From Candidatus Mycobacterium wuenschmannii (GTDB lineage: Bacteria > Actinomycetota > Actinomycetes > Mycobacteriales > Mycobacteriaceae), in contig NZ_CP126981.1 of the NCBI RefSeq assembly GCF_030252325.1, positions 3,038,001 to 3,102,000 of the forward strand: 64,000 nucleotides of DNA, read 5' to 3'. The first letter of the stretch is position 1; each line of letters starts with the position of its first letter. The notes beneath the pieces are model-generated. The model saw only the letters and a list, made by a program, of their open reading frames with translations. It was not told the DNA's origin and searched no databases. A program made the translations under genes and the position numbers. This document shows, piece by piece, positions 1-64,000 of this stretch.

Positions 1-393
1 GAAGGCCGCACGTAGCACCTCGAGGTAGTCACGGGTGTACGCGGCCGGCTTCTCGTAGGGCAGGCCAAGCATGTCCTGGATGATCCAGTGGTGCGACGGC
101 CCGACACCCAGCGCCAACCGGCCTCCGGTCGCGGCGTGCGTCGATAAAGCCTGACGCGCCAACGCAATCGGATGCTGGGCCTGCAACGGGACGACGGCGG
201 TGCCGAGCTCGATGCGGGTGGTCCTGGTACCCATCAGCGCGACGGCCAGCAAAGCGTCAAAGTCGTTGGGCACCTGCGGAATCCAGGCAGTGTCCATGCC
301 TACAGCTTCGGCCCATTCGATGTCGGCAAGCAGCTTGCCGACCTTACGCGCGGAATCACCACGCTCGGCGCCGATCATTACTCCGAGACGCAC
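1..393 (-). CDS. LLM-class F420-dependent oxidoreductase, N-terminal part (cut by window edge)
   Basis: The gene starts at a GTG (393) preceded by a GGAGGA ribosome binding site and runs off the left edge, leaving 131 codons. The translation has the opening of the luciferase-like F420-dependent family: a first beta strand reading RLGVMIGAE, then ADIEWAEAVGMDTAWIPQ, a TRTTRIELGTAVVP strand and ARQALSTHAATGGRLALGVG. Members of this family oxidise or reduce diverse substrates with coenzyme F420, which is abundant in mycobacteria. The substrate cannot be read from the sequence. The C-terminal half is outside the window. Confidence 0.85.
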   Translation of the reverse strand, partial: MRLGVMIGAERGDSARKVGKLLADIEWAEAVGMDTAWIPQVPNDFDALLAVALMGTRTTRIELGTAVVPLQAQHPIALARQALSTHAATGGRLALGVGPSHHWIIQDMLGLPYEKPAAYTRDYLEVLRAAF

Positions 394-483
394 GGCTCCT
401 CCAAAGTGTCGTTATCTGTCACCGATAACGTACTTGCCAAAAAAGAGAATGCCAATACCGTGCCGCTGAGCAGCGAAAATGAG

Positions 484-1296
484 TCAGGCGCGACAGATGA
501 GCTGACCCGTCGGGATGGAGAACCAGCCATCGGGGGTGGCGGTCCACTCCCGCCATGCCGCCGAGATCTCTTCGAGCTCCGCGCGGGTGGCCAGGCCCGA
601 GTCGATCAACTGCCTCGTCAGATCCGACTCGAGAATGCGGTCCGCCCACATGCCGCCCCACCAATCGCGGGTCGCCGGTGTCGCGTAGGCCTGCAACGTG
701 CCGGTGGGGGTGATGTCCTCGAACCCAGCCTGCCTGGCCCACGATAAGAGCCGTCGCCCGGCATCGGGCTCGCCGCCGTTGGCGCGGGCCGCCGTCACGT
801 AGAGGGTCATCCAGCGATCCAGCGCCGGCAACTGCGGGAACCATATGAAGCCGCCGTAGTCGGAGTCGCGGACGGCGACGATGCCGCCCGGCTTGCACAC
901 CCGTCGCATCTCACGCAGCGCATGCACCGGGTCCGCGACGTGCTGCAGCACCTGGTGCGCGTGCACGACGTCGAAGGTGTCGTCGGCAAAGACCAATGCG
1001 TGGACGTCCGACGCTACGAACTCGATGTTGGACTGGCCGCGCTCCTGTGCTTCGGCGCGAGCCAAATCCAAAGCATTCTTGGTCATTTCGACGGCAGTGA
1101 CGTGACCGGGCGCGATTCGGGCGGCGAGGTCGACGGTGATCGTGCCCGGGCCGCAGCCGACGTCGAGCAGAGACATGCCGGGTTGCAGATGTGGCAGCAG
1201 GTAGGCCGCGGAATTCTCCGCGGTGCGAACGCGATGACTCCGCAGCACCGACTCGTGGTGCCCGTGGGTGTAGACGGCTTGATAGTTGTCGGCCAT
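484..1296 (-). CDS. Class I SAM-dependent methyltransferase
   Basis: A 270-residue protein with the Rossmann-type SAM motif I (LDVGCGPGT, about residues 44-52), the acidic end of strand 2 (AVEMTKNAL), a motif near FVASDVHAL and the post-I segment FDVVHAHQVLQHV typical of UbiE/Methyltransf_11 enzymes. Length is normal for a single-domain cytosolic methyltransferase. It lies 90 bp downstream of the next same-strand gene position and is probably transcribed separately from the F420 oxidoreductase. The acceptor substrate is unknown; small hydroxylated metabolites or lipids are both possible. Confidence 0.85.
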   Translation of the reverse strand: MADNYQAVYTHGHHESVLRSHRVRTAENSAAYLLPHLQPGMSLLDVGCGPGTITVDLAARIAPGHVTAVEMTKNALDLARAEAQERGQSNIEFVASDVHALVFADDTFDVVHAHQVLQHVADPVHALREMRRVCKPGGIVAVRDSDYGGFIWFPQLPALDRWMTLYVTAARANGGEPDAGRRLLSWARQAGFEDITPTGTLQAYATPATRDWWGGMWADRILESDLTRQLIDSGLATRAELEEISAAWREWTATPDGWFSIPTGQLICRA

Positions 1297-1357
1297 AACG
1301 CCACGGTACCGCCGACTGTTTCAAAATACGAAACAGCTATCTCAAATTATGGAACGG

Positions 1358-2014
1358 CTAGTTCACGGGCACGTCGAGGATAGGGCGCTGCGCGCCGGCA
1401 CCGGCGCCGTCGAAGTGCCACCACTCACCGGAGTACACCGACAGCCCGGCGGCGGCCATCGCGTCGCGCAGCCGTCGCCGATTGGCCTGCTGTCCGATAC
1501 TGACCCCTTGGGTAGCGAAAGCCGTTGCTCGCGGCGAGAAGTCGTCGAAGTCAGTGCCCATGTCGACGAGGCACTGCGGACACTTCTCGGTCATGTTGCC
1601 CAGCGTCACGTCGACCGAGCGGCCCGACTCGTGGCTCTTCGCAAAGTTGCCGGGCTTGGCCACCCACGCCGGGTTCGGCACGATGTCGAACATCTTGACC
1701 TGCACGTCGTGCGGGCGGTAGCAGTCCCAGAAGACGAGAAAGTCGCCCGTCGCCGCCAGCGCCTTCGCGGCCGACGCCAGGCCGGGAGCCAGTGACTCGT
1801 GCACCAGGCAGCGCGCATTTCTTGGATACAGCTGGGTATGTGTGAAGTTGTTCGGGGTCGCGTAGCGCAGATCGAGCACCGCGTTGGCGACCACCGAGCG
1901 GACGTCCACGAATCCCGCCGCCCGTGCCTCGGGACTCAGCGGTGGCACGTCGGCATGGGCGGGCGCGGCGCACGTCACGGCGGCCAGCAGGACGGCGAGC
2001 AAAAAGCGACGCAT
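1358..2014 (-). CDS. Secreted M15-family D-Ala-D-Ala dipeptidase (VanX-like)
   Basis: A 218-residue protein that opens with a signal peptide (MRRFLLAVLLAAVTCAAPAHA). The zinc-ligand signatures of the M15D dipeptidases are present: SHESGRSVDVTL (His and Asp ligands) and EWWHFD near the C terminus (catalytic Glu and third zinc ligand). The family cleaves D-alanyl-D-alanine or related peptidoglycan dipeptides in the envelope. In mycobacteria such exported enzymes are more likely to take part in wall turnover than in vancomycin resistance, since no VanH/VanA genes are nearby. The substrate assignment is by family only. Confidence 0.85.
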   Translation of the reverse strand: MRRFLLAVLLAAVTCAAPAHADVPPLSPEARAAGFVDVRSVVANAVLDLRYATPNNFTHTQLYPRNARCLVHESLAPGLASAAKALAATGDFLVFWDCYRPHDVQVKMFDIVPNPAWVAKPGNFAKSHESGRSVDVTLGNMTEKCPQCLVDMGTDFDDFSPRATAFATQGVSIGQQANRRRLRDAMAAAGLSVYSGEWWHFDGAGAGAQRPILDVPVN

Positions 2015-2038
2015 GCGCTCAGTATGCGGCCGCGGCAG

Positions 2039-2386
2039 TCAGCTCCAGTCGATCGCCGCGGCTCGCTCCCGGACGCCCTCGATGCGGGCCGCGGACTGCG
2101 CGGCGACGGCACGCTGCTCGTGTTCCAGTGTGCCGGCCAAGGTTTCGGCCTCCGCGACGATCTGTTTGAGCAGGTCGCGATGGTCCTCGATCATCGTGAT
2201 GGTCGCATTCCGGATCGCCACCACGGCGGAGCCCCGCGCCTCCGACGGTGAGAAGCCGCTGGTAAGTAGCGGCGGCAGCAGTTGACGCTCGAAGGCCGTC
2301 ATGTCGCGCGACAAATGGACGTTGAAGGTCGCCAGAAACGGATCCCGGTCGTCGAACTCGACGTTGCAGATCTTGAGCTGGTCCAT
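2039..2386 (-). CDS. Conserved hypothetical protein, helical, 115 residues
   Basis: An intact 115-residue ORF starting at ATG 2386 with a weak purine-rich site (AAGGGA) upstream. The protein is predicted to be mostly alpha-helical, with an Ala/Glu-rich second half (IVAEAETLAGTLEHEQ). There is no signal peptide, membrane segment or catalytic motif that I recognise. It ends 24 bp before the dipeptidase start, so the two could be cotranscribed. Codon use matches neighbouring genes. No function is proposed. Confidence 0.65.
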   Translation of the reverse strand: MDQLKICNVEFDDRDPFLATFNVHLSRDMTAFERQLLPPLLTSGFSPSEARGSAVVAIRNATITMIEDHRDLLKQIVAEAETLAGTLEHEQRAVAAQSAARIEGVRERAAAIDWS

Positions 2387-2520
2387 CGCTGTCCCTTGTG
2401 CCGGCGAGGGCGCGACGCGCGGCCCTCTCGAATTACATGTCTGTAGTTTAGCGACGTTTTCGGGCAGGCGGAAAAGCCGGACTTAGGCTGGCAACTCTCG
2501 ACGCGTCAAAGGAGACCGTC

Positions 2521-3747
2521 ATGACCGTCAGCACCACCGCACGGCGACTTTCCGACGCCGACCTGCCGACGCTGGACTACAGCGCCGACGAGAATCCGGC
2601 GCAGGTCTATCCGCGATTGCGCGAGGCGCAGGAGCAGGCGCCCATCGCGCTCGGTCCTTTCGGACCCGAAGTGCTTTCCTACCAGATGGTGCGAACCGTG
2701 TTGCGGGACAAGCGCTTCGAGGTTCCGCAGGGCATCGTGCTGCAGGCGCAGGGCGTCACGTCGGGTCCCTTATGGGACAAGGTGATCACCAGCCTGCTGT
2801 GCCTGGAGGGCGACGAGCATCGACGACTACGCGGGCTGGTGTCCAAGGCGTTCACCCCGCGAACGGTCGCGAGGCTGCACGACACGATGGTCGGCGTGCT
2901 CGACGGCCTCGTCTCCGACATCGCCGAGCGGGGCCACTGCGATGTCGTCGCCGACCTCGCCCGTCCCTACCCGGTGCCGATCATCTGCGCGCTGCTGGGC
3001 GCGCCACCGGAGGACTGGCAGCGCTTCGCGTCCTGGGCAGACATCATCTTCCAAGCGTTCAGCTTCACCGCCGACATCGGCGTCCTCGAGTCGTCGGTGA
3101 TGCAGGCCTGGGGCGAACTCGACGACTACGTCGACAACATGATCGAGCAGCGCCGGCACAGCCTGTCCGACGATCTGATCTCCGACCTGATTCACGCCGA
3201 GGACGACGAGGGTCGCCTCGATGCGACCGAACTGCAGATGCTCGCCGGCGGCCTGCTGCTGGCGGGCACCGACACCACCCGCAACCAGGTGGCCGCCTCG
3301 GTTCAGGTGCTGTGCGAGCACCCCGATCAGTGGAATCTGCTGCGCGACAGCCCCGATCTTGCGATGCAGGCGGTCGAGGAGACCATGCGCCACTCCCCGG
3401 TCGCGGGCGGCGCGCTGCGCCTGGTGGCCGAGGACGCCGAACTGGACGGCTACATCTTTCCGGCCGGGTCGATGGTGCTGGTGAATACCTTTGCCGCCAA
3501 CCGTGATCCGAGCGTCTACGACGAACCCGATCGCGTCGACATCACCCGCGAGGGGGCGCCGGCGATTTTGACCTTCGGCGCGGGCGTGCACTACTGCCTG
3601 GGCGCCAACCTGGCGCGGCGTGAGATCGCCGAGGCGCTGAACGTGTTGACCGCGCGACTGCGCAACCCGCGGATCGTCGGGCCGGTGCCGTGGAAACCGA
3701 TCGTGAGCCTGAGCGGCCCGAAGAGCCTGCCCATCGAATTCGACTAG
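2521..3747 (+). CDS. Cytochrome P450 monooxygenase
   Basis: A 408-residue soluble P450 starting at an ATG with a good ribosome binding site (AAAGGAG). The I-helix oxygen-activation motif AGTDT is at residues 248-252, the K-helix ExxR motif (ETMR) at 287-290 and the heme-binding loop FGAGVHYCLG with the axial Cys at about 359. It would hydroxylate a hydrophobic substrate using electrons from a ferredoxin. No ferredoxin gene lies beside it. The CYP family and substrate cannot be fixed without a comparison. It is divergent from the preceding 115-residue gene. Confidence 0.95.
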   Translation: MTVSTTARRLSDADLPTLDYSADENPAQVYPRLREAQEQAPIALGPFGPEVLSYQMVRTVLRDKRFEVPQGIVLQAQGVTSGPLWDKVITSLLCLEGDEHRRLRGLVSKAFTPRTVARLHDTMVGVLDGLVSDIAERGHCDVVADLARPYPVPIICALLGAPPEDWQRFASWADIIFQAFSFTADIGVLESSVMQAWGELDDYVDNMIEQRRHSLSDDLISDLIHAEDDEGRLDATELQMLAGGLLLAGTDTTRNQVAASVQVLCEHPDQWNLLRDSPDLAMQAVEETMRHSPVAGGALRLVAEDAELDGYIFPAGSMVLVNTFAANRDPSVYDEPDRVDITREGAPAILTFGAGVHYCLGANLARREIAEALNVLTARLRNPRIVGPVPWKPIVSLSGPKSLPIEFD

Positions 3748-3751
3748 ACGG

Positions 3752-3825
3752 TGGCCAGGGCCGGGATCGAACCGGCGACCTTCCGCTTTTCAGGCGGACG
3801 CTCGTACCAACTGAGCTACCTGGCC
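3752..3825 (-). tRNA. tRNA-Phe (GAA)
   Basis: The reverse complement folds as a cloverleaf: a 7-bp acceptor stem GGCCAGG/CCTGGCC, D arm with GTAGCTCAGTTGGTA, anticodon loop CTGAAAA giving anticodon GAA, and a T arm with GGTTCGATCCC. The discriminator base is A and CCA is not encoded. First of a run of three minus-strand tRNAs. Confidence 0.95.
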
Positions 3826-3868
3826 GGAAGGCACTGTGACCAATCCAAGTGCCTCACCACAACGGTGG

Positions 3869-3942
3869 CGACCCTGACGGGACTCGAACCCGCGACCTCC
3901 GCCGTGACAGGGCGGCGCGCTAACCAACTGCGCCACAGGGCC
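3869..3942 (-). tRNA. tRNA-Asp (GTC)
   Basis: The reverse complement gives a cloverleaf with acceptor stem GGCCCTG/CAGGGTC, anticodon loop CTGTCAC (anticodon GTC) closed by a GCC-rich stem, and T loop GGTTCGAGTCC. The discriminator base is G, as expected for tRNA-Asp. It sits 43 bp from tRNA-Phe. Confidence 0.95.
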
Positions 3943-3981
3943 TTGCTCTACTGCTCGCTCCGGCGATACCGCCGCTGCGCG

Positions 3982-4054
3982 TACCCCCAACGGGATTCGA
4001 ACCCGTGCTACCGCCGTGAAAGGGCGGCGTCCTAGGCCACTAGACGATGGGGGC
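3982..4054 (-). tRNA. tRNA-Glu (TTC)
   Basis: The reverse complement gives acceptor stem GCCCCCA/TGGGGGT, anticodon loop CTTTCAC (anticodon TTC), and T arm GGGTTCGAATCCC. It is probably cotranscribed in the order Glu-Asp-Phe from a promoter between 4055 and 4166. Confidence 0.95.
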
Positions 4055-4166
4055 CAGAACCGAATTTCTTCGGGGGTACTCACAACGTGGTTCGTTGGAG
4101 CCTCGCTAGCTTAGGGCACCGGGGGCCGAATCCTCAAACGGCCACCCGTTATCCTGATGCGTCGCC

Positions 4167-4242
4167 GCCCCTATAGCTCAGTTGGTAGAGCTACGGACTT
4201 TTAATCCGCAGGTCCCAGGTTCGAGCCCTGGTGGGGGCACCA
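4167..4242 (+). tRNA. tRNA-Lys (TTT)
   Basis: Direct-strand cloverleaf with acceptor stem GCCCCTA/TGGGGGC, D arm TAGCTCAGTTGGTAGA, anticodon loop CTTTTAA (anticodon TTT), T arm CAGGTTCGAGCCCTG and discriminator A followed by an encoded CCA. It diverges from the Glu-Asp-Phe cluster and ends 8 bp before the stop codon of the convergent methyltransferase gene. Confidence 0.95.
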
Positions 4243-4249
4243 CGTCCGA

Positions 4250-5152
4250 TCAGCCCTTCACCGCGTTCAGATAGGTGATGTCAGAGAACGCCTGGGCCAG
4301 CTCGTCCTCGGCGTACTGGAAGCCGTTCGCCGCGTGCATCTCGGCGACGCTGCGATGCGACACCTGCCAGCCGCGCGTGGTCAGGTCTTCGATGATGTGG
4401 CTGCGCTCGTAGTGGTAGACGAGGTCGTTGAAGTCGACCTCGAAGCCCAACTCGCTCATCCGGTCGTGATGGGCGCGCCACCGCGGGTCGGCGAAAATCG
4501 TTGTGTCCGGCACGAATTCGGAAGCGACCTGACTGCCGGCGGCGCTCAGCGCGGTGACGTTGCCGAACAACGCATCCTGCGCCTCCGGTGGCAGATATAC
4601 GACCAGTCCCTCGGCGCTCCACGCCGACGGGGCCTGCGGATCGAAGCCGGCGGCCCGCAGTGCGGCGGGCCAGTCGTCACGCAGATCGACGGCGACGGTG
4701 CGGCGCTCGGCGGTTGGCTCGGCCCCGAGGCCCCGCAGCGTCGACGTCTTGAACTCGATCACCTCCGGCAGGTCGACCTCGTAGACGACGGTGCCGTCCG
4801 GCCACGGCAAGCGGTACGCCCGGACGTCCAACCCGGCCGCCAGGATCACCGCCTGCCGGATGCCGTCGTCGCGGGTGGCGTTGACGAAGTAGTCGTCGTA
4901 AAAGCGCGTCCGCACGGCCATTCCGCGCCCCATCCGGGCCGGGTCGAAGTCGACGCCGTCGGTAACCGGAATCTCGCCGTTGACCAACCGGGTGTAGACG
5001 TCGATGCCGACCGCGCGCACCAACGGGGCCGCGAACGGGTCGTCGATCAGTCCGGCATCTGACGCCAGGGCCCGCTGAGCGGCCACCATAGTGGCGGTTG
5101 CGCCCACACTGGTCGCCAGATCCCAGCTGTCGCTTTCGCTACGTTGAGACAT
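4250..5152 (-). CDS. TIGR00027-family SAM-dependent methyltransferase
   Basis: A 300-residue protein resembling the large mycobacterial family of putative leucine carboxyl methyltransferase-like enzymes (M. tuberculosis Rv0830 type). It shows the family opening [21 protein letters not shown], then [12 protein letters not shown], the SAM-site segment [19 protein letters not shown], and [13 protein letters not shown]. Translation can begin at ATG 5152 or at TTG 5155 just before it; I chose the ATG. Several paralogues usually occur per genome, and the acceptors are unknown. It is divergent from the deaminase gene across a 55-bp A/T-rich promoter gap. Confidence 0.88.
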
Positions 5153-5207
5153 CAAATTAATATAGAGCAGCTACTTATTTGCCCGGCTCGCGGACGGAGG
5201 ACCCGTG

Positions 5208-5681
5208 ATGGACTTCGCGCAACGAACCATCGACTTGGCTCGACGCAACGTCGAGGAGGGCGGCCGACCGTTCGCCACGGTGATCGTCAAAGACGGCGAG
5301 GTGCTCGCCGAGAGCGCCAACAGGGTTGCGCAGAGCCATGATCCGACGGCCCACGCCGAGATTCTTGCGATTCGTGACGCGTGCATGAAGCTGGGCACCG
5401 AAAACCTGTCGGGCGCAACGATCTACGTACTGGCTCACCCGTGCCCGATGTGCCTGGGCTCGCTGTACTACTGCTCCCCCGACGAGGTCGTGTTCCTGAC
5501 CCAGCGCGACCAGTACGAGCAGTACTACGTCGACGACCGCAAATACTTCGAACTGTCTACCTTCTACGACGAGTTCAGCAAGGACTGGCAGCAGCGGCGC
5601 CTGCCCATGCGCCACGACCCGCGCGACGACGCGATCGACGTCTATCGCGAATGGGAGAAACGTCAGACGTTGGGGCAGTAG
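5208..5681 (+). CDS. Nucleoside deaminase (tRNA-adenosine/guanine deaminase fold)
   Basis: A 157-residue zinc deaminase. The zinc and catalytic motifs are complete: HAE (in PTAHAEILAIRD, about residues 50-52) and PCPMC (in AHPCPMCLGSL). The start was placed at ATG 5208 because GGAGGA at 5196-5201 gives six-base spacing; a GTG at 5205 is too close. The family includes guanine, cytosine and tRNA adenosine deaminases; the short length and YYCSPDEV segment fit a free-base deaminase of guanine-deaminase type rather than TadA, but this is inference. Its 3' end overlaps the convergent gene by 19 bp. Confidence 0.85.
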   Translation: MDFAQRTIDLARRNVEEGGRPFATVIVKDGEVLAESANRVAQSHDPTAHAEILAIRDACMKLGTENLSGATIYVLAHPCPMCLGSLYYCSPDEVVFLTQRDQYEQYYVDDRKYFELSTFYDEFSKDWQQRRLPMRHDPRDDAIDVYREWEKRQTLGQ

Positions 5682-6649
5682 TGCTTTGGGTCGTCGCGCT
5701 CGTCCAGCGGCGGCAGGTTACGTGCCGGCGTCTGCACCAGCGGGGTGTCGACGGGAATCCGGCCGTTGACCCGGTCGAGGCCGGCCCGGGCCCGCGGGTG
5801 CTTGCGGTAGCGCGACGGCACGGCGGTGAATACGAGACGGACCAGGTCGCCGAAGCGGCGGTGCAGCCACTCGTCGCGACGGGACCAGCTGTAGCCCATC
5901 AGCGCGCGCACCGGCGGGTCGTACAGGCCGACCGTCACCCAGACGAAGAACGGGTGGAGCAGCTTGCGCTGCAGCGCCCAGAGTGGATTCGGAATCCATT
6001 CCGCGAAGGGCGGTTTCGGCAACTCGGCTAGGTTCAGGACCTCGCGTGCGGCGTAGTTGTTCTCCAGCACCTCGCTGCACATGTGATCCCAGTAGGCCTG
6101 AAAGTCTTCCCAGGTCTTGGGAACCGGTCGCATGCTCATGCCGTACATCCGGTACCACTCGACATGTTCGTCGAATAGTTGCCGCTTCTGCGCTTCGGTG
6201 AGACCACCGCAAAATCGTTCTGCCACATGGATTGTGCCGACGAAGAACGTCGAGTGCGCCCAGTAGAAGACGTCAGGGTTCATCGCGTGATAGCGCCGGC
6301 CCTGGCTGTCGGTGCCCTTGATCTCCAGGTGGTAGTCGCGCACCTCGGCCCCGGTGGTCGGCGCGCGGTCGCCGTCGAACACCACCCCGCCGATCGGATA
6401 CAGCGACCGCAGCAACCTCGGCCAGCGCTCACGGAAGAACGACGAATGGTCCTCGACGGCCGCGCCCAGTTGCGGGTGCATGTTCTGCATCGACCCGGCC
6501 CACGGCCCCTGCAGCATGCCGCGCCAGTCACCGAAGTACCGCCAGGTCAGCGAGTCGGGACCGAGTGGCGCCGGGGGCGCCTCATATCCCGTCGGCGAAA
6601 CCGGGCAACCCTGCGCAACTGGGAACACCTCAGACGTATCTTGAGTCAC
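5663..6649 (-). CDS. Oxygenase MpaB-family protein (DUF2236)
   Basis: A 328-residue protein of the DUF2236/MpaB family, whose characterised relatives (rubber oxygenase Lcp, fungal MpaB) bind b-type heme. Family-like landmarks are the region WPRLLRSLYPIGGVVFDG, HAMNPDVFYWAHSTFFVG with a candidate heme-region His, and EWYRMYGMSMRPVPKTWEDF. It resembles M. tuberculosis Rv0826. It is divergent from a TetR gene (start to start 68 bp), the usual layout for a repressor and its target. No signal peptide is seen. The substrate is unknown. Confidence 0.85.
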   Translation of the reverse strand: MTQDTSEVFPVAQGCPVSPTGYEAPPAPLGPDSLTWRYFGDWRGMLQGPWAGSMQNMHPQLGAAVEDHSSFFRERWPRLLRSLYPIGGVVFDGDRAPTTGAEVRDYHLEIKGTDSQGRRYHAMNPDVFYWAHSTFFVGTIHVAERFCGGLTEAQKRQLFDEHVEWYRMYGMSMRPVPKTWEDFQAYWDHMCSEVLENNYAAREVLNLAELPKPPFAEWIPNPLWALQRKLLHPFFVWVTVGLYDPPVRALMGYSWSRRDEWLHRRFGDLVRLVFTAVPSRYRKHPRARAGLDRVNGRIPVDTPLVQTPARNLPPLDERDDPKHYCPNV

Positions 6650-6717
6650 TAGTTAAGTTTCCTGTACAAATTTGCCCGACTGACTACACGCGTTGTCAGT
6701 ACCAGCTTAGGAGTGTC
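6650..6717. promoter_or_regulatory. Divergent promoter/operator region between the MpaB-family gene and the tetR gene
   Basis: A 68-bp gap, A/T-rich relative to its surroundings, separates the two divergent starts. It contains a near-palindrome TCACTAGTTA centred on ACTAGT (about 6644-6656) and a TGTACA palindrome close by. These are plausible half-sites for the neighbouring TetR protein, but neither is long enough to be decisive. Confidence 0.4.
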
Positions 6718-7302
6718 GTGCCGTCCGGTCAACGTGCCCGCCGCTGGTCCGGTGTACCCCTCGGGGATCGCCAGGCCCTGCGGCGTGACGAACTCGTCGC
6801 CGCCGGCGTGCGCCTGCTCGGCGAGGCCAGCGGCCCTTCGGTGACCGTCCGGGCGGTCTGCCGGCAGGCGGAGCTGACCGAGCGCTACTTCTACGAGAGC
6901 TTCGCCGACCGCGATGAGTTCGTCCGTGCCGTCTACGACGACGTGTGCGCCAAGGCGATGTCGGCTCTGATGTCGGCGAAAACGCCGCGCGAGGCCGTCG
7001 AGCGGTTTGTGGCGCTGATGGTCGACGATCCGGTCCGAGGCCGCGTGCTGCTGCTGGCCCCGGCGGTCGAGCCGGTGTTGGTCCGCTCGGGTGCGGAGTG
7101 GATGCCCAACTTCATCGACCTGCTACAGGCCAAGCTGACCCAGATCAGCGACCCGATTCGACAGAAGATGATCGCCACCAGTCTGATCGGGGGCCTTACC
7201 GCGTTGTTCACCGCCTACCTGGACGGACGGCTGGTGGCCACCCGCGAGCAGTTCATCGATTACTGCGTCGACATGCTGCTCAGCAGGGCCGCGACAGGCT
7301 AG
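6718..7302 (+). CDS. TetR-family transcriptional regulator
   Basis: A 194-residue regulator starting at GTG 6718 behind TAGGAG. The N-terminal helix-turn-helix runs from RDELVAAGVRLLGEA to VRAVCRQAELTERYFYESFADRDEFVRAVYDD (about residues 24-75), followed by an all-helical ligand-binding domain ending near the C terminus. It is similar in place and size to M. tuberculosis Rv0825c. Its likely targets are the divergent MpaB-family gene and possibly desA1, which begins 76 bp downstream in the same direction. Ligand unknown. Confidence 0.88.
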   Translation: MPSGQRARRWSGVPLGDRQALRRDELVAAGVRLLGEASGPSVTVRAVCRQAELTERYFYESFADRDEFVRAVYDDVCAKAMSALMSAKTPREAVERFVALMVDDPVRGRVLLLAPAVEPVLVRSGAEWMPNFIDLLQAKLTQISDPIRQKMIATSLIGGLTALFTAYLDGRLVATREQFIDYCVDMLLSRAATG

Positions 7303-7320
7303 TCCGAGAAACTTGATGTC

Positions 7321-7365
7321 ACCGACGTACACAGATATATTGACTGAAACCGACAGACACAGATA
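7321..7365 (+). promoter_or_regulatory. desA1 promoter with two 17-bp direct repeats
   Basis: ACCGACGTACACAGATA (7321-7337) and ACCGACAGACACAGATA (7349-7365) match at 15 of 17 positions and are 28 bp apart. A sigma-70-like -10 box TATATT lies at 7336-7341, so the first repeat abuts the -10 and the second covers the expected transcription start. This arrangement fits a repressor operator. M. tuberculosis desA1 is known to be controlled by the TetR-type repressor MadR; whether these repeats are its site is inference. Confidence 0.6.
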
Positions 7366-7378
7366 ACTGGGAGGCGTT

Positions 7379-8398
7379 GTGCCGGAGCTGACAGACCTGG
7401 CCCTACTGCACGAACTCGAGCCGGTTGTCGAAAAGGGCATGAACCGTCATCTGAGCATGCACAAGCCCTGGAACCCGCACGACTACATCCCGTGGTCGGA
7501 TGGCAAGAACTACTACGCGCTCGGCGGGCAGGACTGGGAACCCGGACAGTCGAAGCTCAGCGACGTCGCCCAGGTTGCCATGGTGCAGAACCTGATGACC
7601 GAGGACAACCTGCCGTCCTACCACCGCGAGATCGCCATGAATTTCGGCATGGATGGCGCCTGGGGCCAGTGGATCAACCGCTGGACCGCCGAGGAGAACC
7701 GGCACGGTATCGCGTTGCGCGACTACCTGGTCGTCACTCGCGCCATCGACCCCGTCGAGCTGGAGCGGCTGCGCCTGGAAGTGGTCAACCGCGGCTTCAG
7801 CCCGGGCCAGAACCAGCAGGTCCGGGAGGACCTGTTCGCAGCGAGTCTGTTCGACTCCGTCATCTACGTGACGTTCCAGGAACTGGCCACCCGGATCTCG
7901 CACCGCAACACCGGCAAGGCCTGCAACGAGACGATCGCAGACAAGCTGCTGGGCAAGATCTCGGCCGACGAGAACCTGCACATGATCTTCTACCGCGATG
8001 TCTCCGAGGCTGGCTTCGAGATCGAGCCGAACCAGGCGATGAGGTCACTTCACAAGGTGCTGCGCAACTTCCAGATGCCCGGCTACCAGGTGCCTGAATT
8101 CCGGCGTAAGGCCGTGATGATCGCCGTCGGCGGCGTCTACGACCCGCGCATCCACCTCGACGAGGTCGTCATGCCGGTGCTGCGCAAGTGGCGCATCTTC
8201 GAGCGTGAGGACTTCACCGGTGAAGCCGCGATGATGCGTGACGACCTAGCCGTGCTGATCAAGGAACTCGAAGTGTCCTGCGACAAGTTCGAGATATCCA
8301 AGCAGCGCCAGCTGGACCGCGAGGCCCGCACGGGCAAGCGGGTCACCGCCGAGGAGCTGCACCACACCGCGGGCACGCTGACCCTCAGCCGGCGGTAG
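7379..8398 (+). CDS. desA1: Acyl-[acyl-carrier-protein] desaturase DesA1
   Basis: A 339-residue protein starting at GTG 7379 (ribosome site GGGAGG). It closely matches what I recall of mycobacterial DesA1: the N-terminal block HELEPVVEKGMNRHLSMHK, WNPHDYIPWSDGKNYYALGG, the diiron motif EENRH (in WTAEENRHGIALRDY) and the second diiron motif DENLH (in ISADENLHMIFYRD). The enzyme introduces a double bond into meromycolate-chain precursors for mycolic acid synthesis in the cytosol and is essential in mycobacteria. It is followed after 6 bp by dusB. Confidence 0.95.
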   Translation: MPELTDLALLHELEPVVEKGMNRHLSMHKPWNPHDYIPWSDGKNYYALGGQDWEPGQSKLSDVAQVAMVQNLMTEDNLPSYHREIAMNFGMDGAWGQWINRWTAEENRHGIALRDYLVVTRAIDPVELERLRLEVVNRGFSPGQNQQVREDLFAASLFDSVIYVTFQELATRISHRNTGKACNETIADKLLGKISADENLHMIFYRDVSEAGFEIEPNQAMRSLHKVLRNFQMPGYQVPEFRRKAVMIAVGGVYDPRIHLDEVVMPVLRKWRIFEREDFTGEAAMMRDDLAVLIKELEVSCDKFEISKQRQLDREARTGKRVTAEELHHTAGTLTLSRR

Positions 8399-8404
8399 CC
8401 CGCC

Positions 8405-9538
8405 GTGCGGATCGGACCCATCGAGCTGGCCAGCCCGGTGGTGCTGGCCCCCATGGCCGGCGTCACCAACGTCGCCTTCCGAACGCTGTGCCGCGAGCTC
8501 GAGCAGGAGCGCGTCGGCACGGTCAGCGGACTGTATGTCTGCGAGATGGTGACCGCGCGCGCCCTCGTCGAGCGGCATCCCGTCACGATGCACATGACGA
8601 CGTTCTCGGCTGACGAGACCCCGCGGTCGCTGCAGCTGTACACCGTCGACCCGGCTACCACCTATGCCGCGGCGAAGATGATCGCCGACGAGGGTCTCGC
8701 CGACCACATCGACATGAACTTCGGCTGCCCGGTACCCAAGGTCACCCGTCGCGGCGGCGGAGCGGCGCTGCCTTACAAGAGGCAGCTGTTCCGTCAGATC
8801 GTTGCGGCGGCCGTGCGCGGCACCGAGGGGACCGACATCCCGGTGACGGTCAAGTACCGGATCGGCATTGACGACGAGCACCACACCCACCTCGAGGCCG
8901 GCAAGATCGCCGAGTCCGAAGGCGCGGCGGCCGTCGCGCTGCACGCCCGGACCGCGGCCCAGCGGTATTCGGGCACCGCGGACTGGGAGCAGATCGCCCG
9001 GCTCAAGGAGCACGTCCAGACCATCCCAGTGCTGGGCAACGGCGATATCTTCGAAGCCAATGACGCGCTGACGATGATGGCCGTGACCGGCTGCGACGGC
9101 GTGGTGATCGGGCGTGGCTGCCTGGGACGCCCGTGGCTGTTCGCCGAGCTGTCCGCGGCGTTCACCGGAACTCCGGCGCCCACACCACCGAACCTGGGCG
9201 AGGTCGCCGACATCATCCGCCGACACGGCGCGCTGCTCAGCGAACACTTCGGTGAGGACAAAGGCATGCGCGACATGCGCAAGCACATCGCGTGGTACCT
9301 GCACGGCTTTCCGGCCGGGTCGGATCTGCGGCGCGCACTCGCCCTGGTCAAGACCCTCGACGAGCTGGACCGACTGCTGGACGGTCTCGACGGGGAGACG
9401 CCGTTCCCGACGGCGGCCAACGGGCCGCGAGGCCGCCAGGGATCACCGGCGAAGGTGGCGCTGCCCGAAGGCTGGCTCGCCGACCGCGACGACTGCACGG
9501 TCCCGGCCGGGGCCGACGTCATGCACTCCGGCGGCTAA
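8405..9538 (+). CDS. dusB: tRNA-dihydrouridine synthase
   Basis: A 377-residue FMN-dependent TIM-barrel enzyme starting at GTG 8405. Dus signatures are present: VLAPMAGVTNVAFRTLCRE at the N terminus, the catalytic-Cys segment DMNFGCPVPKVTRRGGGAAL, VTVKYRIGIDD, LHARTAAQRYSG and the FMN-phosphate loop VIGRGCLGRPWLF. It reduces a uridine of tRNA to dihydrouridine. The 6-bp gap from desA1 suggests cotranscription. The M. tuberculosis equivalent is Rv0823c. The B subtype is assigned by general resemblance only. Confidence 0.93.
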   Translation: MRIGPIELASPVVLAPMAGVTNVAFRTLCRELEQERVGTVSGLYVCEMVTARALVERHPVTMHMTTFSADETPRSLQLYTVDPATTYAAAKMIADEGLADHIDMNFGCPVPKVTRRGGGAALPYKRQLFRQIVAAAVRGTEGTDIPVTVKYRIGIDDEHHTHLEAGKIAESEGAAAVALHARTAAQRYSGTADWEQIARLKEHVQTIPVLGNGDIFEANDALTMMAVTGCDGVVIGRGCLGRPWLFAELSAAFTGTPAPTPPNLGEVADIIRRHGALLSEHFGEDKGMRDMRKHIAWYLHGFPAGSDLRRALALVKTLDELDRLLDGLDGETPFPTAANGPRGRQGSPAKVALPEGWLADRDDCTVPAGADVMHSGG

Positions 9539-9706
9539 CGCCCAGTTACACCGTCGAGATCGTCCCGAGATCGCGTTTATGGTGCGGTCTCTATACGATG
9601 TGAATCTTGTTGCATCATGCGCAGATGGCCGAGCCACGTGCCATCATCCGCGCCGCGCCGAAGCGCGCGCTGGAAGCATCACCGGTGATTCGGAGGCCGC
9701 TAGGAC

Positions 9707-11884
9707 ATGAGTGACGGCGATTCAGCCACTCACGGCCCTGACGGCGATGACTTAGGGCTTACCGGAATTCCGCCGGGATCGCGAGCCGCCGCGCCGTGGG
9801 AGCGGTTCGGTGTCGCCCAGACAGCGACCATCGCCCACCGCTGGGTCGGACCGTCGGCCACGCCGGATCCGGTCGAGCACGACGAACCCGCGGCGCGGGA
9901 TGAGCCGGCGCGGGTCGAGCAACACGACTACGCGGGACACCACGCCGAGGGCGGACTCAGCGTCGCGGATCTGATCGCCAAGATCGGTGGCACGACGGCC
10001 GAGCGGCCCCGCCGCCATCACGCCGCCCCGGAGAACGACCCCGTCGCACCGGAACCCACACCACCGGCCCCCCAGGACTACGACGCCTACGAACTGCTGA
10101 GCCCGGCGGACTACGCCGACGAACTTCCCGACCTCGACGCCATCCGACGCAAGTCGGTGCTCGGAGACAACTACGCCGAGCCGACCACCGTGCTACCCAA
10201 GACCGCGGTCGGCCTGCTCGACGCCCCCGAGCTCGATCTCGACGAGGACCTACCCGAGGTCGCGCCGAAGCCGAAGCGGAGACCGGCATCGAAGCCGAAG
10301 GCCAAGCGCCGCAAGCACGGCGGCCTGATGGTGTTCGGCCGCCTGGTGGTGGCCACGGTCGCGGCGGGGGCGCTGGCCATGACCGGTGGCGCGTATCAAT
10401 GGAGCACCTCGAAGAACCACAAGCTCAACACGATCAGCGCGCTGGACATGGGCTCGCGCGACATCGTCGACCCGAACGCGCAGTTCGGCGACGAGAACTT
10501 CCTGATCGTCGGCATGGACTCGCGGGCCGGCGCCAACAGCACGATGGACGTCGGGACGACCGATGATGCCGGCGGTGCGCGCTCGGACACCATCATGCTG
10601 GTCAACATCCCGGCCAACCGCAAACGTGTTGTCGCCGTGTCGTTTCCGCGTGACCTGGCCATCACGCCGATCCAGTGCGAATCGTGGAATCCCGACACCT
10701 TCGAGTACGGACCGCTCTACGACTCCGACACCAAGAAGTGGGGCCCCAAGAACGTCTACACCGAGACAAAGTTGAACTCGACGTTCTCCTTCGGTGGCCC
10801 CAAGTGCCTGGTGAAGGAGATCCAGAAGCTGTCCGGGCTGAGCATCAACCGGTTCATCGCCGTCGACTTCGCCGGCTTCGCCAAGATGGTCGACGCGCTC
10901 GGCGGCGTCGAGGTATGCAGCACGACCGCACTGAAGGACTACGAGTTGGGCACCGTGCTGGCGCACGCCGGCCGCCAGCTGATCGACTCGAAGACCGCGC
11001 TGAACTACGTGCGGGCCCGCAACATCACGACCGAGAACAACGGCGACTACGGCCGCATCAAGCGTCAGCAGCTGTTCCTGTCCTCGCTGCTGCGTTCGTT
11101 GATCTCCAAGGAGACCTTCTTCTCGCTGAGCAAGCTCAACGGCGTCGTCAACATGTTCATCAGCAACAGCTATGTCGACAACATCAAGACCCGCGATCTC
11201 GTCCAGCTGGGCCAGTCGGTGCAGGGCATGAACGCCGGCCACGTCTCGTTCGTGACGGTGCCCACCGGCATCACCGACGAGAACGGCGACGAGCCGCCGC
11301 GCACCTCAGACATGCGGGCACTGTTCGACTCCATCATCAACGACGACCCGCTGCCCGGCGAAAACGACATGAACGCCACGTCGAGTCCGCCGACCTCGTC
11401 GTCGAAAGCGCAGTCCCCCAACGGTTCTCAGACCAGCCAGCCCGCCAACCCGCACCCCGAGCATCTACAGGCCGTCGCCGCCTCGCCGCAGGACGTCACC
11501 GTTCAGGTGTCGAACTCGACCTCGAAATCCGGATTGGCCACCACCGCGAGCAATCAGTTGAAGCGCAAGGGATTCCGGGTCAAGTCGCCGGACGACTACC
11601 CGAACCCGTTGAAGTCCACCAAGGTGCTGTTCTCGCCGGGCAACGAGGAAGCGGCCGCCACCGTCGCGGGGGCCTTCGCGAACTCGAAGGTCGAGCGGAT
11701 CACCGGGACCGGGCACGTCATCCAGGTGGTGCTCGGCTCGGACTTCTCGACCGTGGGCGCTCCACCGCCGGCGGGTTCCCCGGTCAGCCTCCAGTTCGAG
11801 CGCAACAGCACCACCAGCAGCGCACAGACCAAGCTGCCGGACGACCTGACCGTCACCAACGCCGCCGACACCCACTGCGAGTAG
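9707..11884 (+). CDS. LytR-CpsA-Psr (LCP) family protein with C-terminal LytR_C domain
   Basis: A 725-residue envelope protein. Residues 1-200 form a long acidic, Pro-rich cytosolic arm ending in a Lys/Arg patch (PKPKRRPASKPKAKRRKHGG). A single membrane helix follows (about 208-230, LMVFGRLVVATVAAGALAMT). The LCP catalytic domain has FLIVGMDSRAG, GARSDTIMLV, VVAVSFPRDL and LNYVRARNI. A Ser/Pro-rich linker leads to the LytR_C domain (VTVQVSNSTSKSGLA onward, about 600-690). LCP proteins attach arabinogalactan to peptidoglycan in mycobacteria. Similar to Rv0822c. The long cytosolic arm is unusual and may be phosphorylated or bind partners. Confidence 0.93.
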   Translation: MSDGDSATHGPDGDDLGLTGIPPGSRAAAPWERFGVAQTATIAHRWVGPSATPDPVEHDEPAARDEPARVEQHDYAGHHAEGGLSVADLIAKIGGTTAERPRRHHAAPENDPVAPEPTPPAPQDYDAYELLSPADYADELPDLDAIRRKSVLGDNYAEPTTVLPKTAVGLLDAPELDLDEDLPEVAPKPKRRPASKPKAKRRKHGGLMVFGRLVVATVAAGALAMTGGAYQWSTSKNHKLNTISALDMGSRDIVDPNAQFGDENFLIVGMDSRAGANSTMDVGTTDDAGGARSDTIMLVNIPANRKRVVAVSFPRDLAITPIQCESWNPDTFEYGPLYDSDTKKWGPKNVYTETKLNSTFSFGGPKCLVKEIQKLSGLSINRFIAVDFAGFAKMVDALGGVEVCSTTALKDYELGTVLAHAGRQLIDSKTALNYVRARNITTENNGDYGRIKRQQLFLSSLLRSLISKETFFSLSKLNGVVNMFISNSYVDNIKTRDLVQLGQSVQGMNAGHVSFVTVPTGITDENGDEPPRTSDMRALFDSIINDDPLPGENDMNATSSPPTSSSKAQSPNGSQTSQPANPHPEHLQAVAASPQDVTVQVSNSTSKSGLATTASNQLKRKGFRVKSPDDYPNPLKSTKVLFSPGNEEAAATVAGAFANSKVERITGTGHVIQVVLGSDFSTVGAPPPAGSPVSLQFERNSTTSSAQTKLPDDLTVTNAADTHCE

Positions 11885-11986
11885 CGCAGCCGCGAATCGG
11901 CAGCTCAACGGGCATTCACCGCGAGTTCAGCTTCGCTTCGCGCGGGTTCATGCCCGTTCGGATCTTCGGAACGTACGCTGGTCTTC

Positions 11987-12655
11987 ATGCGCACCGCCTA
12001 TCACGAGCAGCTCTCTGAGCTCTCGGAACAGCTCGGCGCGATGTGCGGGCTGGCCGGGGCCGCGATGGAGCGGGCCACCCAATCGCTGCTGCAGGCCGAC
12101 CTGGTCCTCGCCGAGCAAGTCATCTCCGACCACGAGAAGATCGCCGAACTGAGCGCACAGGCCGAGGAGAGCGCTTTCGTGCTGCTCGCCCTGCAAGCGC
12201 CGGTCGCCGGCGATCTGCGCTCGATCGTCAGCGCAATCCAGATGGTCGCCGACATCGACCGGATGGGCGCACTCGCGCTGCACGTCGCCAAGATCGCCCG
12301 CCGGCGCCACCCGCAGCACACGCTGCCCGAAGAAGTCAACGGCTACTTCGCCGAAATGGGCAGGCTCGCAGTCGATTTGGGCAACAGTGCCGAAGAGGTG
12401 CTCCGGTCGCGGGACCCGGAGAAAGCCGCCCGCATCCGCGAAGAAGACGACGCGATGGACGACCTGCACCGCCACCTGTTCACCGTGCTGATGGACCGGG
12501 AATGGAAGTACGGCGTGGCCGCCGCGGTCGACGTGACGCTGCTCGGCCGTTTCTACGAGCGCTTCGCCGACCACGCCGTCGAGGTTGCGCGCCGGGTCAT
12601 CTTTCAGGCCACCGGCCGCTTCCCCGAAGAGGAGCAGGTCGCGCAGTCCGGCTAG
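11987..12655 (+). CDS. phoU: Phosphate transport regulator PhoU (PhoY2 type)
   Basis: A 222-residue all-helical protein with two PhoU repeats. Metal-binding-type motifs of the family appear as [10 protein letters not shown] in the first half and [15 protein letters not shown] in the second, with [18 protein letters not shown] at the end. PhoU links the Pst transporter to the phosphate two-component system (SenX3-RegX3 in mycobacteria), silencing it when phosphate is plentiful; mycobacterial PhoY2 also affects persister formation. The gene is convergent with pstB, whose stop codon lies 13 bp away. Confidence 0.95.
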
Positions 12656-12667
12656 GCGCTGCGCGGG

Positions 12668-13444
12668 TCAGCCGAAGCGGCCCGAGATGTAGTCCTCGGT
12701 GGCTTTCTGCGTCGGGTTGGAGAAGATCTTCTCGGTGTCGTCGATCTCGATCAGCCGGCCCGGTTTGCCGACGGCCTCGAGGTTGAAGAAGGCGGTGTGG
12801 TCGCTTACCCGGGCCGCCTGCTGCATGTTGTGGGTGACGATCACGATGGTGTAGTCCTGCTTCAACTCGGCGATCAGGTCCTCGATCGCCATGGTCGAGA
12901 TCGGGTCCAGCGACGAACACGGCTCGTCCATCAGCAGCACGTCGGGCTGGACGGCGATGGCCCGCGCGATACAGAGCCGCTGTTGCTGACCGCCGGAGAG
13001 CCCGCCGCCGGGCCGGTCCAGCCGATCCTTGACCTCGTCCCACAGGTTGGCGCCGCGCAGCGCGTACTCGGCGGTGTCGTCCAGCAGTTTCTTGTTGCGC
13101 ACGCCCTGCAACTTCAGGCCCGCCACGACGTTGTCGCGAATTGACATGGTGGGGAACGGGTTTGGCCGCTGAAAAACCATGCCGATCGCGCGGCGGACGC
13201 CCACCGGGTCGATGCCCGAGCCGTAGATGTCGTCGTCGTCGAGCAGCACGGTGCCCTGCATGCGCGCGCCGGGCGTCACCTCGTGCATCCGGTTCAGCGT
13301 CCGCAGCACCGTGGTCTTGCCGCAACCCGACGGTCCGATGAAGGCCGTCACACTGCGCGGCAGCACCGAGAGCGAAACGTCGGCGACGGCCTGGAACGCG
13401 CCGTAGAAGATGTTGACGTCCTTGAGGTCCAACCGCTTAGCCAC
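12668..13444 (-). CDS. pstB: Phosphate ABC transporter ATP-binding protein PstB (PhoT)
   Basis: A 258-residue ATPase. I set the start at GTG 13444 because AGGAG stands just upstream and the length equals that recalled for mycobacterial PhoT; an in-frame ATG 24 codons earlier lies inside pstA. Walker [10 protein letters not shown], the Q loop [11 protein letters not shown], the ABC signature LSGGQQQRL and Walker [13 protein letters not shown] are all present. It powers PstCA-mediated phosphate import. Its start overlaps the end of pstA by 8 bp, showing translational coupling within pstSCAB. Confidence 0.95.
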
Positions 13445-14369
13445 CGGAACTCCTACCTGACCTTTCGGATGCGAAGACATGCGAGACGACCCTGGCCACC
13501 AGATTAATGACGGCAATCACCACTATCAGCGTCAGGGCGGAACCCCACAGCCGATCCGTAGGAATCGGACTGGTGCCGGCTCCCGCCGACGTCTGGTCGT
13601 ACATCATGCCGGGCAGTGAGCCCATGAATCCACTGAAGATGTTGAAGTTCATCGCCTGCGAGTAGCCGACCAGGATCAGCAGCGGCGCCGTCTCGCCCAT
13701 CACCCGCGCCAGTGCCAGAAGGATGCCGGTGATGATGCCGGACATCCCCGCGGGCAGGACGATCTTGGTGATGGTCCGCCAGTTCGGCACGCCCAACGCG
13801 TAGCTCGCCTCGCGCAATTCGACCGGGACGATGTGCAGCATCTCCTCGGTGGTGCGCACGATCACCGGGATCATCAGCAACACCAGCGCCAGTGATACCG
13901 CGAACCCGGATCGCGGAAACCCGAGCGTCGCGATGCACAGCGCGTAGACGAACAGGGCCGCAACGATGGACGGCACCCCGGTCAGGATGTCGACCATGAA
14001 GGTGGTGACCTTGCTCATCGTGCTGCCGCGGCCGTACTCGACGAGGTAGATGGCGACGAAGACGCCGATCGGGATGGAGATGGCGGCACAGACAACGCCC
14101 TGCAACACCGTGCCGACGATGGCGTGGTATGCGCCGCCGCCGGCCAGAAACGCGGTCATGTCGGCCTGCGAATGTGTCCACCACACAGTCGATTTCACTG
14201 CGCCGAAGCCTTTGGCCACCACCGAGTACAGCACCCACGCCAGCGGGATCAGCGCCACCCCGACCGACAGCGTCACCAGGACCGAGGCCACCCCGTTGGA
14301 GGCTCGCCGGCGCAGGCTCACACCGGTGAAGGTGCGAGCCTTGAGGGGGCGGTCCAGGATCGACGTCAT
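13437..14369 (-). CDS. pstA: Phosphate ABC transporter permease PstA
   Basis: A 310-residue membrane protein beginning [16 protein letters not shown] (ATG 14369). About six membrane helices are visible, including [20 protein letters not shown] and [19 protein letters not shown]. The ABC-permease coupling loop is [20 protein letters not shown]. It forms the channel with PstC. The ATG overlaps the pstC stop by 4 bp (ATGA), so the permeases are coupled. Confidence 0.95.
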
Positions 14370-15391
14370 CGGACTCGCTTGCCCGAAACAGACTCGCGCG
14401 CAACCGCATTCACCATGAACGTGAGCACGAACAGCACCAGGCCCGCGGCGATGTAGGCCCCTGCCTTGTACTGGTTGTTGAATTCGTATGCGGTGGCAGC
14501 GATTTTGGTGGCGAAGGTGTAGCCGCCGTCGAACAGCGACCATCCGAATGCCGCCTGAGTGCCCCGCAATATGACCAGCAGCGCAACCGTCTCGCCCAGC
14601 GCGCGGCCGAGCCCCAGGATCGCGCCGCTGATGTAGCCGGACCGCCCGAACGGCAACACCGCCGTCTTGACGACCTCCCAGCGGGTCGCCCCGAGCGCCA
14701 GCGCCGCCTCGATGTGGCCCTGCGGCGTCTTCATGAACACCTCACGGGTGACCGCGGTGATGATCGGCAGGATCATCACCGCCAGCACGATCCCTGCGGT
14801 GAAGATCGTTCCGCCGCCGGATACCGACGCGTTGCCGGTCGCAAACAGGAACACCCCGCCCAGATGGTCGTTGAGCCACGCCGCCACCGGCCGCAGTCGC
14901 GGCGCCAGCACATATAGACCCCAGACGCCGTAGATGATCGACGGGACCGCGGCGAGCAGGTCGACCACGTAGGCCAGCGGTCCGGTCACGCGCCGCGGCG
15001 AGTACTGCGCGAGAAAGATCGCAATGCCCAGCGCCACCGGCATGGCCAGCACCAGGGCGAACACCGCGATCAGCACCGTCACCTGCAGCAAGTCGAAGAC
15101 GCCGAACCGCATCGCCTCGGGGTTCGTGGTGTTCCAGTTGCCGCCGTAGGTGAAGAAGTTGACCTGGTTGCGGGTCAGCGCCGGGATCGCGCGGGCCAGC
15201 AGGAACAGCCCGATCGCGGCGATCAGCGCGACGATCAGGACGCCGGACCCCTCGGACAGGTTGCGGAACAGCCGGTCGCCCCGGCTGGGCCGCACAGCAC
15301 CCCAGCTCAAGGGCATGCCGGTCAGCGCGCGCGATGGCGACGTAGCGACGACCTCACCCGAACCGGTCTCGGCTGGATTCGGCGTCGTCAC
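14366..15391 (-). CDS. pstC: Phosphate ABC transporter permease PstC
   Basis: A 341-residue membrane protein. A cytosolic N terminus of about 50 residues precedes the first helix (GVLIVALIAAIGLFLLARAIP). Further helices include VTVLIAVFALVLAMPVALGI and GIVLAVMILPIITAV, and the coupling loop is ALALGATRWEVVKTAVLPFG. The segment NQVNFFTYGGNWN is typical of PstC periplasmic loops. The gene follows pstS after 48 bp and overlaps pstA by 4 bp. Confidence 0.95.
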   Translation of the reverse strand: MTTPNPAETGSGEVVATSPSRALTGMPLSWGAVRPSRGDRLFRNLSEGSGVLIVALIAAIGLFLLARAIPALTRNQVNFFTYGGNWNTTNPEAMRFGVFDLLQVTVLIAVFALVLAMPVALGIAIFLAQYSPRRVTGPLAYVVDLLAAVPSIIYGVWGLYVLAPRLRPVAAWLNDHLGGVFLFATGNASVSGGGTIFTAGIVLAVMILPIITAVTREVFMKTPQGHIEAALALGATRWEVVKTAVLPFGRSGYISGAILGLGRALGETVALLVILRGTQAAFGWSLFDGGYTFATKIAATAYEFNNQYKAGAYIAAGLVLFVLTFMVNAVARESVSGKRVR

Positions 15392-15439
15392 TGGGTCCCC
15401 ATCACTCGGCTGTTCTGAGCAACAGGGTAATTCGTCGGC

Positions 15440-16537
15440 TCACCGGATCGCGTTGATCGCCGTGAGCAGCCGTTTCTTGAATTTCTCCGGCAGCGGGATG
15501 TAGCCGGCGGTCGACAGGCCGTCTTGAGCATTGTCGGCGGCCACGGTCAGCAGCGATTTGATCGCGGCGGTGGTGGCCGGGTCGTAGCCCTTGGAGCAGA
15601 CGATTTCGTAGGTGGCCAGCACCAGCGGGTACGCGCCGGATTCGCGGGTCCGGTAGATCGATTTCAGGTTGAGCTGCAAGTCGTCGCCGGTTCCGACGAA
15701 AGTGGCTCCGTCGATGGCCTTGCGGGCCGCATCGTCGGTGAGCTTGACCGGTCCGCTGCCGTCGTTGATCTGCACGTAGGGCACGCCGCTCTGGTCGGCG
15801 AAACCCTTTTCGACGTAGCCGATCGCGCCGACAGCGGAATGCACGGCCTGGATGACGCCGGCCGACTTCTGCGCGCCTTCGCCCACCCCGCCCTGGAACT
15901 CGCTACCGGCGCCGCGGTTCCAGCTGCCCGCGGCGGCCGCGGCCAGATACTTCTGAAAGTTGTCGGTGGTGCCCGAGGAGTCCGACCGGTAGATCGGCGA
16001 GATCCGGGTGTTCGGCAGCGAGGTGCCCGGGTTGAGTTTCGCGATAACGGGGTCGTCCCAGTTGGTGATCCAGCCGCTGAAGATCTTGGCCAGCACGTCG
16101 GCATTGACGACGAGGTTCTGGACGCCGTCGAGGTGATAGACGATCGCGATGGGCCCGAAGACCATCGGCAGGTGCCAGGGTGGGTTGCCGTTGCAGCGCG
16201 CGGCGGCCTCGTCGAGCTGGTCGCTGCTCAGTGGTGAGTCCGAGCCGGCGAAGTCGACGTGCCGCGCGATGAACTGCTCGCGGCCGGCACCCGAGCCGGT
16301 CGGGTTGTAGGCCAGCTGCTTACCGGGACACAGCTGCGACCAGTCCATGTTGAACAGGGCGATCGCGTTCTGCTGCGCGGTCGATCCCTCGGCGGTCAGA
16401 TCCGGTTTGCCGTCGCAGTTCACCGGGCCCGTCGGAGCCTTCATGCCGTGCAGGTTGCTGTCGCTGCCGCAGCCGGTCGACACCGCACCGGCGATCACGG
16501 CCGCCGCCAGGGCCGCGCGCAACGCATGCACCGTCAC
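15440..16537 (-). CDS. pstS: Phosphate-binding lipoprotein PstS
   Basis: A 365-residue lipoprotein. I chose GTG 16537 because GAGGAG lies immediately upstream and it gives a compact signal peptide whose lipobox VSTGC places the modified Cys at residue 23; an in-frame ATG at 16567 would add ten residues. Phosphate-site motifs are present: LTAEGSTAQQNAI, TGSGAGREQF, DFAGSDSPLS and YRSDSSGTTDNFQKYL. It captures phosphate outside the membrane and delivers it to PstCA. A PHO box lies about 75 bp upstream of the start. Confidence 0.95.
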   Translation of the reverse strand: MTVHALRAALAAAVIAGAVSTGCGSDSNLHGMKAPTGPVNCDGKPDLTAEGSTAQQNAIALFNMDWSQLCPGKQLAYNPTGSGAGREQFIARHVDFAGSDSPLSSDQLDEAAARCNGNPPWHLPMVFGPIAIVYHLDGVQNLVVNADVLAKIFSGWITNWDDPVIAKLNPGTSLPNTRISPIYRSDSSGTTDNFQKYLAAAAAGSWNRGAGSEFQGGVGEGAQKSAGVIQAVHSAVGAIGYVEKGFADQSGVPYVQINDGSGPVKLTDDAARKAIDGATFVGTGDDLQLNLKSIYRTRESGAYPLVLATYEIVCSKGYDPATTAAIKSLLTVAADNAQDGLSTAGYIPLPEKFKKRLLTAINAIR

Positions 16538-16609
16538 CGGTCTCCTCGACAATGTTGAGCGTGCCATCCACTCTGCGGATGGCGGACGCCGCGAAAGTAT
16601 GCGTTGGGC

Positions 16610-16626
16610 GTGAACTCAAGGTGAAC
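16610..16626 (-). promoter_or_regulatory. PHO box upstream of pstS (probable RegX3 site)
   Basis: Read on the minus strand, GTTCAC recurs exactly 11 bp apart (GTTCACCTTGAGTTCAC). Direct repeats of GTTCAC on an 11-bp period are the established binding pattern of actinobacterial phosphate response regulators (PhoP of Streptomyces; RegX3 in mycobacteria). It lies 4 bp beyond the mshD stop codon and upstream of pstS, so pstSCAB can be induced by phosphate starvation independently of glnR-mshD. Confidence 0.8.
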
Positions 16627-16629
16627 AGG

Positions 16630-18266
<1,637 letters not shown>

Positions 18267-18431
18267 GCAAGCCCCTCCAGCTTTCGTGGGAAAGGCGTCT
18301 CCCAATATTCATTGGCGAGATACGAAGTTTAACGGCCAGGTCATTAAACGATAGCTTGCAACCAGGTCTTTCGCGCGCCGACAGGGGTGACCGAGCACAC
18401 TTGAACCGCGGCGATGCGCCACAATATGCGG

Positions 18432-19238
18432 ATGCGTAAGGCCCTGACCGGTGCGGCGGCAGTACTGCTGTCCATCGTGGTCGTGCTGCTCGCGGCCGTC
18501 GGCGCCGACTTCGGGACCAGCATCTATGCCGAGTATCGGCTGGCTCGTGTGGTGCGCGAGAAGGCGCACCTGGGCTTCGACCCGTTCGTCGCGATCATCG
18601 CCTTCCCGCTCATCCCCCAGGCGCTGCGGCACCGCTACGACGACGTGGAGATCAAGGCCACCGCCGTCGATCGACCGGCGGTCGGGAAGGCCACCCTCGA
18701 GGCCACCATGCATGCGGTCGACCTGACCGAGTCGTCGTGGCTGATCAGGCCGGATGCCAGGCTGCCCGTCGGCAAGCTGGAGAGCCGCATCATCATTGGC
18801 TCCCGGTACGTCGGCCAATTCCTCGGCGTGCGCGACCTGATCGTCGAGGCGCCGACCAAGGACACCAACAACGCGACCGGCGGCACCACCGAGTCAGGCA
18901 TCTCCGGCAGCCACGACCTGGTTTTCACCGGCACCCCGCGGGCGGCCCACTTCTACAAGCGGGTCAGCGTCGCCGTCGATCTGTCGATGGCCGGCGACGA
19001 CCAGACCACGCTGGTGTTCACCCCTACCCGCGTGCTCACCGGACCGGGCACCGCCGACGAGCCAGTGCCCGACGACAAGCGCGACGAGGTGCTGAATGCC
19101 TTCGCGGGACGATTACCCGACCAGAAACTGCCGTTCGGGCTGATGCCGACGACCGAGGGGGCCCGCGGTTCGGACGTCATCATCGAGGGCATCACCTCGG
19201 GATTAACGATCACCCTCGACGGGTTCAACCGAGCATGA
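18432..19238 (+). CDS. lmeA: LmeA-type DUF2993 lipid-binding envelope protein
   Basis: A 268-residue exported protein beginning MRKALTGAAAVLLSIVVVL, a signal anchor or signal peptide. Starts at 18414 and 18426 are in frame; none has a clear ribosome site, so the start is uncertain. The body is the DUF2993 fold, with DDVEIKATAVDRPAVGKATLEA and LESRIIIGSRYVGQFLGVRD. The mycobacterial member at this locus (Rv0817c/MSMEG_5785) is LmeA, a periplasmic phospholipid-binding protein needed for normal lipomannan/lipoarabinomannan mannan elongation. The stop overlaps the ATG of the thioredoxin-like gene by 4 bp. Confidence 0.88.
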   Translation: MRKALTGAAAVLLSIVVVLLAAVGADFGTSIYAEYRLARVVREKAHLGFDPFVAIIAFPLIPQALRHRYDDVEIKATAVDRPAVGKATLEATMHAVDLTESSWLIRPDARLPVGKLESRIIIGSRYVGQFLGVRDLIVEAPTKDTNNATGGTTESGISGSHDLVFTGTPRAAHFYKRVSVAVDLSMAGDDQTTLVFTPTRVLTGPGTADEPVPDDKRDEVLNAFAGRLPDQKLPFGLMPTTEGARGSDVIIEGITSGLTITLDGFNRA

Positions 19239-19654
19239 TTGCTTCCATCGCCGCCGTCGTCGCGGCGCTGGCGGTTGCAGGGCTGATCGGCTGGCTGATG
19301 ACCCGTCGCTCCGGCGACGTGCAGGCGACGGATCCGGCGGCCTCGGACGCCGTCGACACTTCCGATCTCGGCCTGTCCACGGACGGACCGACCGTCGTGC
19401 ACTTCAGCGCATCGTGGTGCGGACCGTGTACCCAGGTGCGACGCGTGGTCGATCAGGTATGCGACGGCCTCGACCGGGTCGCGCACGTCGAGATCGACAT
19501 GGACGCGAATCCGGCCGCAGCGCGCCGTCTTTCGGTGTTGTCGCTGCCGACCACGTTCATCTTCGATGCCGACGGCCGGCAGCGCTATCGCACCTCCGGG
19601 GTACCGAAAGCCGATGACCTGCGATCGGCCCTGACACCGCTATTGGCCCGATGA
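19235..19654 (+). CDS. thiX: Membrane-anchored thioredoxin-like protein ThiX
   Basis: A 139-residue protein starting at ATG 19235, overlapping lmeA (ATGA). An N-terminal membrane helix (IASIAAVVAALAVAGLIGWL, residues 2-21) is followed by a short linker and a thioredoxin fold with the active site SASWCGPCTQV (about residues 60-70) and the cis-Pro segment LSLPTTFIF. The topology cannot be decided from the sequence, so either face is possible. Equivalent to Rv0816c. It probably handles disulfides for the adjacent sulfur genes, but that role is inferred from context. Confidence 0.88.
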   Translation: MIASIAAVVAALAVAGLIGWLMTRRSGDVQATDPAASDAVDTSDLGLSTDGPTVVHFSASWCGPCTQVRRVVDQVCDGLDRVAHVEIDMDANPAAARRLSVLSLPTTFIFDADGRQRYRTSGVPKADDLRSALTPLLAR

Positions 19655-19667
19655 CGTCGACATTAGG

Positions 19668-19673
19668 TAAGCT
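19668..19673 (+). promoter_or_regulatory. -10 promoter element of the poly-Cys leader transcript
   Basis: TAAGCT matches the mycobacterial TANNNT -10 consensus and ends 7 bp before the GTG at 19681. Transcription starting at that GTG would give a leaderless mRNA, as described for the poly-cysteine leader ORFs of mycobacteria. Confidence 0.6.
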
Positions 19674-19680
19674 CCGTGAC

Positions 19681-19767
19681 GTGTCCGCCCGCGTAGAGCT
19701 CATGCTCACCACTCGCCGCGCAGTCGATCTGTGCCGCATCGCGGGCTGCTGTTGTTGTAGCTGCTGA
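19681..19767 (+). CDS. Leaderless poly-cysteine leader peptide (cysteine-responsive attenuator)
   Basis: A 28-codon ORF begins at GTG 19681 and ends with Cys-Cys-Cys-Cys-Ser-Cys before TGA. It stands 92 bp upstream of a DUF4395-cysA2-sseC operon. In M. smegmatis a leaderless short ORF with clustered Cys codons at this same locus acts as a cysteine-responsive attenuator: ribosome stalling at the Cys codons when cysteine is scarce frees the downstream ribosome binding site. The sequence here has all the parts: likely -10 element, GTG at the expected transcript start, Cys run, hairpin and AGGAG site. The gene is too short for normal ORF calling. Confidence 0.9.
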   Translation: MSARVELMLTTRRAVDLCRIAGCCCCSC

Positions 19768-19808
19768 GTAGCCGCGCCTTTCGCGCCGCGCTCGGAGCAA
19801 CCAAACCC

Positions 19809-19825
19809 CGTGGCGCGCCGCCACG
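19809..19825 (+). promoter_or_regulatory. Hairpin between poly-Cys leader and DUF4395 gene
   Basis: CGTGGCG and CGCCACG form a perfect 7-bp stem around a 3-base loop, 42 bp after the leader stop and 23 bp before the AGGAG ribosome site at 19848-19852. It is a natural candidate for part of the switch that exposes or hides the site according to ribosome position on the Cys codons. Pairings with upstream C/G-rich segments are also possible. Confidence 0.55.
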
Positions 19826-19859
19826 AATCTCGTGCACAAGGCAAATCAGGAGCAGCAAC

Positions 19860-20321
19860 ATGTCGGACACCAAGGCCCCCGATCAGGTGGACGTCCGTGG
19901 CCCGCGCTTCGCGGCCTGGATCACCACCGCGGTCCTGGTCGTCGCGCTGCTGGTGTCCGGTGTCAACCCGCAGGCCGCCGCGGTCATCCTCGCCGCGCAG
20001 AGCGTCGTCTTCGCGATCGGCGCCGCCGCCGGACCGCGCCGTCACCCCTACGGCTTGGTGTTCGCCAAGCTCGTCGCGCCGCGATTGAGCCCGGTCAGCG
20101 AGCGCGAGCCCGTCGCCCCCCTGAAGTTCGCTCAGCTGGTCGGCCTGCTCTTTGCGGCCCCGGCGTCGATCGGATTTGCTACGGGCGCTTTACTGTTCGG
20201 CGTCGTGCTCACCGGGGCGGCGCTGGTCGCCGCCTTCCTCAACGCGGCCTTCGGCATCTGCCTGGGCTGCCAGCTTTACCCGCTCGTGGCGCGCCTGAAG
20301 CCGGCCCACAGCACTTCCTAG
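19860..20321 (+). CDS. DUF4395 membrane protein
   Basis: A 153-residue protein with about four membrane helices (AWITTAVLVVALLVSG, AAAVILAAQSVVFAIGAAAG, LVGLLFAAPASIGFATGALL, VVLTGAALVAAFLNAAFGI) and a short C-terminal tail with a CxxC-type pair (GICLGCQLYPLV). DUF4395 proteins are often encoded next to rhodanese sulfurtransferases. The context between a cysteine attenuator and cysA2 suggests a membrane role in sulfur uptake or transfer, but the activity is not known. The start has AGGAG at good spacing. Confidence 0.85.
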   Translation: MSDTKAPDQVDVRGPRFAAWITTAVLVVALLVSGVNPQAAAVILAAQSVVFAIGAAAGPRRHPYGLVFAKLVAPRLSPVSEREPVAPLKFAQLVGLLFAAPASIGFATGALLFGVVLTGAALVAAFLNAAFGICLGCQLYPLVARLKPAHSTS

Positions 20322-20341
20322 CGATCGAAAGGATCTCCCCT

Positions 20342-21175
20342 ATGGCACGCTCCGACGTCCTGGTCTCCGCAGACTGGGCCCAGAGCAATCTCGATGCCGA
20401 TCACGTGGTGTTCGTCGAGGTTGACGAAGACACCAGCGCCTACGACGACGGCCACATCGCCGGCGCGGTGAAGCTGGATTGGCGTACCGATCTGCAAGAC
20501 CCGATCCGCCGCGACTTCGTCGACGCCCAGCAGTTCTCCAAGCTGCTCAGCGATCGAGGCATTGCCAACGGCGACACCGTCGTCCTCTACGGCGGCAACA
20601 ACAACTGGTTCGCCGCGTACGCCTACTGGTACTTCAAGCTGTACGGCCACGAGGACGTCAAGCTGCTCGACGGTGGCCGCAAGAAGTGGCAGCTGGACGG
20701 CCGCGCGTTCTCCACCGACGCGGTGGAGCGTCCCGCCACCAGTTACACCGCCAAGCCCGCCGACAACTCGATCCGTGCCTTCCGCGACGAGGTGATCGCC
20801 GCCATCGGCGCCAAGAACCTGGTCGACGTCCGCTCGCCGGATGAGTTCTCCGGCAAGATCCTGGCCCCGGCCCATCTGCCGCAGGAGCAGAGCCAGCGGC
20901 CCGGACACATCACCAGCGCGATCAACGTGCCCTGGAGCAGGGCCGCGAACGACGACGGCACCTTCAAGTCCGACGACGAGTTGGCCAAGATCTACGCCGA
21001 CGCCGGTCTGGACGGTTCGAAGGAAACGATTGCTTACTGTCGGATCGGGGAACGTTCGTCGCACACCTGGTTCGTCCTGCAGGAACTCCTCGGACACCAG
21101 AACGTCAAGAACTACGACGGCAGTTGGACTGAATACGGCTCCCTGGTTGGGGCCCCGATCGAGTTGGGAAGCTGA
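20342..21175 (+). CDS. cysA2: Thiosulfate sulfurtransferase (two-domain rhodanese) CysA2
   Basis: A 277-residue double rhodanese starting at ATG 20342, 20 bp after the DUF4395 stop behind a GAAAGGA site. The N-terminal inactive domain has DDGHIAGAVKLDWRTDLQD; the C-terminal domain carries the active-site loop YCRIGERSSHTWFVL, with the catalytic Cys at about residue 233. The enzyme transfers sulfane sulfur from thiosulfate to thiophilic acceptors. It matches the mycobacterial CysA2/CysA3 (Rv0815c) group. Expression is expected to follow the upstream cysteine attenuator. Confidence 0.95.
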   Translation: MARSDVLVSADWAQSNLDADHVVFVEVDEDTSAYDDGHIAGAVKLDWRTDLQDPIRRDFVDAQQFSKLLSDRGIANGDTVVLYGGNNNWFAAYAYWYFKLYGHEDVKLLDGGRKKWQLDGRAFSTDAVERPATSYTAKPADNSIRAFRDEVIAAIGAKNLVDVRSPDEFSGKILAPAHLPQEQSQRPGHITSAINVPWSRAANDDGTFKSDDELAKIYADAGLDGSKETIAYCRIGERSSHTWFVLQELLGHQNVKNYDGSWTEYGSLVGAPIELGS

Positions 21176-21177
21176 TT

Positions 21178-21480
21178 ATGTGCTCTGCGCCGAAGCAAGG
21201 ACAGACCCTGCCGGCCAGCGTCGACCTGGAGAAGGAAACCGTCATCACCGGACGCGTGGTGGATGGCTCGGGTCAGACCGTGGGCGGTTCATTCGTGCGG
21301 CTGCTGGACTCCTCGGGCGAGTTCACCGCCGAGGTGGTCGCGTCGGCGACCGGTGACTTCCGGTTCTTCGCGGCCCCCGGTTCGTGGACGCTGCGTGCGC
21401 TGTCCGCCGCCGGCAACGGCGACGCGATCGTCGAGCCCAAGGGCGCCGGCATCCACGAGGTCGACGTCAAGATCGCCTGA
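21178..21480 (+). CDS. sseC: SseC-type DUF1416 protein
   Basis: A 100-residue protein starting 2 bp after the cysA2 stop. It has a CSAPKQGQTLPASVDLEKE N terminus, then a small beta-sandwich (VITGRVVDGSGQTVGGSFVRL, SATGDFRFFAAPGSWTLRALS) resembling carboxypeptidase-regulatory-like folds. Mycobacterial SseC proteins always accompany cysA2/cysA3; the conserved N-terminal Cys suggests a sulfur acceptor, but no activity is established that I know of. Same operon. Confidence 0.9.
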   Translation: MCSAPKQGQTLPASVDLEKETVITGRVVDGSGQTVGGSFVRLLDSSGEFTAEVVASATGDFRFFAAPGSWTLRALSAAGNGDAIVEPKGAGIHEVDVKIA

Positions 21481-21507
21481 GCGCGTTGTCGAACTAGACT
21501 CGTCGAC

Positions 21508-21606
21508 GTGGTTCTGTTCTTCGAGATCTTGCTCATCGCGGCCGTGGTGTTCATTTCCTGGTTCGCGCTGTACACGCTGTATCGGCTGATCACCGACGAG
21601 TCGTGA
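21508..21606 (+). CDS. Small membrane protein, 32 residues
   Basis: A GTG-initiated ORF of 32 codons encoding one hydrophobic helix ([20 protein letters not shown]) and a short polar tail ending ITDES. It fits exactly between sseC (27 bp upstream) and the nitrobindin gene, whose GTG overlaps its stop (GTGA, 21603-21606). The overlap and single clean helix make it likely to be translated. No function is known to me. Confidence 0.65.
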
Positions 21607-22283
21607 CGGGCAGCGAGGGTTCCGACGACGCCGACGACGCGGTGGGTCGCATCCCCGGGTCGGGCGACCGTGCGGTGGCCGCCGCGGCGGAGCGCGCCAA
21701 GGCCACTGCGAGCCGCAACATCCCGGTCTTCGACGACCTGCCGGGCCCCGCGGACACCGCCAACCTGCGCGAAGGCGCCAACCTCAACGACGCCCTGCTG
21801 GCACTGCTGCCGCTGGTCGGGGTGTGGCGCGGGGAAGGTGAAGGCCGCGGCGCCGACGGCGACTACCGGTTCGGCCAGCAGATCATCGTGTCGCACGACG
21901 GCAGCGACTACCTGAATTGGGACTCCCGGTCCTGGCGGATCGGCGAGACCGGTGAGTACGAAGCGCCCGATCTGCGCGAGACCGGGTACTGGCGCTTCGT
22001 CGACGAACCCGACGACCCGTCCGAGTCGCAGGCCATCGAACTACTGCTGGCGCACTCCGCCGGCTATGTCGAACTGTTCTACGGACGCCCACTCAATCAG
22101 TCATCGTGGGAGCTGGCCACCGACGCGCTGGCCCGCAGCCGATCCGGTGTGCTGGTCGGCGGGGCCAAGCGGCTGTACGGGATCGTCGAGGGCGGCGATT
22201 TGGCCTACGTCGAGGAGCGGGTGGACGCCGACGGCGGACTCATTCCGCATCTGTCGGCGCGGCTGTCGAGATTCGTGGGCTGA
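21603..22283 (+). CDS. Nitrobindin-family heme-binding beta-barrel protein
   Basis: A 226-residue protein of the FABP-like/nitrobindin family (M. tuberculosis Rv0813c). The diagnostic GVWRGEGEG motif is at about residues 75-83, followed by barrel strands [21 protein letters not shown] and [17 protein letters not shown]. Characterised relatives bind heme and isomerise peroxynitrite or bind NO. Residues 1-60 are a low-complexity acidic/Ala-rich leader not needed for the barrel. The start GTG overlaps the small membrane gene, and a strong hairpin lies downstream. Confidence 0.9.
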
Positions 22284-22676
22284 CAAGGTAATTCGGGCTG
22301 TCCAGAAATGGGGCAGCCCCCGAGCCGTAGTTCCTGGTTGGACAGACCGGAGGCTCGGGGGCCGGGTGACTGCGGGGAATTCGCCAGCGCACGCAGGTGA
22401 CTCTTCCCCTGGTGCTGCTAGCGGGCAGCCACCTCACAAGTCCAATAAGCTATCAATTTCTCGGACCACCTCCTCTCCTGTGTACTGGCGAAGTTACCAC
22501 TGACCCTGAAGGGGCTGCTAGGGATATATTTCAGGCCATTTCAAGTAGGGCGGCGGTACGTGCCCGTACGCCCCGAAACACCCCCGGCGGCCGGGGTGAC
22601 GCCGAGGTGAGCGGGTTTGCTGATAGCTGAACGTCGGCTGCGGCACATGTCGGCGCACGCTGGGATACTCGAAGGT
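22284..22676. other. Gene-free junction between the nitrobindin gene and the accessory island
   Basis: This 393-bp stretch holds no convincing gene. Its first part carries the structured element described separately at 22295-22362. From about 22430 the sequence becomes visibly richer in A/T, marking the left end of the foreign-looking block. I found no integrase, transposase or clear direct repeat. A -10-like GATACT just before 22677 may drive the first island gene. Confidence 0.6.
22295..22362 (+). terminator. Strong hairpin with mutually exclusive alternative pairings
   Basis: GCCCCCGAGCC (22316-22326) pairs perfectly with GGCTCGGGGGC (22352-22362), an 11-bp G/C-rich stem suitable as a factor-independent terminator for the sulfur operon, although no U-tract follows. 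Two competing pairings overlap it: GGGCTG (22295-22300) with CAGCCC (22314-22319), and CTGTCCA (22298-22304) with TGGACAG (22339-22345). Confidence 0.55.
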
Positions 22677-23291
22677 ATGGAACCTCCCACACCCGCCGAG
22701 AACGTCTACCTGCCCGCTGGCGGGGATCCCGCTGTGATCGTGCGGTGGATCGGGCAGAACGTCAGCGACGGCGACTACACCCGGCGCGTGCTTTTCGTCC
22801 CGAGCACGAACCACTTCGACGCTCGTGACGACGCGGTGAAGGTGTACGGCGGCAACGGCAACATCGGCACGAACAAGAGTCCCGGCGTTACACGCGGCGG
22901 CCCGGTGTTCGCCTTCGCGCCCGATATTCAGTTGCTCGGCTACGCGCTGCAGGCCGCTGATGGGGTTCTACTCGCCGTCGCGGCTCATGCCGACGAAGAA
23001 ATTGCGGGGTGGGTCGCGGCGACGAAGGCACTCAACGTGTTGACCGGCGAACGCCACCCCGGCGTGCCTGACGACAATCACGAAGCCCTTGTTGACCTCG
23101 AGGACGCCGGATACAACGGTTACCACTCGCCAGGGGCCTTCCTGCTCGCGAAGTGCGGAGAGCCGGTCACCATCTTGCGCGAAGCTGGGTACTCCTACCG
23201 ATTTGTCGCCGGATACCTGCTGGCGCTCGGTTCGCCCCCGCGCCGCCTTGGCGAAGACCTTAAGAAGATCTACCAACGGTCCTATAACTGA
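22677..23291 (+). CDS. Island protein 1, unknown function (204 residues)
   Basis: An intact ORF; I placed the start at ATG 22677 (EPPTPAENVYLPAGGDPAVI). Alternative in-frame starts lie at 22617 and 22647. A GATACT box ends about 10 bp before the ATG, which would suit a leaderless transcript. The protein looks soluble: a beta-rich centre (RRVLFVPSTNHFDA, GGPVFAFAPDIQLLGYALQ), then Ala-rich helices and a basic C-terminal helical part (ILREAGYSYRFVAGYLLALG). I do not recognise the family. It has no signal peptide. It is the first of three same-strand genes in the A/T-richer block. Confidence 0.65.
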   Translation: MEPPTPAENVYLPAGGDPAVIVRWIGQNVSDGDYTRRVLFVPSTNHFDARDDAVKVYGGNGNIGTNKSPGVTRGGPVFAFAPDIQLLGYALQAADGVLLAVAAHADEEIAGWVAATKALNVLTGERHPGVPDDNHEALVDLEDAGYNGYHSPGAFLLAKCGEPVTILREAGYSYRFVAGYLLALGSPPRRLGEDLKKIYQRSYN

Positions 23292-23380
23292 CCAAACCCC
23301 ATACGCCCCATAGGTATCAGGGGCGGATAGCGCGGCGCGGCACGCCCGAAGGTGTCGGTGCCCGCTGGGACGATTGCCGC

Positions 23381-24277
23381 GTGAACGATGAGGACGCCGA
23401 CCCCGGCACTAAAGCCGATGAAACGGCAACCGAAGTGACCGAGACCTTTCAGACCCCATTCGGCACCGAGTACGCCAAACGCAAGGCCGAATTGCAGGCG
23501 ATGCCTGGGTTCCGACTGCACGATGACATCGACTCTCTGAGGCGCGCTGGGCACGTTATGTCCAAGAACGCCGAGGAGCTGAATAGGCACGCCGCGAAGT
23601 TCCTGCAACGGCGAAAGATGGCTCGCGACACCACCGACGAATACGCAGACGAACTGGTTCGGTACCTGCACAACTACCTCACGTCAGTTACGTCGCTGAT
23701 CGACTCGCAGCGGGTTGTGATGCGGCACTGCTGGGGTAACCGTTCGGATTTCGAGACGGGCGCGTACCGAGAACACGTCAAGACGTCATTCAGTACCGGT
23801 GAAGCCGAGTTCATGAAGGATCTCCGGAGCTACTGCACGCATCGCTCAATTCCCTTGCCAGGCATCAGCACTAATTTCTCCTGGGTTCAAGGTGGACCGA
23901 CGATCATGGAGAACAAGCTGACACTGGACCGCGACAAGCTGCTTGATTGGGACAGTTGGACTGCGCCCGCGAAAGGGTATCTGCGAGCCCAAGACGAAAG
24001 GTTCGACCTTCTACCGATTCTCTACAGCTACGTCACTACCGCAGCGGAGTTCTACGACTGGTTCGTGAACGAGATCAGGGAGCGTAACGCCGACGACATT
24101 GCTCAGTACAGCAAGGCCGTAGATGACTACAACAAGTGGTACAGGGAAGAAATGGGGATGAACACCGAGAACTATCGCAAGCTGTTTGGTCCCCCGCCCG
24201 GAGAAGGAAATAGGTCACAGCGGCGTAGCCAGCGGAAGCAGCCAAAGCGGACAACCAAACGCAAACGGCGCAAATAA
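23381..24277 (+). CDS. Island protein 2, unknown function (298 residues, basic tail)
   Basis: A GTG-initiated ORF (23381) for a mostly helical, charged protein. The N terminus is acidic (NDEDADPGTKADETATEV). The centre contains long helices (HDDIDSLRRAGHVMSKNAEEL, YADELVRYLHNYLTSVTSLI) and a conserved-looking DWDSWTAPAKGYL segment. The last 30 residues are strongly basic (QRRSQRKQPKRTTKRKRRK), suggesting nucleic-acid or membrane-surface contact. There is no enzyme motif I recognise. Base composition is lower in G+C than the flanking chromosome. Confidence 0.7.
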   Translation: MNDEDADPGTKADETATEVTETFQTPFGTEYAKRKAELQAMPGFRLHDDIDSLRRAGHVMSKNAEELNRHAAKFLQRRKMARDTTDEYADELVRYLHNYLTSVTSLIDSQRVVMRHCWGNRSDFETGAYREHVKTSFSTGEAEFMKDLRSYCTHRSIPLPGISTNFSWVQGGPTIMENKLTLDRDKLLDWDSWTAPAKGYLRAQDERFDLLPILYSYVTTAAEFYDWFVNEIRERNADDIAQYSKAVDDYNKWYREEMGMNTENYRKLFGPPPGEGNRSQRRSQRKQPKRTTKRKRRK

Positions 24278-24294
24278 CTTTGGGGAACTGAACA

Positions 24295-24951
24295 ATGATC
24301 TTCAACTTCGGCAGCCAAGCGGTATCGGTTTGGACATACTTAGGTCCGATGCTCCTATTTGGTGCATCAATCGTGGCGACAGGTGTCACGTTCTTCGGCA
24401 TCCTGAAGAGCAACAAGACGACCCGTGACGCCACTGCCGCTGCTGACAAGCGAGCGGCTGACGACCGTATTGAGTTATGCGATAGAGACTTTCACACTTG
24501 GCGACGCGATTCGCTGTTGCAAATCGGCTCCAGGGCAATCGAAGTCGCGCTTAATGTGCAAGACGACCTAAACCGAATTGCAATCATGCCACTGACCAGA
24601 GATGTACCAGACATTATCGAGCAGTCGGGCAGAAAGATCGGTGTCTGCGGATTGCAGTTGCGCCTTTTAGGCGCACATAAAGCGGGCGACCGTTGTCGCG
24701 ATCTCCGAACGTTCATCGGTAGTCGCGACATGTTGAACGGAATGCTTGAGTTCAACCAGCACTACCGGCGATCCCTTGAACCCAGCAGCGCACACGATGC
24801 GGAACTCACGGACGCCGTGCGAATGATGCGTGCGCGGTTCGAACGGGACATAGACCAACTGAACAGCCTTCGAGGGGCGTTCGGCGAGACGATAGAACAC
24901 GAGCTACTCAGGCTGAGCGTTCCAGAACAGGCACCCGCGAAACCTGCTTAA
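24295..24951 (+). CDS. Island protein 3, N-terminally membrane-anchored, unknown function (218 residues)
   Basis: Starts at ATG 24295, 17 bp after gene 2, with GGGGAA upstream, so the two are probably cotranscribed. Residues 10-35 form one membrane helix (VWTYLGPMLLFGASIVATGV). A charged helical cytosolic domain follows (NKTTRDATAAADKRAADDRIE and further coiled segments). This one-helix-plus-coiled-domain layout is common among phage-borne and defence-associated effectors, but no specific family is recognised. It is the most A/T-rich gene of the block. Confidence 0.7.
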   Translation: MIFNFGSQAVSVWTYLGPMLLFGASIVATGVTFFGILKSNKTTRDATAAADKRAADDRIELCDRDFHTWRRDSLLQIGSRAIEVALNVQDDLNRIAIMPLTRDVPDIIEQSGRKIGVCGLQLRLLGAHKAGDRCRDLRTFIGSRDMLNGMLEFNQHYRRSLEPSSAHDAELTDAVRMMRARFERDIDQLNSLRGAFGETIEHELLRLSVPEQAPAKPA

Positions 24952-25505
24952 CCCCCAGAAATGCAAGCGCTGCAACGGGTGTCGGTGGAGGACCGCAGGT
25001 GTGGCTTGGTGAGTTGGCTGTACCTACGGCCCCACCACCGACGGGTGACGCCAGTCACTAAAAGTCACCCCGCTTGACCCGGCACCAGCGAGGACAGCCA
25101 GCGCCGGGAAACTTCATCTGCGCACCTGTCGTGCTGCACACCGTTGCGTGCGGTAGTCGGGTGCAACGCCCGCTGACTTGCCACTGTAGGCACCGCCGTC
25201 GTCAGGTTCGACGTGCTCTAGCCCGCGAGGGGTCAACCCTGCACCGTGACTGTATTCGGACGGCCTGCCGCAGCTTCGCGGTTCGTCGTAGTGGAACGGC
25301 CAGTCATCAAGCGTTGTGTGCGCCATCGTGCGCCTACAGGTTGATCGCTGAGACGGTGTAGCTACCCGACGCCTTGACCTGAACGACCGCCACAGCGCGG
25401 CGATGACGGGTTACCTACGCCAAGGCCGCGCTGAAAGAAGCTCTCTACCACGGGGATTTAGCCCAATTGCCTTCGATCAGGCGCAAACCACGCCGACAAC
25501 CGATT
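24952..25505. other. Gene-poor right end of the island
   Basis: A 554-bp stretch without a convincing full gene. Just after gene 3 one frame reads QKCKRCNGCRWRT before a stop, which resembles the Cys-pair start of a small phage-type zinc ribbon and may be a decayed fragment. A 70-codon minus-strand ORF is listed separately. No tRNA, integrase or obvious attachment repeat was found here. The pabC-like gene resumes the conserved chromosomal order at 25506. Confidence 0.5.
25114..25326 (-). CDS. Possible small protein, 70 residues
   Basis: A minus-strand ORF starting at ATG 25326, with a composition not typical of a G/C shadow frame (TLDDWPFHYDEPRSCGRP near the N terminus). It has no good ribosome binding site and no family I recognise. 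It could be a residual phage gene or chance. Confidence 0.25.
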   Translation of the reverse strand: MAHTTLDDWPFHYDEPRSCGRPSEYSHGAGLTPRGLEHVEPDDGGAYSGKSAGVAPDYRTQRCAARQVRR

Positions 25506-26378
25506 TCAGCGATCGCTGACGATGGCGGCGTCGACCAACTCGGCGAATTCAGCTGACAGCGGAGTGCGCGGCAATTGTTTGCCATCGAGGGTGTGCACCC
25601 GGGCGGCCAGAGTCATGCTCGACACCAGCCAGATGCCTTGTGCGGCATGTAAATCGGCGACCCGCAGGGCCCGGTAGTCGCAGTCGTAGCCCTTGGCCCG
25701 CGCGACGCCGAACAACGCCTGCTGGGTGGTGCCACGCAGAATCGGATACCAGGGGGGCGGGGTCAACAGGCACACATTGCCGTCGTCGCCGGTGGCGGCG
25801 ATGACGACCGTGGACCGCGGCCCTTCCAGGATGTAGCCGTCGGAGCTGACGAAGACGACGTCGCCGGCGCCGTGGCGGTCGGCGTGCCGCAGCGCCGCCA
25901 TGTTGATCGCGTACGACAGCGTCTTGGCGCCGGCCACCAGCCACGGCATGTGCTCGACCCCGGCCGACGGCAGTTCGCGGGGCAGCGTGATCGCGGCAAG
26001 TCCGTCGGAGCGGACGGCACTAATCCGCTCGGCGACCGGATTCACCATCACGTAGGCGGTGGGCCCCGAGCCGCTTTCCCGCCCGCGGCTGTAGACCAAC
26101 CGCATCGCGGCCTCGTCGGTGGTGCCGCCGGTCCACTGCCGCGTTGCGATGTCGATGGCGCGCCGCCACGCCGGCAGGTCCGGCTCCGGTAGGTCGAGCA
26201 GTTTCGCCGAGTGGCCGAGCCGGCCCAGATGGGCCTCGATCAGGCAGGCCCGGCCGTCGCGGACCAGCAGCGTCTCGAAGACGCCGTCGCCGCGGACCGC
26301 CGCGAGGTCGTCGGCGAACAGCAGCGGAGCGTCCGGCGGATGTACCTTGCCGTCGAGGGTGACGATGACGCCGGTCAT
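25506..26378 (-). CDS. Aminodeoxychorismate lyase / branched-chain-aminotransferase-fold enzyme
   Basis: A 290-residue class IV PLP enzyme starting at ATG 26378 (a longer frame upstream enters the neighbouring gene). Family marks are FADDLAAVRGDGVFETLLV, RLVYSRGRESG, the lysine region LVAGAKTLSYAINMAALR, and VVFVSSDGYILEGPRSTVV. Such enzymes convert aminodeoxychorismate to p-aminobenzoate for folate or act as D-amino-acid or branched-chain aminotransferases. The position matches M. tuberculosis Rv0812, described as a PabC-type lyase. It is divergent from the folate-binding YgfZ gene, which supports a folate link. Confidence 0.85.
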   Translation of the reverse strand: MTGVIVTLDGKVHPPDAPLLFADDLAAVRGDGVFETLLVRDGRACLIEAHLGRLGHSAKLLDLPEPDLPAWRRAIDIATRQWTGGTTDEAAMRLVYSRGRESGSGPTAYVMVNPVAERISAVRSDGLAAITLPRELPSAGVEHMPWLVAGAKTLSYAINMAALRHADRHGAGDVVFVSSDGYILEGPRSTVVIAATGDDGNVCLLTPPPWYPILRGTTQQALFGVARAKGYDCDYRALRVADLHAAQGIWLVSSMTLAARVHTLDGKQLPRTPLSAEFAELVDAAIVSDR

Positions 26379-26417
26379 GGAGGAAGAGCCTATCGCCGGG
26401 TTCCGTAGAGTTGGTGT

Positions 26418-27500
26418 GTGTCCGCAGTTCCCGCACCCGAAACGGGCCCCGACGCCGGCGCCATCTGGCACTACGGCGATCCGCTCGGCGAGCAGCGCGC
26501 CGGCGAGACCGGTGCCGCCCTGGTCGATCGGTCGCACCGCGGCGTGCTCACGCTGTCCGGCGCCGACCGGCAGACCTGGCTGCACACCATCTCGACCCAG
26601 CACGTCAGCGACCTGCCCGACGGCGCGACCACTCAGAACCTGAGCCTCGACGGGCAGGGCCGCGTCGAGGATCACTGGGTCCAGACCGAACTCGACGGCG
26701 TCACCTATCTCGACACCGAGCCGTGGCGGGCCGAACCGCTGCTCGCGTTTCTCACCAAGATGGTGTTCTGGTCGAAGGTGACTCCGGCCGCGGCGGATCT
26801 GGCGGTGCTCTCGCTGCTCGGACCGCGACTCGGCGACGCGGCCGTGCTCGACGCACTCGGGGTGGACGCGCTGCCTGACACGTCATTCGCGACACCGCTG
26901 AGCGGCGGTGGGTTCGTGCGCCGGATGCCGGAGGCGAACCCGGGCCAGATCGAACTCGACGTCCTGGTCGACCGCGCCCATCTCGCGGATGTGCGACAGC
27001 GGATGATCGACGCGGGGGTACGCCCGGCGGGAGTGTGGGCCTACGAGGCTCACCGCGTCGCGGCCGTCCGCCCGAGGCTCGGCGTCGACACTGACGAGCG
27101 CACCATCCCGCACGAAGTCGGCTGGATCGGTGGCGCGGTCCACCTCGACAAGGGCTGCTATCGCGGTCAGGAGACCGTGGCCCGGGTCCACAACCTGGGC
27201 AAACCACCCCGGATGCTGGCGTTGCTGCACCTGGACGGGTCGGTCGATCGGCCCGCGACCGGCGACCCGGTGCTGGCCGGGGGGCGCGCGGTCGGTCGGC
27301 TGGGAACCGTCGTCGAGCATGTCGATCTGGGCCCGGTCGCGCTGGCGCTGCTCAAGCGCGGCATCCCCGCCGACACCGCCCTGAGCACCGGCGGCGATGC
27401 CGGTGTTGCCGCGACCATCGACGCCGAATCGCTACCGACGGCCGGTGGGCCGGGTGCCGGTCGGATGGCCGTGGACCGGCTGCGCGGAACGGTCCGATGA
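26418..27500 (+). CDS. ygfZ: YgfZ/GcvT-type folate-binding protein
   Basis: A 360-residue protein starting at GTG 26418, 39 bp from the divergent lyase start. It contains the YgfZ signature KGCYRGQE (in LDKGCYRGQETVARVHNLG, about residue 240) with its conserved Cys, and the glycine-cleavage-T fold (LVDRSHRGVLTLSGADRQTWLH, TTQNLSLDGQGRVEDHWV). YgfZ uses tetrahydrofolate in maintaining iron-sulfur enzymes. The equivalent gene is Rv0811c. The protein is slightly longer than E. coli YgfZ. Confidence 0.9.
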   Translation: MSAVPAPETGPDAGAIWHYGDPLGEQRAGETGAALVDRSHRGVLTLSGADRQTWLHTISTQHVSDLPDGATTQNLSLDGQGRVEDHWVQTELDGVTYLDTEPWRAEPLLAFLTKMVFWSKVTPAAADLAVLSLLGPRLGDAAVLDALGVDALPDTSFATPLSGGGFVRRMPEANPGQIELDVLVDRAHLADVRQRMIDAGVRPAGVWAYEAHRVAAVRPRLGVDTDERTIPHEVGWIGGAVHLDKGCYRGQETVARVHNLGKPPRMLALLHLDGSVDRPATGDPVLAGGRAVGRLGTVVEHVDLGPVALALLKRGIPADTALSTGGDAGVAATIDAESLPTAGGPGAGRMAVDRLRGTVR

Positions 27501-27583
27501 CGTTCTTCAGCGGGTGCGGGGCGCAACAGCACGCGGCCACCGGGCACGCTAAACTGTCGACAGGACAATAAACACAAAACGAT

Positions 27584-27612
27584 CGGAGCCGCCTACTCGT
27601 TGGGCCGCTCCG
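27584..27612 (+). promoter_or_regulatory. Inverted repeat in the DUF3073 leader
   Basis: CGGAGC (27584-27589) and GCTCCG (27607-27612) can form a 6-bp stem, with GCC/GGC pairing inside. It lies 23 bp before the DUF3073 start codon, inside the likely 5' leader. No known riboswitch is recognised. Confidence 0.35.
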
Positions 27613-27635
27613 TTATTGCGCGAGGGGGTCCCCCC

Positions 27636-27803
27636 ATGGGCCGTGGCCGGGCGAAGGCGAAGCAGACCAAGGTCGCACGAGACCTTAAATACAGCTCTCC
27701 GCAGACCGATTTCAATCGGCTTCAGCAGGAGTTGTCCGGTTCCGACTCCGACGATGGCGACCAGTCGGAGGGCGACGACCCCTGGAGCGATCAGCACCGC
27801 TGA
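27636..27803 (+). CDS. DUF3073 protein, 55 residues
   Basis: A small, highly charged protein starting at ATG 27636 (GRGRAKAKQTKVARDLKYSS at the N terminus, Asp/Ser-rich acidic C terminus). It matches the actinobacterial DUF3073 family (Rv0810c), always found near purM/purF. The basic-then-acidic layout suggests an RNA- or ribosome-associated or intrinsically disordered protein, but no function is known to me. It is convergent with purM. Confidence 0.88.
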   Translation: MGRGRAKAKQTKVARDLKYSSPQTDFNRLQQELSGSDSDDGDQSEGDDPWSDQHR

Positions 27804-27833
27804 CGCGCCACCTGGTTCGTCCGATCGGCGAGC

Positions 27834-28925
27834 CTAAAACCTCGGGTGCTGCCCGACGAGCTTGGCTCGCGGACCGCCTTTTCCACCCTTAGTGATCGTG
27901 CCCAGGACCCAGCAGTTCAGGTGCCGGGCGGTCAGGATCGCCAGCGCACGGTCGGTGTCTTCCGGCGCTACGACGGCGATCATGCCGACGCCCATATTGA
28001 ATGTCTTCTCCATCTCGGCGCGTGACACGCGACCCCGCTGAGCGATCATCGCGAACACCGGCGCCGGCGTCCAGGTACCGCGATCCACTTCTGCCATGAG
28101 GCCATTCGGGATCACCCGCTCCAGGTTGCCCGCCAACCCGCCACCGGTGACGTGGCAGAAAGTGCGGACCTGAGTCTCGGCCGCCAACGCCAGGCAGTCC
28201 TTGGCGTAGATGATGGTCGGCTCCAGCATCTCCTCGCCGAGGGTGCGGCCGAACTCCTCCACGTAGCCTTCCAGGTTGCCGCGGTCGATCTCGAGCAGCA
28301 CCTTGCGGGCCAGCGAGTAGCCGTTGGAATGCAGACCCGACGACCCCATCGCGATCAGCACATCGCCGGGCCGGACCCGCTCGGGTCCCAGGACGGCCTC
28401 GGCCTCGACGACGCCGACGCCGGTGGCCGAGATGTCGTAGTGGTCGGGCTCGATCAGGCCGGGGTGCTCCGCGGTCTCGCCGCCGAGCAACGCGCAACCC
28501 GCCCGCAGGCAGCCTTCGGCGATGCCGCCGACGATCGCGTTGAGGCGTTCGGGAACGATGCGGCCGAGCGCGATGTAGTCGAGCAGGAAGAGGGGCTCGG
28601 CCCCGCAGACCACCAGGTCGTCCACGACCATCGCCACCAGGTCCAGGCCGACGGTGTCGTGCTTGTCCATCGCCTGGGCGACGGCCAGCTTGGTGCCGAC
28701 GCCGTCGGTGGACGCGGCGAGCAGCGGCTCACGGTAATCACCGCGTAGCGCGAAAAGTCCGGCGAAGCCGCCGAGCTTGCCGATCACCTCCGGCCGGGTC
28801 GCCTTGGAGGCCAGCGGCTTGAACAATTCGACGGCGCGGTCACCGGCCTCGATATCGACTCCGGCCGATGCATAGGTGGCGCCCGGCTCTGATTTCGAAG
28901 CCGGGTCTTTTCCGCGGGCGGTCAT
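27834..28925 (-). CDS. purM: Phosphoribosylformylglycinamidine cyclo-ligase PurM
   Basis: A 363-residue enzyme; the ATG at 28925 begins MTARGKDPASKSEPGATYAS. Characteristic AIR-synthetase segments are SYASAGVDIEAG-like ATYASAGVDIEAGDRAV, LLAASTDGVGTKLAVA, CGAEPLFLLDYIALG, LLGGETAEHPG, GSSGLHSNGYSL and CHVTGGGLAGNLERV. It converts FGAM to AIR with ATP, the fifth step of purine synthesis. It follows purF after 54 bp and is likely in one operon with it. Confidence 0.96.
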   Translation of the reverse strand: MTARGKDPASKSEPGATYASAGVDIEAGDRAVELFKPLASKATRPEVIGKLGGFAGLFALRGDYREPLLAASTDGVGTKLAVAQAMDKHDTVGLDLVAMVVDDLVVCGAEPLFLLDYIALGRIVPERLNAIVGGIAEGCLRAGCALLGGETAEHPGLIEPDHYDISATGVGVVEAEAVLGPERVRPGDVLIAMGSSGLHSNGYSLARKVLLEIDRGNLEGYVEEFGRTLGEEMLEPTIIYAKDCLALAAETQVRTFCHVTGGGLAGNLERVIPNGLMAEVDRGTWTPAPVFAMIAQRGRVSRAEMEKTFNMGVGMIAVVAPEDTDRALAILTARHLNCWVLGTITKGGKGGPRAKLVGQHPRF

Positions 28926-28979
28926 CGCGCTAAAGGCTACCGGGCGAGGCCCGGCGCTGGTATCTCCCACTCACTTGAG

Positions 28980-30539
28980 CTACGGATGCCGTAGCACCGC
29001 GGCCTGCTCGGCCTCTGGCGACAACTCGTGGCTGATGTCCGGCTGGCCGGCGCCGCGCGCGGCGTTGGCGAGCATCTGCTCGATCACGTTCTTGCCAAGC
29101 GCTGTCTCGCTTGGCAATTCGATCGGGTACTTGCCGTCGAAGCAGGCCGAGCAGAGCCGCGAGGTGGGCTGCTCGGTCGCGGCGACCAGGCCCCGCAGCG
29201 AGATGTAGCCCAGCGTGTCGGCGTTGATGGCGTGCCGGACCGCCTCGAGCATCTCGTCTTCGTCCTCGACGGCGTTGGCGATCAGCTCGGCCGGTGACGG
29301 GAAGTCGATGCCGTAGAAGCACGGCCACTTCACCGGCGGCGACGCGATCCGCACGTGCACCTCGACGGCTCCGGCCTCGCGCAACATCCGGACCAGCGCC
29401 CGCTGGGTATTGCCGCGCACGATGGAGTCGTCGACGACGATCAGCCGCTTGCCGCGGATGACTTCCTTGAGCGGGTTCAACTTCAGCCGGATTCCGAGCT
29501 GGCGGATGGTCTGCGACGGCTGGATGAAGGTGCGCCCGACGTAGGCGTTCTTCATCAGGCCCTGGCCATAGGGAATGCCGGACTCCTGCGCGTACCCCAC
29601 GGCGGCGGGGGTGCCGGATTCCGGCACGCCGATCACCAGGTCGGCGTCGATCGGGTGCTCGCGAGCCAGGCGACGGCCGATCTCGAGGCGGGCGCCGTGC
29701 ACCGAACGGCCGGAGATGGTGCTGTCCGGGCGGGCCAGGTAGACGTATTCGAAGATGCAGCCCTTGGGCTCGGGGTTGGCGAACCGGGTCGAGCGCACGC
29801 CGTCGGCGTCGATCGCCAGCAGTTCGCCGGGCTCGATCTCGCGGACGAACGAGGCGCCGACGATGTCGAGGGCCGCGGTCTCGGAGGCGACCACCCACCC
29901 GCGGTCCAGCCGACCCAGGCAGAGCGGGCGCACGCCGTACGGGTCGCGGGCGGCGTAGAGGGTGTTCTCGTCCATGAAGGTCAGGCAGAACGCACCGCGC
30001 ACGGTGGGCAGCAATTCCAGCGCGGCCTGCTCGAGGCTGGAGTCGGCGGCGCCGTGGGCCAGCAGCGCGCCCAGCATGTCGGAGTCGGTGGTGGCCGCGC
30101 CCGGAACCCGGGAGTTCAGCAGGCCGGCGTCGCGGCAACGGGCGACCAGCTCGGCGCTGTTGACCAGATTGCCGTTGTGCCCCAACGCAACTCCGGTTCC
30201 TGCCGCGGTGTTACGGAAGACCGGTTGCGCGTTTTCCCAGGTCGGCGAGCCGCTGGTGGAGTACCGGCAGTGCCCGACGGCGACATGGCCTTCCATGGCT
30301 GCCAGCGTCTGCTCATCGAAGACCTGACTGACCAGGCCGAGATCCTTGAACACCAGCACCTGCGAGCCGTCCGCGACCGCGATACCGGCGGCTTCCTGAC
30401 CGCGGTGCTGCAGAGCGTAGAGGCCGTAGTAGGTCATCTTGGCGACTTCTTCGCCGGGGGCCCAGACCCCGAATACACCACATTCTTCGCCGGGCGGGTT
30501 CTCTAAGCCTTCAGAGATGTCGGCTGTCTGAACGGTCAC
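28980..30539 (-). CDS. purF: Amidophosphoribosyltransferase PurF
   Basis: A 519-residue enzyme starting at GTG 30539. A short propeptide precedes the N-terminal nucleophile Cys in GEECGVFGVWAP. The glutaminase domain shows YYGLYALQHRGQEAAGIAV and GHCRYSTSGSP; the phosphoribosyltransferase domain shows the PRPP loop RLIVVDDSIVRGNTQRALV. It makes 5-phosphoribosylamine, the first committed step of purine synthesis. The C-terminal Cys-containing region (RLCSACFDGKYPI) matches the Fe-S type of enzyme as in Bacillus subtilis. Confidence 0.96.
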   Translation of the reverse strand: MTVQTADISEGLENPPGEECGVFGVWAPGEEVAKMTYYGLYALQHRGQEAAGIAVADGSQVLVFKDLGLVSQVFDEQTLAAMEGHVAVGHCRYSTSGSPTWENAQPVFRNTAAGTGVALGHNGNLVNSAELVARCRDAGLLNSRVPGAATTDSDMLGALLAHGAADSSLEQAALELLPTVRGAFCLTFMDENTLYAARDPYGVRPLCLGRLDRGWVVASETAALDIVGASFVREIEPGELLAIDADGVRSTRFANPEPKGCIFEYVYLARPDSTISGRSVHGARLEIGRRLAREHPIDADLVIGVPESGTPAAVGYAQESGIPYGQGLMKNAYVGRTFIQPSQTIRQLGIRLKLNPLKEVIRGKRLIVVDDSIVRGNTQRALVRMLREAGAVEVHVRIASPPVKWPCFYGIDFPSPAELIANAVEDEDEMLEAVRHAINADTLGYISLRGLVAATEQPTSRLCSACFDGKYPIELPSETALGKNVIEQMLANAARGAGQPDISHELSPEAEQAAVLRHP

Positions 30540-30703
30540 AGTGCGGCGGCTCCCCGGGGAACGGATGGTGACTCGGTGAAGTCTACGGAAACGTTCGGCG
30601 TGGCCAAGAATTCGCCGGGCGTGTTGCGGCGTGTTGCCGCCATTTTTCCCAGCTCAACAGCCCCATGCGCGTGCAGATGTCGCATACGCCACACCGGCCA
30701 CGC

Positions 30704-31108
30704 TCATATGTGATCGGAATCGCTCAGCCGCACCACCGGCAGCCAGGTTTCGACCTCCCCCGCGCGCGATCCCGAGAGGCGCAGCGCCCCGGTGCTCGCC
30801 GCGTCGGACAGCCGCAGCAGACCGGTGGCGAGCAGCAGCCAGGTCCGGGGATCGGTCTCGACGACGTTGGGCGGGGTGCCGCGGGTATGTCGCGGCCCCG
30901 TAATGCATTGCACCGCAACGAACGGCGGGATCCGGACCTCGACGCTGGCGCCCGGGGCTTCGGCGGCCAGGGTGCGCGCGGTGAGCCGGACCGCGGCCCC
31001 GAGGTCGACTCGCCCCGGTGCCGGAAGGGTGTCGTCGCGCAGCCAGCCTTCGACGGCGTGGACGGCGGCGCGGGTCTGGGCCGGATCGGCCTGCTGACGG
31101 GGCGGCAT
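30704..31108 (-). CDS. Sterol-carrier-family-like conserved protein (Rv0807 type)
   Basis: A 134-residue protein with no signal peptide. The visible pattern (VDLGAAVRLTARTLAAEAPGAS, VEVRIPPFVAVQCITGPRHTRGTPPNVVETDP, TWLLLATGLLRL) fits the small actinobacterial sterol-carrier-like family, which includes the WxxLATG-type element of TIGR03083-related proteins. It sits between the hydrolase and purF, in the same direction. It is cotranscribed with the purL-hydrolase unit (4 bp from the hydrolase stop). No biochemical role is known to me. Confidence 0.75.
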   Translation of the reverse strand: MPPRQQADPAQTRAAVHAVEGWLRDDTLPAPGRVDLGAAVRLTARTLAAEAPGASVEVRIPPFVAVQCITGPRHTRGTPPNVVETDPRTWLLLATGLLRLSDAASTGALRLSGSRAGEVETWLPVVRLSDSDHI

Positions 31109-31112
31109 GGCG

Positions 31113-32810
31113 CTACAGCTTCAGCGCGGCGCGGACGCGCTCGGTGTCGGCCGCGGTCCAGCCGTCCGGCGGGGCGACGGCGGCCCAGCCGTCCAGGATG
31201 TCGTTGCTGTAGTTGTGGCCGTGCCCGCCGGGAACCCCTTCGGCGTTCGTCAGGTCGGCGCTGACCTGCCAGAACGTGACGACCGGGCTCCACTGCATGG
31301 CCGGGCTGCGGTCGCTGCCGCGCGGTTCGGTGAGCCAGTCAGGCCTGCCGAACAACAGGTCGGGCGACCACCAGACGACCGGGTCGGACGGATGCTGCAG
31401 GAACAGCACCCGCGTGCCATCCCACGGCGGACCGTTGACCCGGGCGACGTCGGCCGGGTCGTTGGCTTCGGAGAACCGCACGGTCCGCCCGTTGTCGTAG
31501 CGCGGCTGCACCTCGGTGCTGCCGGGGTCGCGGCGGGCGATCAGCGCGTGCCAGAGCGTGCTCTCGTGCGGCGGGCCGACCCAGAGCACCGCATCGAAGC
31601 CCATCCGCCGGATGTCGGGCAGCCAGTCGAACGCGGCCTGGCCGGCCATCGAGCCCAGGCTCTCGCCGTAGAGCATCAGCTTCGGCCGGTGGTCGGCCGG
31701 CAGTTGCGCCCACCGCTGGTGGACGCCGTTGATCAGCATTCGCCCGGAGTCCCTCGACTTCTGCTTGTCCGCCAGGAACGAAATCCAGCTGGGCAGATAG
31801 GAATACTGCAGGCCGACGATCGCGGTGTCGCCGTTGTACATCGTCTCGATCGAACTCGCCGCCACCGGATCGATCCAGCCGGTGCCGGTGGTCGGGGCGA
31901 TCACCAGCACCTTGCGGGTAAACGCGCCGGTTCGCTCGAGTTCGTGAACGAGGACGTCGAGGCGGCCCGGGTCGTCGGGGGCGGTGTGCAGCCCGGCGTA
32001 CACCCGGATCGGTTCCTTGGCGGGTGAGCCGTTGATCGTGGTCAGTTCCGCGGCATGCGGCCCGGTGCCGACGAACTCGCGTCCCTGGAACCCCAGCGTG
32101 TCCCACGCCGCCAATGACGTTGGGCTGCCGGACTTTTCCGATAGCCGCGGCTGCGAAACGCCGGCCGGGGTTGCACTGTCCTGCGGTTGGAAGACGGCGT
32201 TGGCGCCGGCGAAGAACCCGCGCACCAACACGCCGTCGAACAGCATCGCGAGCAGCACCACCACGACCGCCGTGCCGATGAACAGCGCCACCTCGTCGTG
32301 CAGGTGCCAGCGCCGAATCAAGATGCGCGCCAACGATTTCACGACGTCGATCAGCACCCGGAACACCGACACCAACAGCGCGGCGACAACAACCGCGACG
32401 GCGAGCGTGCGCAGGTAGCCCGGGTTGGTCGGGCCTTCGATGCCCATCACCGCCGCCAGTTGCCGCTGCCAGGCCGCGGCCGGGATCAGCATCAGCACGC
32501 AGGCCGTCGGTGCGAGCACCACGACCGCTGCCTTCAGCCACCACAGCAGCCGCGGCGACGGTGGCCACCAGCGAGCCCCGCGCAGCACAACGCGGTACAC
32601 GGCGTAGGCGATCAACACCCCGAGGCCGTAGCCGAATGCGGCGTTCACCCCGCCAATCAGCCCCTCGAACAACCAGTCTCGTGGCACCAGCGACGGTGTC
32701 ATGGAAAGACAGAAGAACAACGCCCCGAATGCCACCCCGACGAACTTCAGCCGGAGCAGGCTCCACGCCCACGCCAACAACGGGTGGCGTCCGCCGGGTT
32801 CGTCGCTCAT
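31113..32810 (-). CDS. Polytopic membrane alpha/beta-hydrolase
   Basis: A 565-residue protein with an N-terminal membrane domain of about five helices ([87 protein letters not shown]) and a C-terminal hydrolase domain. The nucleophile elbow is [11 protein letters not shown] with Ser near residue 378, and a C-terminal GHGHNY segment can supply the His. Members of this Abhydrolase_9-type family are common in actinobacteria. The substrate is probably lipidic, by inference from topology. The start overlaps the purL stop by 4 bp. Confidence 0.88.
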
Positions 32811-35107
32811 CGCAGTAGAGCGGCCAGCACCCCTTCGGACGTGCTGCGCAACTCGGCCAATGACACGGTGAACAAGCCTTGCACCTCAACGGAATCCGAG
32901 CCCTGGTCGACGACGCCGACCCGGGCGGCGGGCAGGCCGCGCGCCTCACACATCGCCGTGAAGCGGCTCTCCTCGGTGCGCGGGACCGCCACCAGCACGC
33001 GGCCGGAGGATTCGGAGAACAGCGTGACGAAGGGGTCGGCGCCCTCGGGAAGCACGATGCAACAACCGGTTTCACCGGCCATCGCCGATTCGACGACCGC
33101 CTGGGCCAGCCCACCCTCGGACAGGTCGTGGGCCGCGGACACCAGACCGTCGCGGGAGGCCGCGCTCAACACGTCGGCCAGCAGTCGCTCGCGGGCCAGG
33201 TCGACCGCGGGTGGCCGCCCCCCGAGGTGGTCGGCGGTGACCTGCGCCCAGATCGACCCGTCGAACTCGTCGCGGGTGTCTCCGAGCAGGATGAGCGTCT
33301 CGCCGGGTTCGGTGCCCATCGCTGTCGGGATGCGACGGGTGACGTCGTCGATCACGCCGAGAACACCGACGACGGGGGTCGGCATGATCGCCGTCGTCCC
33401 GGTCTGGTTGTAGAAGCTGACATTACCGCCGGTGATCGGAATACCCAGTGCCGCACAGCCATCCGCCAGGCCGCGGACCGCCTGCGAGAACTGCCACATG
33501 ACACCCGGGTCTTCCGGCGAGCCGAAGTTCAGACAGTTGGTCACCGCGACCGGCGTGGCACCGGTGACCGCGACGTTGCGGTAGGCCTCGGCCAACGCCA
33601 ACTGCGCGCCGACGTAGGGGTCGAGCAGCGTGTAGCGGCCGGACGCGTCGGTCGACAGCGCGATACCGCGGCCGGTCGCCTCGTCGATGCGCAACACCCC
33701 GCCGTCGGCATGCTCGGCGAGCACCGTGTTGCCGCGCACGTAGCGGTCGTACTGCTCGGTGATGAACGCGCGACTGCACAGATGCGGACTGCCCAGCAGC
33801 GCAAGCAAAGTCGCGCGCATTTCCGCACCGGAGACGGGCCGCTTCAGGCCGGCCGACGTGTCGGCGATCAGCGCGTCCTGCGAGTCGGGGCGGGCGACCG
33901 GACGCTCGTAGACCGGGCCCTCGTGGGCAACGGTGCGGGGCGGCACGTCGACCACCGTCTCGCCGTGCCAGGTGATCTGCAGGCGATCGCCGTCGGTGAC
34001 TTCGCCGATGGTGGTGGCCAGCACCTCCCACTTGCGGCAGACCGCCATGAACGCATCCACGTTCTCCGGCGCGACCACCGCGCACATCCGCTCCTGCGAC
34101 TCGCTGGAGAGGATCTCGGCGGGCGTCATGTCCTTGGCCCGCAGCGGCACGGTCTCCAGTTCGATGGCCATGCCGCCGTCGCCCGCGGAGGCGAGTTCGG
34201 ATGTGGCACAGGACAACCCGGCTCCACCAAGGTCCTGGATGCCGATCACCAACCCAGCCGAATACAGCTCGAGGCAGCACTCGATGAGCACCTTCTCGGT
34301 GAACGGGTCACCGACCTGCACCGAGGGCAACTTTTTTCGGCCGGAACCCGATTCGTCGCCGCCGAAGGTCTCCGACGCCAGCACCGACACACCGCCGATG
34401 CCGTCGAGCCCGGTCCGCGCGCCGAACAGGATGATCTTGTTGCCCGCCCCCGAGGCGAACGCAAGGTGCAGGTCTTCCTTGCGCAGCACGCCGACGCAGA
34501 GCGCGTTGACCAACGGGTTGCCGGCGTAGCAAGCGTCGAAAACGGTCTCGCCGCCGATGTTCGGCAGGCCGAGCGAGTTGCCGTAGCCACCGATGCCGCG
34601 CACCACGCCGTCGAGCACGCGGCGGGTGTCAGGCGCGTCGGCAGCCCCGAAGCGCAGCTGGTCCATCACCGCGACCGGGCGGGCGCCCATCGCCATGATG
34701 TCGCGGACGATGCCTCCTACGCCGGTCGCCGCGCCCTGGTACGGCTCGACGTAGGACGGGTGGTTGTGCGACTCGACTTTGAAGGTGACGGCCCAGCCGT
34801 CGCCGATGTCGACGACGCCGGCGTTCTCGCCGATGCCGGCCAGCATGCCGGCCCGCATCTCGTCGGTGGTGGTCTCGCCGAAGTACCGCAGGTGCACCTT
34901 GGACGACTTGTAGGAGCAGTGCTCGCTCCACATCACCGAGTACATCGCCAACTCGGCATCGGTGGGCCGACGGCCCAGGATGTCGCGGATGCGCTGGTAT
35001 TCGTCGTCCTCGAGACCGAGCTCGCGGAATGGTTGCGGCTGGTCAGGGGTGGCCGCGGCCCGCTCGACGGTGTCGGTCGCGTGAGTGAGCCCAGACGTCA
35101 CGGACAC
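32807..35107 (-). CDS. purL: Phosphoribosylformylglycinamidine synthase, large subunit PurL
   Basis: A 766-residue small-type PurL that requires PurQ and PurS partners (encoded here at 50.5-51.4 kb). Landmarks are [79 protein letters not shown] and [19 protein letters not shown]. It makes FGAM from FGAR using ammonia channelled from PurQ. The start is GTG 35107; a second GTG lies two codons in. The stop overlaps the membrane hydrolase ATG. Confidence 0.96.
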
Positions 35108-35126
35108 AGTCTAGGTGGCGCGACGG

Positions 35127-35477
35127 CTAGCCCGCGCCCGCGATGCAGAAGGCGTTGCCGGCCGGGTCGTTCAGCACCACCCAGCGGAAGTTGTCGCCGA
35201 TGCTGTGCCGGTCCACCTCCGTCGCGCCGGCGGACTTCAACCGGTCCACTTCGGCGTCGACGTCGGCGGCACCGAAGTCGAGGTGCACCCGATTCTTGCC
35301 CGGTGTCGGGTCGTCGACCTTCTGAAAGCCCAGCTTCGGCCCGTCCGGCCGGGCGACCGCGATGAACTCACCCGGTATCAGTTCCTGCGTCGTGCCGTCG
35401 AACTGCTCGGCCCACCACTGCGCGAGGCGCGCGGGATCCGCGCAGTCGAAGGTGATCATCTCCACGTTGAGTGCCAT
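35127..35477 (-). CDS. VOC-superfamily (glyoxalase-like) protein
   Basis: A 116-residue protein of two beta-alpha-beta-beta-beta modules (VEMITFDCADPARLAQWWAEQF and KNRVHLDFGAADVDAEVDRL), ending FRWVVLNDPAGNAFCIAG. It matches the Rv0801 group of single-domain VOC proteins. The metal-ligand pattern is incomplete for a classical glyoxalase I, so it may bind a ligand or be an uncharacterised enzyme. It lies 19 bp upstream-side of purL in the same direction order. Confidence 0.85.
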   Translation of the reverse strand: MALNVEMITFDCADPARLAQWWAEQFDGTTQELIPGEFIAVARPDGPKLGFQKVDDPTPGKNRVHLDFGAADVDAEVDRLKSAGATEVDRHSIGDNFRWVVLNDPAGNAFCIAGAG

Positions 35478-35581
35478 ACCGCTGACTCTAAGCGTGCCGT
35501 CGATGACCGCGGAGGTAATTGTGCAGCCTCATCGCGACGGAACAGACTTTCCTCCGAACCATTCACAACCTGGAGGGAATC

Positions 35582-35977
35582 ATGACCGACACTCAAACCG
35601 CCGCTCCCACAGCACGATTCAGCGCCGAGGTGTTCGCGGCGTTCTGGGCCGCGCCCAGCATGTCGCACGGGATGGAGATCCTGGCCGAGGACATCGTCGG
35701 CTACTGGCCCGGCGACATCGAGCCGGTGCGGGGATACGCCGCGTACACGCAGAAGATCGCCGACATCCTGGCCGTCGCGCCGGATCTGAAGCTCCAACTC
35801 GTCGACAGCGCAACCGCTCCCGGCCCGGCCGACGGTGAGGAACTGTTCTTCCTGCACTACGTCGGGCACGCTACCGGGCCGAACGGGCCTATCGAGATCA
35901 GAGGCCTGGACCGGGTCCGGACCCGCGACGGCGTCGTCGTGGAGAACGTGATCCGCTACGAGCCGGTCTTCGTCTAG
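35582..35977 (+). CDS. SnoaL/NTF2-like protein
   Basis: A 131-residue protein starting at ATG 35582 behind GGAGGG. The fold pattern is that of NTF2-like small proteins: an N-terminal helix ([13 protein letters not shown]), [30 protein letters not shown], then three strands ([34 protein letters not shown]). Such proteins act as cyclases, isomerases or ligand-binding proteins; none can be chosen here. It is convergent with the aminopeptidase gene, overlapping it by 4 bp. Confidence 0.82.
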
Positions 35978-37239
35978 CCCGGCGACAGGAACGCGCGCAG
36001 CGCTGCCGCATAAGCCGGAACGTCGTTGGCGCCCATCAACTCTCGCGCTGAGTGCATCGCGAGTTGGGGGGCGCCGACGTCGACCGTTGCAATCCCGGTC
36101 CGCGCCGCGGTCATCGGGCCGATCGTCGAACCACACGGCAGATCGGCACGGTGCTCGTAGCGCTGCAGCGGTACCCCGGCTTGGCGGCAGGCCAGCGCGA
36201 ACGCCGCGGCGGTCCGGCCGTTGGTGGCGTAGCGCAGATTGGGGTGCACCTTGAGCACCGGCCCGCCGTTGATCGCGATGAGGTGGCCCGGCTCGTGCCG
36301 CTCGGGGTAGTTCGGATGCGTGGCATGAGCCATATCTGCCGACGCGACCATTGACCCGGACGCCCGCCGCAGGAAGTCCTCGCGACCACCGCCGGCGGCC
36401 AGCACGATCCGCTCCAGCGTGGTCAGCAGCAGTTCGGAGTCGGCGCCGTGGTCCGACGTCGAACCGACCTCTTCATGGTCGAACAGGGCGAGTACCGGCA
36501 GGTATTCGGTCGACTCCGCGTCGAGGAGGGCCTCGAGCCCGGCATAGCAGGAGGCCTGGTTGTCCAGCCGCGGGGCGCTGACGAAGTCATTCTCGGCGCC
36601 GGTCACCCGCGAGGGCGTCAGGTCGTGGGTCATCAGGTCGGCACCGAGCACATCGCCCGGGTCGACACCGGCCCGCTCGGAGACGTAGCCGAGAAATGAC
36701 CGGGTCCCGAATCCCGCCGCCCACACGGCGTTGACGTGGCGCTGCGGGTCCAGGGTGAGCGCCTTGCGGTCCTCGGCCAGGTGGATCGCCAGTTGCGGCA
36801 CTCGCAGGATCGGGTCGTCGATGCGGACCAGACGGTCGATGATGCCGCCGCGGTCGCGGACCGACAGGCGGCCGCTGATGCCGAGGTCGCGGTCGAGCCA
36901 GGAGTTCAGCCAGGCGCCGCCGTAGGGCTGCAGCGCCACCACCTGCCAGCCCGCGACCTCGCGATCCGGATGCTGTTTGACCCGCAGGTTCGGGCTGTCG
37001 GTGTGACCGCCGATCACGCGGAACGGCCTGCCCCCGGCGACCGTGCTGTCCCAAGCCACCAACGACCCGGCCCGCACGGTGAAGAATTGGCCCGACGCCG
37101 GCCACTCATCGCCCTCGGCGAGTTCGGCGAACCCCGCCGCACGCAACCGGGCCGCGACGGTGTCGCAGACGTGAAACGGCGACGGGGACGCGTCGATGAA
37201 TGCGCAGAGCCCTTGTGCGGTGGCCGCCATGGGACCCAT
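35974..37239 (-). CDS. pepC: M18-family aminopeptidase (PepC/DAP type)
   Basis: A 421-residue metallo-aminopeptidase. M18 landmarks: [35 protein letters not shown] (first metal His), [13 protein letters not shown] (bridging Asp), [16 protein letters not shown] (catalytic Glu pair) and [19 protein letters not shown] with later [16 protein letters not shown]. It removes N-terminal acidic or other residues from peptides in the cytosol. Translation could instead begin at ATG 37230, which gives the N terminus MAATAQG recalled for Rv0800; the first ATG was kept. Confidence 0.93.
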
Positions 37240-37280
37240 CTTTTCATCACGGGGTCAGTCGAGCCGATAGGGTCGACGAC

Positions 37281-38300
37281 GTGCCCACCCCGCAGCCGCA
37301 GCAGGTCGTTGCGCCGCTGACGCCCGCCGCGATCTTCCTGGTGGTCACCGTCGACGAGGGCGGCGAAGAGGTCGTGCACGACGCGCTGTCGGGTATATCG
37401 GGTTTGGTGCGGTCCACCGGCTTCCGTGATCCCGCCAAGAATCTTTCGGTGGTCGCCTCGATCGGCTCGCACGCCTGGGACCGGCTGTTCGATGGACCGC
37501 GCCCGGCCGAGCTGCATCCGTTCGTCGAGTTGGACGGGCCCCGGCACAAGGCTCCGGCGACACCCGGCGACCTGTTGTTCCATGTCCGGGCCGAGACGTT
37601 GGACGTGTGCTTCGAGCTGGCCAACAACATTCTTCGGTCGATGGCGGGTGCGGTGACCGTGGTCGACGAGGTGCACGGGTTCCGCTTCTTCGACAACCGC
37701 GATCTGCTGGGCTTCGTCGACGGCACCGAGAACCCCCAGGACGCGCCGGCGGTGGCGGCCACCCAAATCGGTTCTGAAAACCCCGAATTCGCCGGCGGGA
37801 GCTACGTGCACGTACAGAAGTATCTGCACGACATGGCGGCTTGGGATTCGCTCACGGTCAACCAGCAGGAGCGGGTGATCGGCCGGACCAAGTTGGAGGA
37901 CATCGAGTTCGGCGACGACGAGAAGCCGGCCGACGCACACATTGCGCTCAACGTCGTTACCGACGACGACGGCACCCAGCTCCAAATCCTGCGGCACAAC
38001 ATGCCTTTCGGCGAACTAGGCAAGAGTGAGTTCGGGACGTATTTCATCGGCTACTCCCGCACGCCACGAGTGACCGAACGGATGCTGCACAACATGTTTC
38101 TCGGCGACCCACCCGGCAACACCGACCGGATCCTCGACTTCTCCACCGCCGTCACCGGCGGTTTGTTCTTCTCCCCCACCGTCGACTTCCTCGACGACCC
38201 GCCGCCGCTGCCGATCTCCGCGGCGCCGACGCCGGCGGTACTCAAGACATCAGCGGATGGCTCGTTGGCGATCGGCAGTTTGAAAGGAATCCTGCAATGA
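37281..38300 (+). CDS. dyp: Dye-decolorizing peroxidase (encapsulin cargo)
   Basis: A 339-residue heme peroxidase starting at GTG 37281. The DyP signature FVDGTENPQ (distal Asp) is at about residue 150, with the proximal heme region around FGELGKSEFGTYFIGYSRTP. The last 14 residues read DGSLAIGSLKGIL, the canonical encapsulin cargo-loading peptide, reached through a short disordered linker. Its stop overlaps the encapsulin ATG by 4 bp, so cargo and shell are translationally coupled. M. tuberculosis Rv0799c is the equivalent gene and protects against oxidative stress at acid pH. Confidence 0.96.
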   Translation: MPTPQPQQVVAPLTPAAIFLVVTVDEGGEEVVHDALSGISGLVRSTGFRDPAKNLSVVASIGSHAWDRLFDGPRPAELHPFVELDGPRHKAPATPGDLLFHVRAETLDVCFELANNILRSMAGAVTVVDEVHGFRFFDNRDLLGFVDGTENPQDAPAVAATQIGSENPEFAGGSYVHVQKYLHDMAAWDSLTVNQQERVIGRTKLEDIEFGDDEKPADAHIALNVVTDDDGTQLQILRHNMPFGELGKSEFGTYFIGYSRTPRVTERMLHNMFLGDPPGNTDRILDFSTAVTGGLFFSPTVDFLDDPPPLPISAAPTPAVLKTSADGSLAIGSLKGILQ

Positions 38301-39094
38301 ACAACCTGTATCGCGATCTCGCCCCGATCGCCGAAGAAGCCTGGGACGAAATCGAAGTCGAGGCCAGGCGCACCTTCAAGCGTCACATCGCGGGCCGTCG
38401 GGTCGTCGACGTGAGCGATCCGGCCGGACCGGCGGCCGCCGCGGTCAGCACCGGGCGGCTGCTCGATGTCACGCCACCCTCCGATGGCGTGATCACCCAC
38501 CTGCGGGCGAGTAAACCGCTTGTGCGACTTCGCGTTCCGTTTTCGCTGTCGCGCTCGGAGATCGACGACGTAGAACGTGGATCGCGGGACTCCGACTGGG
38601 ACCCGGTGAAGGACGCCGCCAAGAAGCTTGCCTTCGCCGAGGACCGGGCGATCTTCGAGGGCTACCCGGCGGCGTCGATCGAGGGCATTCGCACCGGAAG
38701 CAGCAACCCGCCCTTGAAGCTCCCCGAGGATCCGCGCGCCATTCCGGACATCATCACCCAGGCGCTGTCCGAACTCCGACTGGCCGGCGTCGACGGGCCC
38801 TATTCGGTGCTGCTGTCCGCGGACGTCTACACCAAGGTGAGCGAGACGACCGAGCACGGGTATCCGATTCTCGAGCACATCAACCGCCTCGTGAACGGTG
38901 ACATCATCTGGGCGCCCGCTATCGACGGTGCGTTCGTATTGACCACGCGCGGTGGAGATTTCGATCTGCAGCTCGGAACGGACGTGTCGATCGGCTATCT
39001 CTCACACAATGCCGACACCGTGGACCTGTACCTACAGGAGACCCTGACTTTCCTGAACTACACCGCCGAGGCCTCGGTCGCGCTGAGCGAGTAA
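38297..39094 (+). CDS. Encapsulin shell protein (Cfp29)
   Basis: A 265-residue family-1 encapsulin with the HK97-like fold, opening NNLYRDLAPIAEEAWDEIEV and containing ARRTFKRHIAGRRVVDV, GYPAASIEGI and ETLTFLNYTAEASVALSE at the C terminus. Sixty copies assemble into a T=1 nanocompartment that packages the DyP peroxidase encoded just upstream. The hydrophobic pocket that binds the cargo tail involves the N-terminal helix, which is intact. The mycobacterial protein is also known as the culture-filtrate antigen Cfp29/Rv0798c. Confidence 0.97.
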   Translation: MNNLYRDLAPIAEEAWDEIEVEARRTFKRHIAGRRVVDVSDPAGPAAAAVSTGRLLDVTPPSDGVITHLRASKPLVRLRVPFSLSRSEIDDVERGSRDSDWDPVKDAAKKLAFAEDRAIFEGYPAASIEGIRTGSSNPPLKLPEDPRAIPDIITQALSELRLAGVDGPYSVLLSADVYTKVSETTEHGYPILEHINRLVNGDIIWAPAIDGAFVLTTRGGDFDLQLGTDVSIGYLSHNADTVDLYLQETLTFLNYTAEASVALSE

Positions 39095-39099
39095 CAGGC

Positions 39100-39459
39100 T
39101 CACTCCGGCGGTGGCTCGAAGAGCTGGAGGTCATTGCCTTCCGAGTCCTTGAACGAGGCGATACGCCCCCACGGGTGCGAGGCGACGTCGTCGACGAACT
39201 CGACGCCGGCCTCGGTGAGCCGCACGACCTCGTTGAACAGGTCGCCGTCCGGATGGAAGGTGACGACCGCCCCGCCGGTGCCGTCCCGGTGGGTCGCTTC
39301 GCGAGCATTCAGCCCGATCGTCAGGCCGTCGGCGCTTAGTTCCGACCAGTCATCTCCGGTCGACTTCACCGTGAGCCCAAGGATGTCGCCGTAGAACCGG
39401 ACTGCACGGTCCATGTCGTCCACCGGCATCCACACGGTGGCGACGCCTCCGTTAGTCAT
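39100..39459 (-). CDS. VOC-superfamily (glyoxalase/dioxygenase-like) protein
   Basis: A 119-residue protein. The start at ATG 39459 has GGGAG with correct spacing; a second ATG at 39471 would place the ribosome site inside the gene. The body is a standard single-domain VOC: TVWMPVDDMDRAVRFYGDIL at the N terminus and ASFKDSEGNDLQLFEPP at the C terminus with a conserved Glu metal-ligand region. It is convergent with encapsulin (5 bp apart). Substrate unknown. Confidence 0.85.
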   Translation of the reverse strand: MTNGGVATVWMPVDDMDRAVRFYGDILGLTVKSTGDDWSELSADGLTIGLNAREATHRDGTGGAVVTFHPDGDLFNEVVRLTEAGVEFVDDVASHPWGRIASFKDSEGNDLQLFEPPPE

Positions 39460-39719
39460 GTCTTCTCCCATACGTATCGACTGCGTTTCGACTTCGCTTG
39501 ACTACCCGCTGATGAGCAATTTTAGTTAAGAAGTTAGGGGTGTTTATTTTCCCAAGGCGGCCTGATGCGCCCGATTGAAAATCGCTATCACCTCCGAGGT
39601 GCTGCTTAGTGGTGGTTATCTGACGTTGTTCTTCAACCCGATCGACGGAGTGACGTACACCGGCGTTCACCCTCGAAGCGGGTCGACATACCTATGCAAG
39701 GTTCGCCGCAGGCTCGCGC

Positions 39720-39998
39720 GTGATGCTGATCTTCACGGTCAAGCTGCTGCAGCGCGATCGCGACTGTCACCCGGTGGAGCTGCCATATCAAGGCACGTCG
39801 ATCCCCAAGCGGCTCAACAAACTTGAACTGGGGATCGCCCGGATTGAGGGCAGTCCGCTAACCGCCGATCCGGAGGCGGAAGACAAGCCGCTGTCCGATG
39901 CGGCCCGCGCCAGTGAGCGCCGCGCCCTGGCCGCACTGCGCGATACCAGGATCGAGACGGACATCGCAATCGAGACTAAAGGTTTGCCGCCCAGGTAA
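39720..39998 (+). CDS. Possible hypothetical protein upstream of the double-TetR gene
   Basis: A 92-codon ORF from GTG 39720 (an ATG follows directly). The same frame is open from 39654 without an earlier start codon (AFTLEAGRHTYARFAAGSR would precede it), so this may be the 3' part of a truncated gene. The translation has a beta-rich opening (LIFTVKLLQRDRDCHPVELP) and a charged Ala-rich end. It stops 9 bp before the regulator gene. No family is recognised. Confidence 0.4.
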   Translation: MMLIFTVKLLQRDRDCHPVELPYQGTSIPKRLNKLELGIARIEGSPLTADPEAEDKPLSDAARASERRALAALRDTRIETDIAIETKGLPPR

Positions 39999-40007
39999 TC
40001 TGACTCG

Positions 40008-41360
40008 ATGGCGCAGCGGAAGGCCAGCGACGAGTCGCGTCTCACCCCTAAAGGCCGGGCCACCCGGGACCGCATCGTGCAGGCCGCCGCCGAGCTCATC
40101 GTCGCTGACGGTCTCGCGGCGACAAGCATGGAGCGAGTTCGAAACACCGCCGCTGTCAGTGGTTCTCAGCTTTCCCACTACTTCACCGACAAGAACGCGC
40201 TGATCCGTGCCGTGATCAGGCGGCAGAGCGACATCGTGCTCGACTTTCATCGACAGCCGGCACTGAACGACCTGGGATCGATCGCCGACTTCGAACGCTG
40301 GATCGACCTGAACATGCGCTATCTGCGCCAGATCGGCACGTCGGGCGGCACACCGACATTCCATGCTCTGGCAGCACAGTTGGCCAAATCAGACGATGCC
40401 GTCCGCGCGACGCTGGCGGACGCGTACCAAAGCTGGATCGACGTGTTGCGGTCGGCCGTACAGCGGTTGAAGAAGCGGAATGTTCTTGTAAGCCAAGCTA
40501 ATCCGCGGCAAATTGCAATGGCAATCGTCGGCGCACATCAAGGTGGAGGGACGCTCAGCTTCACCTACGGCGCGCAATGGCCGCACGCCGAAGCCACTCG
40601 ATTCGCCGTCAACTACTTGCGACTCTTTGCTGTCGAGCCGGCCGAGCGTCGTGGCCCGCGGACCGGCCGGCGGCGTCGCCGAGCCGCACACAGCGATGGT
40701 GTTGATGATGCATTTCCATTGACGCGCAAAGGGTTAGCCACTCAATCACGCATCGTGTCCGCCGCCGCCGCGTTGATGTTCGAGCGCGGCGCGCCCAACA
40801 CCAGTGTCGAAGATGTGCGCACCGCCGCAGGCGTGAGCGGGTCACAGATATCGCATTACTTCCGCGACAAGCGAGACCTCGTCCGGCATGTCGTCGCGGC
40901 CAGGCGCGCCGACGTGGTCGCGTTCCATACCCAGCCGAAGCTAGGTGGGTTGGCGACTCTTGCAGACCTCCAAGCATGGGCCGCGGCTTGCTTCGATGAA
41001 GTGGACACGGTCTACCGGAAAGGCGGATGCGTATACGGGTCGCTGGCCGGGGAGTTGATCGACTCCGACGACGAGGTCCGGGGTGATCTCGCCGTCGGCT
41101 ATGACGAATGGCTCGAATTGTTCGAAGCCGGACTTGGCGCGATGCGGCGACGGGGAGACCTCCACCCAGAGGCAGATCCACGCCATCTGGCGGCATCGCT
41201 CGTCGCCTCGCACCAGGGCGGGGCGATGCTCACGCACGTCTTGGGTGAGGCGGCGCCGCTCCGAGCGGCCGTCGGCGCTGCGCTCGCGTACGTCGAATCG
41301 TATGCGGTCGCACCCCGGTCCGCGCGAGCGTCGAAGACTCGGCGCGAGGCACGCGAATAG
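40008..41360 (+). CDS. Double TetR regulator (two full TetR modules in one chain)
   Basis: A 450-residue protein made of two complete TetR repeats. The first helix-turn-helix spans TRDRIVQAAAELIVADGLAA to SGSQLSHYFTDKNALIRAVI (about residues 17-66); the second spans ATQSRIVSAAAALMFERGAP to SGSQISHYFRDKRDLVRHVV (about 245-292). Each is followed by its own ligand-binding helices with the shared element HQGG (VGAHQGGGTLSF, VASHQGGAMLTH). The layout suggests an intramolecular pseudo-dimer that could bind a palindrome as a monomer. It precedes an MDR oxidoreductase gene whose promoter holds a 26-bp palindrome. Confidence 0.9.
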   Translation: MAQRKASDESRLTPKGRATRDRIVQAAAELIVADGLAATSMERVRNTAAVSGSQLSHYFTDKNALIRAVIRRQSDIVLDFHRQPALNDLGSIADFERWIDLNMRYLRQIGTSGGTPTFHALAAQLAKSDDAVRATLADAYQSWIDVLRSAVQRLKKRNVLVSQANPRQIAMAIVGAHQGGGTLSFTYGAQWPHAEATRFAVNYLRLFAVEPAERRGPRTGRRRRRAAHSDGVDDAFPLTRKGLATQSRIVSAAAALMFERGAPNTSVEDVRTAAGVSGSQISHYFRDKRDLVRHVVAARRADVVAFHTQPKLGGLATLADLQAWAAACFDEVDTVYRKGGCVYGSLAGELIDSDDEVRGDLAVGYDEWLELFEAGLGAMRRRGDLHPEADPRHLAASLVASHQGGAMLTHVLGEAAPLRAAVGAALAYVESYAVAPRSARASKTRREARE

Positions 41361-41396
41361 TGCCTGCGCACAGTGTTTTCGGCGTCGACTCGACGG

Positions 41397-41415
41397 ACTC
41401 CCGGCAGCCGGGAGT
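41397..41415 (+). terminator. Hairpin after the double-TetR gene
   Basis: ACTCCCGG and CCGGGAGT form a perfect 8-bp stem around a CAG loop, 37 bp past the regulator stop codon. No U-run follows, which is usual for mycobacterial terminators. It probably ends the regulator transcript. Confidence 0.5.
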
Positions 41416-41472
41416 TCTGTTCGGCGTGTCCAATGCCATCTGAGACTGGACACCCTGGATGGCCGCGCTCAT

Positions 41473-41498
41473 AATAATGGGCTATATAACCCATTATT
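41473..41498. promoter_or_regulatory. Palindromic operator upstream of the MDR oxidoreductase gene
   Basis: AATAATGGG (41473-41481) and CCCATTATT (41490-41498) are perfect 9-bp inverted arms around an 8-bp A/T centre that itself contains TATATA. It lies 16 bp before the GTG at 41515 and would overlap the promoter. The core GGG-N8-CCC recurs upstream of the flavoprotein gene at 45.5 kb. The adjacent double-TetR protein is the natural candidate ligand. Confidence 0.7.
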
Positions 41499-41514
41499 TG
41501 TGAAGGATCGCGCT

Positions 41515-42561
41515 GTGACAGTTACCGACTCCACCAACACGCCGCCGGCACCCGCGGTGGTACGGGAAGCCTCGGGCGGGGAGACGATGCGGGCGATCAT
41601 CCTCAATGGGTTCGGCGGACTCGATCGCCTGGTGTACTCCGAGATACCGAAGCCGGCACCCAGGCACGGTGAAGTCGTCATCGAAGTCCGCGGTTTCGGC
41701 ATCAACCACGCCGAACTCCACATGCGTCGCGGCGAATGGGCCGAAGCAGCGGAAGTCAGTGGGATCGAATGCGTCGGCGTCGTCGATTCGTGCCCCGGCG
41801 GCGAGTTCCCCATCGGGGCCAAAGTCGCGGCCCTGATGGGCGGTCTCGGCCGGACCATCAATGGCAGCTATGCCGAATACACCAGGGTTCGCGCGGCGAA
41901 TGTCGCCCTCATCGAGTCCGAATTGCCGTGGTCACAACTTGCGGCACTGCCAGAGACGTACGCCACCGCCTGGACATGCCTGTTCCGCAATCTCAAGCTG
42001 TCCGCCGGTCAGACTCTGGTAATCCGCGGCGCAACATCGTCATTCGGGCAGGCGGCGGTGAAGATGGCAGTTGCCGCGGGCGCGCGTGTCATCGCGACCG
42101 CTCGCAGCCAAAGTCGTTTCGCGCTGCTCGAGGAACTCGGAGCTACCCGGGTCGAGGTGGAGTCGCGAACGTTAGCCTCGGGAATCGCGGAGGCCAAACA
42201 GATCGACGCGGTACTCGATCTCGTGGGCAACAGCACCATCCTGGACTCGCTGGACATGCTGCGCCGCGACGGCACCGCCTGTCTGGCCGGCTGGCTCGGC
42301 GGACTCGATCCGATCGCTGACTTCAATCCGCTATTGCGGATGGCCAGCGGTGTCAACTGGTCGTTCTTTGGCAGCTTCGTCTTCGGTAACCCGGGGTTCC
42401 CGTTGTCCGACGTGCCGCTGCAGGACATTGCCGCGCAGGTGGCTTCGGGACAGTTGGAGGCTGCGCCGTCGCGCGTCTTCACCTTCGATGAAATCCACGA
42501 AGCGCACCGCACGATGGAGTCAGGCGGGGCCGGCGGAAAGATGGTTGTCGTCATCGAATGA
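41515..42561 (+). CDS. MDR-family zinc-independent oxidoreductase (quinone-reductase-like)
   Basis: A 348-residue protein starting at GTG 41515, or at ATG 41587 (MRAIILNGFGGLDRLVYSEI) behind a G-rich site; the palindrome just upstream leaves both open. MDR features: PKPAPRHGEVVIEVRGFGINHAEL, the AALPETYATAWTCLFRNLKL hinge, the NADPH-binding segment LVIRGATSSFGQAAVKMAVAAGA, and RVFTFDEIHEAHRTMESGGAGGKMVV. The structural-zinc Cys cluster is absent, as in quinone reductases. Substrate unknown; a reactive quinone or enone is plausible. Confidence 0.85.
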   Translation: MTVTDSTNTPPAPAVVREASGGETMRAIILNGFGGLDRLVYSEIPKPAPRHGEVVIEVRGFGINHAELHMRRGEWAEAAEVSGIECVGVVDSCPGGEFPIGAKVAALMGGLGRTINGSYAEYTRVRAANVALIESELPWSQLAALPETYATAWTCLFRNLKLSAGQTLVIRGATSSFGQAAVKMAVAAGARVIATARSQSRFALLEELGATRVEVESRTLASGIAEAKQIDAVLDLVGNSTILDSLDMLRRDGTACLAGWLGGLDPIADFNPLLRMASGVNWSFFGSFVFGNPGFPLSDVPLQDIAAQVASGQLEAAPSRVFTFDEIHEAHRTMESGGAGGKMVVVIE

Positions 42562-42579
42562 GAACCGAATGATGGCACC

Positions 42580-43260
42580 ATGACCCCCGCGCCGTCCGTC
42601 CTGGTGTTCGACGTCAACGAGACGCTGATCGACATCGAGTCGATGGCGCCGTTCTTCGAGCGCCTTTTCGGTGACTCCTCGGCGATGAGGATCTGGTTCG
42701 GCCAATTGGTCATGTATTCGATGTCGGCGACGTTGTCGGGCCGTTACGTCGACTTCTTCACTCTCGGCCAGGCCGTGTTGCGGATGCTTGCAACCACTGC
42801 CGGCGTGCACGTGACCGATGACGATGCGCTGACACTCAAGCACTTGCTGCTCACCATGCCCGCGCACCCCGATGCCAAAGACAGCTTGGAAGTGTTGCGA
42901 GACAGCGGTTTGCGACTGGTTACACTGTCCAACTCGCCGCCCAACCTGGACGGGCCCACCCCGTTGGAACACGCTGGGCTGAGTCATTTGTTCGAGCGGC
43001 AATTCAGTATCGACGAAGTACGCTCTTTCAAACCCGCTCCGGCGGGATATCGCTACGTCAGTGAGCAGCTCGGCGTCGATCCGGCCGAATGCATGATGGT
43101 CGCCGCCCACGTGTGGGACACCATCGGCGCCCAGTCCGCCGGGTTCGGCGGCGCATTGATCACCCGCCCGGGTAACGCGGAACTGCCGGTCGCGGGCCTG
43201 CCGCGCCCGACGATCGTCGTCACCGACCTGCGCGCGCTGGCCGCCCAACTCGGCCGATAG
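42580..43260 (+). CDS. HAD-superfamily hydrolase (haloacid dehalogenase type II-like)
   Basis: A 226-residue protein with the HAD nucleophile motif VFDVNETLIDI (Asp at about residue 10), motif II TLSNSPPN, and motif III/IV region SFKPAPAGYRYVSEQLGVDP and VAAHVWDTIGAQSAGF. The NETL variant after the nucleophile is typical of L-2-haloacid dehalogenases. It starts 18 bp after the oxidoreductase gene, so the two are likely one operon under the palindromic operator. Actual dehalogenase activity is inferred from family only. Confidence 0.85.
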   Translation: MTPAPSVLVFDVNETLIDIESMAPFFERLFGDSSAMRIWFGQLVMYSMSATLSGRYVDFFTLGQAVLRMLATTAGVHVTDDDALTLKHLLLTMPAHPDAKDSLEVLRDSGLRLVTLSNSPPNLDGPTPLEHAGLSHLFERQFSIDEVRSFKPAPAGYRYVSEQLGVDPAECMMVAAHVWDTIGAQSAGFGGALITRPGNAELPVAGLPRPTIVVTDLRALAAQLGR

Positions 43261-43322
43261 CGACCTCACATTGCGGGCGTGCCAGTCGTCTACCTGATAG
43301 ACAACAACTACCGGAGGTCATC

Positions 43323-43838
43323 ATGTCCACTACGCGTCACACCGTCGTCGACTCGCCCATCGGAGCACTGACGCTGGTGCGAGACGATGAGGGCGTCACC
43401 GGGCTCTACTACCCCGGGCACTGGACCAACCCGGATCAGAACGGTTTTGGGCCACGCGTCGCCACGACTGAGGACGACGGCTTCGACGAGGCGGTCAATC
43501 AGTTGGCCGAGTATTTCGCGGGCGAGCGCCACGACTTCGACCTGCCGCTCAATCCCCTCGGCAGCAAACGGGCCCGCACGTTGTGGCAACTGCTGACCCA
43601 GATTCCATACGGTCAGACCACCACCTACGGCGCGCTGGCCCGCGGCATCGGCGACGGCATCAGCCCGCGGGCCATCGGCGGCTTCGTCGGCCACAACCCG
43701 CTGTCGATCTTCATCCCCTGCCATCGAGTCGTCGGGTCCACCGGCAAGCTCACCGGTTATGCCGGCGGCCTGGACCGCAAGCAATACCTGCTCGAGCTGG
43801 AGAAGGCTATTCCCGTTGCACCGCAGGCACTTTGGTAG
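43323..43838 (+). CDS. ogt: Methylated-DNA-protein cysteine methyltransferase (MGMT/Ogt), copy 1
   Basis: A 171-residue protein starting at ATG 43323 behind GGAGGTC. The active-site motif PCHRV lies at residues 132-136 (Cys133), after the DNA-binding helix region SPRAIGGFVGHNPLSI. The N-terminal domain has DSPIGALTLVRDD. It removes methyl groups from O6-methylguanine. Family members usually have an Asn-Arg-containing helix (RAVGxA/N); here it reads RAIGGFVGHN. It begins a compact four-gene run with a sigma-like factor and a second paralogue. Confidence 0.92.
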   Translation: MSTTRHTVVDSPIGALTLVRDDEGVTGLYYPGHWTNPDQNGFGPRVATTEDDGFDEAVNQLAEYFAGERHDFDLPLNPLGSKRARTLWQLLTQIPYGQTTTYGALARGIGDGISPRAIGGFVGHNPLSIFIPCHRVVGSTGKLTGYAGGLDRKQYLLELEKAIPVAPQALW

Positions 43839-43845
43839 TGCGACG

Positions 43846-44319
43846 GTGAAACCGCCGTTCGAGAGCGTCGTTACGGCCCACGGCGCCACGGTGCTGCGCG
43901 TAGTGCACGCGGTGCTGTGCGTTGCCGACGCCGACGACGCGTGGTCGGAGACGTTCCTGGCGGCGTTGAAGGCCTACCCCGACCTGCCCGCCGACGCGAA
44001 CGTCGAAGCGTGGCTGGTCACCATTGCCCACCGCAAGGCGATCGACATTGCGCGCGCCACCGCACGACGCGCCACCCCGGTGCCCGAGACACCGGACCGG
44101 CCTAAGCACGCCGGTGACGACCACACGGACCTCACCGAAGCCGTCGCGGCGCTGCCGCCGAAACAACGCCAGGCGGTGGCCTACCACTACCTGGCTGGAC
44201 TGCCCTACGCCGAGATCGCCACGATCCTCGGCGGCACACCCGCGGCTGCCCGCCGTGCCGCCGCGGACGGCATCGCGGCGCTGCGGCGCACTTACCCTTT
44301 GGAGTCTGACCATGAATGA
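43846..44319 (+). CDS. Small ECF-type RNA polymerase sigma factor
   Basis: A 157-residue protein starting at GTG 43846, 7 bp after the first MGMT. A reduced sigma-2 region (VLCVADADDAWSETFLAALKAY, AWLVTIAHRKAIDIARATARR) is joined to a sigma-4 region with a clear helix-turn-helix (ALPPKQRQAVAYHYLAGLPYAEIATILGGTPAAARRAAADGIAAL). It could direct transcription of DNA-alkylation repair genes, by context. No anti-sigma gene is adjacent. The downstream MGMT start overlaps it by 8 bp. Confidence 0.85.
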   Translation: MKPPFESVVTAHGATVLRVVHAVLCVADADDAWSETFLAALKAYPDLPADANVEAWLVTIAHRKAIDIARATARRATPVPETPDRPKHAGDDHTDLTEAVAALPPKQRQAVAYHYLAGLPYAEIATILGGTPAAARRAAADGIAALRRTYPLESDHE

Positions 44320-44914
44320 CATCGACCTGGCCTCGCACTACCCGGTCGGCGACGGCGACCTTGCCCGGTTACGCATCAAACTCGCGACCGCAGCCGCGCG
44401 TGACGACCTTCTCGACATCGCCTACCGCACAGTCGATTCACCGGTCGGTGCGCTGTTGATCGCCGCGACCCCGGCCGGGCTGGTGCGCGTCGCCTTCAGC
44501 AACGAAGGCCACGACTCCGTGCTACAAAACCTGTCCGACCGGATCAGCTCCCGCCTGCTGTATGCTCCCGGACGACTCGACGTCGTTGCCCGGCAACTCG
44601 ACGAGTACTTCGACGGACGTCGGCACACCTTCGACGTACCGCTGGATTGGCAGCTCTCCAAGGGTTTTCGCCGGGTGGTCCTCGAACACTTGGCGCACGA
44701 CATCCACTACGGCAGCACGGCGAGCTACGGCACGTTGGCCCGACTCTCGGGTTCTCCCAGAGCGGTTCGTGCCGTCGGGACGACCTGCGCGACTAATCCC
44801 ATCCCGGTCGTGGTGCCCTGCCATCGGGTCGTTCGCTCGGATGGCCGCCTGGGCAACTACCGCGGCGGCCCGGTCGCCAAGCGGGTGCTTCTCGACCTGG
44901 AGGGTGCCGCGTGA
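44312..44914 (+). CDS. ogt: Methylated-DNA-protein cysteine methyltransferase (MGMT/Ogt), copy 2
   Basis: A 200-residue paralogue of the first MGMT with an extra N-terminal extension of about 35 residues. PCHRV is at residues 169-173 (Cys170), preceded by SPRAVRAVGTTCATNPIPVVV, and followed by GNYRGGPVAKRVLLDLEG. The N-terminal segment is YRTVDSPVGALLIAA. The start overlaps the sigma gene (ATG 44312), so translation is coupled. Two nonidentical MGMTs in one operon may differ in substrate (bulky O6-alkyl against methyl) or one may be a sensor. Confidence 0.92.
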   Translation: MNDIDLASHYPVGDGDLARLRIKLATAAARDDLLDIAYRTVDSPVGALLIAATPAGLVRVAFSNEGHDSVLQNLSDRISSRLLYAPGRLDVVARQLDEYFDGRRHTFDVPLDWQLSKGFRRVVLEHLAHDIHYGSTASYGTLARLSGSPRAVRAVGTTCATNPIPVVVPCHRVVRSDGRLGNYRGGPVAKRVLLDLEGAA

Positions 44915-45516
44915 CGCCGGCCCGCAACCGAGTCTCGCCGCGCGGCAACATCATTGCCGCCCCTGGCCGCGGTCGATGGATGGGAAACCGGGGAAGATTG
45001 CACGAGGGCGCCGGCACCCGCGATGTCGTGCGTAACCACCGGAGTAGAGCCTGGATCACCTGCCTGCTCGAATTCCGCGGCCGCTACACGCGGCAGTGGG
45101 ACCCGACGCACTACACCCAGTTGTTCTTTCTCGATGAGGCCGTCGCTCTGGCGGCCGGCCACCGGCCCTGTGCCGAATGCCGTCGCGGCGCTTACCACAC
45201 CTACCGGCACGCCTGGCAGCAAAGCCACGGTGGCGCAATGCCTTACGCCAAGGAGATGGACGTCGTCCTGCACTGCGAGCGTACGGGACCATCACAAAAG
45301 GCGCTGTGGCGATCGTTGCCTGAAGGAACTTTTGTCGAAACCGATGACGGTCCGGCCGTCGTCATCCAGGATCACCTGACGGTCTTCAATGCCGATACCT
45401 ATACGTACGGCCATCGACTAGCGGAGCCGGCAACGGATTCGGTGACCGTGATCACTCCGGCATCGAACGTCGCGGTTCTGAGCGCGGGCTATCAGCCGCA
45501 GATCGACATAGCCTGA
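44911..45516 (+). CDS. Ada-like Cys-motif protein, unknown function
   Basis: A 201-residue protein starting at GTG 44911, overlapping the MGMT stop by 4 bp. In the middle it has LDEAVALAAGHRPCAECRRG, which closely resembles the second half of the Ada N-terminal zinc domain (AAxxxGFRPCKRC), where Cys residues bind zinc and one accepts methyl groups from phosphotriesters. Only two of the four Ada cysteines are seen in this motif. The rest (WITCLLEFRGRYTRQWDPTH, FLDEAV) matches no enzyme I recognise. Its operon with two MGMTs and a sigma factor points to alkylation sensing or repair, as inference. Confidence 0.75.
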   Translation: MTPARNRVSPRGNIIAAPGRGRWMGNRGRLHEGAGTRDVVRNHRSRAWITCLLEFRGRYTRQWDPTHYTQLFFLDEAVALAAGHRPCAECRRGAYHTYRHAWQQSHGGAMPYAKEMDVVLHCERTGPSQKALWRSLPEGTFVETDDGPAVVIQDHLTVFNADTYTYGHRLAEPATDSVTVITPASNVAVLSAGYQPQIDIA

Positions 45517-45519
45517 TTT

Positions 45520-45537
45520 ATGGGTCGTATGACCCAC
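45520..45537. promoter_or_regulatory. Palindrome upstream of the flavoprotein gene, matching the MDR operator
   Basis: TGGGTC and GACCCA form inverted arms around GTAT (45521-45536), within ATGGG-N8-CCCAC. The GGG-N8-CCC geometry and central TAT are the same as in the palindrome at 41473-41498. It lies about 50 bp before the ATG at 45586, and just after the Ada-like gene, in a promoter-like position. Confidence 0.6.
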
Positions 45538-45585
45538 TTAGCTGGAATCGCACTATGCTGGCCCGGAATCCAACGGAGGGGCGAC

Positions 45586-47034
45586 ATGGTTGCAGACCAG
45601 GACACCTACGACGTCATCGTGCTCGGAGCGGGCCCGGTCGGCCAGAGCGCAGCGGAGCGAGCTCGCTCCGCTGGTCTCAGCGTCGCGGTCATCGAGCGTG
45701 AATTGGTGGGCGGTGAGTGTTCCTATTGGGGGTGCGTCCCCAGCAAGGCCCTACTACGCCCGGTTATCGCGCTAGCCGACGCGGGTCGTATAGACGGCGC
45801 CCGCGAAGCCATTGCCGGGTCGGTCGACGTGTCCGGCGTCTTCGGCCGCCGCGACCGATATGTGAGCAACTGGGACGATACCGGCCAAGCCGCATGGGTG
45901 GCGAACATCGGTGCGACCCTTTTCCGAGGCCACGGACGCCTGGCCGGGCCTCGCCGGGTAGCGGTGACGACCACGGAAGCCGATCGGGTGACGCTCCTCG
46001 CGCGTCACGCCGTCGTGATCTGCACTGGAAGCCGTGCGGTGCTGCCCGATCTGCCGGGTATCGCCGAGGCTCGACCGTGGACCAATCGCAGCGGCACCGA
46101 CAGCAGTGCGGTACCCGATCGCCTTGCCGTGGTCGGCGCGGGCGGAGTCGGCGTCGAACTCGCAACCGCGTGGCAAGGTCTCGGCGCTTCGGTCACTCTG
46201 CTCGCCCGCGGACCAGTCCTGCTTTCCCGCTTGGAACCATTCGTCGGAGAGTTGGTGGCAGACGGCTTGCAAGACCGCGGGGTCGATGTGCGGACGAACG
46301 TTTCGGTGGTCGGCCTGCGCCGCGCACGCCCAGACGGTTCACTGACGCTGGAGCTGAGTGACGGCGACACTCTCGAGGTCGACGAAGTGCTGTTCGCGAC
46401 CGGCCGCGCTCCACTGAGTGACGACATCGGCTTGGAGACAGTGGGACTCACGCCCGGCAGCTGGCTCGACGTCGACGACACCTGTCGCGTCGCCGCGATC
46501 GACGACGGCTGGCTGTACGCGGCGGGCGACGCCAACCACCGCGCCCTTTTGACGCACGAAGGCAAGTACCAAGCACGAATCGCCGGCGCGGCGATCGCGG
46601 CACGCGCGACTGGACAGGCAGTGGACGATGCGCCGTGGGGTGCGCACGCCGCCACGGCAGACCGCCATGCGGTGCCGCAGGTCTTCTTCACCGACCCCGA
46701 GGCGGCGGCGGTCGGCCTGTCAGGCGATGAAGCGGAACGGGCTGGTTACCGCGTGCACATCGTCGACGTCGACATCGGCGATGTCGTTATGGGCGCGAAA
46801 CTTTACGCGGACGGGTACACCGGCCGGGCTCGGATGGTGGTGGATGCCGATCACAAGTACCTGCTCGGCGTGACGTTCGTCGGTCCCGGTGTCTCGGAAC
46901 TCCTGCACTCCGCAACCATCGCCGTCGCCGGCCAAGTGCCGATCAACCGACTGTGGCACGCCGTGCCGTGTTTTCCCACGATCAGCGAGGTGTGGCTGAG
47001 GCTTCTCGAGGCCTACCGAGATACGCAGCCTTGA
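45586..47034 (+). CDS. Pyridine nucleotide-disulfide oxidoreductase family flavoprotein
   Basis: A 482-residue class I flavin reductase starting at ATG 45586 behind GGAGGGG. The FAD motif is VIVLGAGPVGQSAAERARSAG, the redox pair is in GGECSYWGCVPSKALLRP (Cys45, Cys50), the NAD(P) site is LAVVGAGGVGVELATAWQGLG, and a late FAD motif is WLYAAGDANHRALLTHEGKY. The dimerisation domain ends near HAVPCFPTISEVWLRLLEAY. It resembles lipoamide dehydrogenase/mercuric-reductase-like paralogues of unknown substrate. Residues 406-482 are encoded again at 60509-60741, fused to MmpL. Confidence 0.9.
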   Translation: MVADQDTYDVIVLGAGPVGQSAAERARSAGLSVAVIERELVGGECSYWGCVPSKALLRPVIALADAGRIDGAREAIAGSVDVSGVFGRRDRYVSNWDDTGQAAWVANIGATLFRGHGRLAGPRRVAVTTTEADRVTLLARHAVVICTGSRAVLPDLPGIAEARPWTNRSGTDSSAVPDRLAVVGAGGVGVELATAWQGLGASVTLLARGPVLLSRLEPFVGELVADGLQDRGVDVRTNVSVVGLRRARPDGSLTLELSDGDTLEVDEVLFATGRAPLSDDIGLETVGLTPGSWLDVDDTCRVAAIDDGWLYAAGDANHRALLTHEGKYQARIAGAAIAARATGQAVDDAPWGAHAATADRHAVPQVFFTDPEAAAVGLSGDEAERAGYRVHIVDVDIGDVVMGAKLYADGYTGRARMVVDADHKYLLGVTFVGPGVSELLHSATIAVAGQVPINRLWHAVPCFPTISEVWLRLLEAYRDTQP

Positions 47035-47043
47035 AGCGTCCGG

Positions 47044-48102
47044 CTATTCCGGCCTGGGGTCGCCGAGTCGCGCACGCATCGCGCCCCACGGGTCGGCGTA
47101 GCGGCCCGGCGTATCGCGATACGCGGCCTGGCGTTTGAGAAACGCCCGGGCCAGCGGTGCGATCAACGCGATCGGGTAGCGCCGCCACCCGGTGGTCGCG
47201 CGCATCTCGGCCAGCATCGCTGGCCATGAATGGTGTTGGAACGACAGCGCCTGTTGCGCGCGCGTGGTGTCCAACCAGTCCGTTACGAACCAGTCATCCT
47301 CGCTGTCCGGGTCGCCCGGTCTACCGACCGGCAGCACGTTCGAGAGCCCGCGCGCCGCCGCCAACGCCGGCCCGACGTCCCGTTGCCGGAGCAGATGCGA
47401 GTCGTCGCCCGCAATCAACAGCGTCTCGCCGACAACGTCAGCCGTGGTCGCCGCGGCGAAAGCCGTCGCCACGTCGCGGACGTCGACGGTGTGGATCCGG
47501 CCGTCGGTCGGCAGCGTGCTCTCGAAGTACAGTGCGTCCCGGCTGAACGGGATCGCGCCCGGTACGACGCTCATCACCCCGCCGAGTCGCAGGATCACCC
47601 ACTCCAAATTCGAAGCGCGTACTAGATTTTCGGCCTCGATCTTGTGGGCGCCGTAGAGATCCGACGCACGCACCGGGGAATCGGCGGTCAGCCGCTCGGG
47701 ATGGCGATGCGGGTTGCGCGACCCGTACACGGCGTTACTCGAGGCCAGGATGAAGCGCGGCGGTCGTGGATGCGACTGCGCGGCGCGCACGAGCGCGGCG
47801 GTAGCGTCGACGTTGACACGTCGACCCAGTTCGCGGTTGCGGAAAATCGCCGGGATGATTAGCGCGGCGAGGTGGACGATCGCCGTCGGCGACTCCTCGG
47901 CGAGCAGGCAATCGACCTCGTCGGGCTTGGTGAGGTCGGCCCACCGAGTGGTCACCCCGGACGGCAACAACGCCGCCGCGGTGCGCTGATCCGGGGTACC
48001 GAGGTCGGTGACGACCACTCGATGCCCGTCCGCGGCCAGTCGGCGCACGGTCTGCGACCCGACTAGGCCGAATCCACCCGTGACCAGTACCTTTTCGGTC
48101 AT
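47044..48102 (-). CDS. NAD-dependent epimerase/dehydratase (SDR family), copy 1
   Basis: A 352-residue extended SDR starting at ATG 48102. The Rossmann motif GGFGLVG is at residues 9-15 (VLVTGGFGLVGSQTVRRLAA), then TDLGTPDQ, the strand IVHLAALIIPAIF, the catalytic-type ASSNAVYG and YGAHKIEAE (Tyr-x3-Lys). It would epimerise, dehydrate or reduce an NDP-sugar or similar substrate. It is convergent with the flavoprotein gene and divergent from the acyltransferase. Copy 2 of this gene (60751-61805) is frameshifted. Confidence 0.9.
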   Translation of the reverse strand: MTEKVLVTGGFGLVGSQTVRRLAADGHRVVVTDLGTPDQRTAAALLPSGVTTRWADLTKPDEVDCLLAEESPTAIVHLAALIIPAIFRNRELGRRVNVDATAALVRAAQSHPRPPRFILASSNAVYGSRNPHRHPERLTADSPVRASDLYGAHKIEAENLVRASNLEWVILRLGGVMSVVPGAIPFSRDALYFESTLPTDGRIHTVDVRDVATAFAAATTADVVGETLLIAGDDSHLLRQRDVGPALAAARGLSNVLPVGRPGDPDSEDDWFVTDWLDTTRAQQALSFQHHSWPAMLAEMRATTGWRRYPIALIAPLARAFLKRQAAYRDTPGRYADPWGAMRARLGDPRPE

Positions 48103-48193
48103 TTTCCCTTGCCTACGCAGCGGATATGACGTTCTCAAAAATGGAGAGTATCATGCTCACGACGACGATCGACGACGATTCGAGGGCTCCAGC

Positions 48194-48997
48194 ATGGCGG
48201 GCAGCAACGCGGAGAACCGCGAGACGGCTAAGTGGGATCCCGAGTTCACCAAGCAGGTCGCCAACACCGTCGGCCCGGTGATCAAGCAGTATCACCGCGC
48301 CGAGGTGCGCAACATCGAAAACGTTCCGGCCACCGGCGGGGCACTGGTGGTGTCCAACCACTCCGGCGGGATGCTCACGCCGGACGTGTTCATCTTTTCG
48401 CCGGCGTTCTACAAGAAGTTCGGCTACGACCGTCCCGTCTACACACTCGGCCATTACGGCATCTTCATGGGACCGTTGGACGGCATCCTACGACGACTGG
48501 GCGTCATCGAGGCCAGTCGCGAAAATGCCTCCACAGCACTGCATTCCGGCGCCGTGGTGTTGGTGTTCCCCGGCGGGGACTACGACTCCTACCGGCCGAC
48601 GTTCGCCAACACCATCGACTTCAACGGTCGCACCGGCTACGTGCGTACCGCGATAGAGGCCGGCGTTCCGATCGTGCCGACGGTCTCGATCGGCGCCCAG
48701 GAGACCCAGCTGTTCCTGACCCGCGGCCACTGGCTGGCCAAGAAACTGGGAATCACCAAGGCGCGCATGGACATTCTGCCGATCAGCGTCGGCTTCCCGT
48801 TCGGGCTGAGCATGATCTTTCCGCCGAACCTGCCATTGCCGTCGAAGGTGGTCACCGAGGTGCTCGAACCGATCGACATCACCAAGCGCTTCGGGAAGGA
48901 CCCCGACGTCGACACGGTCGACGAGTACGTCCGTTCGGTGATGCAAGCCGCGCTGGACCGGTTGGCCAAGCAGCGCCGCTTCCCGATCCTGGGCTGA
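48194..48997 (+). CDS. Lysophospholipid-acyltransferase-family (PlsC-like) protein, copy 1
   Basis: A 267-residue protein starting at ATG 48194 with GAGGG upstream. It carries the acyltransferase motif NHSGGMLTPD (His-x4-Asp-type catalytic region) and the acceptor-site motif VFPGGDYDSYRPTF, then a C-terminal FGKDPDVDTVDEYVR. The family acylates glycerol or lysophospholipids. No clear membrane anchor is present, but the hydrophobic PISVGFPFGLSMIFPPNLPL may peripherally associate. Followed 62 bp later by WS/DGAT, a sensible partner for triacylglycerol synthesis. Confidence 0.9.
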   Translation: MAGSNAENRETAKWDPEFTKQVANTVGPVIKQYHRAEVRNIENVPATGGALVVSNHSGGMLTPDVFIFSPAFYKKFGYDRPVYTLGHYGIFMGPLDGILRRLGVIEASRENASTALHSGAVVLVFPGGDYDSYRPTFANTIDFNGRTGYVRTAIEAGVPIVPTVSIGAQETQLFLTRGHWLAKKLGITKARMDILPISVGFPFGLSMIFPPNLPLPSKVVTEVLEPIDITKRFGKDPDVDTVDEYVRSVMQAALDRLAKQRRFPILG

Positions 48998-49059
48998 ATG
49001 CGCCATTTCGCGGTTTCGCCAGCTCCGAAGTGCTTGCATGAGCGCACGGAGGTGGGCCG

Positions 49060-50487
49060 ATGAAACGACTCAACGGCATGGACGCCATGCTGCTCTACAG
49101 CGAGACGCCCAACCTGCACACCCACACGCTCAAGGTGGCGATCGTCGACCCTGAGGCCGCCGACACGGAATTCAGCTTCGAGGCGTTCCGGCACCATCTG
49201 CTGCGGCGGCTGCATCTCCTGGAACCGTTGCGCTACAAGCTCGTTGACATCCCATGGCGGTTACACCACCCGATGTGGCTGGAGAACTGCGACGTCGACC
49301 TCGACTACCACCTGCACCGGGTCCAGGTGCCCGCGCCCGGCGGTCGCCGCGAACTCGACGCGATCATCGGGGAGGTGGCGTCGACGCCGCTGGATCGCAG
49401 CCGCCCGTTGTGGGAGTTCCACATCGCCGAGGGATTGGCGGGCGGACGGTTCGCGCTCATCGGGAAGATCCATCACGCCCTCGCCGACGGCGTCGCCTCG
49501 GTGAACCTGCTCGCCCGCGCGATGGACCTCAGGGGCGCGCCGACCGACGAACGCGACAACGATGAGGCGGGCGTCAGCCCGACGACGGCAGGTCTGCTGG
49601 TCGCCGCCGGGCGCGATCACATCCGGCAAATCACCGATCTTCCCGGTCTGGTCGGCGATGCGGCGAAAGGCTTCACCCGGGTGCGCCGGCGCACGAAAGA
49701 GCGCGGAGATCATCCCGACCTCGCCGACGCCTTCGATGCCCCGCCGACGTTCCTCAACCACGTGGTGTCACCGCAGCGCCGGTTCGCCACCACGGCGCTG
49801 CGCCTGGCCGACGTCAAGGCCACCTCGAAGGCACTCGGTATCACCGTCAACGACGTGGTGCTCGCGACGGCTGCGGGTGCGCTGCGCCGGCTGTTGCTGC
49901 ACTACGACGGCAAAGCCGACCGGCCGATCATCGCGTCGGTCCCCACGGCCACCGACAAATCGGACCGCGTCACCGGCAACGAGATCAGCGGGCTGTCGAT
50001 TTCACTGCCCGTGCATGTCGCCGATCCGGCCGAACGGGCCCAGCTCGTCGCGCTGGCCACCAAGATCGCCAAGGAGGACCATGAGATCCTCGGCCCGAAG
50101 CTGTACGGACAGTTGATGGGTTACCTACCGACGGCGATTGCCCCCGCGGCGTTCCGCTGGCTCGGCCGGCGCGATGCGCCGAACAAGATGATGAACGTGG
50201 CGGTGTCCAGCGTGCCCGGGCCGCGCGAACGCGGCCACTTCGCGGGTGCGCCGGTCAGCGAGATCTACTCGACGGGGGTGCTGTCACCTGGTGCCCCGGT
50301 GAACATCACCGTCTGGAGTTATGTCGACAAGCTCGGCGTCGCGGTGCTCACCGACGACGAGACCTTCGACGACCCGCACGAGGCCACCGAAGCACTCAGT
50401 GCGGCATTCGGTGAACTACGTTGCACCGCTGGACTTTCCGCGCAAGATAGTCCGGTCGACCTGATGGCCGAGCACGCACTGCGCTAG
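49060..50487 (+). CDS. Wax ester synthase/diacylglycerol acyltransferase (WS/DGAT), copy 1
   Basis: A 475-residue WS/DGAT starting at ATG 49060 behind GGAGG. It opens [17 protein letters not shown], has the active-site motif HHALADG (in [19 protein letters not shown], about residues 141-147), [15 protein letters not shown], and the C-terminal domain with [14 protein letters not shown] and [14 protein letters not shown]. It joins an acyl-CoA to diacylglycerol or a fatty alcohol to make storage triacylglycerol or wax. The stop overlaps purQ by 4 bp (convergent). Confidence 0.94.
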
Positions 50488-51157
50488 GCCGTCAGAACTG
50501 CGTCGAGCGCCGAGTAGAACAGGCCCAGACCGTCGTCGGACGGCCCCGTCAACGCCTCGGTGGCGTGCTCGGGGTGGGGCATCAGGCCGACGACGCGGCC
50601 GTTGGCCGAGCTGACACCCGCGATGCCACGCAGCGAGCCGTTGGCGTTGTCGTGGTAGCGGAAGACCACCCGGCCCTCGCCTTCCAGCTCGTCGAGCACC
50701 GCGTCGGAGGCCACGTACCGGCCCTCGCCGGACTTCAACGGGATCAGCAGGTCCGCGCCCTGCTCGTAACGCGACGTCCAGGCCGTCGACGTCGATTCCA
50801 CCCGCAGCCAGACGTCACGGCAGACGAAGTGCAGGCCGAGGTTTCGGGTCAGCGCCCCGGGCAGCAGACCTGCCTCGCAAAGCACCTGAAAACCGTTGCA
50901 GATACCCAGAACCGGCAATCCACGCCCCGCGGCGGCGACCACCTCGCCCATCACCGGGGCGAACTTCGCGATGGCGCCGCAGCGCAGGTAGTCGCCGTAG
51001 GAGAACCCACCGGGCACCACCACGGCGTCGACGCCCTTCAGGTCGGCGTCCGCGTGCCACAGACTGACGGCCTCGGCGCCGGCGAGCCGCGCGCGCGCGC
51101 GGCGTCGACATCGTCCAGCGTCCCGGGGAAGGTGATGACGCCGATGCGGGGCGTCAC
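50484..51157 (-). pseudogene. purQ: Phosphoribosylformylglycinamidine synthase, glutaminase subunit PurQ, frameshifted as read
   Basis: From the GTG at 51157 (overlapping purS by 4 bp) the translation [20 protein letters not shown] matches PurQ, then loses frame in a (CG)n run near 51090-51105. The correct frame resumes upstream of [20 protein letters not shown] and continues to the normal C terminus, with the glutaminase Cys in [16 protein letters not shown] and [11 protein letters not shown]. The span is 674 nt, one base short of the 675 needed for 224 residues plus stop, so a single-base deletion explains it. PurQ supplies ammonia to PurL. Confidence 0.9.
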
Positions 51158-51393
51158 TGCGGCTCTCGGCTGACGGTCCAGTCTTCGATCACCGTGTTGG
51201 CCAGAAGCGACTCGGCGATCTCGGCCAACGCCGCGTCGTCGACGCTGTCGTCTACCTCGAGCTCAAACCGCTTGCCCTGTCGGACATCCGAGATGCCGCC
51301 GTGGCCGAGCCGGCCCAGCGCACCGACGATCGCCTGGCCCTGCGGGTCGAGAATCTCGCCCTTGGGCATTACGTGCACAACCACCCGGGCCAC
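51154..51393 (-). CDS. purS: Phosphoribosylformylglycinamidine synthase subunit PurS
   Basis: A 79-residue protein beginning [19 protein letters not shown]. The GTG at 51393 has GAGGAG at the right spacing and gives the length recalled for mycobacterial PurS; a GTG two codons earlier is less favoured. It bridges PurL and PurQ to channel ammonia. The gene is intact and overlaps purQ by GTGA, so purSQ form one unit, located away from purL at 33-35 kb. Confidence 0.94.
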
Positions 51394-51460
51394 CCGCACT
51401 CCTCACTACTGTCTTGGCTGCTCGGCGCCAACTGTACCGGTCGGGCTCCCGGCCGGCGCT

Positions 51461-52132
51461 CTAGCAGGAGCCGACGTATGCCGCGCAGACCGAACCCGTC
51501 ATGGCGTCCAGCACTTGGGCGTCCGAAATGATCGGCCAGGGCGGCTGCACCGGGTCGGCCCCCCACAGCGTGAGCTCGCTGATCGTGCTGCTCTCCGGGT
51601 GCGCGACGAAGTAGGTGTGCAGGATGGTCGGCCCGCTGATCACCGCGGCAAGTCGGTTGGGCTCGTCCACGGTTACCGACGGCGACTCCGCGGGCGCGCC
51701 CAGCTGGCAGGCGCGCAGCGACGGCGCGACGAGGTCGAACACCGACCTCGCGACCGGACCGCCGTGTGCGGTGTCGCCCCGCCAATGCATGATCTCGGCC
51801 CGTAGCTGCCATTGGCCCACGGGCTTGTCGACCGATGCCCGCGCGGCGACGGCGGAGTTGCGGGTGTCCTGCGGGAACGGCGGCGTGGCGCACGCTTCCT
51901 CGAACCGGAATCGGGGCGTAGCACCGCCGGTCATCACCACCGCCGAGGCGGCCGGCGACGGCCAGCGGTAGGTCGCGCTGAGCGGTATCGCCTCCCGCGG
52001 GATCCAGGCGGTGGCCGGAATCTGATCGCAGGTGGGCGGGCAGGTCTCCGGATCGGCGCGCGCGGCCGGCGCCACCACGCAGGTGACCAGCAGGCCTCCC
52101 GCGATCAGCGCCGTCGCCAAGACTAGGCGCAT
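51461..52132 (-). CDS. Secreted protein of unknown function, 223 residues
   Basis: Starts at ATG 52132 behind a G-rich site, with a signal peptide (RLVLATALIAGGLLVTCVVAPAARA) cleaved near Ala-Asp. The mature part has four to six cysteines (ETCPPTCDQ, EEACATPPF, RACQLG, CAAYVGSC), probably disulfide-bonded, and a mostly beta pattern (AVVMTGGATPRFRFEEAC, HTYFVAHPESS). It matches the exported conserved-hypothetical genes found beside purS in mycobacteria. Function unknown. It runs divergently from the MBL gene, 33 bp away. Confidence 0.8.
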   Translation of the reverse strand: MRLVLATALIAGGLLVTCVVAPAARADPETCPPTCDQIPATAWIPREAIPLSATYRWPSPAASAVVMTGGATPRFRFEEACATPPFPQDTRNSAVAARASVDKPVGQWQLRAEIMHWRGDTAHGGPVARSVFDLVAPSLRACQLGAPAESPSVTVDEPNRLAAVISGPTILHTYFVAHPESSTISELTLWGADPVQPPWPIISDAQVLDAMTGSVCAAYVGSC

Positions 52133-52165
52133 GCCCCTGCACCCCATGAGCGCACAATCGTAGAC

Positions 52166-52804
52166 ATGCAACTCACGCATTTCGGTCATTCCTGCGTTCT
52201 TGCGGATTTCGGCCACACGAAGGTTTTGTTTGATCCGGGCAACTTCTCGCACGGGTTCGAGGGCATCACCGGCCTGTCCGCGATCGTGATCACCCACCAG
52301 CACCCCGACCACGTGGACGAGGCGCGGTTGCCGGCGCTGCTGGACGGCAATCCGGATGCCGCGCTGTACGCCGATCCGCAGACCACCGGGCAACTTTCGG
52401 TGCCGTGCCAGGTTGTACACGTCGGTGATGCGCTGTCGGTCGGCCAATTGACGATCCGCGCGCTCGGCGGCAAGCACGCCGTCATCCACCCGGAAATTCC
52501 TGTGATAGACAACATTTCGTATGTCATCGATGACGGCCAGCACGCCGGCAGCTTTATGCATCCCGGCGATGCGCTGTTCGTGCCCGACGAGCCGATCGAT
52601 GTGCTGGCCACTCCGGCCGCCGCGCCCTGGATGAAGATCTCCGAGGCGGTCGACTATCTGCGGGCGGTAGCGCCGGCCCGCGCGGTGCCGATCCACCAGG
52701 CGGTCGTCGCGCCGGAAGCGCGCGGCATCTACTACGGCCGGCTCACCGAAATGACCGACACCGACTTCCAGGTGCTGCCCGAAGAAACCGGCGTCACCTT
52801 CTAG
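52166..52804 (+). CDS. MBL-fold metallohydrolase (UlaG/RomA-like)
   Basis: A 212-residue protein with the metallo-beta-lactamase motif THQHPDHVDE (HxHxDH), an N-terminal HFGHSCVLADFGHTKVLFDPGN, the third-His region GSFMHPGDALFVPDEP, and AVPIHQAVVAPEARG. It is a small Zn hydrolase of the UlaG/NAPE-hydrolase-like type. Equivalent to Rv0786c. The substrate is unknown. Its end is convergent with the FAD-dehydrogenase gene, 13 bp apart. Confidence 0.9.
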   Translation: MQLTHFGHSCVLADFGHTKVLFDPGNFSHGFEGITGLSAIVITHQHPDHVDEARLPALLDGNPDAALYADPQTTGQLSVPCQVVHVGDALSVGQLTIRALGGKHAVIHPEIPVIDNISYVIDDGQHAGSFMHPGDALFVPDEPIDVLATPAAAPWMKISEAVDYLRAVAPARAVPIHQAVVAPEARGIYYGRLTEMTDTDFQVLPEETGVTF

Positions 52805-52817
52805 ATCCTCGGCGAAC

Positions 52818-54470
52818 TCAGCCGATGTCGTTGGCCGCGCCGCGGCCCGCCGCGCGCCCGGAAAAGATGCAGCCGCCGAGGAAGGTGCCCTCCAGCGCCC
52901 GATAGCCGTGCACACCGCCCCCACCGAAGCCGGCCACCTCGCCGGCGGCATACAGCCCGTCCAGTGGCGTGCCGTCGGCACCGAGTGCCCGCGAATCGAG
53001 GTCGGTCTCCAAGCCGCCCAACGTCTTTCGGGTCAGGATGTGCAACTTGACCGCGACCAGCGGCCCGGCCTTGGGGTCGAGGATGGGATGCGGCGCGACG
53101 ACCCGGCCCAGCTTGTCGCCGAGGAACTCGCGGGCTGCGCGAATCGCCGTGACCTGACCGTCCTTGGTGAATTTGTTGACCACTTCCCGATCGCGGGCGG
53201 TGACCTCGTCGGCGACCGTCGCGTAGTCCAGCGGCGTTACGTCGGGCAGCGTGTTCATCGCGGACACCAACTCGCGCAACGAGTTTCCGGTGACGAAGTC
53301 GACGCCCCGGTCGACGAAGGCCCGTACCGGACCCGGCGCACCCGACCCGGCCCGTGACGCGAGTAGCTGCCGCACGCTGCGACTGGTCAGGTCGGGATTC
53401 TGCTCCTGTCCTGAAAGTCCGAACTCTTTGCCAATGATCTTGCTGTTCAACACAAACCAGGTGTAGTCGTGGCCCGACTTCGCGATGTACTCCAGCGTTC
53501 CCAGCGTGTCGAAGCCGGGATACAGCGGAACCGGCAACCGCTTGCCGTTGCCGTCCAGCCACAGCGACGAAGGGCCCGGAATGATCCGGATGCCGTGCAT
53601 CGGCCAGATCGGGTCGTAGTTGGTGATGCCTTCGGTGTAGTGCCACATGCGATCCCGGTTGATCACCCGCGCACCGGTCTTCTCGGCGATCGCGATCATC
53701 CGGCCGTCGACGTGCGCGGGCACCCCGGCGAGCATCTTCTCCGGAACGCGGCCCATTCGGGTGGGCCAGTTCGCCCGCACCATGTCGTGGTTGCCGCCGA
53801 TGCCGCCGCTGGTGACGATCACCGCTTGGGCACGAAACTCGAACTCGCCGATCGAATTTCGCGACGAGGTGACGCCACGCGGCTCGGACGACGGTTCCAG
53901 CACGCTGCCCCGAACTCCGACCACCGCCCCACCCTCGACGATCAACTCATCGACCTGGTGCCGGTAGGCGAACTGCACGTGCGGGTTGTCGACCAGCCGG
54001 CGCGCGAAGATCTCGACAATCCCCGGCCCGGTGCCCCAGGTGATGTGGAATCGCGGCACCGAATTGCCGTGTCCCTGAGCGCCGTAGCCGCCGCGCTCGG
54101 CCCAACCGACCAACGGGAAGATCTTCAGCCCGCGGTCGCGCAGCCAGCTGCGCTTCTCCCCGGCCGCGAAATCCACGTAGGCGTGCGCCCATTGCCTGGG
54201 CCAGTAGTCCTCCTGCCGATCGAACGCCGCGGTGCCGAGCCAGTCCTGCAGGGCGAGTTCGTGACTGTCGCGGACGCCGAGCCGACGCTGTTCGGGACTG
54301 TCGACGAAGAACAGGCCGCCGAACGACCAGAATGCCTGCCCACCCAGGTTGGCGCTGTTCTCCTGGTCGACGATCAATACCCGCTTGCCACGCTCCGCCA
54401 CCTCGCAGGCCGCTACCAGGCCGGCCAGGCCCGCCCCGACGACGACGACATCAGCTTGGGTATCGCTCAT
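52818..54470 (-). CDS. FAD-binding dehydrogenase (fumarate-reductase/ketosteroid-dehydrogenase-like)
   Basis: A 550-residue flavoenzyme with the N-terminal FAD motif VVVVGAGLAGLVAACEVAERGKRVLIVDQE, then NLGGQAFWSFGGLFFVDSP, and the C-terminal FAD segment GLYAAGEVAGFGGGGVHGYRALEGTFLGGCIFSGRAAG. It resembles the Rv0785 group, which is related to 3-ketosteroid delta-dehydrogenases and fumarate reductase flavoproteins. The exact substrate is uncertain. It is convergent with the MBL gene. Confidence 0.9.
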   Translation of the reverse strand: MSDTQADVVVVGAGLAGLVAACEVAERGKRVLIVDQENSANLGGQAFWSFGGLFFVDSPEQRRLGVRDSHELALQDWLGTAAFDRQEDYWPRQWAHAYVDFAAGEKRSWLRDRGLKIFPLVGWAERGGYGAQGHGNSVPRFHITWGTGPGIVEIFARRLVDNPHVQFAYRHQVDELIVEGGAVVGVRGSVLEPSSEPRGVTSSRNSIGEFEFRAQAVIVTSGGIGGNHDMVRANWPTRMGRVPEKMLAGVPAHVDGRMIAIAEKTGARVINRDRMWHYTEGITNYDPIWPMHGIRIIPGPSSLWLDGNGKRLPVPLYPGFDTLGTLEYIAKSGHDYTWFVLNSKIIGKEFGLSGQEQNPDLTSRSVRQLLASRAGSGAPGPVRAFVDRGVDFVTGNSLRELVSAMNTLPDVTPLDYATVADEVTARDREVVNKFTKDGQVTAIRAAREFLGDKLGRVVAPHPILDPKAGPLVAVKLHILTRKTLGGLETDLDSRALGADGTPLDGLYAAGEVAGFGGGGVHGYRALEGTFLGGCIFSGRAAGRGAANDIG

Positions 54471-54497
54471 GGCGCTACACAGTAGCGACCGGAATGG

Positions 54498-55201
54498 TCA
54501 GGCCGCGTCGAGAATCGCCTGATCCGCCCGCCACTGGTACACGGTGGCTTCGCAGCCCTGCAGCCGGGCAATATCAACCGCGTCCAGCATCGCCTGCAAC
54601 GGCCCCGGCTTGCGCAGATGGCTGGCCGCCACCGCAACCCGGACGACGCCGTCGCGGCGTGCCACCCGCTCGGCCGAGAGCACCAGCATCCGGCACCACC
54701 ACGGCTCGGACAGGAACCCTCGCCGATGCCCAGCACCCGTGCCCGCACGGTGGACCGCCGAACCAGGTCGGTGATCTCATGCAGGTCGGCAAGTAGCCGG
54801 AATCCGTTGCGCGGCAATGCTGTCACGGTTCCGGGCGATGCGGTCCAGCGCGGCGCCGCGAAGAGCCGGGTGCGCAGGCCGAGGTGTTCGAGCACCCGGT
54901 CGGCGGCCATCAGCCGAAGGTTGGCCTCGTGCGCGGGCAGCGTCGCGAATTCGCCGCGGCGCTTCTTGGTGGCGGCGTCGTCGTATCCGTTGAGCAGGAC
55001 GGCGGCGCCGGAGGCGCGGCGGTCGGTCAGCCACTCGACGGTCGTCGGGTCGCGGTCCAGTCGGTAGCCGCCCTTGAGGCGCGGCGCGACCAGCAGTGAC
55101 ACCGGCACCGAGCGGGCGTCCATCTTCTCGCAGAACTCGGCAACGTCGTCCAGCGTGCGGTCGCGGATCCCGGATACCGAGACGATCAACTTCCCAGACA
55201 C
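54498..55201 (-). pseudogene. DUF2334/polysaccharide-deacetylase-like protein, frameshifted as read
   Basis: From GTG 55201 the translation SGKLIVSVSGIRDRTLDDVAEFCEKM continues through a deacetylase-like region (PVSLLVAPRLKGGYRLD, LLNGYDDAATKKR, FAAPRWTASPGTVTAL) to VRARVLGIGEG, then loses frame near 54710. The correct continuation in the next frame is FLSEPWWCRMLVLSAERVAR through ATVYQWRADQAILDAA, ending at 54498. The total span is 704 nt, one short of a multiple of three. Intact, it would be about 234 residues, of the size recalled for Rv0784. Function unproven. Confidence 0.8.
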
Positions 55202-55280
55202 ACGTCAATGGTGACCATCTCAGGTGTCCAGATAGTGACGTACACGCGGACAGCAGGCGTCAGTTCGCCCCGGCTACCAG

Positions 55281-55769
55281 CTAATTCGGCAAAGCGGCCT
55301 CGACGGCGGCGATGACCTCCGGCGCGTCGGGGACGGTCTGCGGCCGAAATCGATTGACCACCTGCCCACCCGGGGCGATCAGGAACTTCTCGAAATTCCA
55401 CTGCACATCGCCCGCCTCGCCGGCGGCATCGGGCGTCTTGGTCAGCTCGGCGTAGAGCGGATGCCGATCCGGGCCGTTGACCTCGGTCTTCTCCAGCAAC
55501 GGGAACGTCACCCCATAGGTGGTGGAGCAGAAGGTCTGAATCTCCTCAGCGGTGCCGGGTTCCTGCCCCATGAACTGGTTGCATGGGACCCCGAGAACGG
55601 TCAGTCCGCGCTCGCCGTAGTCGCGCGCCAACTGTTCCAGTGCCGCGTACTGCGGTGTCAGGCCGCATTTGGACGCCACGTTGACGACCAGGACGGCACG
55701 GTCGTTGTAGTCGGCCAGCGACAGGGCACCGCCGTCGAGGCCGGTCAGAGGGATCTCGGTCACAGTCAT
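55281..55769 (-). CDS. Glutathione peroxidase-family (thiol peroxidase) protein
   Basis: A 162-residue Cys-type GPx. The peroxidatic Cys lies in NVASKCGLTPQYAALEQL (about residue 35), with VPCNQFMGQEPG (Gln of the active site) and the WNFEKFLI Trp-Asn motif. Because mycobacteria lack glutathione, it probably uses thioredoxin, as many Cys-GPxs do. No signal peptide. It is upstream and separate from the DUF2334-like gene in the same direction. Confidence 0.93.
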   Translation of the reverse strand: MTVTEIPLTGLDGGALSLADYNDRAVLVVNVASKCGLTPQYAALEQLARDYGERGLTVLGVPCNQFMGQEPGTAEEIQTFCSTTYGVTFPLLEKTEVNGPDRHPLYAELTKTPDAAGEAGDVQWNFEKFLIAPGGQVVNRFRPQTVPDAPEVIAAVEAALPN

Positions 55770-55848
55770 GGTCCGGAGGCTACCTGCATCGCACCCGCGG
55801 CAGCAGATTGATCAGCTAGTTAGTTTGTCGTTACGCTGGACGACCGGG

Positions 55849-56717
55849 CTAAACCTCGGTGTATTCCACCGCGCCGTCTTCGAGCACCAGTCGGGCATTG
55901 CTGCCGTCGGGCCCGGCCGCTTCGGTGCGGAACACCGCCCTGCCGGGCTCGGTGCGCCAGATCAGCGTCGTCAGCGTCTCGCCGGGAAACACGGGCTTGG
56001 TGAACCGGGCGTCGATCGCGGTGATCGCGTCGGCGTTGCCCTTGCCGAGCTCGGCGATCAGCGCGCGACCGGAGAACCCGTAGGTGCATAGTCCGTGCAT
56101 GATCGGCTCGGGAAAGCCGGCCAGCTCCTTGGCGAACCACGGGTCGCTGTGCAGCGGATTGCGGTCGCCGGAGAGCCGGTAGATCAGCGGCTGGTCCTTG
56201 CGGGTGGGCAGCGCGACCCGGGCGTCGGGCTCGCGGTCGGGCACCTCCGGCGCGACGGGACGCTCGCCCGGCTGTCCGCCGAACCCGCCCTCGCCGCGGA
56301 TCACCAGCGTGGTCAGCGTCTCGGCGACCAGCGCGCCGGTGTCGGGATCGGTGCCGCGACCGCGCAGCATCAGGATCGCGTTCTTGCCCTCCCCTTGTCC
56401 TGGATGTCGGCCACCTCGGTGGTCACCGAAAGTTGCCCGCGGGTGGCAGCGGCGCATGCCCGGATGCCCTGCGAACCGTGCAGCAGCATCGCCCAGTTGA
56501 ACGACCCGACCTTGCCGGCCGCCCCGAATGCCGGGCAGCAGATCACCGCGTACGTCGGCAGCACCTGCTGGTCGATGTCGTGGCTGTTCTCGGTGGTGAA
56601 TTTGAGATCGTCGAGACCGGCCCCCACCCCGAGCGCGTAGAGCAGGGTGTCGCGGTCGGTCCACTCGAACAACTGGGGCTCGGTGGTCGCGCCGACGGCA
56701 TTCGGGTCGATCGCCAT
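55849..56717 (-). pseudogene. MaoC-type hydratase (3-hydroxyacyl-CoA/enoyl-CoA hydratase 2), frameshifted as read
   Basis: ATG 56717 (GGAGAC upstream) opens MAIDPNAVGATTEPQLFEW and runs to VTTEVADIQDKG, then loses frame at a GGGGAGGGC run near 56393. The next frame continues EGKNAILMLRGRGTDPD, the hotdog hydratase motif region YRLSGDRNPLHSDPWFAKEL (catalytic Asp/His), MHGLCTYGFSGRALI, and ends ARLVLEDGAVEYTEV. The span is 869 nt, one short of 870. Intact it would be a 289-residue double-hotdog hydratase of peroxisomal MFE-2/HtdY type for beta-oxidation or sterol side-chain breakdown. Confidence 0.88.
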
Positions 56718-56852
56718 GCGGGTCTCCTCTTCGGTCGGCCGGGTCTCATTGATTTGGCAACGCCATTTCATCACCCGCCCACCGGTGTGATTTATTCAGC
56801 CAACCCTGGCAAACGTGCCCCGCCGAGGGCCCCGGCAAGGCAGGCTGTCCGC

Positions 56853-57557
56853 ATGCGCAATCGCACTGTCGCCTGGAAGGTGGCTGCCGTCCTCGCCGCC
56901 GTGATCACCGTCGCCGCCTGCTCGAGTTCGCCGAAGGTGCGCAGCATCACGCTGACGTTCATCCGGCACGCCGAGTCGACCAGCAACGCCGAGCACGTCA
57001 TCAACACCGACGTTCCCGGCCCGGGACTCACCGCGGACGGCAAGGGGCAGGCCGAGCAACTCGCGCATCAGCTGTCGCGCAACAACTTCGACGGCGTCTA
57101 CGCGTCCAACATGGTCCGCACCTCGGAGACGGCGGAACCGCTGGCCCACGCGTTGGGCAAGCACGTCGAAATCCTGCCTGGCTTACGGGAAATCGATGCG
57201 GGCCGCTACAACAACTCCCCATCCAAGCGGGCCGACCTCACTTACCTGATCGCCCCGTCGCTGTGGTTGAAGGGCGACGTCAAGGACGCGGTCCCCGGCT
57301 CGATCAGCGGTGTTGAGTTCAACGACCAGTTCAGCGCGGCGGTGCAGAAGATCTACGACAGCGGCAACAGCAGGCCGGTGGCGTTCGCGCACGCCGAGTC
57401 GATCATGTACTGGACGCTGATGAACGTGAAGAACCCCAAGGACAGCCTCGCGACCAGCCATCCGCTGCCCAACCTCGGCCGCGTGGTGATCACCGGCAGC
57501 CCGGTGCTGGGCTGGACATTGGTCGAGTGGGACGGGATCAAGGACTTCAGCTACTGA
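56853..57557 (+). CDS. Histidine phosphatase (phosphoglycerate-mutase-like) lipoprotein
   Basis: A 234-residue protein with an N-terminal lipoprotein signal (AVLAAVITVAACSSS, lipid-modified Cys at about residue 24). The body has the phosphatase motif TFIRHAESTSNAEH, the SNMVRTSETAEPLAH second half, and AFAHAESIMYWTLM with the second catalytic His. It would sit on the outer face of the membrane, hydrolysing an extracellular phosphate ester. In-frame sequence upstream of the ATG has no start with signal-like character. Confidence 0.88.
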   Translation: MRNRTVAWKVAAVLAAVITVAACSSSPKVRSITLTFIRHAESTSNAEHVINTDVPGPGLTADGKGQAEQLAHQLSRNNFDGVYASNMVRTSETAEPLAHALGKHVEILPGLREIDAGRYNNSPSKRADLTYLIAPSLWLKGDVKDAVPGSISGVEFNDQFSAAVQKIYDSGNSRPVAFAHAESIMYWTLMNVKNPKDSLATSHPLPNLGRVVITGSPVLGWTLVEWDGIKDFSY

Positions 57558-57624
57558 CGTAGCGAATTCATCCGTTCGGTACGGTACTGGACAGTACTAC
57601 CCCTGCCCTCTAGGGTTATCCGCT

Positions 57625-58223
57625 GTGACCGGGACGGTTCAGCACGGCGTGACTGCTTCGCCCTGGTCGCCGCGCGAAACCGAGTTGCTCGACGTGACTC
57701 TGCAGCTACTGCAGGAGCACGGGTACGACCGTCTCACCCTGGACGCCGTGGCCGCCCGGGCCCGGGCCAGCAAGGCCACCGTGTACCGGCGCTGGCCGTC
57801 GAAGGCCGAACTGGTGTTGGCCGCCTTTATCGAGGGTGTCCGGCAGGTCGCGGTGCATCCGCACACCGGCAGCCTGCGCGGCGACCTCATCGCATTCGGG
57901 GAGGCGTGCCGCGAGCAGGCCTCCGCCCAGGCGGCACCATCCGCGCGGTGCTCGTCGAGACCTCGCGCCACCCCGCCCTAAACGAGGCGCTGCAGCATCA
58001 GTTCCTCGACCAACGCAAGGCGCTGATCGACGAGGTGTTGCACGACGCAGTCAAGCGCGGCGAGATCGACGCCGCGGCGATCAGCGACGAACTCTGGGAT
58101 CTGCTGCCCGGCTACCTGATCTTCCGGATCATCATGCCGAACAACCCGCCGACCAAGGCAACGGTGGCGGCCCTCGTCGACGAGGTTCTGCTCCCGAGCC
58201 TCAGCCGAAAGGTGAACCGGTGA
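57625..58223 (+). pseudogene. TetR-family regulator, frameshifted as read
   Basis: GTG 57625 starts a normal TetR N terminus (DVTLQLLQEHGYDRLTLDAV, ARASKATVYRRWPSKAELVL helix-turn-helix, about residues 20-65), which loses frame after REQASAQ at a GCGGCACC run near 57932. The next frame continues GTIRAVLVETSRHPALNEAL to DEVLLPSLSRKVNR at 58223. The span is 599 nt, one base short of 600. Intact, it would be a 199-residue repressor, probably of the adjacent mmpS-mmpL pair, whose GTG overlaps its stop by 4 bp. Confidence 0.85.
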
Positions 58224-58666
58224 AAAGCTTTTCGCCGACGGCATTCGTCCGGCGACGATGGATGCTCATCGTCGCGGTCGTCGTGATCGTCCTCGCCGCT
58301 TTCGGAGTCGACCGACTGCACGGCGCCTTCGACTCGGGCAAGAACGCCGCACACGGCGCCAGCGCCTCCGACGAGATCGTCCCGTTCAACCCCAAGCACG
58401 TGGTGTACGAGGTCTTCGGCACACCCGGGGCCACCGCGACCATCAACTACCAGGACGTGCACGCCGCTCCGCAACGGATCGACAACGCCCCGCTGCCATG
58501 GTCGTACACCATCACCACCACCGACCCCGCGGTGATCGCCAACGTCGTCGCCCAGGGCAACGGCAACACACTCGGGTGCCGAATCACCGTCAACGGCGTC
58601 GTCAAGGACGAGAGGACCGTCAACGAATTGAGCGCCTACACCTTCTGTCTGGACAAGTCCGGATGA
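58220..58666 (+). CDS. MmpS-family membrane accessory protein
   Basis: A 148-residue protein starting at GTG 58220, overlapping the TetR stop (GTGA) and the mmpL ATG (ATGA). One N-terminal membrane helix (WMLIVAVVVIVLAAFGV, residues 14-30) is followed by a periplasmic beta domain (HVVYEVFGTPGATATINYQD, WSYTITTTDPAVIANVVAQG, CRITVNGVVKDERTV) with a Cys pair. MmpS proteins partner MmpL transporters to export lipids or siderophores and to expel drugs. The coupling of tetR-mmpS-mmpL is typical of such efflux units. Confidence 0.92.
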   Translation: MKSFSPTAFVRRRWMLIVAVVVIVLAAFGVDRLHGAFDSGKNAAHGASASDEIVPFNPKHVVYEVFGTPGATATINYQDVHAAPQRIDNAPLPWSYTITTTDPAVIANVVAQGNGNTLGCRITVNGVVKDERTVNELSAYTFCLDKSG

Positions 58667-60741
58667 GCGACCACAGCGCGCGGCGGCCCCGCGTCCCGCA
58701 TCTCATTCACCGGCTTGCATTGCCGATCCTGCTGTTCTGGGTGGCGGCGGCGATGATCCCGAACATCGTCATCCCCCAACTGGAAGAGGTCGGGCGGCTG
58801 CACAACGTCGGCATCAGTTCCCCCGATGCGCCGTCGTACCAGTCGATCAAGCACATCGGAAAGGTGTTCCACGAGTTCGACTCCGACAGTTCGGCGATGA
58901 TCGTGCTCGAGGGCGACAAGCCCCTCGGCCCGGACGCGCACAAGTTCTACGACCAGATGGTCCACAAGCTGGAGCGCGACACCGCGCACGTCGAGCACAT
59001 CCAGGACTTCTGGGGTGACACCCTGACCGCGGCCGGGTCACAGAGCACCGACGGTAAGGCCGCCTACGTCCAGCTGTTCCTCGCCGGGGCCCAGGGCGAC
59101 GCGAAGGCCAACGATTCCGTCGACGCCATCCGCAACACCATCGACCACATGCAGGCGCCGCCCGGCGTCAAGGTCTACCTGACCGGCGCCGCGCCGGCGA
59201 TCGCCGACCAGTTCACCGCGGGCAACAAGGGCAACAACAAAGTCACCGGGCTCACCGTTGCCGTGATTGCGGTGATGCTGTTCTTCGTCTACCGGTCGTT
59301 CGCCACCACCGGACTGGTTCTTGCCACCGTGCTGATCGAAATGGCCGCCGCGCGTGGGTTTGTCGCATTTTTGGGCAACGCGGGAGTTCTGCCGCTGTCG
59401 ACCTACGCGACGAATCTGCTCACGCTGCTGGTGATCGCGGCCGGCACCGACTACGCCATATTCTTCGTCGGCCGCTACCAGGAGGCCCGGTCGGCCGGCG
59501 ACGAGCGTGAAGACGCGTACTACAAAATGTACGAGGGCACGTCGCATGTCGTGCTGGGCTCGGGCCTGACCGTCGCCAGCGCGGTGGCCTGCCTCGCCTT
59601 CACCCGACTGCCCTACTTCCAGAGCCTGGGCATCCCCGCCGCGATCGGCATCGTCATCGCGCTCGTCGCTTCGCTGACGCTGGGTCCGGCCATCCTCGTG
59701 ATCGCCAGCCGCTTCGGGCTGTTCGATCCCAAACGCGCGCTACAGACTCGCGGCTGGCGCCGCATCGGGACCGCGATCGTCCGGTGGCCGGGCCCAATTC
59801 TGGTGGTGTCCATCGCAGTTGCCCTCATTGGACTGCTCGCCCTGCCCGGCTACAAAACCAGCTACGACATCCGTCCCTACATTCCGTCGGACGCGCCGGC
59901 CAACGTGGGGTACACCGCCGCCGAGCGGCATTTCTCCCGCGCTCGGTTAGAGCCCGAGCTGCTGATGGTCGAGGCCGACCACGACCTGCGCAACCCGGCC
60001 GACATGCTGGTGCTGGAGAAGATCGCCAAAGGCATCTTCCACATTCCCGGAATCGCTCAGGTGCAGTCGATTACGCGTCCGCTGGGCGCACCGCTGGACC
60101 ACAGTTCGATCGCGTTCCAGATCAGCCAGCAGAGTGTCGGTCAGGTGCAGAACCTGAAGTATCAGGCGGACCGCGCGCGCGACTTGCTCACGCAGTCACA
60201 GGAACTCGACAAGACCATCGGAATCCTGCAGCAGCAGTACACGCTGCAGCAGCAACTCGCCACCGCTACCCACGACGAGACGCAGAAGTTCCACGAGACG
60301 CTGGCGATCATCAACGAGGTCCGGGACAAGCTCGCGAACTTCGACGACTTCTTTCGGCCGTTGCACAGCTACTTCTACTGGGAGAAGCACTGCTACGACA
60401 TCCCGATCTGCTTCGCGCTGCGCAATACCTTCGAGTCGATCGACAGCATCGACGAGCTCACCGAGAAGTTCGGCGACCTGACGACCAGCCTGGACAAGCT
60501 CGACGCGATTTACGCGGACGGGTACACCGGCCGGGCTCGGATGGTGGTGGATGCCGATCACAAGTACCTGCTCGGCGTGACGTTCGTCGGTCCCGGTGTC
60601 TCGGAACTCCTGCACTCCGCAACCATCGCCGTCGCCGGCCAAGTGCCGATCAACCGACTGTGGCACGCCGTGCCGTGTTTTCCCACGATCAGCGAGGTGT
60701 GGCTGAGGCTTCTCGAGGCCTACCGAGATACGCAGCCTTGA
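58663..60741 (+). CDS. MmpL N-terminal two-thirds fused in frame to the tail of a flavoprotein (chimeric ORF)
   Basis: ATG 58663 begins SDHSARRPRVPHLIHRLALP and runs as an MmpL RND transporter for 615 residues: TM1 (ILLFWVAAAMIPNIVI), the first periplasmic domain, the helix bundle with AAGTDYAIFFVGRYQEAR, TM7 (ILVVSIAVALIGLLALPG) and a helical second periplasmic domain. At 60508/60509, after TTSLDKLDA, it switches without losing frame to 77 residues identical to the end of the flavoprotein at 46802-47034. The normal C-terminal membrane half of MmpL is missing, so this product should not transport. Confidence 0.9.
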   Translation: MSDHSARRPRVPHLIHRLALPILLFWVAAAMIPNIVIPQLEEVGRLHNVGISSPDAPSYQSIKHIGKVFHEFDSDSSAMIVLEGDKPLGPDAHKFYDQMVHKLERDTAHVEHIQDFWGDTLTAAGSQSTDGKAAYVQLFLAGAQGDAKANDSVDAIRNTIDHMQAPPGVKVYLTGAAPAIADQFTAGNKGNNKVTGLTVAVIAVMLFFVYRSFATTGLVLATVLIEMAAARGFVAFLGNAGVLPLSTYATNLLTLLVIAAGTDYAIFFVGRYQEARSAGDEREDAYYKMYEGTSHVVLGSGLTVASAVACLAFTRLPYFQSLGIPAAIGIVIALVASLTLGPAILVIASRFGLFDPKRALQTRGWRRIGTAIVRWPGPILVVSIAVALIGLLALPGYKTSYDIRPYIPSDAPANVGYTAAERHFSRARLEPELLMVEADHDLRNPADMLVLEKIAKGIFHIPGIAQVQSITRPLGAPLDHSSIAFQISQQSVGQVQNLKYQADRARDLLTQSQELDKTIGILQQQYTLQQQLATATHDETQKFHETLAIINEVRDKLANFDDFFRPLHSYFYWEKHCYDIPICFALRNTFESIDSIDELTEKFGDLTTSLDKLDAIYADGYTGRARMVVDADHKYLLGVTFVGPGVSELLHSATIAVAGQVPINRLWHAVPCFPTISEVWLRLLEAYRDTQP

Positions 60742-60750
60742 AGCGTCCGG

Positions 60751-61805
60751 CTATTCCGGCCTGGGGTCGCCGAGTCGCGCACGCATCGCGCCCCACGGGT
60801 CGGCGTAGCGGCCCGGCGTATCGCGATACGCGGCCTGGCGTTTGAGAAACGCCCGGGCCAGCGGTGCGATCAACGCGATCGGGTAGCGCCGCCACCCGGT
60901 GGTCGCGCATCTCGGCCAGCATCGCTGGCCATGAATGGTGTTGGAACGACAGCGCCTGTTGCGCGCGCGTGGTGTCCAACCAGTCCGTTACGAACCAGTC
61001 ATCCTCGCTGTCCGGGTCGCCCGGTCTACCGACCGGCAGCACGTTCGAGAGCGCGCGCCGCCGCCAACGCCGGCCCGACGTCCCGTTGCCGGAGCAGATG
61101 CGAGTCGTCGCCCGCAATCAACAGCGTCTCGCCGACAACGTCAGCCGTGGTCGCCGCGGCGAAAGCCGTCGCCACGTCGCGGACGTCGACGGTGTGGATC
61201 CGGCCGTCGGTCGGCAGCGTGCTCTCGAAGTACAGTGCGTCCCGGCTGAACGGGATCGCGCCCGGTACGACGCTCATCACCCCGCCGAGTCGCAGGATCA
61301 CCCACTCCAAATTCGAAGCGCGTACTAGATTTTCGGCCTCGATCTTGTGGGCGCCGTAGAGATCCGACGCACGCACCGGGGAATCGGCGGTCAGCCGCTC
61401 GGGATGGCGATGCGGGTTGCGCGACCCGTACACGGCGTTACTCGAGGCCAGGATGAAGCGCGGCGGTCGTGGATGCGACTGCGCGGCGCGCACGAGCGCG
61501 GCGGTAGCGTCGACGTTGACACGTCGACCCAGTTCGCGGTTGCGGAAAATCGCCGGGATGATTAGCGCGGCGAGGTGGACGATCGCCGTCGGCGACTCCT
61601 CGGCGAGCAGGCAATCGACCTCGTCGGGCTTGGTGAGGTCGGCCCACCGAGTGGTCACCCCGGACGGCAACAACGCCGCCGCGGTGCGCTGATCCGGGGT
61701 ACCGAGGTCGGTGACGACCACTCGATGCCCGTCCGCGGCCAGTCGGCGCACGGTCTGCGACCCGACTAGGCCGAATCCACCCGTGACCAGTACCTTTTCG
61801 GTCAT
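60751..61805 (-). pseudogene. NAD-dependent epimerase/dehydratase, copy 2, frameshifted
   Basis: Counterpart of 47044-48102 with the same start (ATG 61805) and the same first 250 or so residues, including the GGFGLVG Rossmann motif and ASSNAVYG/YGAHK active-site region. Two 2-bp deletions in CG-rich runs (about 61051 and 60904) shift the frame after ALAAARA, giving an early stop at 61026 and losing the last third. The second deletion does not restore frame. The catalytic core is encoded but the C-terminal domain is lost. Confidence 0.88.
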
Positions 61806-61896
61806 TTTCCCTTGCCTACGCAGCGGATATGACGTTCTCAAAAATGGAGAGTATCATGCTCACGACGACGATCGACGACGATTCGAGGGCTCCAGC

Positions 61897-62700
61897 ATGG
61901 CGGGCAGCAACGCGGAGAACCGCGAGACGGCTAAGTGGGATCCCGAGTTCACCAAGCAGGTCGCCAACACCGTCGGCCCGGTGATCAAGCAGTATCACCG
62001 CGCCGAGGTGCGCAACATCGAAAACGTTCCGGCCACCGGCGGGGCACTGGTGGTGTCCAACCACTCCGGCGGGATGCTCACGCCGGACGTGTTCATCTTT
62101 TCGCCGGCGTTCTACAAGAAGTTCGGCTACGACCGTCCCGTCTACACACTCGGCCATTACGGCATCTTCATGGGACCGTTGGACGGCATCCTACGACGAC
62201 TGGGCGTCATCGAGGCCAGTCGCGAAAATGCCTCCACAGCACTGCATTCCGGCGCCGTGGTGTTGGTGTTCCCCGGCGGGGACTACGACTCCTACCGGCC
62301 GACGTTCGCCAACACCATCGACTTCAACGGTCGCACCGGCTACGTGCGTACCGCGATAGAGGCCGGCGTTCCGATCGTGCCGACGGTCTCGATCGGCGCC
62401 CAGGAGACCCAGCTGTTCCTGACCCGCGGCCACTGGCTGGCCAAGAAACTGGGAATCACCAAGGCGCGCATGGACATTCTGCCGATCAGCGTCGGCTTCC
62501 CGTTCGGGCTGAGCATGATCTTTCCGCCGAACCTGCCATTGCCGTCGAAGGTGGTCACCGAGGTGCTCGAACCGATCGACATCACCAAGCGCTTCGGGAA
62601 GGACCCCGACGTCGACACGGTCGACGAGTACGTCCGTTCGGTGATGCAAGCCGCGCTGGACCGGTTGGCCAAGCAGCGCCGCTTCCCGATCCTGGGCTGA
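61897..62700 (+). CDS. Lysophospholipid-acyltransferase-family (PlsC-like) protein, copy 2
   Basis: Sequence-identical, as far as I compared it, to the gene at 48194-48997, including the GAGGG ribosome site and start. The NHSGGMLTPD and VFPGGDYDSY motifs are intact, so this second copy should be functional. Its presence depends on the duplication being real. Confidence 0.88.
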   Translation: MAGSNAENRETAKWDPEFTKQVANTVGPVIKQYHRAEVRNIENVPATGGALVVSNHSGGMLTPDVFIFSPAFYKKFGYDRPVYTLGHYGIFMGPLDGILRRLGVIEASRENASTALHSGAVVLVFPGGDYDSYRPTFANTIDFNGRTGYVRTAIEAGVPIVPTVSIGAQETQLFLTRGHWLAKKLGITKARMDILPISVGFPFGLSMIFPPNLPLPSKVVTEVLEPIDITKRFGKDPDVDTVDEYVRSVMQAALDRLAKQRRFPILG

Positions 62701-62762
62701 ATGCGCCATTTCGCGGTTTCGCCAGCTCCGAAGTGCTTGCATGAGCGCACGGAGGTGGGCCG

Positions 62763-64000
62763 ATGAAACGACTCAACGGCATGGACGCCATGCTGCTCTA
62801 CAGCGAGACGCCCAACCTGCACACCCACACGCTCAAGGTGGCGATCGTCGACCCTGAGGCCGCCGACACGGAATTCAGCTTCGAGGCGTTCCGGCACCAT
62901 CTGCTGCGGCGGCTGCATCTCCTGGAACCGTTGCGCTACAAGCTCGTTGACATCCCATGGCGGTTACACCACCCGATGTGGCTGGAGAACTGCGACGTCG
63001 ACCTCGACTACCACCTGCACCGGGTCCAGGTGCCCGCGCCCGGCGGTCGCCGCGAACTCGACGCGATCATCGGGGAGGTGGCGTCGACGCCGCTGGATCG
63101 CAGCCGCCCGTTGTGGGAGTTCCACATCGCCGAGGGATTGGCGGGCGGACGGTTCGCGCTCATCGGGAAGATCCATCACGCCCTCGCCGACGGCGTCGCC
63201 TCGGTGAACCTGCTCGCCCGCGCGATGGACCTCAGGGGCGCGCCGACCGACGAACGCGACAACGATGAGGCGGGCGTCAGCCCGACGACGGCAGGTCTGC
63301 TGGTCGCCGCCGGGCGCGATCACATCCGGCAAATCACCGATCTTCCCGGTCTGGTCGGCGATGCGGCGAAAGGCTTCACCCGGGTGCGCCGGCGCACGAA
63401 AGAGCGCGGAGATCATCCCGACCTCGCCGACGCCTTCGATGCCCCGCCGACGTTCCTCAACCACGTGGTGTCACCGCAGCGCCGGTTCGCCACCACGGCG
63501 CTGCGCCTGGCCGACGTCAAGGCCACCTCGAAGGCACTCGGTATCACCGTCAACGACGTGGTGCTCGCGACGGCTGCGGGTGCGCTGCGCCGGCTGTTGC
63601 TGCACTACGACGGCAAAGCCGACCGGCCGATCATCGCGTCGGTCCCCACGGCCACCGACAAATCGGACCGCGTCACCGGCAACGAGATCAGCGGGCTGTC
63701 GATTTCACTGCCCGTGCATGTCGCCGATCCGGCCGAACGGGCCCAGCTCGTCGCGCTGGCCACCAAGATCGCCAAGGAGGACCATGAGATCCTCGGCCCG
63801 AAGCTGTACGGACAGTTGATGGGTTACCTACCGACGGCGATTGCCCCCGCGGCGTTCCGCTGGCTCGGCCGGCGCGATGCGCCGAACAAGATGATGAACG
63901 TGGCGGTGTCCAGCGTGCCCGGGCCGCGCGAACGCGGCCACTTCGCGGGTGCGCCGGTCAGCGAGATCTACTCGACGGGGGTGCTGTCACCTGGTGCCCC
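62763..64000 (+). CDS. WS/DGAT acyltransferase, copy 2 (cut by window edge)
   Basis: Counterpart of 49060-50487, starting at ATG 62763 with the same GGAGG site; 1,238 nt lie inside the window. The active-site HHALADG is present. The portion seen encodes about the first 412 of 475 residues and reads identically to copy 1. The 3' end is outside the window. Confidence 0.9.
   Translation, partial: MKRLNGMDAMLLYSETPNLHTHTLKVAIVDPEAADTEFSFEAFRHHLLRRLHLLEPLRYKLVDIPWRLHHPMWLENCDVDLDYHLHRVQVPAPGGRRELDAIIGEVASTPLDRSRPLWEFHIAEGLAGGRFALIGKIHHALADGVASVNLLARAMDLRGAPTDERDNDEAGVSPTTAGLLVAAGRDHIRQITDLPGLVGDAAKGFTRVRRRTKERGDHPDLADAFDAPPTFLNHVVSPQRRFATTALRLADVKATSKALGITVNDVVLATAAGALRRLLLHYDGKADRPIIASVPTATDKSDRVTGNEISGLSISLPVHVADPAERAQLVALATKIAKEDHEILGPKLYGQLMGYLPTAIAPAAFRWLGRRDAPNKMMNVAVSSVPGPRERGHFAGAPVSEIYSTGVLSPGA

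Follow-up and report, generated by a model that had tools for sequence, protein, structure and literature searches.

A 9-kb direct repeat flanking a copy of distant chromosomal DNA in a mycobacterial genome record, probably a chimeric join

Does the near-identical direct repeat at the right-hand end of this stretch record a duplication in the chromosome, or did it arise while the genome was being sequenced and put together? The window (the whole 64,000-nucleotide stretch analyzed) is G000:C1:3,038,001-3,102,000 of Candidatus Mycobacterium wuenschmannii, on a single contig of 5,102,433 bp (5.10 Mb). Aligned within the window, positions 46,802-50,297 and 60,509-64,000 match over 3,496 columns with no mismatches and two 2-base gaps, as the original prediction had described with the right coordinates, and a 3.5-kb match this close is far beyond chance. 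Comparison of the window with itself at E 1e-10 returned no second repeated pair besides this one. All three direct-repeat families found in the window at a length of 60 bp or more are fragments of this repeat (hereafter R), and there were no inverted repeats of at least 60 bp. The second copy starts inside an mmpL reading frame, which had also been noted.

The window edge truncates R copy 2. Each copy extends over 9,038 bp of the contig (46,802-55,839 and window-equivalent 60,509-69,546), so the expectation that the repeat would run on beyond 64,000 was borne out for another 5.5 kb. The original prediction had gone further and proposed a 13.7-kb tandem unit, 46,802-60,508, with purQ through mmpL following the window edge. 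The first half of that forecast held, since R does continue, but the second half did not, as a transporter, a peptidase, and purC stand where MaoC through mmpL should have been. Because the genes that follow R copy 2 are not those that follow R copy 1, the 13.7-kb tandem model fails: copy 2 ends after 9,038 bp, and a second unit that repeats the whole of the first is not found. Nor is the sequence between the repeats local, as 55,840-60,508 is a copy of contig positions 4,801,810-4,806,483 on the minus strand. The layout of the contig is thus A-R-B'-R-C, where A and C are the outer flanks and B' is the middle piece, a copy of the distant segment B. The frames after R copy 2 are presumably those of an MFS transporter, a ptrB-like peptidase, purC, and a P450, names given by our own reading of the frames. 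The features on which the argument draws are as follows.

45520..47034, plus strand: pyridine nucleotide-disulphide oxidoreductase gene, 504 aa, with Pyr_redox_2 and Pyr_redox_dim domains; spans the old A|R border.
46802..55839, no strand: R copy 1, 9,038 bp, carrying the oxidoreductase 3' end and epimerase, acyltransferase, WS/DGAT, purQ, metallo-beta-lactamase-fold, FAD-binding, DUF2334, and glutathione peroxidase genes; purQ and DUF2334 frames broken by short losses.
51092..61052, no strand: stretch holding all eight frame-assigned losses, 9,961 bp, centered on B'.
55839..55840, no strand: new join R|B', 2 bp shared.
55840..60508, no strand: B', 4,669 bp, the probably misplaced second copy of contig 4,801,810-4,806,483 (minus strand), carrying MaoC-like, phosphoglycerate-mutase-like, TetR-like, and MmpS-like genes and the 5' part of mmpL; MaoC and TetR frames broken.
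60508..60509, no strand: new join B'|R, 1 bp shared; mmpL fused in frame to the 3' part of the oxidoreductase gene.
60509..64000, no strand: first 3,492 bp of R copy 2, which runs on to window-equivalent 69,546; epimerase frame broken.

The source of B' is on the same contig, 1.7 Mb distant, and is oppositely oriented. Over the whole length of the piece, the two differ by four short losses in B', amounting to five bases in all, with no mismatch. At the source, the MaoC, TetR, and mmpL frames are long and intact, and a homology-based frameshift scan gave no signal in its 11.25 covered kb. MaoC and mmpL were named by Pfam, against which ten proteins were scanned; the TetR, MmpS, and phosphoglycerate-mutase labels in B' are our own reading of the sequence. 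No transposase or integrase was found among the ten proteins and no phage record matched, and a mobile element or phage was set aside.

The distance of the source also bears on a second kind of local event. A larger tandem duplication that later lost an internal segment, as described for DU2 of BCG Pasteur (PMC2448323), could yield direct repeats with unequal content between them. However, with a middle piece that is both distant and oppositely oriented, local duplication and deletion would be insufficient without a further transposition or inversion, and we regard this course as highly improbable.

The contig still has the two old borders, A|R and R|C, and every joined piece also stands at its own place, with B at 4.80 Mb. 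The oxidoreductase gene at 45,520-47,034 is a single open frame that spans 46,801/46,802, the left edge of R copy 1. At the new joins, the 2 bp and 1 bp shared are no more than chance gives, and with so little common sequence neither join stems from homologous recombination. The B'|R join produces a fusion frame at 58,258-60,741 (827 aa) with MMPL and Pyr_redox_dim domains. By length and domains, no such fusion protein appeared among the best 120 of 7,867 matches listed, a search of low power, as the window's own fusion was also absent from that list.

Taken by itself, the layout would fit a single crossover in R with a circle or plasmid that bore both R and B, giving A-R-B-R-C on integration. 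No plasmid record, however, covers 80% of 46,802-64,000, the best of the 12 that match reaching 9% at 79.7% identity, and a phage source, with no matching phage record, has no support either. Because B' matches its chromosomal source from end to end, it holds no vector or replication genes. We give integration of this kind very little credence.

Gene order in relatives was compared at 33 (L055-L087) of 80 related loci, mycobacterial and other, each at most 20.7 kb long and several ended by contig ends; the 80 may leave out the window's own genome. The DUF2334 gene of R co-occurred with C genes in 22 of the 33 and glutathione peroxidase with C genes in 8, while the epimerase and oxidoreductase genes that mark the A-R border occurred together in only 2. 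For that border, the intact oxidoreductase gene is stronger support than this thin co-occurrence. None of the 33 loci had any of four B genes. Among the matches listed from 41 genomes, many of those of relatives to the B part stop no more than about 10 bases from a join, and none runs from B into R past about 10 bases of the join. The A-R-B'-R-C layout was not found in relatives, among the listed matches from the 41 genomes or in the 33 loci, with each species represented by one genome.

Several observations concern the region to the left of R. A 421-aa frame at 35,974-37,239 (minus strand) matches frames in many related purQ loci. In the three that we viewed (L055, L056, and L058), it lies about 2.5 to 8 kb from purQ, compared with about 13 kb here, and extra genes therefore seem to stand between the two in this genome. 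As read from the translations, 40,008-41,360 is a single 450-aa frame of seemingly two TetR-type regulator halves in tandem, and 43,323-44,914 has a sigma-factor-like gene between two methylated-DNA-cysteine methyltransferase-like genes.

For the B region, gene order was viewed in four relatives out of 24 same-genus genomes compared. SDR, phosphoglycerate-mutase-like, and MaoC genes stand together in G017, G006, and G009 (L135, L138, and L141), with no mmpL between them, and a group of this kind in G022 has an mmpL, of 55% identity, at its end (L140). Elsewhere in G017, G022, and G009 there are pairs of TetR and mmpL genes (L136, L139, and L142). As the SDR, phosphoglycerate-mutase-like, and MaoC genes are grouped in relatives, gene order points to the distant locus as the usual home of the MaoC part of B, with the TetR-MmpS-MmpL group adjoining that part in this genome. 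At the distant locus itself (L054:6762-12475, contig 4,800,761-4,806,474), the TetR-MmpS-MmpL group sits between the SDR gene and the phosphoglycerate-mutase-like and MaoC genes, and so splits genes that are neighbors in G017, G006, and G009.

Further evidence comes from the small differences between the copies. Taking the R pair and the B pair together, there are nine differing places, five of them between the two R copies over their full 9,038 bp. In R copy 2, the epimerase frame is broken by two 2-base losses close to the left end of the copy, and in R copy 1, two 1-base losses break the purQ and DUF2334 frames. The fifth R difference is a small cluster about 35 bp before the R end, where there is one mismatch and copy 1 is two bases shorter; this cluster is outside coding frames, and the copy that changed is thus not assignable by frame. 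All of the differences that could be assigned by frame (8/8) are losses of 1 or 2 bases and all fall within 51,092-61,052, bounds that were chosen after the data had been seen, and the other 17,458 bp of duplicated DNA has no frame-assigned short loss. The ninth difference falls inside this stretch only if copy 1 changed; if copy 2 did, it is at window-equivalent 69,509-69,511, outside the stretch. Free of any bounds, so one-sided a sorting (copy 2 losses on the left, copy 1 losses on the right, and all B losses in B') has a chance of about 0.020 for the eight; giving the ninth to copy 1 lowers it to 0.012.

For each broken gene, the partner copy holds an intact version, and outside the one small cluster near the R end the differences are losses with no substitution. 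Real copies sequenced at even depth should agree except for errors common to both, and old copies differ mainly by substitutions. Loss without substitution fits sequencing error better than evolution, and the clustering of these small errors around B' suggests a sequencing or assembly mistake rather than biology. The caveat in the original prediction that a misassembly would look the same was well placed, and the clustered losses favor that side.

A homology-based frameshift scan, with 2,166 frames of at least 150 aa (shadow frames included) from 41 related loci as queries, gave a similar picture. Within the stretch, there were signals at 51.1 kb (23 queries), 54.7 kb (22), 56.4 kb (5), 57.9 kb (3), and 61.1 kb (3), i.e., five in 10.1 covered kb, as opposed to three in 49.5 covered kb elsewhere, at 37.2 kb (2 queries), 64.9 kb (1), and 74.1 kb (1); the coverage figures count shadow frames. 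The signal at 37.2 kb was discounted as a frameshift, being actually the border between two divergent genes. We also dropped a codon-model scan whose stop rule was too lenient; 54,717 was the one site that it flagged as having no stop close by, and it called other broken frames of the stretch ordinary borders.

Taken together, we consider it likely, at a probability of roughly 0.8 judged from the assembled sequence, that a chimeric molecule or read with thin coverage was built into the assembly, or that the layout is at most a rare variant. The true chromosome would then read A-R-C, with B only at its own place 1.7 Mb away. A DNA molecule or read consisting of the end of R, B', and the start of R would have entered the assembly, so that R came to be written twice around a misplaced copy of B. 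About 10 kb around the joins would rest on few reads, a low depth that we infer, and short losses would for that reason have been left uncorrected there; losses held in a single stretch of about 10 kb, centered on the misplaced piece, fit a consensus from few molecules. The chimera probably arose when the library was prepared or the genome assembled, rather than in a minority of the cells. Some points stand against a chimeric origin. For any single read, it is improbable that three pieces would be joined with both outer ones falling in one 9-kb locus. In one study, read chimeras in ligation libraries are above all inverted repeats (PMC13141652), which A-R-B'-R-C is not, and a benchmark saw assemblers similarly unaffected by chimeric reads (PMC6966772). 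Such reads are nevertheless known from ligation libraries, and one E. coli comparison gives 0.02-3.17% putative chimeric reads (PMC8495745).

Alternatively, the layout may be real and due to template switching during replication, in which R was copied, synthesis switched to B, 1.7 Mb away, for 4.7 kb and then back to the start of R, and the product became fixed in the strain. Two such switches would leave A-R-B'-R-C, the joins share 2 and 1 bp, and complex duplications with 1 to 30 bp of microhomology at their joins have been so read in starving E. coli (PMC3161906). Chance alone, however, also gives 1 or 2 common bases, and real copies, evenly covered, should not bear losses only on the sides that face B'. 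No relative has the layout, although one genome per species would be little test of a strain-level event. We therefore think template switching unlikely.

If the join is an artifact, the genome record holds about 13.7 kb of false sequence: the second set of R genes and the mmpL-oxidoreductase fusion would not exist, several genes would only seem broken, and gene counts and comparisons would be misled. One-sided short losses on the faces of copies turned toward an insert would then offer a way to suspect such joins from the assembly alone. If it is real, a mycobacterium would provide a clear example of complex duplication, and two template switches across 1.7 Mb would have doubled the purQ and lipid acyltransferase genes and produced a fusion gene of mmpL and the oxidoreductase in one frame. 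Nothing here points to a new biological system.

Among known systems, the layout resembles the long-distance template-switch (or MMBIR-type) duplications of starving E. coli, which are likewise direct duplications that have at least two new joins and share very little sequence at them (PMC3161906); it is unlike them in that the insert derives from a place 1.7 Mb distant and short losses are gathered around it. As direct chromosomal duplications in a mycobacterium, DU1 and DU2 of BCG Pasteur are also similar. Those, however, are tandem, at 29,668 and 36,161 bp (PMC2448323), whereas the repeats of the present layout are separated by a copy of a distant locus. The likeness to chimeric long reads in assemblies, where unrelated pieces of one genome are joined without homology (PMC8495745), is in the nature of the joins. 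The present chimera would consist of three pieces with both outer ones from one locus, and for that reason the error would look like a duplication.
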